37,661 nt of DNA from Elusimicrobiota bacterium. GTDB lineage: Bacteria > Elusimicrobiota > Elusimicrobia > Elusimicrobiales > UBA9959. Location of the stretch: positions 1 through 37,661 of the forward strand of contig JACQPH010000165.1 of assembly GCA_016207645.1 (NCBI GenBank), written 5' to 3'. Under the pieces are notes generated by a model. That model was not told the origin of the DNA, did no database searches, and saw only the letters and a program-made list of their open reading frames with translations. Both the position numbers and the translations under genes were made by a program. Shown here piece by piece: positions 1 through 37,661 of the stretch (position 1 is the first letter of the stretch; each line of letters begins with the position of its first letter).

Positions 1-117
1 CCCCTGAGCACCCGTTGCGGAAAGGGGGCCCCGCCCTGAATATCCCGGGCGGGGGGAAACCGACGCAAGGGTTTCCTCTTCCGGGTGAGCAGGGGTGTGC
101 CGCAGCCGCCCCCGGAC
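1..117 (+). repeat. Large palindromic repeat, copy 1 (left arm cut by window edge)
   Basis: The stretch matches 3573-3703 and 22325-22553 in the same orientation. It shares the blocks CCCCTGAGCACCCGTTGCGG at the left and GGGTGAGCAGGGG plus GCCGCCCCC at the right. These outer blocks are mutually complementary, so the unit folds into one long hairpin. An inner GGAAACC / GGTTTCC hairpin carries GACGCAA in its loop, complementary to TTGCG in the left part. This copy holds a small private stem (CCCCGCCC / GGGCGGGG) at about 31-53, where copy 3 carries an unrelated 94-bp palindrome. Its left outer arm lies before base 1. Confidence 0.8.
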
Positions 118-166
118 CCGAGCAGTTACAAAAATAGTCCCCCCTGAAGAAACCGCCCCTCCCTCC

Positions 167-196
167 TTGACAATACGACGGGGAAATACCTTTAAT
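167..196 (+). promoter_or_regulatory. Sigma70-like promoter for ygeW
   Basis: TTGACA lies at 167-172 and TTTAAT at 191-196 with an 18-nt spacer, about 40 bases before the ygeW start. The -35 is perfect and the -10 differs from consensus by one base. Confidence 0.6.
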
Positions 197-235
197 TAAA
201 CAGTCGCAACGATTAAAACCCCGCTGGAGATAAAA

Positions 236-1426
236 ATGCCCATGGATATCGCGAAGTCTTTGATCGAACTCGGGAAGCTCGGCGCCGACCTTTACGGAAA
301 GGATTTTCTGCTGACCTGGGAAAAATCGGATAAGGAACTGAAAGCCGTGTTCCTGATAGCGGAACTGCTCAAGGAACTGCATGCGAAGAACATCCCGGTC
401 GCCATGTTCAGGACCGGCCTGGCCGTCTCCAACTTCCGCGACAATTCCACCCGCACCCGCTTCTCCTTCGCCTCCGCCTGCAACCTGCTCGGCCTGGCCG
501 TGCAGGACCTCGACGAGGGCAAGAGCCAGATAGCCCACGGCGAGACCGTGCGCGAGACCGCCAACATGATCTCCTTCCTGACCGAGGCCGTCGGCATCCG
601 CGACGACATGTTCATCGGCAAAGGCCACGCCTACATGCGGGAAGTAGCCGAAGCCCTCGACGACGGCTTCAGGAACGGCGTGCTGAACCAGCGCCCCGCC
701 GTGGTGAACCTCCAGTGCGACCTGGACCACCCCACGCAGTCCATGTCCGACCTGCTCTTCCTCAAGAACCATTTCGGCGGCTTCGACAGGCTGAAGGGGA
801 AGAAAATAGCCATGACCTGGGCCTACTCCCCCAGCTACGGCAAGCCCCTCTCCGTGCCCCAGGGCGTCATCTGCCTGATGACCCGCTACGGCATGAACGT
901 CGAGCTGGCCCACCCGGAGGGCTACGACCTGCTCCCCGGGACCATCAAGGTGGCCGGCGACAACGCCAGGAAGTCCGGCGGCTCCTTCAAGGTCTCCAAC
1001 AGCATGGAGAGCGCCTTCAGGGACGCCGACATAGTCTACCCGAAGAGCTGGGCCCCCTATAAAGTGATGGAGCGCCGTACCCAGCTCCTCGAAGGTAACG
1101 ACCATCCCGGCCTCAGGGACCTGGAGAAAGAGTGCCTCGCCCAGAACGCGAAGCACGCGGACTGGGAATGCGCGGCGAAGAACATGAAGCTCACGAAGGG
1201 CGGCGAAGGCCTGTACCTGCACTGCCTGCCCGCCGACATCACCGGCGTCTCCTGCAAGCGGGGCGAGGTGAGCGCGAAGGTGTTCGAGAAGTACCGCATC
1301 GGCACCTACAAGGAAGCCGGGTACAAGCCCTTCGTCATCGCGGCCATGATAACCGCCTGCACCAAGAAGAAGCCGGCGAAAGTGCTGGAAGCCCTGTTCA
1401 AGGCCGGGCAGAAACGCGTACTGTGA
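236..1426 (+). CDS. ygeW: YgeW-type knotted carbamoyltransferase
   Basis: This is a 396-residue protein of the aspartate/ornithine carbamoyltransferase superfamily. It carries the carbamoyl-phosphate-binding STRTR motif at residues 71-75 and the HCLP motif at 329-332. The flanking residues (DLDEGKSQIAHGE, NLQCDLDHPTQS) and the length fit the YgeW family, whose true substrate is not settled. The family is linked to purine or ureido nitrogen metabolism and in enterobacteria lies next to ygeX and ygeY. Here a ygeY homolog lies 8.5 kb away on the other strand and no ygeX is visible. The start is supported by GGAGA at 226-230 and the promoter at 167-196. A possible hairpin terminator follows at 1444-1480. 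The family call is strong; the reaction is inferred. Confidence 0.9.
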   Translation: MPMDIAKSLIELGKLGADLYGKDFLLTWEKSDKELKAVFLIAELLKELHAKNIPVAMFRTGLAVSNFRDNSTRTRFSFASACNLLGLAVQDLDEGKSQIAHGETVRETANMISFLTEAVGIRDDMFIGKGHAYMREVAEALDDGFRNGVLNQRPAVVNLQCDLDHPTQSMSDLLFLKNHFGGFDRLKGKKIAMTWAYSPSYGKPLSVPQGVICLMTRYGMNVELAHPEGYDLLPGTIKVAGDNARKSGGSFKVSNSMESAFRDADIVYPKSWAPYKVMERRTQLLEGNDHPGLRDLEKECLAQNAKHADWECAAKNMKLTKGGEGLYLHCLPADITGVSCKRGEVSAKVFEKYRIGTYKEAGYKPFVIAAMITACTKKKPAKVLEALFKAGQKRVL

Positions 1427-1443
1427 TCCGGCCCGGGCCGCCA

Positions 1444-1480
1444 CCGCTCCCAGGCAAGCCGGCGGTTTGCATGGGAGCGG
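1444..1480 (+). terminator. Long hairpin after ygeW
   Basis: CCGCTCCCA (1444-1452) pairs perfectly with TGGGAGCGG (1472-1480), and the intervening bases pair further (GCAA..., ...TTTGC). There is no clear U-tract, only TATTATAG, so termination is uncertain. It could instead be a repeat-type palindrome. TATTAT at 1481-1486 may serve as a -10 element for the next gene. Confidence 0.45.
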
Positions 1481-1512
1481 TATTATAGGACCCCGGGCCG
1501 GGCGACTCCCGA

Positions 1513-3525
1513 ATGAAATATCCGCTCCTGACCGTGCCGGCGCTGCTCGCCGCTCTGCTTTCCCCGGCGGGCCTCCCTGCCGCCGGGCAGGACCCGCGCC
1601 TGCGGAGCTATTACTGCGACGAGGTAAAGAAGCCTTTCTTCTCCGGACCGGCGGACGGGAAAGGCCTGTACACGGCGCGGAGAACGGCGGCGATGCCGGA
1701 GAGCTTCCTGATGCCCAAACCCGCCGGCGCCAGGCGGGTCTTCGTCATAGGCGAATCGGTGGCCGCGCTGCTCGGGCCGGGAAAGGACGCCGCCTACACC
1801 GGGGGAGTAGAGATAATAAACTGCGGCATGGGCGGCTATGAGAGCTCCCGCATCTACGGCGTGCTCAGGGAAATACTCGCCTATTCCCCCGACCTGGTGG
1901 TGGTGCTCAGCGGGAACAACGATACCAACGAGGAGTCCTGCCCCGGCCTGGCCTGCGAACTGCGGCGCCGCAAGGCCAGGCTCTTCGCCGGATTCTATTC
2001 CCTGAACAATTCTCCCCGCGAGGCCAGGAAAAGGGCGCTGCTGAAGCTGCACGAGGACAACCTCCTCAAGATGGCCGGGGCCGCCCGGAAAGCCGGCGTG
2101 CCCATAGTGTTCTGCACCCTGCCCGCCACTTTAAAGGACCTGCCGCCCTCCTCGCCCGCGCCCTTCGAGAACAGGGAGTTCACCCTGGGCTACCGCCTTT
2201 TTTACTCCGGGAAATACAAAGAGGCCCTCGCCGCTTTCAACCGCGGCCTCGAAGCGGACCGGCGCGAGCCCTACCTTAATTTCTACGCGGCGAAAGCCCT
2301 CGGACGGCTCGGCAGGGAAAAGGACGCGGCCGCCCATTACTCCAACGCCCTGAACTTCGACACTATCATGTCGCGGGCGGGCAGGGAACGCAACGACGCG
2401 ATAAGGCGCGCGGCCTCGGAGGAAGGCGCCTGCGCCGCCGACCTGGAAAAACTGTTCCTGGACCTCTCCTCCGGCCTGCCCGGCTTCGACCTGTTCACGG
2501 ACGGCATGCACTGGAACGTCGCCCATAACGGCGCCGTCTGGGAGGAGATCTTCCGCGCCGCCGGCCTCTGCGGCATAGAGGGGTTCGGCGGGTTCTCGGC
2601 GGGGCCGGCGGCGCGCTGGGCGGAACCTCCCGAGGCTACGGCCCGGAAGCGTCTGGCCTACGCTTTCTCCTGGATAGAAGAGAAAGAACTGAACGAAGGC
2701 AGCCTGGCCGAACTCTCCCGGATCAGGGAAGAAAGGCCGGCGCTCCTCAAGGAGGCCGCGGCCTCGGCCGAACGGCTCGGGAAGCTGCTCCCGGACAATT
2801 TCTGGTCGAACGAGAAGCTAAGCCGCCTGAAGGACCTGTACCCTTTCTTCCTGGCGCACCTGGCGGAAACGGAAAGGCGCGCCCGGAATTACGCCGGAGC
2901 CCTGGCCCTGTGCGGGAAAGCCCTGTCGCTGAAGCCCGGCCACCCGGTACTGAAACTGGAGCGGGCCCAGGTGCTCGCCGACACCGGCGCGAAACCGGAG
3001 AATGAGTTCGCCTCCCTCGCGGCCGAGCCTATGCTGGGCGGCAAGGCGGCGGCTTTCGCCGCCGCTTACGGCTTCAGGCTCCCGGAGAAAACGGAGTCGC
3101 CGGCGGCCGGGCCCGCTTCCCGGAAGAACGCCGCGGCGTCCAAGAAATTATCCGACCAGGCCGTGAAAAAAATATTCGCCGGCGACTTCAAGGCCGCCGA
3201 GGCGCTCCTGCTGAAGGCCGTGGAGAAGAACCGCTTCAACCCTGAAGCGCTCATGAACCTCTGCGCGCTCCGCCAGAAGGACGGCAGGACGGTGCAGGCG
3301 CTGGAAGCCTGCCGCGGGGCCTCCGCCTCCGTGCGCCAGGACCCCGCCAACAACCTCCCCTCGCTGGAGCTGCTCTCCTGCGACGCGGCTTTGGAGAGCC
3401 ACAAGCTGCTGGTAGCCCTGCGGCGCGGCGCCGAGGCCGCCGCCGTCCTGGCGCCCTGCGTAAAACAGCCGCCCCCTTCCTGGCCCGGCCTGGACGCGGC
3501 CAAAGCCGCCCTTAAAAAGCGCTAA
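1513..3525 (+). CDS. Secreted SGNH-hydrolase-like protein with TPR region
   Basis: The protein has 670 residues. An N-terminal signal peptide (residues 1-23, ending near LPAAGQ) suggests export. The SGNH blocks are visible: GES with Ser82 (in place of GDS), GMGG at 105-108, SGNND at 133-137, and D330-G-M-H333, which would complete the catalytic triad. A helical TPR-like segment (about 225-275) interrupts the hydrolase domain before the DxxH block, and more TPR-like repeats follow. Residues of about 545-670 form a C-terminal domain that recurs in the membrane protein at 7536-9779. Substrate unknown; esterase or deacylase activity on an envelope polymer would be typical of the family. No strong ribosome-binding site is seen. 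Confidence 0.75.
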   Translation: MKYPLLTVPALLAALLSPAGLPAAGQDPRLRSYYCDEVKKPFFSGPADGKGLYTARRTAAMPESFLMPKPAGARRVFVIGESVAALLGPGKDAAYTGGVEIINCGMGGYESSRIYGVLREILAYSPDLVVVLSGNNDTNEESCPGLACELRRRKARLFAGFYSLNNSPREARKRALLKLHEDNLLKMAGAARKAGVPIVFCTLPATLKDLPPSSPAPFENREFTLGYRLFYSGKYKEALAAFNRGLEADRREPYLNFYAAKALGRLGREKDAAAHYSNALNFDTIMSRAGRERNDAIRRAASEEGACAADLEKLFLDLSSGLPGFDLFTDGMHWNVAHNGAVWEEIFRAAGLCGIEGFGGFSAGPAARWAEPPEATARKRLAYAFSWIEEKELNEGSLAELSRIREERPALLKEAAASAERLGKLLPDNFWSNEKLSRLKDLYPFFLAHLAETERRARNYAGALALCGKALSLKPGHPVLKLERAQVLADTGAKPENEFASLAAEPMLGGKAAAFAAAYGFRLPEKTESPAAGPASRKNAAASKKLSDQAVKKIFAGDFKAAEALLLKAVEKNRFNPEALMNLCALRQKDGRTVQALEACRGASASVRQDPANNLPSLELLSCDAALESHKLLVALRRGAEAAAVLAPCVKQPPPSWPGLDAAKAALKKR

Positions 3526-3556
3526 GACCGCCCCGGACTCCCAGGCACAAGTTTTA

Positions 3557-3562
3557 TATAAT
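3557..3562 (+). promoter_or_regulatory. Candidate -10 element (TATAAT) upstream of the NifH-D-like gene
   Basis: A perfect TATAAT follows a T-rich stretch, with no recognisable -35. If it is used, the mRNA leader would contain the entire palindromic repeat at 3573-3703. Confidence 0.4.
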
Positions 3563-3572
3563 CAGATAACTA

Positions 3573-3703
3573 CTCGGCTACCGGAGGGGGCGGACGGGGC
3601 ATACCCCTGAGCACCCGTTGCGGAAAGGGGGCCCCGAAAAAGGGTTTCCTCTGCCCGGGTGAGCAGGGGTATGCCGCGGCCGCCCCCGAACCCCGGCGGC
3701 TAC
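3573..3703 (+). repeat. Large palindromic repeat, copy 2
   Basis: Same family as 1-117 and 22325-22553. The left arm runs CTACCGGAGGGGGCG...GGGGCATACCCCTGAGCACCCG and the right arm is its near reverse complement, ending at the start of the next gene. The inner GGAAACCGACGCAA block of the other copies is missing here; GGCCCCGAAAAAGGGTTTCC joins directly. Two more bases would reach the candidate ATG at 3704, so the element forms the 5' leader of the NifH-D-like gene. Confidence 0.85.
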
Positions 3704-6253
3704 ATGATCAGGTTCAAAGAATATATGGAAAGCATAGTCTTCTTCGGAAAAGGCGGCATAGGCAAAAGCACCATAGCCGCCAACATCTCCGTGCTCTTCG
3801 CCGCGAAGGGCCGGAAGGTGCTCCATGTAGGCTGCGACCCCAAGAGGGATTCCACCCTGTCCCTCATGGGCCGCCGCATCCGCCCCTTCAATGAGCAGGG
3901 CGGCTCCACGGGCGAGGAAGCCCTGCGCCTCTCCCTGCACCGCACGATCAAGGGCATAGACTGCATAGAGGCCGGCGGCCCCCAGGCCGGCGTAGGCTGC
4001 GCCGGCGCGGGCATAGGCGCCATGCTCGACGCCATCAAGGATTCCTCCCTCATCGAAAAAGAGGGCTACGACACGGTGGTCTTCGACGTGCTCGGCGACG
4101 TGGTCTGCGGCGGCTTCGCCGCCCCGCTGCGCCGCGGTTTCGCCAGCAAGGCCGTGCTGGTGGTCTCCGAGGAGCTCCTCTCGCTTTACGCGGCCAATAA
4201 CCTGATCTCGATGGTGAACAATTACGCCAGGAACGGCGTGTTCCTCGCCGGCCTGGTGGTAAACGCCAAGGACCCGGCCGCGGTAAAGCTGGCCCGCGAT
4301 TTCGCGAAGGCGGCCAATACCCGCGTGCTGGGCGTGATACCGCGCGACCCCGCCGTCATCAGGTCCGAGAGGGCCCGCAAGCCCGTGGTGGCGCTGGAGC
4401 CGCGCAGCGAAGCGGCCAGAAGCCTGGCCCGCCTGGCCGGCGAGCTGGCCGCCGCGGGCATGCCCGCCTCGCCGCCGCGCATGCTGGGCGAAGCCGAATT
4501 CGAAGCCTTCATGAACGAAAGGCCGCTGCCGCGGGCCGCGCGGAGCGCCGCCCCCGCCCCGGCCCGCGAAAACCGCAAGGCCAGGGTAGCCGCCTCCGTT
4601 CTGCTGGAAAGGTCCGGCTTCAGCATGACCGGCGTCACCGGCGGGCAGGTGGTTTGCGCCTGGAAAGGCGGCGGCGACACTTTCCGGCTCTTCATAGCCC
4701 CGGCTTCCGACTCCAGGCCGGCCATGGTCGGAGTAGGCGACTGGGCCTACTGCTTCCTCCCCGGGGAGGGACCGGGCTCCAACTCTTCCAGGGACGCTTT
4801 CCTGGCCGCGCTCGGGGAGATCTCCGGCCTGCGCTTCGACGATTTCATCTCGGCCTTCAGCGGCGGCCTGGATTTCTACGGGAACGTGGACTCCTTCGGC
4901 AAGACCTCTTCCCACCCGCTCATGCCCGAGGGCGGCCGGCCGGTGGAACCGTACCTGGGTTTCGGGCAATGGCAGCGCTTCCTTTTTTCCGACAGTTCCG
5001 GCATCTGCATCCCGCCCGGCTCCGTCATGGTGGAGCACGGAGACAACGAGTGCCGCTTCAGCGGCTGCTCCCAGACGCCGCTCAACACCTTCCAGAAAAT
5101 AGCCGGTCTCGCCAACGACTCCACCCCCTCCCTCGGCCCGCTGCTGCCGAAGGAAGAGCGCCTGATAGTGACCACCGATTTCCTGTATCAGGACGCCGTC
5201 AACGGCGACGAGAAGAAGATAGCCGCCGCGCTGAAAGCGGCCGCCGCGCGTACCGGCCCCGGCGGGCTGGTGGAATTCTACACCGGCTGCGCTCCTCTTG
5301 TCCTGGCCAGCGACGTTTCTTCTTTCAGCGACAGGGCGGCCCGCGACCTCGGCGTGGAAGTGCTGCGCGAGAATTTCAACAGCTTCTGCACCGAGACTCC
5401 GGAGAAAGTGAGGGCCCGCTCCGCTTTCGTGGTCAGGAGGCTCTCCGCCCTGAAGCGGGCGAAGAAGCCGCTGGACGTGAACCTGATAAATTTCGGCGGC
5501 TGCCGCGAGCCCCTTTCCGCCCTGCTCGGCTCCAAGGGGCTGGCCCTGAAGACCTGGGAGGAAGAGTTCTACTCCGATATAGCCTCGGCGCGGCTGCAGG
5601 TCCTCTCGGCCGCCGACCCCGTGCTGACCGCGGCCTTCGACCAGCTCGGCATTAAATGGGCGGCGCCGGGAGCGCCCTACGGCGCCGCGGCCACCGGGGC
5701 CTGGCTGCGCTCGCTGTTCTCCGCCCTGGGCAGGAAAAGCCCGAAGGAAGGGTTCGGCCCGGCCAGGAAAGAAACGGAAGCCGTCGCCGCCGGCGTAAAG
5801 CGCCTGTCGCGTTTCGCGGCGGGCTTCGTGGCCTCGCCAGAAGAAATAGGCATGCTGGAGGGTTCCTGGGCGGTCTCCGGCGTGCCGCTGGTCTCTTTCC
5901 TCGCCGAAGCCGGGCTGGCGCTGAGGCTTTTCGTTTACGCCGCCGACCGCGCCGCCAGGACCCTGGCCGGCGCGGAGACGGCCGCCCTGGCCGCCAGGAC
6001 CGGGACTAAACCCAGGCTGGCTTTCTTCGACAGCCCCGGCGGGCTTTTAAAAGCCCTGTCCGGCGACCGGGCCCTGCGCCTGGTCTATTCCGACATACCG
6101 CTGGACCCGCGGCTGGCCGCCGCCGGGAAGAGCGCTTTCTCCGTCTCCGCCTGCGAGCCCGGCTACGAGGGCGCGGCCGAGACCCTGCGCCGGCTGGCGC
6201 AGCTTTGCGAATGGGATTTCAATGAAAGATATTTCCGGACAAAAAGCGTTTGA
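3704..6253 (+). CDS. NifH-NifD-like fusion (nitrogenase-like ATPase/reductase)
   Basis: The protein has 849 residues. Residues 1-260 are Fe-protein-like: P-loop GKGGIGKST at 15-23 and the two [4Fe-4S] ligand positions, Cys99 in GVGCAGAG and Cys135 in DVLGDVVCGGF. The Arg that normally follows the first Cys (GCAGRG in NifH, the ADP-ribosylation site) is Ala102. After a Pro/Ala-rich linker, residues from about 290 resemble a NifD/BchN-type subunit. Possible P-cluster-like cysteines lie in SGICIPPGS, HGDNECRFSGC and YTGCAPL. The region aligning with the FeMo-cofactor Cys of NifD (around VLSAADPVL) has no Cys. This is therefore not expected to fix nitrogen. ATG 3725 (MESIVFFGKGG) fits the usual NifH start; 3704 is chosen as the outer ATG. 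The upstream GTG at 3659 lies inside the repeat and is rejected. It overlaps the NifK-like gene by 32 bases. Confidence 0.85.
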   Translation: MIRFKEYMESIVFFGKGGIGKSTIAANISVLFAAKGRKVLHVGCDPKRDSTLSLMGRRIRPFNEQGGSTGEEALRLSLHRTIKGIDCIEAGGPQAGVGCAGAGIGAMLDAIKDSSLIEKEGYDTVVFDVLGDVVCGGFAAPLRRGFASKAVLVVSEELLSLYAANNLISMVNNYARNGVFLAGLVVNAKDPAAVKLARDFAKAANTRVLGVIPRDPAVIRSERARKPVVALEPRSEAARSLARLAGELAAAGMPASPPRMLGEAEFEAFMNERPLPRAARSAAPAPARENRKARVAASVLLERSGFSMTGVTGGQVVCAWKGGGDTFRLFIAPASDSRPAMVGVGDWAYCFLPGEGPGSNSSRDAFLAALGEISGLRFDDFISAFSGGLDFYGNVDSFGKTSSHPLMPEGGRPVEPYLGFGQWQRFLFSDSSGICIPPGSVMVEHGDNECRFSGCSQTPLNTFQKIAGLANDSTPSLGPLLPKEERLIVTTDFLYQDAVNGDEKKIAAALKAAAARTGPGGLVEFYTGCAPLVLASDVSSFSDRAARDLGVEVLRENFNSFCTETPEKVRARSAFVVRRLSALKRAKKPLDVNLINFGGCREPLSALLGSKGLALKTWEEEFYSDIASARLQVLSAADPVLTAAFDQLGIKWAAPGAPYGAAATGAWLRSLFSALGRKSPKEGFGPARKETEAVAAGVKRLSRFAAGFVASPEEIGMLEGSWAVSGVPLVSFLAEAGLALRLFVYAADRAARTLAGAETAALAARTGTKPRLAFFDSPGGLLKALSGDRALRLVYSDIPLDPRLAAAGKSAFSVSACEPGYEGAAETLRRLAQLCEWDFNERYFRTKSV

Positions 6254-7535
6254 AAAGACCTTCCAGCTGCCCTACCTGCTGGGCGTCTTCCTGGGCCTGA
6301 ACGCCGTGAAGGACGCCTGTCTGATGGTGGACGGGGCCAACTGCGTGATGGTGAAGGCCGACCTGATAGCCGGCAACCACGACCTGTTCTCCACGCTGCT
6401 GTCCGAGAGCGGACGCCACCGCATCATCTGCACGATGTGGACGCCGGTGAACCCGCCGAAGAACCCGGAGAAGAAGCTGGGCGCCATGCTCAACAGCGTG
6501 GCCGGCTCCGGCCGGTTCGGCGCCGTGCTCCTGACCGGCCTGCCCTACTGCTGGCTGGCCGGCATGGACTACGAGGGGCTGGCGAGGTCCGTGGTTTCCG
6601 GCGCGCCGGTGACGGCCATACCGGCCAAGTCCATGGACCAGGACTGGCTGGACGGCTACGACATGACGCTGGAAGCGCTGGCCCGGGCCCTGCCGGAGGC
6701 GCGCGGCAAAAAACGCGCGAAGCACAAGGTGGCCCTCGTGGGCTACATGTTCGACAGGAACGAGGGCGACCATGCCGCCAATCTGAAAGAACTGACCCGG
6801 CTTCTGAAGCTCTCGGGCCTCGACTGCGTCTCGGTCTGGCCTTCCGGCGGCACCGTCGCCGAACTGGCCAGGGTCTCCGGGGCTTCCCTCATAGTCTCCC
6901 TGCCCTACGGCAGGAAAGCGGCCCGCGCTTTGGCCAAAAAATACGGCGCCGGCCTGCTGGAGACCGGCCTGCCGCTGGGGCTGAAAGCCACCTCGGCCTG
7001 GCTGGCCGCCGTGCGCCGCGCCGCCGGCCTGACGGGGAACCTGCCGCCGGCCGTGCTGGAAGAGGAGCGCGAGGCGGCCAGGACCATCGCCCCGGCGCTG
7101 CGCGCCCTCCTGCACAAGAAGGCGCTGTTCGCCGGCGACCCCCGCCTCTACTCGGCTTTTTCCTCTTTCGCCGCCGAACTCTGCCTCAGCCTGCCGCTGG
7201 TCTTCCTGGATTCCGCGCACCGCCCGCTGGGCGGCGGCGCCGTCGCGGGCTCGGTGCTGTTCGGACCTTCTCCGGAGGACGTGAAGGCGGCGAGGGCCGC
7301 TCTTTCCCGCTACGAGCTGCCCGACCTGGCCGTGGTGAATTCTTTCGCCCTCACCGAGGGCTTCGCCGAAGGTCTGCCGTTCGTGGAATTCGGATATCCT
7401 TCCTACGGGCATCACTGCCTGGCGGACGAGCCTTTCCTCGGCTTCAGCGGCGCGCGGGTATTGGTCTCGCGCATGCTGAACTCCCTCCAGACGCGCAGCA
7501 AAGCCGGCCCCGCCGCCGGGAACCGCGCGGTCTGA
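6222..7535 (+). CDS. NifK/BchB-like nitrogenase-family subunit
   Basis: This 437-residue protein probably partners the preceding H-D fusion, with which it overlaps by 32 bases. Recognisable features are an early Cys pair (C33 and C41 in VDGANC), C70 in IICTMW, and C110 in LPYCWLAGMDYEGLA, in the spacing of the Cys ligands of nitrogenase-type component subunits. The C-terminal FGYPSYGHHCLADEPFLGFSG region resembles the segment of nitrogenase relatives that ends in a [PY]-[FL]-GF-x-G motif. It is shorter than true NifK (about 500 residues). In the family, such subunits bind an Fe-S cluster and deliver electrons to a substrate such as a tetrapyrrole. Its own substrate is unknown. It ends flush against the convergent gene, leaving no intergenic base. 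Confidence 0.75.
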   Translation: MKDISGQKAFEKTFQLPYLLGVFLGLNAVKDACLMVDGANCVMVKADLIAGNHDLFSTLLSESGRHRIICTMWTPVNPPKNPEKKLGAMLNSVAGSGRFGAVLLTGLPYCWLAGMDYEGLARSVVSGAPVTAIPAKSMDQDWLDGYDMTLEALARALPEARGKKRAKHKVALVGYMFDRNEGDHAANLKELTRLLKLSGLDCVSVWPSGGTVAELARVSGASLIVSLPYGRKAARALAKKYGAGLLETGLPLGLKATSAWLAAVRRAAGLTGNLPPAVLEEEREAARTIAPALRALLHKKALFAGDPRLYSAFSSFAAELCLSLPLVFLDSAHRPLGGGAVAGSVLFGPSPEDVKAARAALSRYELPDLAVVNSFALTEGFAEGLPFVEFGYPSYGHHCLADEPFLGFSGARVLVSRMLNSLQTRSKAGPAAGNRAV

Positions 7536-9779
7536 TCAGTATCTTTCCAGTTCCGCCTTGGCGCCGGGAAGCCCCGGCCAGTCGGCGGGAGCTCTTTTAA
7601 CGCACTCCCGCAGGACAAGCGCGGCTTCCGGTCCGCGCCCCAGCGATCTGAGCAGCTTGTAACTTACAAGGTCCGCCTCGCTCGCGAGCATCCTGAAACC
7701 GGGCAGCCTGTTCTCGGGGAAAGCATAGACCGCGTAAGAACTGCTTCTGCAGGCCTCCAGCGCCCCGGCCTTCATTTTCTTTTTCAGCCTGAGCACGCAG
7801 ATATCCATCAGCGCCTCCGGGTTGTAGGCGTTGATCGCGACGGCTTCGCTCAGCAGTTCTTCCGCCCCGGCCGGATCGCCGGCGCGCATCTTTTCCGCGG
7901 CCAGGTCGGACAGCTTCTTGGACTTTTCCGAGTCCTCCTCCCGTATCAGGCGCAGAAGCCCGGGCGGCAGGCCTAGAACGTTCAGGAACATTTCCGAAAA
8001 GATCCTCCCGCGCGCCAGCCGGTCCCCGAACTCGCCATGCGCGTCCAGCAGGGAAAGCTCGGCGTCAAGCTCCCTCAGCCGCGGGGTAAGCCCGGACCGC
8101 TCTTTCAGGCCGGCCAGTATCCTGGCCGCGCCCCGGGGAGGCCAGAGCAGAAGGGCGGGATAGACCGACCTCTCCCAGAAACCGGAGGTGTTCTGCCGTA
8201 TGAGGCCGGCCAGCTTCCTGTCGGTCTCGTTAGTCTCTTTTCTCAGGAGATTCAGGTGGGTGTTGTATTCGTAAAAAGCCTCTTCGAGCGAGACCGAGGC
8301 CGCGGCCCGGTCTCCCAGCTCCAGCTCCCGCAGCATGCGTATCACCAGGCCGTCCAGGCCCTCCCCGCCCTTGTTTTTTATTTCCGAGGGCTTGCCGGAC
8401 TTTACCGCCAGCAGAAAATATTCTTTTGCCCCGTCCTTGAACTCGCGGCCGTAGTCGGAGAGGCAGCGATAGAACCCCTCGTCGTCCCCGCGCTCCCTGA
8501 GCCGGGCGCAGCCGAGCTCGCGAAATACCCTGTCGCGGGGGAAGCGCCCGATGGCGCGCGAAAAAGCCGCGTGATCGGCGCTGTTGCGCGCGGCCCGCTG
8601 GGGATACGCCAGGATGAGCGCTTCGACGGCGAGAACCGCGCAAAAGGACAGGCCGGACAGGAAATAGACGCTTTTGGCGGGGCGGGCGCTCTCCTCCGCG
8701 GGCCTGCCTGAGAACCGGGAAAACAGGCTTCCCGCTATCAGCGGGGGAAGCAGGTACAATAAAGGATAAAAATAGCGCTTCTCTATGGAAAGGAAAGAAT
8801 GGATCAGCACAAAATACAAGGGCAGGCTGAAGAGCGGGAGCTTGTTCTTTTCGCGGCTAGCCGCGGCCGCCAGCAGCAGCGCTGCGAACAAGGCGGGATA
8901 AAAGAGAAGTATGTACCAGACCCGCCTCAGCACCGTACTGGCGTGAAACACGGGGTCCTTCAGTATTTCCCGGACGTAAAATTTTACGGAGCTGTCCTCC
9001 TCCCCGATGCCGGCCAGCAGGCGGGAATCCCCCTCCATGGTGTAGATACTGCCTTTGGCCGCGGTGATGATGTTGCAGGCCCCTCTGCGCCCGTCGAAAA
9101 AGGAGAACTCGCCGGAAACGGAGCGGTTCAGCAGGGCCCAGGGAACGAGCAGGGCGTAAGAAGCCAGGATGAAAAGGAGCGAACGCCGGAGAAAAGCTTT
9201 GGAGCGGTCCCCCCCGGTAGGCCAGCCGCACAGCGCGAAGAAGGGCGGGAACAGGAACAGCGGCGTGCGCACCAGCAGGGAAGCCCCCGCCGCCAGGCCG
9301 CACAGCGCAGCCGTTCCGGGCGAGGGGTCGCGGCGCTTCAGCAGGAGCAGCGAAAGCAGCAGTAAAAGGAAAAAACTGTAAAGGGACTGTTCGGCGTCAT
9401 AGGGGAACCCTCCGCCGGCCTCGAGCAAGCCCGAGGCCGCGAGCGAGGCCAGCCCCGCGTAATAGCCGCCGAGAAGGCCGCCGGCGCTGTAAACCAGCGC
9501 ATAGATGCCCGCGTGCAGCAAGACGAAGATCGAAGCCGGCGGGAGCCCCAGGTTCAGCGCGGCCGCGCCAAGCAGCTGGTACATGGGCATGCCCCAGGAC
9601 ACCGTGTTGAGCGGCAGGCCGGCCAGCAGGAACGAGCCCGCGTAAACGCCTTTTAACCCGAGGGCCGGGAGGGCGAGGAACAAATTCAGCAGGATGAGCC
9701 CGGCGGCGAGGGACAGCGCCAGCGCCGTCTTAAGCCGGCTGGAGGCGTCGAAAGCGGCAAGGTACTTTTTAAGCGGCAT
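7536..9779 (-). CDS. Polytopic membrane protein (GT-C glycosyltransferase-like) with C-terminal helical domain
   Basis: The protein has 747 residues. The first about 350 hold roughly ten hydrophobic segments (for example LFLALPALGL, SFFLLLLLSLLLL, ILLFYPALFAALLL, FYPLLYLLPPLIAG). Between them lie loops of the kind seen in GT-C/PMT-like lipid-linked sugar transferases, although no canonical Asp-Glu motif is certain. The rest is helical and soluble. Residues of about 625-747 match the C-terminal domain of the SGNH protein at 1513-3525 (shared EALM, ALEACR, KLL, CVK, WPGL, AKA.L). The stop codon abuts the stop of the convergent NifK-like gene. Transferase function is a weak inference; the membrane topology is clear. 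Confidence 0.6.
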   Translation of the reverse strand: MPLKKYLAAFDASSRLKTALALSLAAGLILLNLFLALPALGLKGVYAGSFLLAGLPLNTVSWGMPMYQLLGAAALNLGLPPASIFVLLHAGIYALVYSAGGLLGGYYAGLASLAASGLLEAGGGFPYDAEQSLYSFFLLLLLSLLLLKRRDPSPGTAALCGLAAGASLLVRTPLFLFPPFFALCGWPTGGDRSKAFLRRSLLFILASYALLVPWALLNRSVSGEFSFFDGRRGACNIITAAKGSIYTMEGDSRLLAGIGEEDSSVKFYVREILKDPVFHASTVLRRVWYILLFYPALFAALLLAAAASREKNKLPLFSLPLYFVLIHSFLSIEKRYFYPLLYLLPPLIAGSLFSRFSGRPAEESARPAKSVYFLSGLSFCAVLAVEALILAYPQRAARNSADHAAFSRAIGRFPRDRVFRELGCARLRERGDDEGFYRCLSDYGREFKDGAKEYFLLAVKSGKPSEIKNKGGEGLDGLVIRMLRELELGDRAAASVSLEEAFYEYNTHLNLLRKETNETDRKLAGLIRQNTSGFWERSVYPALLLWPPRGAARILAGLKERSGLTPRLRELDAELSLLDAHGEFGDRLARGRIFSEMFLNVLGLPPGLLRLIREEDSEKSKKLSDLAAEKMRAGDPAGAEELLSEAVAINAYNPEALMDICVLRLKKKMKAGALEACRSSSYAVYAFPENRLPGFRMLASEADLVSYKLLRSLGRGPEAALVLRECVKRAPADWPGLPGAKAELERY

Positions 9780-9859
9780 AGGCTGCGCACCGGAGGCCGG
9801 GCCGGCATGGCATTACCGAAGAGGGGCACGGCTTAGCGGGGAGTCCGTCCGCCCGGCCC

Positions 9860-9907
9860 TTACAGGTACTGCGGTATGGCGGCCTACAAGTACTGAGGAA
9901 TAGCGGC
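9860..9907 (-). repeat. Tandem duplication of the last eight ygeY codons
   Basis: On the minus strand, 9907-9884 encodes A-A-I-P-Q-Y-L-stop and 9883-9860 encodes A-A-I-P-Q-Y-L-stop again, immediately after and in the same frame. The two 24-base units differ only at synonymous positions (GCT/GCC, ATT/ATA, CCT/CCG, TTG/CTG) and in the stop codon (TAG/TAA). Confidence 0.9.
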
Positions 9908-11074
9908 GTAAAACGCTGCGGCCTTCACCAGGTCCCCGGCCGGCATGAATTCGTTGACGGTATGGGCGTGCACCTCGTTGCCGGGGCCGAAGCCGATGGT
10001 CGGTATCTTCAGGCGGCCGGCGGTGGCCACGCCGTTGGTGGAGAACACCCATTTATCCACTACGGGAGTTTTCTTCAGGGCTACCTTGCCCGCCTCCACG
10101 CCGGCTTTCACCAGCTTATGCCCGGCGGGCAGCACCCAGGTGGGAAAGTACTTTTCCTGGTCCACTTTCGCGCCCGTCCAGGCCACGGCATTATACCAGA
10201 GCACTTCCACTTTTGCCCCGGCCTTCTTCACGGAGGGCAGACGCCGGATCTCCGCCACCGAGCTCTTCAGCGTCTCGCCTACGGTCAGGCGGCGGTCCAG
10301 GTAAATGGTGGCTTCGTCCGGCACGGCGTTCAGGGACGGGGTCTTGCACTCTATGCAGGTCACGGCCACGGAGCCTTTGCCGAGGAACTTGTCGGTCTTG
10401 AGCTTCTTGTTGATTGCCGTTATTTCCTTCACTATATCGGACATCTTCACCACGGCATTGTCTCCGCGCTCGGGGGCGGAGGCATGGCAGGAGCGGCCCT
10501 TGGTGACCACCTTCATCTCCATGCGGCCGCGGTGGCCGCGGTAGACCTTGAGGTCGGTGGGCTCGGTGATGACGACGAAGTCGGGGCGTATTTTTTCCTT
10601 ATTGATGAGGTGGAGGAGCGGCAGGCCGTCGCAGTCCTCTTCCATGACGGAGCCGACGACGATCAGGGTGTAATCGCCTTCCAGCTTGAGGTCCTTTATT
10701 ATCTTCCCGGCATAGACCATGGAGGCCATGGAGAGCTTCTGGTCGGTGGCGCCGCGGCCGTAGATGGTGTCGTTCCTGTAGAGGCCGGCGAAGGGGTCTA
10801 TCTTCCAGGCTTTGGGGTCGCCGATGCCGACGGTGTCGATATGGGCGTCGAGCATGATCTTCTTTTTGCCGTGGCCGATGAAGCCGATGACGTTGCCTAT
10901 TTTGTCTATCTTCACTTTGTCGAAGCCGACCTTCAGCATTTCCTTCTTTATGAGGGCCACGAGTTTGCCTTCCCGGCAGGAAAAGCTGGGCGTGCGTATG
11001 ATATTGCGCGCGAAAGCGACTATATCCTTCTTATATTTGTCCGCTGCCTTGCGAATAAGTTCGGCGTCGTTCAT
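9884..11074 (-). CDS. ygeY: YgeY-type M20 metallohydrolase
   Basis: This 396-residue M20 peptidase/deacetylase-family enzyme best fits the YgeY group, known as the selenium-metabolism-linked hydrolase, whose substrate is unproven. Dinuclear metal ligands are visible: H78 and D80 in DAHIDTVG, D111 in GRGATDQK, E145-E146 in VMEED, E171 in TEPTD, and the late His in NEVHAHTVNEF. GGAGG precedes the ATG at good spacing. It lies 32 bases after the cysteine desulfurase gene, so it is probably in an operon with that gene and the radical SAM gene before it. Its 3' end is duplicated (9860-9907), so readthrough of TAG would add a second copy of the tail. The pairing with ygeW in this window supports the family call. 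Confidence 0.9.
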   Translation of the reverse strand: MNDAELIRKAADKYKKDIVAFARNIIRTPSFSCREGKLVALIKKEMLKVGFDKVKIDKIGNVIGFIGHGKKKIMLDAHIDTVGIGDPKAWKIDPFAGLYRNDTIYGRGATDQKLSMASMVYAGKIIKDLKLEGDYTLIVVGSVMEEDCDGLPLLHLINKEKIRPDFVVITEPTDLKVYRGHRGRMEMKVVTKGRSCHASAPERGDNAVVKMSDIVKEITAINKKLKTDKFLGKGSVAVTCIECKTPSLNAVPDEATIYLDRRLTVGETLKSSVAEIRRLPSVKKAGAKVEVLWYNAVAWTGAKVDQEKYFPTWVLPAGHKLVKAGVEAGKVALKKTPVVDKWVFSTNGVATAGRLKIPTIGFGPGNEVHAHTVNEFMPAGDLVKAAAFYAAIPQYL

Positions 11075-11106
11075 GTTTTTCCTCCGTAGTCCGTCTTAAG
11101 TATATT

Positions 11107-12357
11107 CTATTTCAATAGTGAAAGGTATTTTTTCAGGGCCTGCACAAAGACTGCCGTGTCTTCAGAGGTGTTGTAGGCGAAGAAGGAAATTCTGATGGTC
11201 TCGCGGTAGCCGGAGGAGAGACAGGCGAGGTCGGCGCAGTGGCGGCCGGTGCGCAAGGCTATGAAGCGGCCTTTGAGCTGGTGGTTGAGGTAGAGGTTGA
11301 AATCGGGGATGGAGAAGCCTTTTTTCTCCGGCACTATGGAGATGAGGGAGCCTTCCAGCAGGTCTTCCCGCCCGCCCAGGACGCGGACCCCTTTTATCCC
11401 GGCCAGCTTCTTGAGCGCGTCGTCCACCAGGCAGGAAACATGGGCCCGGATATTCTCGAAGCCGCAGTTCTCCAGCCGGTCGAGCGCCGCGGCCAGGCCG
11501 GCGGCGCCGGAACAGTTCTGCACCCCGGCCTCGAAAGCCTGGTAGTTGCCCAGGTACTTCACCTTGTAGCGGCCGTCCGAGACGGAAACGTCCTCTATCG
11601 TGCCGCCTCCCACCCGCCAGGGGCGGAGCCTGCCCAGGAGTTCCCGCTTCACGAAAAGGGCGCCGGTGGAATAAGGCGCGCCCAGCTTGTGGCCGGAGAA
11701 GGCGCAGGCATCCGCGCCGTACAGGGCCCCGCTGCCGCCATGCGTGGGGGCGTACTGCGCGTCGTCGGAAAAGAGATAAGCGCCGGCGGCGTGCGCCAGG
11801 TCCGCCGCGGCGGAGAGCTCCATCCGGCCGCCGAAAATATTGGAGGCGTGGGTAAGGCAGACCAGAGCCGTCCTCGGCCCCAGTATTTCAGCGTAGGCCT
11901 CCAGGTCCGGCTTGAAGCCTTTCAGCGGAACGACGCGCAGCTTTACCTTTCCCGCCGAGGCCAGGCGCTCGAAAGGCAGGAAGACCGCGTTATGCTCCAC
12001 CGGAGAAAGGACGACTTCGTTCCTTTTGGGCGTGAAAGGGAAGGAGTTGGCCAGCAGGTTCACGGCGTCGGTGACGCCGGCGCAGAAAATTATTTCCTCC
12101 GGTGTTCCTGCCCCCATGAAAGAGGCCACGCGCGAGCGCGCCGCCGAAAAATTCTCCTCCATGGCCGCGGCCAGGGCGTGGAAGGACCGCTTGCCGCCGC
12201 AGCCGCCCAGCTCCAGCATATGCCGGCGCTGCGCGTCGGCGGCGCAGCGCAGCTTCAGCACCGTGCAGGCGCTGTCCAGGTAGACCATGCGCTTCCCCGA
12301 GAAGCTGGAGCCCAGGGCGGGAAACTCTTTTTTAAGGGCGGCGATCTTGTTATTCAT
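11107..12357 (-). CDS. Cysteine desulfurase-like class V aminotransferase (SufS/Csd type)
   Basis: The protein has 416 residues and is PLP-dependent. The Schiff-base Lys224 lies in FSGHKLGAP, His122 in EHN is the ring-stacking position, and DDAQ (198-201) holds the pyridine-nitrogen Asp. Cys374 in RTGRHCAD is at the persulfide-forming position of SufS-type enzymes (usually RxGHHC). Sulfur mobilisation from cysteine is therefore plausible. It overlaps the upstream radical SAM gene by four bases (ATGA), which suggests translational coupling and a shared role, perhaps Fe-S cluster supply or sulfur donation to the product. A dedicated sulfurtransferase for one substrate cannot be told apart from a general Fe-S supplier. 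No SufBCD or IscU genes are in the window. Confidence 0.85.
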   Translation of the reverse strand: MNNKIAALKKEFPALGSSFSGKRMVYLDSACTVLKLRCAADAQRRHMLELGGCGGKRSFHALAAAMEENFSAARSRVASFMGAGTPEEIIFCAGVTDAVNLLANSFPFTPKRNEVVLSPVEHNAVFLPFERLASAGKVKLRVVPLKGFKPDLEAYAEILGPRTALVCLTHASNIFGGRMELSAAADLAHAAGAYLFSDDAQYAPTHGGSGALYGADACAFSGHKLGAPYSTGALFVKRELLGRLRPWRVGGGTIEDVSVSDGRYKVKYLGNYQAFEAGVQNCSGAAGLAAALDRLENCGFENIRAHVSCLVDDALKKLAGIKGVRVLGGREDLLEGSLISIVPEKKGFSIPDFNLYLNHQLKGRFIALRTGRHCADLACLSSGYRETIRISFFAYNTSEDTAVFVQALKKYLSLLK

Positions 12358-13199
12358 AGCGACCTGTATACCGCGAAATAATCTTTCCTGGGTCCCGGGC
12401 AGAGCTTCGCGTAGCGGCAGCCCCGGCAGGCCGCCACCTTTTTCTTCTCTTCCAGGTGCGGCCCCTTTACCCCTTCCCTCATTTTTACCATATCCACGTT
12501 CAGCGCGTAAAACTCCCCGAGGAAACAGGGCGGTATATGGTCCACCTCGCAGCGTATTTTGTTTTCACGACAGACGGAAAGCGCTTTTTCCAGGTAAGGC
12601 CGCACGGCCGCGTATCTGGGCAGGTACCTGGAGCCCTCGGCGCGGCCTATGCCTTTTATGTAACTGAACTGAAGCCAGGCTATACCCTTCAAGTTCTTGG
12701 CCGCAAAGGCGGCGAAAGCCGGCAATCGTCTGTAATTCACTTCACTAACTACGTGGGTCAGCCTTACGGCAGCCCCGGCCTTGATAAGCCGTTGCACCCC
12801 GGCCAGCCTTTTTCTGAAACCGCCGCGGGCCCTTGTGATCTTATAGTCCAGGGCAGGGGTAGCCGCCGGGAAATTCACGTTGAAATAACCGCCGGCCGCT
12901 TTAAGGGCGCCCACGAGCCTTTTTAGCTCTTCGCCGGCCAGCCCGGCGGCCGCCAGCGCGTTCGTCTGCAGCTCGGCGCGGCGGCCCAGCTTTTTGACCG
13001 CCGCCAGCAGCAGGCGTAAATTCTCCGCCCCGGCCAGCAGCGGCTCCCCGCCGGAGAGCTGCACCAGCCCGGGCGGCATGGCGGTTATCTCCTTCAGCCA
13101 GCCTTTAAGGGAAAAGCTCTCTTCGCCCCCCTCCTCCGCCGGGTAGGAGCAGAACACACAGCGCTGGTTGCATTTGCGGAAAAGGTGTATTAAAGCCAT
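12354..13199 (-). CDS. Radical SAM protein A (shared-signature family)
   Basis: The protein has 281 residues. C10-x3-C14-x2-C17 (CNQRCVFC) binds the SAM-cleaving [4Fe-4S] cluster, and LSGGEPLL is the SAM-binding GGEP motif. The C-terminal half has IPPCF and then C258-x2-C261-x5-C267-P-G, the auxiliary-cluster signature found in five other proteins of this window. It is coupled by ATGA to the cysteine desulfurase gene. A twitch/SPASM-like second cluster is inferred from the four late Cys. It ends YFAVYRSL, without the ELKPV tail seen in its relatives. Substrate unknown. Confidence 0.85.
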   Translation of the reverse strand: MALIHLFRKCNQRCVFCSYPAEEGGEESFSLKGWLKEITAMPPGLVQLSGGEPLLAGAENLRLLLAAVKKLGRRAELQTNALAAAGLAGEELKRLVGALKAAGGYFNVNFPAATPALDYKITRARGGFRKRLAGVQRLIKAGAAVRLTHVVSEVNYRRLPAFAAFAAKNLKGIAWLQFSYIKGIGRAEGSRYLPRYAAVRPYLEKALSVCRENKIRCEVDHIPPCFLGEFYALNVDMVKMREGVKGPHLEEKKKVAACRGCRYAKLCPGPRKDYFAVYRSL

Positions 13200-13289
13200 T
13201 GCGGAACCGGTTCACCGAAAACCGGCATGAACATTATACCGGTTATCGGGGACGGACGACTATACGCCGAGGAAAAGGCCGGGAACCCT

Positions 13290-13458
13290 CCGCAGGGAAA
13301 ACAGGGGAAAACAGGGGGAAAACAGGGACAGCGACCTATTTGTTGTGACTCAAAAAAACCGCGCCAAGAGAACACCACCGCGCCAAGAGAACACCACCGC
13401 GCCAGGAGAACACAGAACAGCTCTCAAAATTCCTAAAGAATAGGTCGCTGTCCCCGTT
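13290..13458. repeat. MITE-like element with 20-bp inverted ends and inner tandem repeats
   Basis: The stretch 13321-13340 (AACAGGGACAGCGACCTATT) is an inverted copy of 13439-13458 with one mismatch. The left flank carries four near copies of GGGGAAAACA. Inside are three 19-bp tandem units (13358-13376, 13377-13395, 13396-13414) beginning ACCGCGCCA. No ORF is credible. The GGGACAGCG ends resemble those of the RAYT element at 15885-17036 (GGGACGCTG type). The rest of 13200-13470 shows nothing else. Confidence 0.75.
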
Positions 13459-13470
13459 AACCATTAACAA

Positions 13471-13767
13471 TTAAGCCGGCTTAAAATCTACTACCACCCG
13501 GTACTTTAAAACGCCGGCGATCTTTTCAAGCATACCGAAGGTAAGGTTTTGTTCACCGCTTTCGATACGCGAAATTGCACCCTGGCCCGTTCCAATTGCT
13601 TTAGCCAATTGAACCTGGGTCATATGCTGATGTTCCCGCATCTCTACTATCTTTTCCGCGACAACCGCTTCCAGGTAATGCCGCTCAAAACCCTCTTTAA
13701 AGCCGGGCTTCTTCATTTCCTCATTGAGCCTGTCGCGGAAAGTCCTTTTCTTGTTTGTCATTCTCAT
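13471..13767 (-). CDS. HTH antitoxin (HigA/XRE type)
   Basis: This 98-residue protein has an XRE helix-turn-helix of about residues 40-92 (MTQVQLAKAIGTGQGAISRI). The start at 13767 has AGGGG four bases upstream; longer versions run into the toxin gene. It follows the toxin gene by 17 bases in the same operon, the toxin-first order typical of HigBA. It probably binds and neutralises the toxin and represses the promoter at 14192-14220. The base composition is more AT-rich than the surroundings, which fits acquisition. Confidence 0.85.
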   Translation of the reverse strand: MRMTNKKRTFRDRLNEEMKKPGFKEGFERHYLEAVVAEKIVEMREHQHMTQVQLAKAIGTGQGAISRIESGEQNLTFGMLEKIAGVLKYRVVVDFKPA

Positions 13768-13784
13768 AATATTACCCCTTAATT

Positions 13785-14147
13785 TTAAACTCTGTTTCGT
13801 TTGGTCCACTCGCTCATTGCATGTTCCGCGCTTGTGATTTCGCCTCCCGGGACGGCCCGCGTCTTTTTTAGGAATCCGTGGGTGATTACAATAACTTTGT
13901 TCCAGAAGAAGTATAAAAACCTGTGTTCGCAAGTATGGAATCCGCAACGAAGTTCCCGGATCTTCCCCCGCAGAGTATCAGCGTGTGGACGTTTTAAGTT
14001 CGGCCCTTTTTCCTCAAGTCTGGCCATGATCGCCATAGCTTTCTGCCGGTGTTTCTCCGGCATTGTGTCAAGGTAATCATCCACCGGTGATCTCTCATCA
14101 CCCGCTTTTTTATAAAACTCGATCTCGTAACTTGTCCGATCGCCCAT
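13785..14147 (-). CDS. RelE/HigB-like toxin (phage-derived Gp49-like family)
   Basis: This 120-residue basic protein matches the HigB/Gp49-like group: an EFYKKAGDERSPVDDYL opening, ARLEEKGPNLKRPHADTLRGKIRELR in the middle, and the RFLYFFW...ITHGFLKKT core strand-helix. Relatives are ribosome-dependent mRNA interferases. The start at 14147 (MGDRTSYE) has AAGGA just upstream and agrees with the family start; a 5' extension to 14201 would cover the promoter. It is the first gene of the pair. Confidence 0.85.
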   Translation of the reverse strand: MGDRTSYEIEFYKKAGDERSPVDDYLDTMPEKHRQKAMAIMARLEEKGPNLKRPHADTLRGKIRELRCGFHTCEHRFLYFFWNKVIVITHGFLKKTRAVPGGEITSAEHAMSEWTKRNRV

Positions 14148-14171
14148 TATTCCTTCTTCATTTACAACCCT

Positions 14172-14220
14172 CCGGCCAATATCACATTTATAGTATATCA
14201 CATATATGGCATATAGTCAA
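14172..14220 (-). promoter_or_regulatory. Toxin-antitoxin promoter with repeated TGTGATAT motifs
   Basis: On the minus strand TTGACT (14215-14220) and TATACT (14192-14197) are separated by exactly 17 bases. Two TGTGATAT copies, one overlapping the -10, make a likely operator for the antitoxin. The region is strikingly AT-rich. Confidence 0.65.
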
Positions 14221-14254
14221 GGCCTGGCTCGGCGAAGAGCGTCCTTCCGGGGCT

Positions 14255-15811
14255 TTACCGGTATTTTCCCAGCACCCTGCCGGCGGGATTGGAGCAGCCG
14301 GGGGTCTGGCGGCCGTTCAGCGTCTCGTCCCCGGCCATGGCGGCCTTCACAAAATCGCAGAGCTCGGTGTCGGTCACGGCGCCGTCCCGGTTCCCGTCGG
14401 CCTCGCCTTTAAGGCCCAGCATGAAGTAATAGCTGAAGTAGCCGTGCCCGGCCTTTTCGAACTCGAGGCTGGGCTGGGTCGCGCTCGAGCCCGTCAGCAC
14501 TACGGCCTTCTCCTGCGCGAATTTGGGCGCTATGCCCAGGCCCTTCTGCGCCAGCGGCTTCGGCGCGCTCAGCGGGTTCCCCGAGAAGCAGGCGTCCAGC
14601 AGCACCAGCACGTCCTTGGTCTTATGCTCAAGCGGGGAAATTATCTCGTTGAGCCGGATAAGCGTGCGGCGGCCCAGGTCCAGTTCCGCGTCGAAAGGCA
14701 CGATATAGGGGTCGCCCGAGCGCTGGTCCTCCGGGTCGGGGAGGCCGTGGCCGGAATAATAAAAGGCGATAAAATCCAGCCCCTTTTCCGCCAGCTGCTC
14801 AATAGTGGCCTCTATGCGCGACTTGGTGGCCTTCTCGTCCAGTATGAGTTTTATGTTCTTCTCGGGAATGCCGAGCACCCCGTTGAGATACCTGGCGGCC
14901 AGTTCGGCGTCGCGGGCCGCGTATTTGAGCGGCCCTATAGTCTCGTTGTAAGCCCCTATCCCCACGACTATGGCGCCGGCGTTCGCCCGGCCGCCGGCGT
15001 TGGCGGCGGGCACCGGCAGCAGGCCGGCCAGCTGCCTGACCACCGTGCGCGCCCTGGGCTGGAAGGCCGCGCGGGCCTCCTCCACCTTGTTGGCGTCAAA
15101 GCCGCCTTTTTCCGCCACCCTGATACTGAAAACGGCTTCCTTGCGCGGCAGACTGTCCGGAATGGGCGCGGTTTCAAGCACCACGGTCCTGTTGCTGCCG
15201 GGCGGGATGTCGCCCACCAGGCGTCCCTCGAGCAGGGTTTTAACGGTTTCGTCGCCCTCGACGACTATGGCGACGCCGCGCGCCGTTTTACCGCCTGTAT
15301 TGCGTATGCCCACTTTATAGCGCAGCACCTCGCCCGGCTCGTAAACCCCGTTGCCGTTGGCGTCGCCGTCGGCCAGCTTGTTCACGCCGAACTCGAGCAC
15401 CGGCGGCTCGCCGGCCATAAGGGTAAGCACCTCGGCGGCCCTGGCGTCCGAAATCGGCCCGGCCAGCGCCGGCGCGGCCGCCAGCGCGGCGGCGGTGTCG
15501 AAATCTTTGAACACCGGCTCTATGGGGTCCTTGTAGAACCCGCCCAGCGCCAGGCGCGCCGGCTGCTCTTTGGAAAAGCGCGGCCGGGCTTCCGTAATTT
15601 TAAAGGTAAGAGGCAGTTGCGCGGGCCCGGCATAGCCGGGCGCCACCTTGAAAGTCAGCAGCACTTTCCGGCTCTCCCCGGGTTTAAGGATCCCGAGCTC
15701 CGCTCCGGGCGGAGTTATTATCTCAAGTTCCGGCTCCGCGGAAACGGCCTCGAACTTAACCCCGCGCGCCTCGGTAAGCCCGGCGTTCACTACATAACCG
15801 GTCAGCTCCAC
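14255..15811 (-). CDS. Caspase-like (C14) protease, probably 5'-truncated
   Basis: The open frame gives 518 residues from a GTG at 15811. The C-terminal half is a metacaspase/caspase-like domain with the catalytic His in YYSGHG (about residue 355) and Cys in LLDACFSG (about 408). Two Ig-like/CARDB-like domains precede it, the second with a DGDANGNGVYEPGE Ca-binding-type loop. In-frame sequence upstream of the GTG reads on as SGNGDGIIEKGEQ, the start of another such domain, up to the RAYT element end at 15885. No signal peptide remains. I infer that the RAYT element or a linked deletion removed the N-terminus. It may be a pseudogene, or it may be expressed from a TATAAT seen on the minus strand near 15863. 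Confidence 0.7.
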   Translation of the reverse strand: MELTGYVVNAGLTEARGVKFEAVSAEPELEIITPPGAELGILKPGESRKVLLTFKVAPGYAGPAQLPLTFKITEARPRFSKEQPARLALGGFYKDPIEPVFKDFDTAAALAAAPALAGPISDARAAEVLTLMAGEPPVLEFGVNKLADGDANGNGVYEPGEVLRYKVGIRNTGGKTARGVAIVVEGDETVKTLLEGRLVGDIPPGSNRTVVLETAPIPDSLPRKEAVFSIRVAEKGGFDANKVEEARAAFQPRARTVVRQLAGLLPVPAANAGGRANAGAIVVGIGAYNETIGPLKYAARDAELAARYLNGVLGIPEKNIKLILDEKATKSRIEATIEQLAEKGLDFIAFYYSGHGLPDPEDQRSGDPYIVPFDAELDLGRRTLIRLNEIISPLEHKTKDVLVLLDACFSGNPLSAPKPLAQKGLGIAPKFAQEKAVVLTGSSATQPSLEFEKAGHGYFSYYFMLGLKGEADGNRDGAVTDTELCDFVKAAMAGDETLNGRQTPGCSNPAGRVLGKYR

Positions 15812-15972
15812 CTGCTCGCCTTTCTCTATGATGCCGTCGCCGTTCCCGGACGAATTACCGCTATTATAGGGGGAGACGGGGGAGACGGGACGCTGTTTAC
15901 TATATGATTATTCGTCCGGGGCAGGGGGTGGCGGCTTCATAAGGGTGAAAGAATTAAAAAACTACGGACAAT

Positions 15973-16006
15973 AACCCGACAAGGAACGACAGCTCCTTGT
16001 CGGGTT
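15973..16006 (+). promoter_or_regulatory. Perfect hairpin in the transposase leader
   Basis: AACCCGACAAGGA pairs over 13 bp with TCCTTGTCGGGTT around an 8-base loop. A second small hairpin (ATCCTA / TAGGAT, about 16015-16032) follows just before the ribosome-binding site. These may be regulatory or REP-like recognition structures for the transposase. Confidence 0.5.
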
Positions 16007-16043
16007 CGTCTGCTATCCTATTCTTGTAGGATAAGGAGGCTAT

Positions 16044-17021
16044 ATGCCAAGACAGGCGAGAATAGATATTCCCGGGCAGATGTATCACGTGATGTCGCGC
16101 GGTATAGAACGCCGCGCTATATTCCTGGACAATGAAGATTACACGGATTTCCGGGAGCGCATAGCCGTCTGGCTCAGAAAGACCGGAGGGAAGTGCCTGG
16201 CGTGGTGCCTGATGCCCAATCATTTTCACTTTCTCGTGCTGAGAGGCGCGCGCCCACTTTCCGAAATGATGCATCGCGCTATGACCGGTTACGCTATCAA
16301 CTTCAATTTAAGGCATCACCGCGCCGGGCACCTGTTTCAGAACAGGTATAAGGCGATCATCTGCGATCTGGAGGGATACCTTCTTGAGCTGGCGCCATAC
16401 ATTCACCTCAATCCGCTGCGTGCCCGCCTGGTGCGGGACCTCGCGGAGCTTGCAGACTATAGATGGTGCGGCCATTGCGCCGCGGTCGGCGGCGCTCCCG
16501 ACGGGATACTGGACAGGGACGCGCTTCTGGAGCATTTCGGCGACACCGGGCAGCCGGCCCTGGCAAAATACAAGGCGGTAATGGCGGAAAAAGCGGCGAC
16601 CATGGAAGGACCGGACCTTTCCGGTGGAGGGCTGGTGCGGAGTTTCGGCGGGACGAACGCCGTATTGAGAGCCTTCCGTGCCGGAGAAAAAGTGTTTTCC
16701 GACCAACGGATACTCGGTGAAAGCGATTTTGTGGAATCCGTCCTGCGGGCCGCGGGCGAGGCTATGGGAAAAGAGAAGAAGAGCCGCGAGGAGGTGCTGG
16801 TGGAGGTTGAAAATATTACCGGTATCCCCAGCCGGGATATATTACGCCGTACGCGTGAGCGCGGTCCCGCGCAGGCGCGCGCTGTTTACTGTTACTTCTG
16901 CAAGGAGGCCGGGGAAACAGCCGTCGCCCTGTCGCGTGAGCTGGGAATAGGTCAGAGCGCCGTTTCAAGGTTAGCCTCCAGAGGGCGCAACCTGGCTGAA
17001 AAGCTGCGAATAATCATATAG
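16044..17021 (+). CDS. REP-associated tyrosine transposase (RAYT, Y1_Tnp family)
   Basis: The protein has 325 residues. The HUH metal site is H60-F-H62 in MPNHFHFLVL, and the candidate nucleophilic Tyr lies in the GYLLELAPYIHLNPLRA helix (Y112 or Y119). The opening MPRQARIDIPGQMYHVMSRG is typical of the family. A C-terminal helix-turn-helix region (SRELGIGQSAVSRLASRG) probably binds DNA. RAYTs are single-strand nucleases thought to mobilise REP palindromes. AAGGAGG gives a strong ribosome-binding site at about 16034-16040. The stop and last codons are inside the right inverted repeat. Confidence 0.9.
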   Translation: MPRQARIDIPGQMYHVMSRGIERRAIFLDNEDYTDFRERIAVWLRKTGGKCLAWCLMPNHFHFLVLRGARPLSEMMHRAMTGYAINFNLRHHRAGHLFQNRYKAIICDLEGYLLELAPYIHLNPLRARLVRDLAELADYRWCGHCAAVGGAPDGILDRDALLEHFGDTGQPALAKYKAVMAEKAATMEGPDLSGGGLVRSFGGTNAVLRAFRAGEKVFSDQRILGESDFVESVLRAAGEAMGKEKKSREEVLVEVENITGIPSRDILRRTRERGPAQARAVYCYFCKEAGETAVALSRELGIGQSAVSRLASRGRNLAEKLRIII

Positions 17022-17048
17022 TAAACAGCGTCCCGTCCCGGCCAGAGC

Positions 17049-17963
17049 TCAAGGGGCGAACGGGATAACGAAACAACCCTCCGGGAGGCGCAGCTTTCGC
17101 GGACTTGTTATCATCCCCGACGGGGACAGCCGCAGGGCCTCCACGGCCGACAGCGCTTTCTCCGTTCCCGCGGCCAGCAGGGACCTCGGGGCGGCCAGTC
17201 CTTTATAAGCCACGCCGAACCCGCCGGCCGAGGGTCCGCACCGGCCGTTGAGCACGGCGAAGAGGAATTTATCCCGGAAGACCACCGGCTTCGACAGCAG
17301 CTCCCTGCGGCAGGCCGCCGTGCGGGGCATCAGGCGCTTCAGCACTTCGTATATCAGCCAGCCTTTCTTCAGGGTGGCGGCGCACATATACGAACAGGGA
17401 TGCCACGGCACGATGGATTCGCGGTCCAGGCCCCGGTTCAGGTCGGAGAACGCCAGGTACTCCCTGCGGGCCAGGGGGGTGTTCAGCCGCGAGTAGTAAT
17501 TGAAAACGTTGTTCATCCAGAACGGGAAAGTGGTCCCGGCGGGCGAAAGGCCGCGGATGTGGCGTATCAGGTCCCCGCCGCCGTTGCCGGTATGCCAGGC
17601 GATGTACGACCTGACGCAGCATTCCGGGTAATCGAGGGACATGCCCCACTCGAATGAAACGCCCCATTCGCCGGAGCGCACTTCCCTGTAGGCTTTTTCC
17701 GCCGCCGCCAGTTTTTTCGCGCTCGTGCCGATAAGCAGGTCCGTTACCGGGGCGGCGTCCGCGCTCCTGTTCCCGCCGAGGATGACTTTTTTGAATTTGA
17801 GGTCGGCGCACAGCGCGTCGAGCGCCGCCGCTTCCCGCCTGTCGCGGATGCTGGTGTAAACCACCTCTTTCACGCCCGCGGCCAGGCTGGCGAGGTCGTT
17901 GAACTGGAGCCCGGGGCAGCGGACCCTGTTAGCGTCGTCGGAGAGATATCTGGCTATCTTCAT
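17049..17963 (-). CDS. Cys-motif protein of the radical SAM cluster (DUF483-like)
   Basis: This 304-residue protein has a DYPECCVRSY motif near residue 112 and a WHPCSYMC motif near 190, a pattern I recall from DUF483-type proteins. Four paired Cys could bind metal or an Fe-S cluster. No membrane segment or signal is seen. It follows the radical SAM gene at 17983 by 19 bases on the same strand and is probably the last gene of the long minus-strand series. Function unknown. The family assignment rests on motif memory alone. Confidence 0.55.
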   Translation of the reverse strand: MKIARYLSDDANRVRCPGLQFNDLASLAAGVKEVVYTSIRDRREAAALDALCADLKFKKVILGGNRSADAAPVTDLLIGTSAKKLAAAEKAYREVRSGEWGVSFEWGMSLDYPECCVRSYIAWHTGNGGGDLIRHIRGLSPAGTTFPFWMNNVFNYYSRLNTPLARREYLAFSDLNRGLDRESIVPWHPCSYMCAATLKKGWLIYEVLKRLMPRTAACRRELLSKPVVFRDKFLFAVLNGRCGPSAGGFGVAYKGLAAPRSLLAAGTEKALSAVEALRLSPSGMITSPRKLRLPEGCFVIPFAP

Positions 17964-17982
17964 AACTTGCCCGGGCGACAGG

Positions 17983-19173
17983 TCAAAGCCATTTTTTTAT
18001 CTCCTCGTACGGCCTGGCCAGGGACCAGCGGTAGATGCCGCGCGCGAAGCCGCTTTTAACGAAGCCCTTGGCGATCAGGCTTTCGGCGGAGGTCATCACG
18101 GCGTTCCCGTCGGAGCAGTCCCGGCACAGCACGATATTCCTCGAAAGCGCCAGGACTTCCTTCGTGGAGGCCCCGCTCTTGATGCGGAGTATCTCCACCA
18201 GGCACTTCTCGTTGTCGGACAGGTAGACCCGCCCGGCAGCCTCCGCTTTTTTCCCGGTTCCCGCTTTCTTCACCGGCTCGAAGCCGGCCCAGCCGAAATT
18301 GGCTATGTACTGCTCGTCGGCGCCGCGGCATTTTTTATTAAGCGCGCAGGAGCGGCAGGGCGGGCCTTTCACCTTGGCCGCGTCGGCGTTCGCGTCCAGG
18401 TCGGTGCGCCCGCCCAGCGGGTCCGTCACCAGGGTATTGAAAAGGTCGAGGCCGATAGCCAGTTTTTCCCTGCCTTTAAGAAAGCAGGGCGGGGTGTTCA
18501 GGAAAAGTATCTCCCCCGGCAGGCCGGCGGCTTCCATGGTCTTAACCGCCTCTTCGAAATACGGCTCGCAGTCCGGGAGGCTTACGCCAAGCTTTTTCGC
18601 GTTCTCCGCCATGGCCCCGTTATAGACCGGGTAAATTGTCACGAAGTTGGTTATGCCCCGCCCGAGGTAGAACTTTATTATCTCCGGCAGCCGTCCGAAG
18701 TTGAGCCGGTTCACCAGGATATTGGTGCCGAGGCGTATCTTCAGCTTCCGCAGGTGCTCCAGCCCGGCCAGTGCTTTCTTTAAGGCGCCGGGTACGCCCA
18801 CCAGCGCGTCGTGCTCCGCCGCTTTATCGGTGGTGAAGGAGAACTTGCAGAAGGTGAGGCCGGCTTTCACCAGCGAGCGGCAGAAGGCCGGGTCGGCCAG
18901 CTTTATCCCGTTGGTCTGCACGCGGATGAAACGGAAACCCACCGACTTTCCGAGGGCTATGGTCTTGAGGATATCGGGGCGTATCAGCGGCTCCCCGCCG
19001 GTGAGGCCGAGGCGGCGGTAGCCGTCTTTGTAGGCGGAATAGATATTGCGCGCTATGGCTTCGAAAGGGGCGTTGAGCGACTTGTCGAAATCCCCCTGCG
19101 AACAGAAGCCGCAGCGGGCGTTGCAGTTATAGTTGAGGATCAGCTCGTAGCACTTGCCGGATTCTTGTTTCAT
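17983..19173 (-). CDS. Radical SAM protein B with extra C-terminal domain
   Basis: The protein has 396 residues from ATG 19173 (MKQESGKCYE). The frame extends further upstream, but that part is read through the palindromic element at 19177-19336 and is rejected. C17-x3-C21-x2-C24 (CNARCGFC) and LTGGEPLI mark the radical SAM core. TPPCFLKGR and CRSCALNKKCRG form the auxiliary signature shared with five relatives. Unlike those, it continues for about 80 residues with a winged-helix-like tail (SDNEKCLVEILRIKSGAS...) containing CRDC. That tail could be a peptide- or nucleic-acid-binding domain. Substrate unknown. Confidence 0.85.
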   Translation of the reverse strand: MKQESGKCYELILNYNCNARCGFCSQGDFDKSLNAPFEAIARNIYSAYKDGYRRLGLTGGEPLIRPDILKTIALGKSVGFRFIRVQTNGIKLADPAFCRSLVKAGLTFCKFSFTTDKAAEHDALVGVPGALKKALAGLEHLRKLKIRLGTNILVNRLNFGRLPEIIKFYLGRGITNFVTIYPVYNGAMAENAKKLGVSLPDCEPYFEEAVKTMEAAGLPGEILFLNTPPCFLKGREKLAIGLDLFNTLVTDPLGGRTDLDANADAAKVKGPPCRSCALNKKCRGADEQYIANFGWAGFEPVKKAGTGKKAEAAGRVYLSDNEKCLVEILRIKSGASTKEVLALSRNIVLCRDCSDGNAVMTSAESLIAKGFVKSGFARGIYRWSLARPYEEIKKWL

Positions 19174-19176
19174 TTT

Positions 19177-19336
19177 AGGGCTCGCGACAAAACAAGATGA
19201 CTGTTTGGAGGCCCAGATTTGAGCCGGATGCAAGGCGCGACGAACGAGCATACCGGTGGTATGTGAGTGAGGAGCAACGCGGCAGCCGGTTCAAAGATGG
19301 GCCTACAAATGGTCATATTATTTTGTCGCGAGCCCT
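19177..19336. repeat. 160-bp inverted-repeat element
   Basis: The 16-bp ends AGGGCTCGCGACAAAA (19177-19192) and its exact complement (19321-19336) enclose a further imperfect palindrome (ATGAC..TTTG.AGGCCCA..TTTGA.CCGG on both arms). It occupies the whole gap between two radical SAM genes and overlaps the end of radical SAM C. No ORF of its own. Confidence 0.85.
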
Positions 19337-20257
19337 TACCGGCTTCAGCTCGGCGTCGCCGTAATTCTTCAGGTATTCCGCCCAGAGGCCTTCGCAGGCG
19401 GAGTACAGGCGGCAGCCGCGGCAGCGGGCCGTCTTTTTCCGGGAGACGGCGGCGCGGGAGCCTATGGCGTCCCTGTTCACGAAATCGGGGGCCCAGTGCT
19501 CGGTCAGGAAGAGCTCTTTCTCGTTTATCTCGCTGATCTGGTCCAGGCAGTCCCCGAAATGGCAGAGCGGCACGTAGCGGGCCTTCCACTGGTCCAGGCC
19601 GGCGGCGCGGCCCAGCGCCAGCGCGCGGCGCATATACGGCGCCGCCTTCGAGATGCGCGGCACCAGGTTCCCGAAATCGTTCCTGGCCCCGCCGTAATTC
19701 GGGTCCACGAAGATGTACTCCACGTTTCGTATGCGGTTCTTTATATAGAACCCGGCCAGTTCCGGCAGGGCGGCCATGTTCTTCTTCACCACGGTGGTGT
19801 TGCCGCTGATCCGCTTGAAGCCCAGGGCGCGCAGGTTCTTCAGGCCTTTGTTGAGCTGGGCGAAGCTGCCGGGCGCGCGGGTGAGCGCGTCGTGGCTGCG
19901 GGCGTCGGGGCCGTGCACGGAGAAAATGAGGGCGTCTATGCCGGAGCGGACTATGGCCCGCGCGGCGGCGGGGTCGGCGAAGACGCGGCCGTTGGTGGCG
20001 CAGGTGACCTGGGGGATACCGAGCTTCTTGGCCGCGGCTACTATGCGGTTGAAGTCGGGCCTTATGGTGGCTTCGCCGCCTATTATCTCGAGGATATAGG
20101 CCCCGGAGTTCTTCGCGCGCAGCACCTCGCGCAGGAGCCCGGCCGTGCTCTTCTGGGGAAAAGCGCGCTTGTCGGCGTCTATGCAGAAGGCGCAGTTATT
20201 ATTGCAGGCGTACCCCGTAAAGAGCACGATCTTGAGTTTCTTTTCTTCCTTGTTCAT
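19313..20257 (-). CDS. Radical SAM protein C
   Basis: The protein has 314 residues. C18-x3-C22-x2-C25 (CNNNCAFC) is the SAM-cluster motif, and IIGGEATIRP replaces the usual GGEP with GGEA. VPLCHFGDC and CRGCRLYSACEG make up the shared auxiliary signature, and the protein has the family tail AELKPV. The last seven codons (RARDKII) and the TGA are provided by the inverted-repeat element at 19177-19336; the native end was probably close to KPVK as in the neighbour at 21407. It follows the A24-type peptidase gene by one base. Confidence 0.85.
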   Translation of the reverse strand: MNKEEKKLKIVLFTGYACNNNCAFCIDADKRAFPQKSTAGLLREVLRAKNSGAYILEIIGGEATIRPDFNRIVAAAKKLGIPQVTCATNGRVFADPAAARAIVRSGIDALIFSVHGPDARSHDALTRAPGSFAQLNKGLKNLRALGFKRISGNTTVVKKNMAALPELAGFYIKNRIRNVEYIFVDPNYGGARNDFGNLVPRISKAAPYMRRALALGRAAGLDQWKARYVPLCHFGDCLDQISEINEKELFLTEHWAPDFVNRDAIGSRAAVSRKKTARCRGCRLYSACEGLWAEYLKNYGDAELKPVRARDKII

Positions 20258-20258
20258 C

Positions 20259-21410
20259 CTATCTCATCAGCCCCACTATATTGCGGTCCAGGGCCAGCAG
20301 CAAAGCGGCGCCGGCGAAGATCCAGAGGGCGAAGGGGCGGCCGCGCACCACCTCCACCCTGGGGTCCTGCAGCCGCAGTTTTCCGAGCCACTCCCTGACG
20401 GCGGCCACCTGCTCTTCGGTCAGGCCGTCCTTGAAGCAGTCCTCGAACCGCTCCGTGTAATCCGGATTGGCCTTGATATCGCGGCAGGCCTTGGAGGAGA
20501 GCACCAGGCCGGGCTCCAGCTCCGCCGCGGTCAGGTACCGTATGTCCTTCCTTTCCATCAGGAATTCCAGCATGAACCTGCCGAAGAAAAGCAGGAGACC
20601 GAACTTGAACAGGTTGGCGACGGACGAGAGCAGCAGCAGCCAGAGCCGCTCCCGGAACAGGAAATAGCCCAGGAAGAAATAAAGCAGGTAGCAGGCGGCG
20701 CTGAGATAGAACCAGCGGCGGCTGCGGAAGAGGCCGCTCACTTTGTCCCAGAGTATGAAAAGGAAGAAGAAAAGCAGGTCCGCCCTGGAGAACAGGCGGC
20801 CGATCAGCCCCCGGGCCTCGAGCGCGAGCACCTGCTGGAGGAGGAACAGGAAGCCCAGGTTCAGCGCCGCGGCCGCTATGGCCGGCTTGTTCTTTTCTCC
20901 GGCCATGTCGGCCAGGCGCTTTTTTACGTCCCCCCAGATCCGGGAGAAGAAATCCGAAGGCGAAGCCGAGGCGAACCCCGAGGCGATATGGCTGCCCACG
21001 GCCCAGAAGGCGGCGGCCACGAAGATGTTTATCAGCAGGCTGAGGACCAGGAAGGAAGGGAAATTCTTCAGGTACGGATCGGCCAGCGGCAGGGCGGCGG
21101 AGACCAGGATGAAGAACTTCGCGTCCCCGGCCGGCCAGATCTCCGCGTACCAGAGTATGATGCCGGCCGCCGCCGACCAGAGGAAATGCTGGCAGAAGAA
21201 CAGGTAGAACTTCGCGTTGAGGAAACTGTCCACGCGGCCGGCGTAGCCCAGCCAGGTATAGAGGCCCAGCGCGGCCAGGGCGGCCGCCAGCAGCTTGAAA
21301 CCCGTCCTGATGCTGGCGTTGGAGATCTTGCGCGTGGCCAGGTCGCGGCTCACCACGGAGGCGGACCAGGCCGTGAAAGCGGCGAGGAAGAGCAGGGAAA
21401 CGTACTTCAT
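20259..21410 (-). CDS. Membrane protein, A24 prepilin-peptidase-like
   Basis: This 383-residue polytopic protein has about ten hydrophobic segments. The two catalytic Asp of the A24 (prepilin/preflagellin peptidase) family can be matched: D23 in SRDLATRKISN and D96 in WPAGDAKFF, corresponding to the D...(K/R)xIPN and GxGD motifs. It is longer than TadV/FlaK-type enzymes (about 150-250), with a large C-terminal half (RFMLEFLMERKD..., then a soluble helical segment and one last hydrophobic segment). It overlaps radical SAM D by ATGA and is followed by radical SAM C after one base. It may process or export a peptide product of the cluster. Confidence 0.7.
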   Translation of the reverse strand: MKYVSLLFLAAFTAWSASVVSRDLATRKISNASIRTGFKLLAAALAALGLYTWLGYAGRVDSFLNAKFYLFFCQHFLWSAAAGIILWYAEIWPAGDAKFFILVSAALPLADPYLKNFPSFLVLSLLINIFVAAAFWAVGSHIASGFASASPSDFFSRIWGDVKKRLADMAGEKNKPAIAAAALNLGFLFLLQQVLALEARGLIGRLFSRADLLFFFLFILWDKVSGLFRSRRWFYLSAACYLLYFFLGYFLFRERLWLLLLSSVANLFKFGLLLFFGRFMLEFLMERKDIRYLTAAELEPGLVLSSKACRDIKANPDYTERFEDCFKDGLTEEQVAAVREWLGKLRLQDPRVEVVRGRPFALWIFAGAALLLALDRNIVGLMR

Positions 21411-22303
21411 TTCTTCACCGGCTTAAGTTCGGAATCGCCGAACATCCTGTAGTACTCCAGCATCAGGCCCAGGCAGTTCTTCTTCAGGGCGCAGTGCCCG
21501 CATTTCCCGGGCGGGTAGATCCTGTCCTCCGGCGGCAGGGTGACCCAGCAGAGCGGCCGCAGCTCCTTCCGGACCAGGCAGAGCGGGAAATGGTAGAGGC
21601 GGAGACCGGCGAAGCGCCGTATGAGCGGCAGGCAGCTCCCGAGTTTGGCGGCGGAAGCCCGGAGCCTGAGCGCCAGCCCGCCGTGGTTGGCCAGCGACAT
21701 GCCCTCCAGCTCGTAATGTATGACCGTCACGCCGTAGGCGGAGGTGTCCGGGAAGGTCTTCAGCAGGAATTTGAGGGTTCTATCCAGCGCCGCCGCGTTC
21801 TTCCCGTGGAGTACGAGGCGGACCTCCACCCCGGGCGCGCCCGGGATGGAGAGCAGGTTCTTCAGCCCGGCCACGGTCTGCGCGAAACTGCCCTTCACCC
21901 CGGCGACGGCGTCGTGGAGCCGGGCCGAGGGTCCGTGCAGGGCGATGGCCACCGAGAACGGCGGGCGGGCCAGGGAGCTGAACTTCTCGGCGAAGCCGCG
22001 GGCCGCGAAGCGGCGGCCGTTGGAAAGCAGCGTGATGGGCAGGCCGGGCAGGCGCTTCCTGAAATAGGAGAGCAGCTTGAAGAACTCGGGGTGGATGGTG
22101 GGTTCGCCGCCGGTAAGGCTGACGAATTCCGCGCGCCCGGCGTTCTTGAGGTAGACCGGGCCCAGCCCCTTGAGGTAGCGCTCCAGTTTCCCTATCTGGC
22201 CCTTAAGCCCGTAATTGGCCCCGGGCTGCCGCGCGAAATCGGGCAGGTTGGTGCACATGACGCATTTATTATTGCACTTGTTCCAGAACGGTATGTCGGG
22301 CAT
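21407..22303 (-). CDS. Radical SAM protein D
   Basis: The protein has 298 residues from ATG 22303 (MPDIPFWNKC). A longer frame runs into the palindromic repeat at 22325-22553 and is rejected. C10-x3-C14-x2-C17 (CNNKCVMC) and LTGGEPTIHP define the core. FPLCLVRKE and CGHCALKKNCLG are the shared auxiliary signature, and the protein ends in the family tail SELKPVKK. It overlaps the next gene by ATGA. The gap upstream is filled by the composite palindromic repeat. Substrate unknown. Confidence 0.85.
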   Translation of the reverse strand: MPDIPFWNKCNNKCVMCTNLPDFARQPGANYGLKGQIGKLERYLKGLGPVYLKNAGRAEFVSLTGGEPTIHPEFFKLLSYFRKRLPGLPITLLSNGRRFAARGFAEKFSSLARPPFSVAIALHGPSARLHDAVAGVKGSFAQTVAGLKNLLSIPGAPGVEVRLVLHGKNAAALDRTLKFLLKTFPDTSAYGVTVIHYELEGMSLANHGGLALRLRASAAKLGSCLPLIRRFAGLRLYHFPLCLVRKELRPLCWVTLPPEDRIYPPGKCGHCALKKNCLGLMLEYYRMFGDSELKPVKK

Positions 22304-22324
22304 ATTAACGTTTAAGGGCAGCTG

Positions 22325-22553
22325 CTCAGCTACCGGAGGGGGCGACCGCGGCATGCCCCTGAGCACCCGTTGCGGAAAGGGGGCCCCTAAAAAGGTGCCA
22401 GCCTCCTTTTTGCCCTTTTTGTCAGCTGCCCTTATTGAGGGTGCACAGCAAAAAGGAGGCTGGCACCTTTTTAGGGGGGAAACCGACGCAAGGGTTTCCT
22501 CTGCCCGGGTGAGCAGGGGCATGCCGCGGCCGCCCCCAAACCCGCGCGGTTGC
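22325..22553 (+). repeat. Large palindromic repeat, copy 3, with nested palindrome
   Basis: Same family and orientation as 1-117 and 3573-3703. Both outer arms are present (CTACCGGAGGGGGCG... and ...GCCGCGGCCGCCCCC), as is the GGAAACCGACGCAAGGGTTTCC hairpin. Its centre is occupied by an unrelated 94-bp palindrome (22384-22477). Its right half is translated as the tail of radical SAM E on the other strand. Confidence 0.9.
22384..22477. repeat. REPIN-like 94-bp perfect palindrome nested in copy 3
   Basis: The 30-base arm at 22384-22413 is an exact inverted copy of 22448-22477, around a 34-base loop. The core reads AAAAAGGTGCCAGCCTCC. I recall similar GTGCCAGCCTCC palindromes from other bacterial genomes with RAYT genes, from memory only. 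The stop codon of radical SAM E lies in the right arm (22471-22473). Confidence 0.9.
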
Positions 22554-23466
22554 GTTCAAGGGCTGTATGTTTCCCTTTAACCGGCTTGAATTCATCCCAG
22601 CCGTAGAGGCCCGGATATTCCCGCCAGGGCCCCTCGCAGAGCCTGAACCAGCGGCAGGCGCGGCATTCCTTCCGCTTGGCCTTCCCCTCGTCGCGGCGGT
22701 AATCGCCGTAGCTCTCGATGTAGAAATCGGCGTCGGAGACCGGGCCTTCCGGGATGACGCGCTCCGCCACGCAGTCCTCGTAGCCCTTCAGCAGGCAGTA
22801 CGGGACCGCCTCCGTATAGCAGGCCGTCCCGCTTTCGCGGCCGACGTCCAGCGCCCGCTTCAGGTAGGGCAGCACCGCGCTTTTCCTGGGCGCCAGCGTT
22901 TTCCGGTTCTCCCAGGCCGAGCCCACCAGGTGTACGTAGGCGAACTGGAACTGGTTCACCCCGAGCTTGACGAACAGCCTGGCCAGTTCCGGCAGGTCCT
23001 TGTAATTCGCCGAGGTGATGACGGAATTGGTCAGCACGTACAGCCCCAGCTTTCTGCAGTTGAGTATGCCGCCCACCGCTTCCCTGAAGCTGCCGGGAGC
23101 GCGGGTCAGCTTTTCATGGAGCTCCGGCGTGGAACCGTGGAGCGAGGGGCCCATCTCGGTCACGCCGGCCTCTTTCAGTTCGAGGCAGTAATCGTAATAG
23201 GCGAAGCGGCGGCCGTTGGTCTGCACCTGCACGCTTTCGTAGCCCAGCGCCCTGGCCGCCCGCACCGCGGCTGTCAGGTCCGGATGCAGCGTGGGCTCGC
23301 CGCCCGTGAAGACCACCCCGGTGGCTCCCTCTTTCTTCGCCCGCGACAGGTCGGCTTTTATCCGCCGGAGGCTCTTCCGCCCCGTACGGGCGCGCTTCCC
23401 GCCCTGCGCGCAGAAGCCGCACATATTGTTGCAGTCGAAGCCGATCTTGATATCGATGCGTTTCAC
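22471..23466 (-). CDS. Radical SAM protein E
   Basis: The protein has 331 residues from GTG 23466, which overlaps the TGA of the preceding gene (GTGA). A longer upstream frame to 23814 is antisense noise over that gene. C12-x3-C16-x2-C19 (CNNMCGFC) and FTGGEPTLHP mark the core. VPYCLLKGY and CRACRWFRLCEG form the shared auxiliary signature. After the family tail (DEFKPVKG) about 33 further residues are read from the palindromic repeat, and the TAA stop comes from the nested palindrome. The native stop was probably lost to the insertion. Confidence 0.85.
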   Translation of the reverse strand: MKRIDIKIGFDCNNMCGFCAQGGKRARTGRKSLRRIKADLSRAKKEGATGVVFTGGEPTLHPDLTAAVRAARALGYESVQVQTNGRRFAYYDYCLELKEAGVTEMGPSLHGSTPELHEKLTRAPGSFREAVGGILNCRKLGLYVLTNSVITSANYKDLPELARLFVKLGVNQFQFAYVHLVGSAWENRKTLAPRKSAVLPYLKRALDVGRESGTACYTEAVPYCLLKGYEDCVAERVIPEGPVSDADFYIESYGDYRRDEGKAKRKECRACRWFRLCEGPWREYPGLYGWDEFKPVKGKHTALERNRAGLGAAAACPCSPGQRKPLRRFPP

Positions 23467-24302
23467 GGAGTTTCGGGAGCGCTTTCCCGCCTGCCCAGCA
23501 GCTTGCGGACCCGGGCATTGACCTCTTCCGTGATCCTCTCGTTCTCCCGGCGCAGCCGCTCCGCTTCGGCCTTGTCCTCCTCTTCCTTCCCGATGGCCGC
23601 CTTTACCTCTTCCGGCGAGAAACCGGCGTAGCCGCCGGCCCTTTTCTGGGCCTTGGCCAGGTAGCCGCAGTATGCGGAACCGGTTTTGGAGAGCAGCGCG
23701 GAGCAGGAAGCCTCCGACTTCGCGGAGAAAGCCGAGCAGAGGCCGCCGAGACCTTCCGGGCAGGCGCCCCCGGCGGCGGTAAGGGAAGAAACGGACCGGT
23801 AATATTGCCCGCACAGGTAATTGGGACTGCCCTCGCGCGTGATCACGGCCCGGCCGCCGCGGCTTTCCCCCGGCAGGTAGTCGCAGAAGGCCGGGTCCCC
23901 GCGGGCCAGCCCCACGCAGGAAAGGTACCTGGCCAGCAGGTCGTAGGTAGCCGCGTTATGCTCTTCGAGGAAGGAGCCGTACGCGGACAAATAGCCCCAG
24001 ACACGCCCGTGCGCCGAGAAGATCTCGTTCAGGGAACCGCCCTTGCAGGGACCCTTGTCGTAGCTCTTGTTCTTTATGGTCGGCAGGGCGCCGTAAGAGG
24101 AACGCGCCCCGGACCGGGCGGGAACGGCCGAGAACTCCTCCGGGATAGAGTACCGGGTGTCGCCGTCCGGGGCCGGGGCGCCCGGCGCCGCCGGCTGCCC
24201 GGGCGTGGAGCCGGAACTTCCGTAGGACCCGTGCCGCGATAATTTAACGGCGCCGGCGAGAGCGAGCAGCAGCGCCGCGGAGAGGATCAGCCATTTCTTC
24301 AT
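23463..24302 (-). CDS. Secreted or membrane-anchored Cys-rich protein, unknown function
   Basis: This 279-residue protein has an N-terminal hydrophobic segment (MKKWLILSAALLLALAGAV) that is a signal peptide or anchor. A Ser/Gly/Pro linker follows, then a domain with about nine Cys (KGPCKGG, LSCVG, FCDYL, YLCGQ, GGACPE, GLCSAF, ASCSAL, AYCGYL), and then a charged coiled-coil-like tail. I do not recognise the family. It lies between the HxsD-like gene and radical SAM E and overlaps the latter by four bases. That makes it a candidate substrate or partner of the radical SAM enzymes, but it has no His-x-Ser repeats. Confidence 0.7.
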   Translation of the reverse strand: MKKWLILSAALLLALAGAVKLSRHGSYGSSGSTPGQPAAPGAPAPDGDTRYSIPEEFSAVPARSGARSSYGALPTIKNKSYDKGPCKGGSLNEIFSAHGRVWGYLSAYGSFLEEHNAATYDLLARYLSCVGLARGDPAFCDYLPGESRGGRAVITREGSPNYLCGQYYRSVSSLTAAGGACPEGLGGLCSAFSAKSEASCSALLSKTGSAYCGYLAKAQKRAGGYAGFSPEEVKAAIGKEEEDKAEAERLRRENERITEEVNARVRKLLGRRESAPETP

Positions 24303-24350
24303 GGGTTGAACTGCCGTTCCGGGAGCCGGGCCGCCGGCCGGCCCGCCGGA

Positions 24351-24644
24351 CTATCCCCGCTTCGCCGCCTTTTCCCCGGCGGCGGAAAGCAGGGCTTTGG
24401 TGGCTATGAGGGAAGCTATCTTGAAATTTTTCCGGCCCAGGTCCAGACGGCACTGCTGGTTCAGGGCCTCGTTGCAGAATTCCAGGGCGGCGCCGGCGCC
24501 GGCGGCTTCCACCCTGACCCCGCCGGCGGCTTTCACGGCGCGCACGCCGCGCCCCTCGAAGACCGCGGAGGCCAGCCGCACCGCCTCTTCGCAGTAGATC
24601 TCGGAGCTCAGGAAGAGATACCCGGTTTTTTCAGCAGGCTTCAT
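24351..24644 (-). CDS. HxsD-like small protein (second copy)
   Basis: This 97-residue protein starts at ATG 24644, overlapping the HxsB-like stop by ATGA; the longer frame inside the HxsB-like gene is rejected. The pattern SSEIYCEEAVRLASAVF ... VRVEA ... EFCNEALNQQCRLDLGRKN resembles HxsD proteins of the His-Xaa-Ser peptide-maturation system (YxLEAVxxAA start, LAxEFxNELLxQ centre). It may be a peptide-recognition or partner subunit for the radical SAM enzyme. The similarity is judged by eye. Confidence 0.6.
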   Translation of the reverse strand: MKPAEKTGYLFLSSEIYCEEAVRLASAVFEGRGVRAVKAAGGVRVEAAGAGAALEFCNEALNQQCRLDLGRKNFKIASLIATKALLSAAGEKAAKRG

Positions 24645-26104
24645 TTTTGCACCCACCCTTTCAGGATCCCGGCGCTGGCCGGCTTCTTCAGCAGGCCGAA
24701 GAGCGCGTCGAACATGCCCAGGGAGAGAGCGCAGCGCCCGCTGGCCGGCATATCGCCCCACAGGGAGCCCTGGGTCTCGTAGTTGTACACGGGGCAGACC
24801 CCGCAGTAAGGCTTGTAAACGCAGCGGGAACATTGCGGCTGGGCTTCCAGGTTGGAGGCCGCGGCGCAGGCCCGCGAAGCCGGAGCCAGCATCACCTTGC
24901 GGTAGGAGTCCTTCAGCACGTTCCCGATCCTGAAGAGGTCGTCCCCCTCCCAGCCCACCATGCGGCCCTCGTCGCAGGTATAGAGATCGCCGTTATAATT
25001 GTAGGCCACCTGCCCGACGGCGGCGCCGCAGGGGCAGCGCATGTCCAGGTAGCCGGGGTCGCCGCCGTTGACGATCTTCTCCAGCATGATCACGGCGTGC
25101 CGCTCCTTTATCTTCTTTCCGGCGGCGTTCAGTTCCAGGATATAGTCCAGCGTGTTGCGGTAGAAGCGGGCGAATTCCTCCGCGGAATAGCCTATGCGCG
25201 GCCAGAGGTTCCTGGCGTAGCCTATCGGGGCCAGCGGCCGCACGAAAATATCGGCGAGGCCGCGCCTCACGTACTCGTCCACTATCTCTTTCTCGCGGCC
25301 GAGCGAATACTTCGACACGGTCAGCAGGGCGCTGGGGTTGAAGGTCTTGTACTCCGGCACCTGCTTCGCGGCGCGGGCCGCGAAATACCCGAGCCACTTC
25401 ACGGTATCGGCGTGGGAGTTCCCGCCGGTGAAAATGCGGTTCTTGTTGTGCAGGTCGGCCGGCCCGTCGAGCGAGGTGCAGACCGAGACCTCGTTCTCCA
25501 CCAGGAAGCGGGCTTTCTCTTCCGACATCAGGCTGAAATTGGAGACCAGGGCCAGCCGCACTTCCCGGTTGAGTTCCCCGCCGCGGCGGCGGGCGTATAG
25601 AGCGGTGTCCTTCAGCGTTTTCCAGTTGAGCAGCGGCTCCCCGCCCTGGAACTCTATCGTGATGCCGGGATTGGTGCTCTTGAGCGCGAAGTCCACGCAC
25701 TTGCGGGCCGTCGCGGCGCTCATGTCGGTCCTGGCGCCGGCGGCGCCGAGCGCCCCGGACTGGCAGTACAGGCATTTATGGTTGCAGCGCAGCGTCATGA
25801 CCAGGATATGCAGGCCCGGCCCGGCGCCCAGGAAAGCGTTCTTTTTCGAGCAGGCGGCGGCGTAGCTCTCGAAATCCGTCATCTCGCGCACGAAGCCCTT
25901 GGCCGCGAGTTCGCCGTAAAGAGCCTCGCCGGCGCCCAGGCGCCCCGAGGAGAAGCGCGCGAAATCCGCTTTGGAGAGCGCGGCGGAGAAGCCGGCGTCG
26001 TTGGAAAGCAGGACGGAGCCGTCCGCCATGCGGCGGAAGGTGAAATAGGGCAGGCCGGCCACGCGCGGCTTACCTGTTTTTTTTGCGGCCGTTCTTTGAG
26101 TCAT
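24641..26104 (-). CDS. hxsB: HxsB-like radical SAM/SPASM maturase
   Basis: This 487-residue protein has an N-terminal recognition-type region (about 15-85, with LLSNDAGFSAALSKADFARF), the core C107-x3-C111-x2-C114 (CNHKCLYC) with FQGGEPLL, and a C-terminal SPASM domain with CPCG, CDEGRM and CSRCVYKPYCGVCPVYNYETQG. The layout and these motifs match HxsB, the radical SAM maturase of the His-Xaa-Ser system. It is distinct from the six shorter radical SAM proteins here. It overlaps the HxsD-like gene before it by 35 bases and the one after it by four. No HxsC was recognised. Peptide modification is the expected activity; the peptide is not identified. Confidence 0.8.
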   Translation of the reverse strand: MTQRTAAKKTGKPRVAGLPYFTFRRMADGSVLLSNDAGFSAALSKADFARFSSGRLGAGEALYGELAAKGFVREMTDFESYAAACSKKNAFLGAGPGLHILVMTLRCNHKCLYCQSGALGAAGARTDMSAATARKCVDFALKSTNPGITIEFQGGEPLLNWKTLKDTALYARRRGGELNREVRLALVSNFSLMSEEKARFLVENEVSVCTSLDGPADLHNKNRIFTGGNSHADTVKWLGYFAARAAKQVPEYKTFNPSALLTVSKYSLGREKEIVDEYVRRGLADIFVRPLAPIGYARNLWPRIGYSAEEFARFYRNTLDYILELNAAGKKIKERHAVIMLEKIVNGGDPGYLDMRCPCGAAVGQVAYNYNGDLYTCDEGRMVGWEGDDLFRIGNVLKDSYRKVMLAPASRACAAASNLEAQPQCSRCVYKPYCGVCPVYNYETQGSLWGDMPASGRCALSLGMFDALFGLLKKPASAGILKGWVQK

Positions 26105-26543
26105 ACTTTTCTTCCCAGGTGCTGGTGATCCCCAGCGGGTCGGCCGAGGCGCCCTTGGCGGTCTCCGCCTTTATCTCGCCCTCTATCTGCGCTATCAGGT
26201 CGTTCAGCTCTTTTTCCTGCTGTGGGGTAAGGCCGGAATCGTCCTTTTCGGGCGGCTTAGGCCGGTAATTCAGGGCCTTGAGCAGCAGGAACTCCCGCAG
26301 TTCCCTGTTCGCCGAGGAAACACGTTCGCGCAGCTTCTCGTCCTCGAGCTCGCGGCGGAAACGCTCCGCCAGGCCCGCGGCGGCCCCGGAGCCGGGCCTG
26401 GGCGACAGGTCCACCAGCACCCTGCCGCCGGGCAGGGGTTTTATCAGGGCATAGGCCAGGCCGCCCAGCGAGTGGGCGGCGTAGCGGACGGACTCGAGAC
26501 TGTATTTTTTCAGGCTGACCCGGATGGCGATATTTTTAGACAA
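26070..26543 (-). CDS. hxsD: HxsD-like protein
   Basis: The protein has 157 residues. The opening VSLKKYSLESVRYAAHSLGG, then RVLVDLSPRPG, then LAERFRRELEDEKLRERVS and REFLLLKAL match the HxsD pattern closely. The C-terminal third is a charged extension (PPEKDDSGLTPQQEKELNDL...) beyond the usual length of about 100. It precedes and overlaps the HxsB-like gene by 35 bases, as expected for a functional pair. HxsD's role is unproven; it may help deliver the peptide to HxsB. Confidence 0.75.
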   Translation of the reverse strand: MSKNIAIRVSLKKYSLESVRYAAHSLGGLAYALIKPLPGGRVLVDLSPRPGSGAAAGLAERFRRELEDEKLRERVSSANRELREFLLLKALNYRPKPPEKDDSGLTPQQEKELNDLIAQIEGEIKAETAKGASADPLGITSTWEEKYDSKNGRKKNR

Positions 26544-26614
26544 ACGGAACTCCTTGGACTCCGGCTCCCGGCCCGGCCGCGGCGCCCTGGCGGCCGGCGG
26601 TGAGCCGCTAAAAA

Positions 26615-27352
26615 CTAGAACTTGCAGCAGACCATGGTGCCGCCCCAGTCCTCGCCGAGCACTATGTACGTACCGACGCTGCTGGTGGTCTGGGTTTTAG
26701 GCAGGAAGCCGGTAACCCTGGCCACGCCGTCGCCGTGAAACCCCACCACGTTTCTCCCGGCGGGACAGGAAACGACGCCGCCCACGCCGTAGTTGACGCG
26801 GCTGCAGACGTTCATTATATTGCCGTCCACGTAAAGGTCCCCGTTAATATGAGCGTCGCCGGCCACCTGGAGGAGCCTGTCGGGACTCATGGTTCCTATC
26901 CCGACCCTGCCGTTGGTGTTAATGAGGAGATCCGCGCTTACGCTCATATCAAGCCCTCTTCCCGCAAGCCGCAATCCCCCGTCGGCTCTGACCGCCGTAG
27001 GCCCGGCGCTGTAAGAACCCAGAACACCGTTCACCGCCCCCAGCCGCCAGGTGCCGGTTCCCGACTCGGCGTTGATGACATTGACATAGCCGTTCCTGAC
27101 GTCCAATCTCCCCGTCGGCGCGATACCGCCGGTGCCGATACCCACGTTCCCCGCGTCCCTGGCCAGCAGCGTCTGGTTGGTAGTCAGCAGGCTCACATAA
27201 CCGCCGTACGGGGCGGGGTAATAGGTGGTCAGGGTGAGGGTCTCGGAACCGATAAAGCCCGGGTGCCAGCAAAGAAAGAACAGCGCGAGCAGCGGGAGCG
27301 CTCTCTTCCCGCTGGAACCTGGACCGCTATTGAGTTCTTCCCTGGTTTCCAT
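26615..27352 (-). CDS. Exported surface protein of the LTTYYPAPYG type
   Basis: The protein has 245 residues from ATG 27352, which has GGGGGGAG just upstream. A hydrophobic segment (about 18-37) is followed by LTLTTYYPAPYGGY, then repeats of the form GNVGIGT and GRVGIGTMSPDRLLQVAGDA, as in tail-fibre or autotransporter-like beta-structured surface proteins. It ends with a Cys-containing domain (NVCSRVNYG, SCPAG, MVCCKF). I associate the TYYPAPYG block with many paralogs in Elusimicrobiota. It has its own promoter (27440-27468). Whether it belongs to the Hxs-like module downstream is open. Confidence 0.7.
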   Translation of the reverse strand: METREELNSGPGSSGKRALPLLALFFLCWHPGFIGSETLTLTTYYPAPYGGYVSLLTTNQTLLARDAGNVGIGTGGIAPTGRLDVRNGYVNVINAESGTGTWRLGAVNGVLGSYSAGPTAVRADGGLRLAGRGLDMSVSADLLINTNGRVGIGTMSPDRLLQVAGDAHINGDLYVDGNIMNVCSRVNYGVGGVVSCPAGRNVVGFHGDGVARVTGFLPKTQTTSSVGTYIVLGEDWGGTMVCCKF

Positions 27353-27363
27353 AAACTCCCCCC

Positions 27364-27400
27364 GCGGGCCGGACCCGGAAACCGGCAAAAAACGGCCCGC
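27364..27400 (-). promoter_or_regulatory. Leader hairpin of the surface-protein gene
   Basis: GCGGGCCG (27364-27371) pairs with CGGCCCGC (27393-27400), with GGACCCGG..ACCGGC pairing inside. It sits in the 5' leader directly before the ribosome-binding site. Confidence 0.4.
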
Positions 27401-27439
27401 CGCTCCCGGACTGCGCCTTGTGGATATCGTTCTCTAAAT

Positions 27440-27468
27440 AGCATAGCAGAAAAGTCCGGCTTTTTCAA
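27440..27468 (-). promoter_or_regulatory. Sigma70-like promoter of the surface-protein gene
   Basis: On the minus strand TTGAAA (27463-27468) and TATGCT (27440-27445) are 17 bases apart, giving a leader of about 80 bases. Confidence 0.55.
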
Positions 27469-27496
27469 TGCCGGGAGCGCGGGTGGAAAAGGGCGG

Positions 27497-27886
27497 TCAG
27501 AGCAGGACAACTACGAGAGCGGCCTTGAATTTATCCTTAAGGAAGGACCTGGCCTCGCCGGCTATATCGGCGAAGTCCTCCAGGTCCCCGGGGGAAGAGG
27601 AAAGAAAGGACCCGGAATTGCGGACGGCCAGCACATAGCCGCGCGCCGGGATCTCTCCCGGCAGGGAGCGGAGGCAGTCCAGCAGGGCGTCCCAATTCCT
27701 CCCGAAATAGGCGGGGAACCCGAAGGCCGCGGCCAGGGCCTCCATCAGCGCCGCCTTGTCCGGGATCCCGGCGCCGTCCACGCAGGCCGTGAAATAAGCG
27801 GGCGGAGGGAATAGCCTGGCTATTTCCTCCGCCGGAGCCGCGCCGGACCTCAGGTCCAGGAAAAGTCCTTCCTCCGCGGGCATCAA
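27497..27886 (-). CDS. Barstar-family RNase inhibitor
   Basis: The protein has 129 residues. DGAGIPDKAALMEALAAAFGF followed by PAYFGRNWDALLDCLRSL is the barstar core, including the helix that blocks the barnase active site. It overlaps the stop of the RNase gene by four bases (ATGA), so inhibitor and enzyme are made together. It protects the cytoplasm from the paired RNase at 27883-28428. Confidence 0.9.
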   Translation of the reverse strand: MMPAEEGLFLDLRSGAAPAEEIARLFPPPAYFTACVDGAGIPDKAALMEALAAAFGFPAYFGRNWDALLDCLRSLPGEIPARGYVLAVRNSGSFLSSSPGDLEDFADIAGEARSFLKDKFKAALVVVLL

Positions 27887-28428
27887 TAGACTACGGCGAG
27901 CGGTATGAAATTCCTGTAGTGGTCCGGCGTATAATAGATCTTTTCCCCGCCGCCGATTATTATCCGCTCCGAGCCGCGGGCGCTCAGGTCGGGCGCCACC
28001 TGGTAGACGGTCCCGCCTATCACCACAACGTGGGGGGCGTTGCCGGTGAGCAGGGTGTATTCGCGGTAGAAGCCGCTGGGCTGCGCGGGCAGCTTTTTTT
28101 CCTTGTTCTTGAACACCGCCCCGTCCTGGGAGTAGGGCAGGTGGGCCCCGCCGTAAATATCGGACACCAGCTTCATTATCGCCTTGATGCGGGCGGCGTC
28201 CTCGATCCTCGGGGTGAAGTCCCGGCCCGGGGCGGGAGCTGCGGCGCGGATCCCGGGCAGGGCCTCCGGGACGGCCGGAAGCTCCGCCAGGTTCCCGGCT
28301 CCGGGGCCTGAAATGAGTTCGCCGAGGGCGGCTGAAGTCAACCCGGAAGCCGGGGAGAAGGAAAAGGCGGAGAAAGAGAGGGCGAGTACGGCCGCGAGTT
28401 TCAATAACCCGCTTCTGTTTTTAAACAT
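27883..28428 (-). CDS. Secreted barnase-like ribonuclease (N1/T1 family)
   Basis: The protein has 181 residues with a signal peptide (residues 1-29, LAAVLALSFSAFSF). The C-terminal about 85 residues form the RNase domain. The general base Glu123 (FYREYT), Arg155 (SERIIIGG) and general acid His170 (YYTPDHYRNF) correspond to Glu73, Arg87 and His102 of barnase. AAAAGGA precedes the ATG. The barstar gene is coupled downstream. It could be an exported nutrient-scavenging RNase or an antibacterial toxin; the window does not decide. Confidence 0.88.
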   Translation of the reverse strand: MFKNRSGLLKLAAVLALSFSAFSFSPASGLTSAALGELISGPGAGNLAELPAVPEALPGIRAAAPAPGRDFTPRIEDAARIKAIMKLVSDIYGGAHLPYSQDGAVFKNKEKKLPAQPSGFYREYTLLTGNAPHVVVIGGTVYQVAPDLSARGSERIIIGGGEKIYYTPDHYRNFIPLAVVY

Positions 28429-28517
28429 GCTGCGTCCTTTTGACCGGCTTTTTAAAAAACTTCACGGTTATAGTTTATATATATGAGGCGGCCCTGCCGA
28501 GGGTCCAAGTGCCTATG

Positions 28518-28566
28518 CGCGCCTGGGCCAAAGGGCCCATTCAATAAATGATAAAATACAGGCGCG
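28518..28566 (+). repeat. Inverted repeat with inner hairpin upstream of radical SAM G
   Basis: CGCGCCTG (28518-28525) pairs with CAGGCGCG (28559-28566). Inside, GGGCC and GGCCC form a second small stem. It precedes the micro-hairpin series at 28577-28655. GATAAAAT near 28550 could be a -10 element. Confidence 0.5.
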
Positions 28567-28576
28567 GCCGTTTGAC

Positions 28577-28655
28577 GGGCATAGCCCCCGGCCGTCTGAT
28601 GAGCATAGCTCTTGATACGGCATGACCATAGGTCTAATACGGCACCTGCATAGCA
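28577..28655 (+). repeat. Four tandem micro-palindromes with an invariant ATA centre
   Basis: GGGC-ATA-GCCC (28577-28587), GAGC-ATA-GCTC (28601-28611), GACC-ATA-GGTC (28624-28634) and TGC-ATA-GCA (28647-28655) recur every 22-24 bases, ending right at the start codon of radical SAM G. Stem bases change in complementary pairs while the centre stays ATA. The linkers are also related (GGCCGTYTGAY; ATACGGCAY). Confidence 0.75.
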
Positions 28656-29576
28656 ATGAAAAAGGGAGTCAAAAAAACCGGGTGGATAAGCGAGCAGCTC
28701 TGCGTGCAGATGGCCCGCACCTGCAATCTTTACTGCGTCTACTGCCAGAACCCGCCGGCCGGAGCGCGCTGCTCGAAAGAGAAGACCGCGGCGCTCGTCG
28801 GGAAAAAGGGCGTCAGGGCGGTAAGCCTGGAAGGGGGCGGCGAGCCGACGGCGGGCGGGGATTTCTTCGACTGGATAAGGGCGCTCAAGGCCGCCGGGGT
28901 GGAGAATTTCATGCTCTCCACCAACGCCGTGGCCCTCTCCGACCCGGCTTTCTGCCGGAGAGCGGAAAAAGCCGTGGACTACTTCACGGTGAACTTCCCC
29001 TCCCATGACCCGGAAATATACCGGAAGGCCACCCGCAGCGTGAAGTACGGCCTGGCGGTAAAGGGACTGGAGAACCTGAAAGCCGCCGGCGCCGAAAACA
29101 GGCTCCGCCTCTTCCACATAATTTTCAGGGACAATTACCGCCTGCTCCCGGCCTTCGCAGGCTGGGTCATAAAGAAGTTCCCCGGCCTGGCCTTCGTCAA
29201 TTTCACCTTCGTGCGCAACGCCGGGCGGGTAGGGGACAGCGCGGCCATAGTCCCCCGTTACTCCGAGGTCGAGCCGTTCCTGAAAGTGGCGCTCGCCGGG
29301 CTCAAGCTCAAAAAGATCAAAGCGGTGGTACAGAACATCCCCCTTTGCCGCCTTAAGAATTTCGAGGGTTTCTCATTCGAGTTCCAGCGCTGGCGCAGGG
29401 GGGACAAGGTGCTGGAGGCGGGCATAGCGGGTAAAGCGAAGAACCCGGCCTGCGGCCGCTGCGGGCTGGAGCCGGCCTGCTGCGGCGCCAGGGCGGATTA
29501 CCTGAAGATACACGGGAACGGAGAGCTGCTCCCCTCGGACCTGGACCCCGGGAGCCTCGAGGCGGAGGCGTTCTGA
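28656..29576 (+). CDS. Radical SAM protein G
   Basis: The protein has 306 residues. C23-x3-C27-x2-C30 (CNLYCVYC) is the SAM-cluster motif, and EGGGEPTAGG is the GGEP-like motif. IPLCRLKNF and CGRCGLEPACCG form the auxiliary signature shared with five proteins on the other strand, so it is a family member although encoded divergently. It overlaps the next gene by one base (TGATG). The four micro-palindromes before its ATG leave no ordinary ribosome-binding site, so translation may depend on that structure. Substrate unknown. Confidence 0.85.
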   Translation: MKKGVKKTGWISEQLCVQMARTCNLYCVYCQNPPAGARCSKEKTAALVGKKGVRAVSLEGGGEPTAGGDFFDWIRALKAAGVENFMLSTNAVALSDPAFCRRAEKAVDYFTVNFPSHDPEIYRKATRSVKYGLAVKGLENLKAAGAENRLRLFHIIFRDNYRLLPAFAGWVIKKFPGLAFVNFTFVRNAGRVGDSAAIVPRYSEVEPFLKVALAGLKLKKIKAVVQNIPLCRLKNFEGFSFEFQRWRRGDKVLEAGIAGKAKNPACGRCGLEPACCGARADYLKIHGNGELLPSDLDPGSLEAEAF

Positions 29577-30523
29577 TGAAAATAGTTTCCTGTTTTTCCG
29601 ACCTGAAAGAGCTGGAGCCGCTGGCCGGAGCCGGCGCCGACGAGTTCTATACGGCTATAGCGGCGCTGCCGGCCTTCAGCGTCGGTTTCCTGCCGGGCCG
29701 CGACCTGGCGCCGGCCATAAAGACCGCCCACGCGCTCGGGAAGAAAATAGCCCTGGCCGTCAACGCCATACATTTCCCCGCCACCCTCAAGCAGCTGGCC
29801 GCGGCGGAGAAGCGGATACGGGGCCTCGACAGGCTGGGCATGGACGCCTTTATCTTCTCCAACCCCTACCTCCTCGGCCTGTTCTCGGGACGCCGGAAGC
29901 TCCCCGGGGCGAAGCTCCACCTCAGCTCGGTGCAGCCGGTCTTCAACAGCCTCAGCGCCGCTTTCTTCTCGCGCTTCGGCGTCTCGCGCCTCATCCTGCC
30001 GAACCAGCTCTCGCCTTACGAAGCGCGGAAGATCCTCGCCTTCTGCCGCGCCCGCGGCATCGAGACCGAGATCTTCGATTACCGCTTTTTCGGCTGCGCC
30101 TATATCAACGGCCGCTGCCAGCTGCACCGGCCCGACCATTACACGCTGAAGTCGGCCATACTGGAAGGCTCGCTCTGCCGGATAAACGCGCCGGCGGGCG
30201 GGCTGGTGAAGCTCAGGACCCTGGACCTGCCGGCCCGGGCGCGGGAGCTGCCGCGCCTGGTCAAGCGGCTCGAGGCCAGGTTCACCTGCGGCGGCTCCCC
30301 CAGGCTCTCCAACGCCGCGGCTTTCTTCGATTTCTTCTCTTCCGGCGTGCGGTACCTGAAATACGGCACCCGCCACGACCCGTCCGGGGTCAAGGTCAAA
30401 AAGGTGGCCGAGCTGCGGCGCATGCTGGACCTGGCGGAGAAACTCTCCGCCGAACTGCCGCGCGCCGAAGCCCGGCGGGCCTTCGTGGCGGAACTCTCCG
30501 GCTGGAACGGGGGCGGCTTCTGA
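29576..30523 (+). CDS. U32 peptidase-family protein, UbiU-like
   Basis: The protein has 315 residues. The TIM-barrel pattern of the U32 family is visible (GADEFYTAI, LAVNAI, DAFIFSNPYL, LHLSSVQPVFN, RLILPNQLS). Four Cys in the UbiU arrangement (GCAYINGRC with six residues between, then GSLC, then FTCGG) could bind a [4Fe-4S] cluster. UbiU/UbiV pairs carry out oxygen-independent hydroxylation in quinone synthesis. No other quinone gene is here, so a different substrate is likely. It is start/stop overlapped with radical SAM G and the next gene. Confidence 0.8.
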   Translation: MKIVSCFSDLKELEPLAGAGADEFYTAIAALPAFSVGFLPGRDLAPAIKTAHALGKKIALAVNAIHFPATLKQLAAAEKRIRGLDRLGMDAFIFSNPYLLGLFSGRRKLPGAKLHLSSVQPVFNSLSAAFFSRFGVSRLILPNQLSPYEARKILAFCRARGIETEIFDYRFFGCAYINGRCQLHRPDHYTLKSAILEGSLCRINAPAGGLVKLRTLDLPARARELPRLVKRLEARFTCGGSPRLSNAAAFFDFFSSGVRYLKYGTRHDPSGVKVKKVAELRRMLDLAEKLSAELPRAEARRAFVAELSGWNGGGF

Positions 30524-31350
30524 TGCCGGTGGAAAAAGGGATAAGGCTGGGCGCGTTGACGCTGGCCGGGCTGAAAAAGTCCGGCGGGCTGGAAGCCGCG
30601 CTGAAGGGGTTCGAACGTTTTTATATCGGCCCGGAGTTCTGCGAGAACCTGCTCGGCCTTTCGCTCTGCGCCGAAGCGGCCTGGCTGCTGAAGCGGGGCA
30701 GGAAGGTCTGCCTGCTGACCCCGCTGCTGAGCGAGAAGGGCCTGGGGCTGCTGGATTCCGTCTTCGGGAAGCTCCTGCAGCTGGTCGGGCGCGGCGAGCT
30801 GGACCCGGCGGGCCTGGAAGTGACCGTGAACGATTTCGGGGCCGTCGAGCTGGCCAGGAAGCGCCGCCTTCCGTTCACGCTCAACGCCGGACGCCTGCTC
30901 CACGACAACGTTTTCGACGACACGGGGAAGGACGACATCACCGTCCACAACGGGCTGGCCCTGGACTTCTTCCGCGGCCTGGGCATCAGGCGCTTCGAGC
31001 TTTCCACGCTCGGCGTCCGCCCCTCCGTGAATTTCGCGCGCGGCGCTGTCTTCGGTTTCGACCGGCGCTCCTTCAGGATAACCCTGCACTACCCCTACCT
31101 CAACCTCACCAGCACGCGCACCTGCCCGGTAGGGATGCGCGACACGCCGCCGATGGAGGCGGCGCGCGGCGTGGACTGCGCGCGGGAATGCCTCGTCAGC
31201 TCTTTCGAGCTGGCCCACCCTTCCATCAGGGAAAAGCTCCTGGTCCGCGGCAATACCGTCTACCTCGACTTCCCGCAGAAGTTCTACGCCTCGGAAAAGG
31301 ACCTCGCCAGGCTGAACGTGGACAGGCTGGTCTACTCCCCTTTTCCCTGA
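30523..31350 (+). CDS. U32 peptidase-family protein, UbiV-like
   Basis: The 275-residue partner of the preceding protein, overlapping it by one base (TGATG). Cys40 in GPEFCEN matches the early Cys of UbiV, and TRTCPVGM plus VDCARECL (C-x3-C) supply the other cluster ligands. The barrel pattern (FYIGPEFC, VTVNDFGAVEL, LNAGRLL) is that of U32 proteins. It probably forms a heterodimer with the UbiU-like protein. A terminator follows directly. Confidence 0.8.
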   Translation: MPVEKGIRLGALTLAGLKKSGGLEAALKGFERFYIGPEFCENLLGLSLCAEAAWLLKRGRKVCLLTPLLSEKGLGLLDSVFGKLLQLVGRGELDPAGLEVTVNDFGAVELARKRRLPFTLNAGRLLHDNVFDDTGKDDITVHNGLALDFFRGLGIRRFELSTLGVRPSVNFARGAVFGFDRRSFRITLHYPYLNLTSTRTCPVGMRDTPPMEAARGVDCARECLVSSFELAHPSIREKLLVRGNTVYLDFPQKFYASEKDLARLNVDRLVYSPFP

Positions 31351-31353
31351 TAT

Positions 31354-31388
31354 AAAAAAAGCCCCCCGGTTCCACGGGAGGCTTTTTT
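31354..31388. terminator. Bidirectional terminator between convergent genes
   Basis: A7 and GCCCCCCG pair with CGGGAGGC and T6 around a six-base loop, with one mismatch. U-tracts exist in both directions, serving the UbiV-like gene and the PhoH gene. Confidence 0.9.
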
Positions 31389-31400
31389 CGTTCCCGGCGG

Positions 31401-32702
31401 CTACAGCAGTTCCGCCACCAGGGCGGCCAGCGTGCTGCGCTCGGTCTTGGTGAAGGTCAGGTGGCCGTAGAGCTTCTGCCCGCGCATCCGGTCCACTATG
31501 TAGGTCAGGCCGTTGGAGGCGATGTCCAGGTAGGGGTTGTCGATCTGGTACGGGTCCCCGGTGACGACCACCTTGGTGCCCTCGCCGGCGCGCGAGAGGA
31601 TGGTTTTGATCTCGTGCGGGGTCAGGTTCTGCGCGTCGTCCACTATCATGTACTGCTTCGGCAGCGAGCGGCCGCGGATATGGGTCACCGAGGCGATCTC
31701 GATCTTCTCGTTCTGCAGCAGGTACTCGAATTTCTCCAGGGCGCTTTCCTGGTGGCGCTTGTCCATCACGAACTCCAGGTTGTCGTAGATGGCCCCCATC
31801 CAGGTGGAGAGCTTCTCCTCCTTGGTGCCGGGGATGAAGCCGATGTCCTTGCCGACGGGCACGATGGGGCGGCAGATGATGAGCTTGCGGTAGACGCTCT
31901 CCTCCACGGATTTCTGCAGTCCGCAGACCAGGGTCACCAGCGTCTTGCCTGTGCCGGCGGCGCCCAGCAGGGTCACCAGCTTCACGGAATCGTCCAGCAG
32001 CAGCTCCATGGCGCAGCGCTGCTCCTTGTTGAGCGGGCGGATGCCCCAGGGGGAAGGCTCGGCGTTGAGCGCCCTTATCCTGGCGGTGTCGCCGGGGTCC
32101 GCGCGGCCGATCGCCGACTTCTTGGCGTCGCCTTTGGCGTGCAGCACCACGAACTCGTTGGGCGACAGCTCCTTGTCGGGGCTGGCGATGACATGGTCCC
32201 TGTAGAACTTGTCCACGTCGGAGGCGGGAACCTCGAGCGAGATCAGGCCGGGATACAGCTCGTCGACGTTGACCTTGCCGGCCTCGTAGTCCTCGGTGGT
32301 GAGGCCGACGGCCTCGCCCTTGAGGCGCAGGTTTATGTCCTTGGTGACCAGGGTGGCGTTGTTCTTTTTCTGCTGATACCAGTACGCCGTGTTGAGAATG
32401 CGGTTGTCCATCTCCAGCAGCTTGAATTCCTTGGGCAGCACCTGCACGTGGTCCAGGTCCACTATCAGCGTGCCTCCGGCCCCGGTCTTCACGCCGGCGT
32501 TCAGCTTGCCCTTGGCCCGGAACTCGTCGAGCTTGCGGGAAACTATGCGGGCGCTCTTGCCGCGCTCGTCGCCGGCGCGCTTGAAATTATCCAGCTCCTC
32601 GATGACGGACATCGGGATCACCACGGTATTGTCCTCGAATTTGGTGAAGGAAAGAGGGTCGTGGATCAGGACATTGGTGTCGAGAATGTATACTTTTTTC
32701 AT
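31401..32702 (-). CDS. PhoH-family ATPase with N-terminal PIN domain
   Basis: The protein has 433 residues from ATG 32702 (GGAG nine bases upstream). An upstream extension of the frame to 32825 is rejected. Residues 1-135 are a PIN nuclease domain (YILDTNVLIHD, VIEELDNFK, LVTKDINLR). Residues of about 235-433 are the PhoH ATPase with Walker A GAAGTGKT and Walker B MIVDDAQN. Such PIN-PhoH proteins are thought to be RNA helicase/nucleases. It is a conserved housekeeping gene, divergent from bamA. Confidence 0.92.
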   Translation of the reverse strand: MKKVYILDTNVLIHDPLSFTKFEDNTVVIPMSVIEELDNFKRAGDERGKSARIVSRKLDEFRAKGKLNAGVKTGAGGTLIVDLDHVQVLPKEFKLLEMDNRILNTAYWYQQKKNNATLVTKDINLRLKGEAVGLTTEDYEAGKVNVDELYPGLISLEVPASDVDKFYRDHVIASPDKELSPNEFVVLHAKGDAKKSAIGRADPGDTARIRALNAEPSPWGIRPLNKEQRCAMELLLDDSVKLVTLLGAAGTGKTLVTLVCGLQKSVEESVYRKLIICRPIVPVGKDIGFIPGTKEEKLSTWMGAIYDNLEFVMDKRHQESALEKFEYLLQNEKIEIASVTHIRGRSLPKQYMIVDDAQNLTPHEIKTILSRAGEGTKVVVTGDPYQIDNPYLDIASNGLTYIVDRMRGQKLYGHLTFTKTERSTLAALVAELL

Positions 32703-32878
32703 TTTTTCTCCGTTGCCCCCGGCGCCGGCCGCGCAACCGTTCATGGCCCCGGCCCGTATTAGTGTGTGTAGATGATACCAAACTTCGCCAATAATGGGAA
32801 CCGGCGGATTCAACCGGCGCGGCAAAAATAGTAAGATATCTATATTGTGCGCCGTTCCGCGCTTTATTTAAGGATATG

Positions 32879-35374
32879 ATGAAAATTTTCCTGTACCTCC
32901 TCTTCCCGGCCTCGGCCGCTGTCCTTCCCCTTTCGGCGCAGACCGTTCCCCAGCCTGTCCCCGCCGCGGAAGCGGCGGTCGGCGAAGCCCAGACCCCGGA
33001 ACAGCTCCAGGAGTGGCTGCGCGGCCATGGGCTGCTCCCGGCGCAGCCGGAGCCGGGGTCGCTGCCCGGCATGGGCGCGGCCGGAACGGCGGCGGCCCCG
33101 GCGGCGGACGGGGAAAGCCGGGGCGGCGGCCCCTGGGAAGTGGCGGAAACGGCGGCGAAAGGACAGGTGAACCTGAAGGCGAAGGCCGTCATCAAGGCCG
33201 GGAAGGCCAGGAAGGGCCGCCTTTATTTCAAGGATTTCGTCAACGAGGACATCGAGGCCATCCTGGCCCTGGGCAGCGTGGAGAAGGCTTCGGTGGATAT
33301 CGAGGAGCTCCCCGGCCGCGCGGTCTCCCCGAAGCTGGCCGAGGCCGCGGGTTCCTCCGTCCCGGCGCGCATAACCTATATCGTCGCCGAAAAGCCGATG
33401 GTGAAGACCATAACGGTGCTCGGGGCCAAGGGCCTGTCCAGATCGGCCGTCAAGGACGAGATGACGCTCAAGGAGAAGGATTTCTTCGACGAGCTGAAGA
33501 TACGCGAGGACCTGATAAAAATAGTTGATAAATACCATGAGAAGGGCTTCATAGACGCCAGGGCCGACTACGAGGTGCGCTTCGACACGGCGGCTTCCCT
33601 GGCCTTCCTCACCGTTTCCGTGGTCGAGGGGAAAAAGGCGCGGGTGGCCGCGGTGCTGCTGGAAGGCGCGGCGGCTTTCAAGCACAAGAAACTGGCCGGG
33701 AAGCTGAAGAACCGGCCGAAAAAGATCTACTCCCCCCAGGACCTGGACGAGGACTTCAAGGCCCTGACCGACTTCTACAAGAACCGCGGCTACGCCGACT
33801 TCGCCATAACCGCCTCCTCCGTCACCTTCAACGAGGAGCGCTCCAGCGTGACCATCAGGCTCGAGGTCTCGGAAGGCAACAAGCAGAAATTCGGCGCCAC
33901 CTTCTTCTCCGGCAACACGGTCTACCTGCCCAGCGAGCTCCTGCCGGCCGTGGAGTACCGGCGCGGGAAGGTCTTCAACCAGGACCGCTACAACGACACC
34001 ATCCGCGGCATCCAGGACAAGTACGCGGACAAAGGCTACCTGAAGGCCGCCCTGCTCCCGGACAAGAGCTATAACGGGAAGACCGGCGAGATGGACATCA
34101 CGTTCAACATCACCGAGAACACCCGGATCTTCGTGGACCACGTGGACGTGGAGGGCAACAAGGCCACCAAGTCCTACGTGCTGAAGCGCGAGATCACCCA
34201 GAAAGAGGGCGAGGTGTTCAGCTCCACCAAGATCCGCCGCAGCCAGGAGAAGATCTTCAACCTGGGCTTCATCGACGACGTCAGCCCGGTGATCAACCCC
34301 ACCGCGGACCCCGACAAGGTGGACCTGGTGTTCGACATCGCGGAGGGCAAGCCCGGCATGCTGACGGCCGGCGCCGGCATCTCCTCCAACCAGGGCCTGG
34401 TCGGCACGCTCTCGCTCTCCCACCTGAACCTCTTCGGCAGGGCCTACAAGACCTCGCTGTCCTGGAACTTCGGCAAGCGGGTGCAGGACTACTACCTCAG
34501 CTGGTCCACCCCCTGGGTGGGCAGCCACCCCACCTCGCTGGGCGTGGACATCTTCAACACCCGCCACTTCAAGCCTTACCAGAACTCCATCTCGGCCTAC
34601 ACCGAGCGCCGCACCGGCGGCAAGGTGACGCTCGGGCCCCGCTTCAGCGACGACAAGTACCACCTGGTCACGGCCTATACCTTCGAGAAAGTGCGCATCT
34701 CCGACGTGGACGCCATCTACCCGGAGCTGACGGCCGGCACCAGCGTCACCTCCTCCATCTACCTGGAATTCGCCCGCGATACCCGTGATAACGTCTGGGA
34801 CCCCACGCGCGGCACCAAGAATTCCATAGGCCTGGAGTACGCCGGCGGCCTACTCCAGGGCGACGTGAACTACTACAAACCCACCTTCTCCTCCAGCTAC
34901 AACCTCAAGCTGTTCTCCATCGACGATTATCCCTTCGTGATGGCCATCGGCAACAGGTTCGGCTTCGTCGGGCGCTTCGGCGACACGAAGAAAGTGCCGG
35001 TCTACGAGCGGTACTTCATCGGCGGCGCCGAGACGGTGCGCGGCTATTCCAACAACGGCCAGATAGGCCCCCTCAACGGAGGCAGGGTCTACGACGTGGC
35101 CAATATCGAGTTCAAGTTCCCGCTGGCCCGCGAGCGCCGCCGCACCATCGTGCAGTTCGCCTTCTTCTTCGACATCGGCAACTCCTGGGACTCCTTCGAC
35201 CGCATCAGCGCCCGCTTCGGCACCGGGACGACGCGCCTCAAGGCCGGCGCCGGCTTCGGGATACGCTTCACCACCCCGGCCTTCCCGATACGGCTGGACT
35301 GGGGCTACGGCTTCAACCACAAGCCCGGGGAGCAGCGCTCGGACATCTATTTCACGCTGGGTAATCTGTTCTAG
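32879..35374 (+). CDS. bamA: Outer membrane assembly factor BamA (Omp85)
   Basis: This protein of about 831 residues is the central insertase of outer-membrane beta-barrels. A signal peptide ends near LPLSAQ, and a short Pro/Ala/Gly-rich stretch (about 25-95) follows. POTRA repeats run to about residue 490 (recognisable as KTITVLGAKGLSRS, RVAAVLLEGAAAF, KFGATFFSGNT, IFVDHVDVEGNK). The barrel follows, with the TVRGYSNNGQIGP loop motif corresponding to VRGF and a terminal YFTLGNLF ending in Phe. ATG 32879 is preferred over 32876 because AAGGA then has workable spacing. Next comes ompH, the usual order. Confidence 0.95.
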   Translation: MKIFLYLLFPASAAVLPLSAQTVPQPVPAAEAAVGEAQTPEQLQEWLRGHGLLPAQPEPGSLPGMGAAGTAAAPAADGESRGGGPWEVAETAAKGQVNLKAKAVIKAGKARKGRLYFKDFVNEDIEAILALGSVEKASVDIEELPGRAVSPKLAEAAGSSVPARITYIVAEKPMVKTITVLGAKGLSRSAVKDEMTLKEKDFFDELKIREDLIKIVDKYHEKGFIDARADYEVRFDTAASLAFLTVSVVEGKKARVAAVLLEGAAAFKHKKLAGKLKNRPKKIYSPQDLDEDFKALTDFYKNRGYADFAITASSVTFNEERSSVTIRLEVSEGNKQKFGATFFSGNTVYLPSELLPAVEYRRGKVFNQDRYNDTIRGIQDKYADKGYLKAALLPDKSYNGKTGEMDITFNITENTRIFVDHVDVEGNKATKSYVLKREITQKEGEVFSSTKIRRSQEKIFNLGFIDDVSPVINPTADPDKVDLVFDIAEGKPGMLTAGAGISSNQGLVGTLSLSHLNLFGRAYKTSLSWNFGKRVQDYYLSWSTPWVGSHPTSLGVDIFNTRHFKPYQNSISAYTERRTGGKVTLGPRFSDDKYHLVTAYTFEKVRISDVDAIYPELTAGTSVTSSIYLEFARDTRDNVWDPTRGTKNSIGLEYAGGLLQGDVNYYKPTFSSSYNLKLFSIDDYPFVMAIGNRFGFVGRFGDTKKVPVYERYFIGGAETVRGYSNNGQIGPLNGGRVYDVANIEFKFPLARERRRTIVQFAFFFDIGNSWDSFDRISARFGTGTTRLKAGAGFGIRFTTPAFPIRLDWGYGFNHKPGEQRSDIYFTLGNLF

Positions 35375-35408
35375 GCGGACCGGCAGGGAAAGGCGGGACC
35401 TTTAATTT

Positions 35409-36356
35409 ATGAAAAAGCTTCTATTCATCGCTTTGCTGGCGGCCCTGCCGCCCGGCGCCGGGGCGCTGGAGCTGCTGCTGGAGGAGAACCGCGGGGAATC
35501 CGGCACCATAGGCTTCGTGGACATAGACCGCGTCTTCAAGGAATATTCCGGCACCACCGGGGCCCGCGAGGAATTCATAGCCGAGATAAAGAAGAAGGAG
35601 GAGGTCCTCAACTCCAAAAAGGCGCCCATCTTCACCCTGAAAGCCGAAATAGCCAAGCTGAAACAGGAGCGGGAATTCGCCCTGACCCTCCCGTCGCTGC
35701 TGGAAACGCAGCGCAGCGTGGCCGAAGCGGCGGCGGCCACGGCAGCCGCGGCGGAAGCCGCCAAACAGGCCGCCGAGGAAACGGCGAGAAAGGCGGCGGA
35801 AGCCGCCGCGCTGGCCCTGCAGGTCTCCTCCGGCACGGTGGAGGTTTCCACCTCCGGAGCGCAGGTACCGGCCGAAGGCGTGCAGGCCTCCACCGCGGCC
35901 CCCCAGGTCCCGCCGGCGCAGCAGGCGCAGCCCGCCCCGCAGGCCCAGCCGCCGCAGCAGGCGCAGCCCGCCGCCCAGCCGCCGGCCGCGGCTTCCCTGC
36001 CCGGCATGGAGGGGATAGATATGCCGGGCATAGCCAAGGTCCCGGTCACGCACTTTAAATTTTCCGTGTCCACCTCGGTGCCCGAGATCGAAACGGCGCT
36101 GGCCGCCAGGGAAGCGGAGCTGGCCGCCAAGGAGGAGGAACTGCGCCTCCTGCAACTCCGGACCGAGCGAGAACTGCTGGAATACGAGAGCCGCAAGAGC
36201 GAGGTACTCCTGGGCCGCATTTACGTGGCGCTCAGGGAGCTGGCCATAAAAGAAGAGGTCAGCGTGATCATAGACAAGCGCAATATCCTGTTCGGGCAGA
36301 AAGCCGTGGACCTCACCGGCAAGCTGCTGAAGAGGCTGGAGGAGAGCGGGCTATGA
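35409..36356 (+). CDS. OmpH/Skp-like periplasmic chaperone with Ala/Pro/Gln insert
   Basis: This 315-residue protein is about twice the usual Skp length. A signal peptide ends near [19 protein letters not shown] is the Skp/OmpH opening, and coiled-coil arms run at about 50-145 and 220-265. Between them lies a low-complexity Ala/Val/Thr then Pro/Gln/Ala stretch (about 100-200) where the chaperone tentacles normally turn. [20 protein letters not shown] is the typical closing strand and helix. Position between bamA and lpxD supports the call. It overlaps lpxD by ATGA. Confidence 0.85.
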
Positions 36357-37381
36357 AACTTACCGCCGCCGACATCGCCAAGCTCGCCGAGGGAGACCTG
36401 CGCGGCGACGGCGCTCTTCCCATCACCGGCGCGGCCCCGCTCGACAAGGCCGGCCCCGCCGACCTGGCCTTCCTGGCCGACCCGGCCCGGGCCGCCGCGG
36501 CGGCCGGTTCGAAAGCCGGCTGCCTGCTGGTCCCGCGCGGCTCGGAGGAGCTCTTCAAGGATTTTCCCGGCACTTTGGTCTGCACGATAAACCCCAAGTA
36601 CGCCTTTATGCTGGCCCTGCGCCTGGTGGAAAAAGAGAAAAGGCCTCTCCCCGCGCCCGGTGTGCACCCCTCCGCTTCCGTCTCCTCCTCCGCCAGGCTG
36701 GGCAAGGACATCCACATAGGCCCGCTGGCGGTAGTGGAGGACGGGGCCGGGCTCGCCGACGGCGCGATCATAGGCGCTCAGTGCTACGTGGGCCGGAACG
36801 TAAAGATAGGACGCTCCACGCGGCTTTACCCCGGGGTGAAGATAATGGACGCCTGCGAGATAGGCGCCGAGGTCATACTCCAGGCCGGGGTAGTGATAGG
36901 CTCCGACGGCTACGGCTACACCTCGCCGCGCGGCGCGCACGAAAAGATCCCGCAGCTGGGCAAGGTGATAGTTGAAGACCGCGTGGAGATAGGCGCCAAC
37001 TCCGCCGTGGACCGCGCCGCTCTCGAGGCCACGGTGATAGGCGGCGGCACCAAGATAGACAATTTAGTGCATATAGCCCATAACGTAAGGATAGGCAGGC
37101 GCTGCCTGATCATGGCCGGGGCCGGCATAGCCGGCTCCGTGGTCATAGGCGACAACGCCATCATCGGCGGCCAGGCCGGCATCTCCGACCACCTGACCAT
37201 AGGCGGGAACACCGTGATAATGGGCAGGACCGGCGTCATGGCCAGCCTCGGCCCCGACCAGATAGTCTTCGGCCACCTGGCCAAACCCCGCCTGCTGGCC
37301 ATGAAAATAGAGGCCCTGCTCTCCAGGCTCCCCGAGATGCACAGGACGCTGAATAAAATAAAGAAACAGCTGGGGATCTGA
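36353..37381 (+). CDS. lpxD: UDP-3-O-acylglucosamine N-acyltransferase LpxD
   Basis: This 342-residue enzyme of lipid A synthesis transfers a hydroxyacyl chain from ACP to UDP-3-acyl-GlcN. It has an N-terminal uridine-binding domain ([13 protein letters not shown]..., [10 protein letters not shown]), a left-handed beta-helix of hexapeptide repeats (about 105-310) and a C-terminal helix. The catalytic His lies in HIAHNV (His240/His243; the second is the usual one). It is translationally coupled to the ompH gene (ATGA) and followed by a structured gap and lpxC. Confidence 0.95.
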
Positions 37382-37433
37382 GACGCTCTTTAACAAACGG
37401 TCAGCGCGGACTAGACATATGAACGGAGGGGAG

Positions 37434-37554
37434 ACCGCAGGGGCCAGGTTAGCAAAAGCCGCCGGAGGGCGAGGCTTGCGTAGCGCCGAGCCCGAGGCAG
37501 GCAGGCGCGCGCACGGTGTGCGCGACGCCGGTTTTGCGTTCTGGCCCCTGCGGT
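37434..37554. repeat. Structured palindromic element between lpxD and lpxC
   Basis: ACCGCAGGGGCCAG (37434-37447) pairs perfectly with 37541-37554. Inner arms share GCAAAA and CCGGC/GCCGG blocks, and a CGCGCAC/GTGCGCG hairpin lies within. It is the only content of the lpxD-lpxC gap apart from the lpxC leader. Confidence 0.65.
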
Positions 37555-37593
37555 AGGCCCCGACTTCACATCTCGCGGTTCTTAAAATCTACT

Positions 37594-37661
37594 ATGCGAA
37601 CGACCATTAAAGTTCCGGCGACCATAGAAGGGATAGGCCTGCATAAGGGCAAAGCCTCGCG
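37594..37661 (+). CDS. lpxC: LpxC, 5' end only (cut by window edge)
   Basis: The first 22 residues (MRTTIKVPATIEGIGLHKGK...) match the start of UDP-3-O-acyl-N-acetylglucosamine deacetylase (typically ...VxxxGIGLHSGK). Neighbouring lpxD supports it. The rest lies beyond the window. Confidence 0.8.
   Translation, partial: MRTTIKVPATIEGIGLHKGKAS

Follow-up and report, generated by a model that had tools for sequence, protein, structure and literature searches.

We analysed a window of 37,661 nucleotides, the whole stretch taken from Elusimicrobiota contig JACQPH010000165.1, which comprises two separable parts: an Hxs-type (His-Xaa-Ser) multi-radical-SAM cluster and a nitrogenase-like reductase made up of HD and K. 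On balance, the locus is probably an enlarged HxsA4-type peptide-maturation cluster with the reductase added to it. HDK is best read as an ATP-driven, DPOR-like enzyme that serves the maturation of the Hxs peptide, presumably by acting on the peptide. If true, this would be the first known nitrogenase relative with a protein substrate. To our knowledge, nitrogenase relatives of known function act on small molecules, namely N2, tetrapyrroles and sulfur compounds, and a connection with a pathway for ribosomal peptides would extend their substrates by a new class. It would also offer a way into the still unexplained His-Xaa-Ser systems, through a step that requires strong reduction driven by ATP, and would correct the tetrapyrrole label now attached to ‘group VI’ sequences in surveys.

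Gene content of the window

The Hxs-type part contains HxsB, two HxsD-type proteins, six HxsC-like radical SAM paralogs and a UbiU/UbiV-like pair, and HD and K occupy a variable slot. The principal features were as follows (coordinates, strand, assignment and scores):

3659-6253, +, NifH-NifD fusion (HD) of the nitrogenase-like reductase; PF00142, 216 bits; PF00148, 35.5 bits
6222-7535, +, K subunit of the nitrogenase-like reductase; PF00148, 121.8 bits; best Foldseek match NifK, E 1.2e-21
11107-12357, -, SufS-like cysteine desulfurase; PF00266, 243.6 bits; SufS model 262 bits, below the cut-off of 475
12354-13199, -, HxsC-like radical SAM protein r1; PF04055; best model HxsC, 75 bits, below cut-off
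17983-19173, -, HxsC-like radical SAM protein r2; PF04055; HxsC4/HxsC, 81/78 bits, below cut-off
19313-20257, -, HxsC-like radical SAM protein r3; PF04055; HxsC4, 133 bits, below cut-off
20259-21410, -, membrane protein, A24 prepilin-peptidase-like by motif alone; family present in 26 fetched loci
21407-22303, -, HxsC-like radical SAM protein rC; TIGR03977, 144 bits (cut-off 268)
22471-23466, -, HxsC-like radical SAM protein r5; PF04055, 88 bits; HxsC4, 152 bits, below cut-off
23463-24302, -, membrane-anchored Cys-containing protein Lp; adjoins HxsE/HxsB also in G142 and G149
24351-24644, -, second HxsD-type protein, here labelled HxsE; HxsD model, 16.8 bits; aligned by hhalign to the HxsD family
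24641-26062, -, HxsB radical SAM/SPASM maturase; TIGR03978, 476.6 bits (cut-off 370)
26070-26543, -, HxsD-like protein; TIGR03976, 25.7 bits, E 1.1e-5 (cut-off 50)
28656-29576, +, HxsC-like radical SAM protein r7; PF04055; HxsC, 53 bits, below cut-off
29576-30523, +, U32 protein, UbiU-like; PF01136, 47 bits; UbiU model, 45 bits, below cut-off
30523-31350, +, U32-related, UbiV-like protein with four Cys; always beside the UbiU-like gene

This inventory bears out most of the original prediction, which had named the H-D fusion and K-type protein, the cysteine desulfurase, an Hxs-like module, a Cys-motif protein (Lp), two U32 Fe-S proteins and seven radical SAM proteins, each of which matched PF04055 and carried a CxxxCxxC motif. 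The second U32 protein had no Pfam match above cut-off, but its family adjoins the U32a (UbiU-like) gene in 29/29 cases, keeps four Cys in 29/29, and matches the UbiU-like family weakly at the profile level (hhalign probability 83.5). For HxsE, the corresponding comparison with the HxsD family gave a probability of 98.2 (E 4.5e-14). Lp found no family match in Pfam/NCBIfam searches. The proposed A24-type membrane peptidase was present as a gene with motif resemblance; the protein had no Pfam match at E ≤ 0.001 and no NCBIfam match at E ≤ 1, and its name is a tentative one based on motifs. Gene overlaps of the ATGA or TGATG type were confirmed at 12354, 21407, 24641, 29576 and 30523, and the one at 23463 reads GTGA, not ATGA.

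The earlier list did not include a barnase/barstar pair (27497-28428), the stretch 13471-17021 with an HTH/Gp49 pair, a caspase-like gene and a Y1 transposase, or the second HxsD-type gene.

The HxsA4 precursor

Both HxsB and a His-Xaa-Ser precursor (HxsA4) of this genome exceeded the NCBI cut-offs, which places the cluster among Hxs systems; the HxsC-like and HxsD-like proteins are related to their namesakes and fall below the curated cut-offs. The HxsA4 gene lies outside the window (G000:C134:18145-18471, strand -), on a contig whose end is identical to the window start over 71 bases and which also carries a second HxsB. It scored 52 bits alone and 80.7 bits with its in-frame neighbours (cut-off 55), and in its product a leader precedes some 16 His-Xaa-Ser units, most of which read His-Gly-Ser. 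TIGR03979, the model for classic HxsA, was discarded as a precursor probe after matching in 0/59 genomes, HxsA4 being the model that fits. The original prediction knew of no assigned product; since the cluster includes a ribosomal precursor, a modified peptide derived from HxsA4 is now the likeliest one.

HxsA4 matches at E ≤ 0.001 (some below cut-off) were obtained in 45/47 Elusimicrobiota genomes with K and in 11/13 K-bearing genomes of a second phylum, as well as in 12/12 tested genomes that have HxsB and lack K. Eight genomes with neither K nor HxsB yielded one weak match (31 bits). The match lay below cut-off in G104, G132, G156, G232 and G340, and none was found in G177 and G359, where K and HxsB are present.

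The nitrogenase-like subunits

HDK belongs to the NifH/component-1 superfamily: H carries Walker A and the two cluster Cys, and D and K have the component-1 fold. Both H cluster Cys were kept in 44/44 sequences, and the Walker A pattern in 16/17 separate H genes. The AlphaFold model of the D part had a pLDDT of 86.2. At its N-terminus D has an additional domain (about 4565-4860); an HxsD-like identity for it was rejected, as its profile matched none of the HxsD, HxsE, HxsA, HxsB, UbV, A24 and Lp families. Among NCBI models, H matched best CfbC (218 bits, cut-off 402), with BchL at 169 bits (cut-off 345), and K matched best BchN (52.8 bits, cut-off 420). The K model superposes on BchB with a TM of about 0.76, and by sequence MarD is the solved structure closest to D (116 bits).

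Alignments revealed two invariant Cys in D (72/72) and one in K (72/74), the remaining Cys being variable. The P-cluster set is incomplete, there is no Cys at the cofactor position, and the D residue that aligns with Cys270 of MarD (an Fe8S9C ligand), a position counted by hand, is not Cys. Judged from these alignments, neither a P-cluster nor an Fe8S9C cofactor is compatible with the Cys pattern. Because the ligands of both are missing, D/K would be expected to resemble DPOR in design, with only one [4Fe-4S] cluster and a substrate cavity that is open. PF00148 matched only D and K of the window in the whole genome (81% complete), so no NifE/NifN scaffold was seen.

Co-occurrence of K with HxsB

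K was found in 47/340 Elusimicrobiota genomes, and HxsB scored above cut-off in 45 of these 47 vs 45 of the 293 without K (Fisher 2.5e-28, kinship ignored); the latter 45 represent Hxs without HDK. Within family f15, whose members vary in this respect, K was present in 21/29 genomes with strong HxsB vs 1/15 without (p 6e-5, kinship ignored). In the second phylum HxsB was above cut-off in 12/13 genomes with strong K vs 19/182 others (Fisher p 3.7e-10, kinship ignored), a count that leaves out two weak K matches lacking HxsB, G373 and G460, with which it becomes 12/15. All 20 MAGs from outside Elusimicrobiota that were found via K had HxsB at E ≤ 1e-60, 19 of them above cut-off. K therefore occurs almost only with Hxs, and this dependence is shared by two phyla. 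The sole Elusimicrobiota genome with K and without any strong HxsB was G224, whose contig stops before the site where HxsB sits in the syntenic G223, and in G360 of the second phylum K was present with neither HxsB nor HxsA4 found. K copy numbers per genome are at least the counts given, with at most five candidates scored in most multi-copy genomes.

Linkage and synteny

Gene calls in fetched loci were made with a codon-usage script, which was unusable in some (e.g. G120b, G104, G107, G223, G224 and several named loci); G223, G224, 11 further f12/f14/f15 maps and the named loci were mapped with six-frame scans and HMMs built from our own clusters. K lay within 20 kb of HxsB in 19/47 K-bearing genomes, against a mean of 3.2 and a maximum of 9 under random placement (2000 trials; 113 K places, leaving out four short fragments, two of G193, one of G202 and the only one of G232). 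In 25/47, no contig was found to carry K and HxsB within 50 kb of each other, partly through contig breaks, and only 3/27 named K loci outside Elusimicrobiota had HxsB within 10 kb.

HxsD, HxsB, HxsA4 and D-K share one strand in four fetched loci, three of which also include H. Locus L130 (G200) reads HxsD-HxsB-HxsA4-rSAM-H-D-K-rSAM-rSAM-A24, and L216 (G361, second phylum) reads HxsD-HxsB-H-D-K-HxsA4. Such strings list HMM matches only, with other genes possibly in between, and in G193 the K gene is split in two. The compact clusters of L130 and L216 make the peptide reading directly testable.

The conserved, radical-SAM-rich locus that had been predicted does recur: homologues of the nitrogenase-like and radical SAM genes are adjacent in the same-genus genomes G142 and G149, with the gene order from HD to PhoH repeated minus the gene 7536-9779 and the block 13471-17963. 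The outcome that the original prediction had named as refuting it was thus not observed. The proposal of one undivided 28-kb system did not hold, because the Hxs part stands without K elsewhere and HD-K can lie on other contigs than HxsB. All or most of the radical-SAM/Hxs part was found without a K match in nine same-family genomes (G123, G125, G127, G128, G134, G138, G139, G154 and G157), seven of them with the PhoH neighbour within the fetched stretch, and HD-K and HxsB are on different contigs in, e.g., G126, G130, G146 and G148.

Comparison with known systems

With Hxs systems of the HxsA4/HxsC4 subtype (NF038313, TIGR03978, TIGR03976, TIGR03977, NF038332), the locus shares HxsB, HxsA4 and relatives of HxsC and HxsD. 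Unlike them, it has six HxsC-like paralogs, two HxsD-type proteins, the UbiU/V-like pair, a cysteine desulfurase and the nitrogenase-like reductase. No description of the chemistry of Hxs enzymes was met in the literature consulted.

A report on nitrogenase paralogs in Elusimicrobia, mentioned in the original prediction, corresponds to Meheust et al. 2020 (ISME J), which is cited in print and reportedly already describes the radical SAM neighbourhood of these paralogs. The HDK described here and the ‘group VI’ paralogs of that study are very probably the same family; they have the phylum, nitrogenase-like subunits and, reportedly, the radical SAM neighbourhood in common. We found no tie between these paralogs and Hxs in print. 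In PMC11257099 and PMC9391474, both of which cite that study, the ‘group VI’ homologs of Elusimicrobia are termed putative or potential tetrapyrrole genes, whereas here they are tied to Hxs peptides and HemB was not found in most K-bearing genomes of the window's genus.

DPOR and COR (BchLNB, BchXYZ) and CfbCD likewise combine an H reductase with a D/K-type partner without a cofactor ligand, and the K model is near BchB; HDK differs from them in scoring far below the NCBI cut-offs and in its ligands, two D Cys and one K Cys plus a fourth that varies. Methylthio-alkane reductase (MarHDK) and isethionate reductase (IsrBHDK) are also nitrogenase-like HDK enzymes near radical SAM genes. According to PMC12552129, MarDK has six P-cluster Cys and binds Fe8S9C through Cys270/His429; unlike MarD, the present D has no counterpart of Cys270 and no invariant third Cys.

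Proposed function and alternative explanations

In uncultured Elusimicrobiota and in the second phylum, K is found almost only alongside, and often inside, a cluster that probably modifies a His-Gly-Ser repeat peptide, which suggests a role in peptide chemistry instead of the heme-like ring reduction proposed earlier. HxsA4, whose gene and its place are described above, would be made by the ribosome, and its repeats would be modified by HxsB, HxsD and the six HxsC-like radical SAM enzymes. We know of no triceptide pathway that uses a nitrogenase-like enzyme. The His-X-Ser repeats nonetheless suit the aromatic-X-residue pattern of triceptides (three-residue cyclophane RiPPs), whose enzymes, according to PMC11002830, link His to Ala (HaaB) and Phe to Ser (MscB) at i+2. 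By analogy with these cyclophane enzymes and their His-X-Ala and Phe-X-Ser motifs, the best guess is that C-C cross-links are formed from His to Ser. The UbiU/V-like pair could add an oxygen-independent hydroxylation. H would hydrolyse ATP and deliver electrons of low potential to a single Fe-S cluster between D and K, and D/K would reduce a group that is unsaturated or oxidised, either on the peptide itself or on the modified peptide. The product would be processed or held by the membrane protein that resembles a peptidase and by partners anchored in the membrane. It is quite possible that the nitrogenase-type reductase is a RiPP enzyme that reduces a radical-SAM-installed group on the His-Gly-Ser repeats and was multiplied for different steps in some Elusimicrobiota, with at least six D-K type sets on one contig.

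HDK might instead work in the Hxs pathway without acting on the peptide itself, by reducing a small-molecule or metal cofactor needed by the radical SAM enzymes or by the finished His-rich peptide. This is unlikely, though the co-occurrence and linkage data are equally compatible with it, an optional HDK would suit an accessory role, and the His-rich repeats could bind metal. Nothing speaks strongly against it: no cofactor gene stood out in a non-systematic look at the maps, and the many D-K copies (a single stretch of G192 yielded calls for six D and eight K genes) would suit several peptide steps better than one cofactor. An independent reductase, e.g. of a small sulfur compound like methylthio-alkane or isethionate reductase, that shares genomes and islands with Hxs through common transfer only is a rather improbable explanation. 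MarD is the closest solved structure to D by sequence and HD-K stands apart from Hxs in some genomes, but the same dependence on Hxs in two phyla, the same-strand strings with HxsA4 and the non-Cys residue at the Cys270 position all argue against it.

Reduction of a tetrapyrrole, as predicted for ‘group VI’, with the radical SAM genes making a new tetrapyrrole cofactor, appears very unlikely and was dropped as the main reading. DPOR, COR and CfbCD do act on tetrapyrroles, the best NCBI models (CfbC for H, BchN for K, both far below cut-off) point the same way, and the window genome has HemB and HemC. Such a substrate fits poorly, however, because HemB was not found in 11/17 K-bearing genomes of the window's genus, eight of the 11 being at least 90% complete, although uptake would still be possible. 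HemC had no match in 10/17, HemB is equally frequent with K (6/17) and without it (5/15) in that genus, and the genes nearby encode a peptide precursor and maturases of the peptide type. A true nitrogenase, which the folds of NifH and component 1 might bring to mind, can practically be dismissed, and nitrogen fixation with it, in view of the wrong cluster ligands (incomplete P-cluster Cys, absent cofactor Cys) and of the lack of any NifEN-like gene in the genome as assembled (81% complete).

Precursor sequences with and without K

HxsA4 sequences from genomes with K and from those without look alike, with no clear difference between them. At the C-terminus, both groups include sequences that end in HGSY and in RGGWC, and the endings HGSW, HGQW and HGAW were seen with K only, in a small set.

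Gene content of the window

The source genome (2.80 Mb in 167 contigs, 81% complete) includes the window as the whole of contig C141 (37,661 bases). Annotation with Pfam and NCBIfam scans bore out the gene list of the original prediction, namely a NifH–NifD fusion (HD), a K subunit, seven radical SAM proteins, a cysteine desulfurase and a His-Xaa-Ser (Hxs) module; of the two U32 proteins claimed, one is present and the second is likely. The proposed gene overlaps were found as ATGA at 12354, 21407 and 24641 and as TGATG at 29576 and 30523, except that the one at 23463 is GTGA. The six radical SAM proteins besides the maturase HxsB formed a single cluster in sequence grouping and share with HxsB a C-terminal CxxCxxxxxC motif; their best NCBI models were HxsC or HxsC4, with every score below cut-off (HxsC-like proteins, including r1, r2, r3 and r5). 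The following features are referred to below:

3659–6253, +: HD, NifH–NifD fusion
6222–7535, +: K subunit (HD and K together, HDK)
13471–17021: HTH/Gp49 pair, caspase-like gene (C14, EACC1-associated type) and Y1 transposase, between r1 and r2
17049–17963, −: 304-residue protein with a weak DUF483 match (21.7 bits, below cut-off)
27497–28428: barnase-type RNase and barstar inhibitor

The closest K proteins, at 83% identity, were those of genomes G142, G149 and G151. The block at 13471–17021 looks like an insertion, and r1 and r2 adjoin in G142 and G149, where the 304-residue protein is likewise missing from the same place. In many genomes, whether or not HDK is present, the barnase–barstar pair separates PhoH from the Hxs cluster (each of the two genes in 14 fetched loci).

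Gene order in related genomes

Stretches around the K and HxsB genes were taken from same-phylum genomes, and their genes were called and clustered. As anticipated, gene order was conserved: G142 and G149 match the window over the run that starts with the carbamoyltransferase-like gene and finishes with LpxD, except for the gene at 7536–9779 and the block at 13471–17963. In all three, HD–K is flanked by the carbamoyltransferase-like gene on one side and the M20/desulfurase genes on the other. The run r2–r3–A24–HxsC-like–(r5)–Lp–HxsE–HxsB–HxsD–barstar–barnase–PhoH (A24, membrane protein, peptidase-like by motif only; Lp, membrane-anchored Cys-containing protein; HxsE, second HxsD-type protein) was found, whole or mostly, in nine genomes of the same family that gave no match in the K search (G123, G125, G127, G128, G134, G138, G139, G154 and G157), with PhoH within the fetched stretch in seven. 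The radical SAM cluster thus does not require HDK, and the idea of a single undivided system was abandoned. In G143 and G156, D and K are separate genes embedded in the radical SAM string, and HD–K and HxsB are on different contigs in G126, G130, G146 and G148. In families f12, f14 and f15, D and K are genes distinct from H and present in multiple copies, with eight K and six D genes in the G192:C16 stretch according to our own gene calls. The largest such clusters seen (L053–L056 on G192:C16, L057–L058 on G196:C30 and L059–L060 on G195:C45) contain several D–K sets together with two adjoining H genes and numerous radical SAM genes; they also hold long genes resembling NodU/CmcH carbamoyltransferases, a name given by eye only.

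Co-occurrence and linkage of K with HxsB

Of the 340 genomes of the phylum, 90 had HxsB (TIGR03978) above cut-off, comprising 45/47 with K (K+) versus 45/293 without (K−). In family f15, in which Hxs is patchy, strong HxsB was found in 21/22 K+ versus 8/22 K− genomes. The two of the 47 K+ genomes that lack HxsB above cut-off are G230, with a partial HxsB (287.6 bits), and G224, with none. Around K, genes on the G224 contig (23,402 bases, of which the first 20,000 were examined) are arranged as in G223, but the contig stops ~13 kb past K; HxsA4–HxsB lies ~17 kb past K in G223.

Among the 47 K+ genomes, 19 have K and HxsB no more than 20 kb apart on one contig and 22 have them no more than 50 kb apart, counts that are minima because of contig breaks. 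In 2000 trials of random placement, the mean was 3.2 genomes (maximum 9) for 20 kb and 5.6 (maximum 13) for 50 kb. Within 10 kb of 87 K sites from 37 same-phylum genomes, an HxsC-like radical SAM gene was present at 65 and HxsB at 11.

A K-alignment search of named genomes yielded 76 loci from the best 80 of 104 relatives, of which 49, on the basis of record title or of identity to known contigs, were taken to be Elusimicrobiota; the other 27, spread over 20 MAGs, were placed elsewhere (Deltaproteobacteria, Myxococcota/Myxococcales, Oligoflexales, Bradymonadales, Anaeromyxobacter and 'proteobacterium'). Up to 10 kb per side, these 27 loci carried D (26), HxsC-like radical SAM (16), H (15), HxsB (3) and HxsA4 (2). 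HxsB was found at E ≤ 1e-60 in all 20 MAGs (one locus each) and above cut-off in 19, the exception having HxsB split across two contig ends. The background in the second phylum, taken as Myxococcota and including G340 (genome of L157) and G359 (genome of L208), was 31/195 above cut-off and 41/195 at E ≤ 1e-60. Strong K occurred in 13 of these 195 genomes, 12 of them with HxsB above cut-off and one (G360) with none; two K matches of 61 and 73 bits, in genomes without HxsB, were set aside.

Same-strand strings (order of HMM matches, all on one strand)
L130 (G200): HxsD–HxsB–HxsA4–rSAM–H–D–K–rSAM–rSAM–A24
L218 (G231): D–K–Lp–HxsD–HxsB–HxsA4
L215 (G193): HxsD–HxsB–HxsA4–rSAM–rSAM–H–D–K, K split in two
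L216 (G361, second phylum): HxsD–HxsB–H–D–K–HxsA4, within 8 kb

The HxsA4 precursor

The precursor HxsA4 (NF038313) was searched in 80 genomes, with matches taken at E ≤ 0.001. It was matched in 45/47 Elusimicrobiota K+ genomes (below cut-off in G104, G132, G156 and G232; no match in G177 and G224), in 11/13 second-phylum K+ genomes (below cut-off in G340; no match in G359 and G360), in 12/12 K− genomes with HxsB (weakly in G103) and in 1/8 with neither (G233, 31 bits). The control, 14 well-known genomes, gave one match and none above cut-off.

The window genome's copy lies outside the window on contig C134 (21,261 bases), whose terminal 71 bases are identical to the first 71 of the window, and whose end carries the genes for HxsA4 (108 residues with 16 His-Xaa-Ser units), for a membrane-anchored protein and for another HxsB. 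The overlap by itself could be a repeat, which is unlikely given the common gene order: C134 plus the window match G149 in order and strand, and the two were therefore taken as neighbouring contigs. If they adjoin, HxsA4 and HxsB are about 6.4 and 3.7 kb from HD, respectively. Two more UbiU/UbiV-like gene pairs are found upstream of HxsA4 (L213, C134 8632–11914).

Ligands and fold of the reductase

Both cluster Cys of H are kept in 44/44 sequences, two D Cys are invariant (72/72 and 53/53 in two sets) and one K Cys is nearly so (72/74 and 48/48). Further K Cys are clade-dependent, with Cys33 in 23/28 f1-type sequences and Cys110 in 35/46 others. With residues counted by hand, D Cys544 (864-residue numbering; 540 in another alignment numbering) aligns with MarD Cys158, whereas the position aligned to MarD Cys270, an Fe8S9C ligand according to PMC12552129, is not Cys. 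From this Cys pattern, neither a P-cluster nor Fe8S9C is expected, and the D/K interface would probably hold one [4Fe-4S] cluster.

AlphaFold models (mean pLDDT 86.2 for D and 91.6 for K) have the component 1 fold, with best Foldseek matches to a NifEN chain for D (E 3.4e-13, TM 0.46 on query) and a NifK chain for K (E 1.2e-21, TM 0.79). An extra N-terminal domain of D (model m7d34e8214d9c, ~residues 1–98, window ~4565–4860), modelled with confidence as a helix, five strands and two helices, had no match among seven families compared.

Substrate and proposed role

Nitrogenase paralogs accompanied by many radical SAM proteins were reportedly described in groundwater Elusimicrobia by Meheust et al. 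(2020), who are also said to have predicted tetrapyrrole reduction and to have noted loci of this kind in Gracilibacteria and Myxococcales. The locus is real and conserved, and as a gene neighbourhood it was already partly published; what is new is that it is tied to His-Xaa-Ser peptides, in two phyla, and that there is evidence against a tetrapyrrole substrate.

The tetrapyrrole assignment of group VI paralogs is repeated in PMC9391474 and PMC11257099. Among the 32 genomes of the window's genus, however, HemB was found in 11 and HemC likewise in 11 (one HemC being a 38-residue match). HemB was not found in 11 of the 17 K+ genomes (G126, G130, G131, G132, G133, G136, G141, G146, G147, G148 and G152), eight of which are at least 90% complete, and its frequency was equal in K+ and K− genomes (5/15 in the latter; p = 1), which argues against a tetrapyrrole substrate. 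The window genome has both HemB and HemC, and uptake of tetrapyrroles from neighbours is possible; the survey covered this genus.

Gene content, co-occurrence, linkage, the precursor and the ligand pattern are direct results, whereas we infer that HDK acts on the peptide. According to the review PMC11002830, the radical SAM enzyme HaaB links C2 of His to the Ala at position i+2, and MscB joins Phe to Ser in three-residue cyclophanes. The His-X-Ser repeat of HxsA4 fits this pattern, which makes repeated His–Ser cross-links introduced by HxsB/HxsC a reasonable guess. ATP-driven HDK could next reduce an unsaturated link, and a UbiU/V-like pair could hydroxylate without oxygen. Since HDK is optional, it would tailor the product and be dispensable for core modification.

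Among the papers searched, none joined nitrogenase-like enzymes, RiPP and radical SAM; in the portions available, PMC11423573 describes IsrBHDK and PMC9062424 names HxsB/HxsC merely as putative maturases. HxsA4 peptides (L036, L050, L130, L216 and others) end either in aromatic forms (HGSY, HGSW, HGQW or HGAW) or in RGGWC, and these two kinds of ending may stand for two product types.
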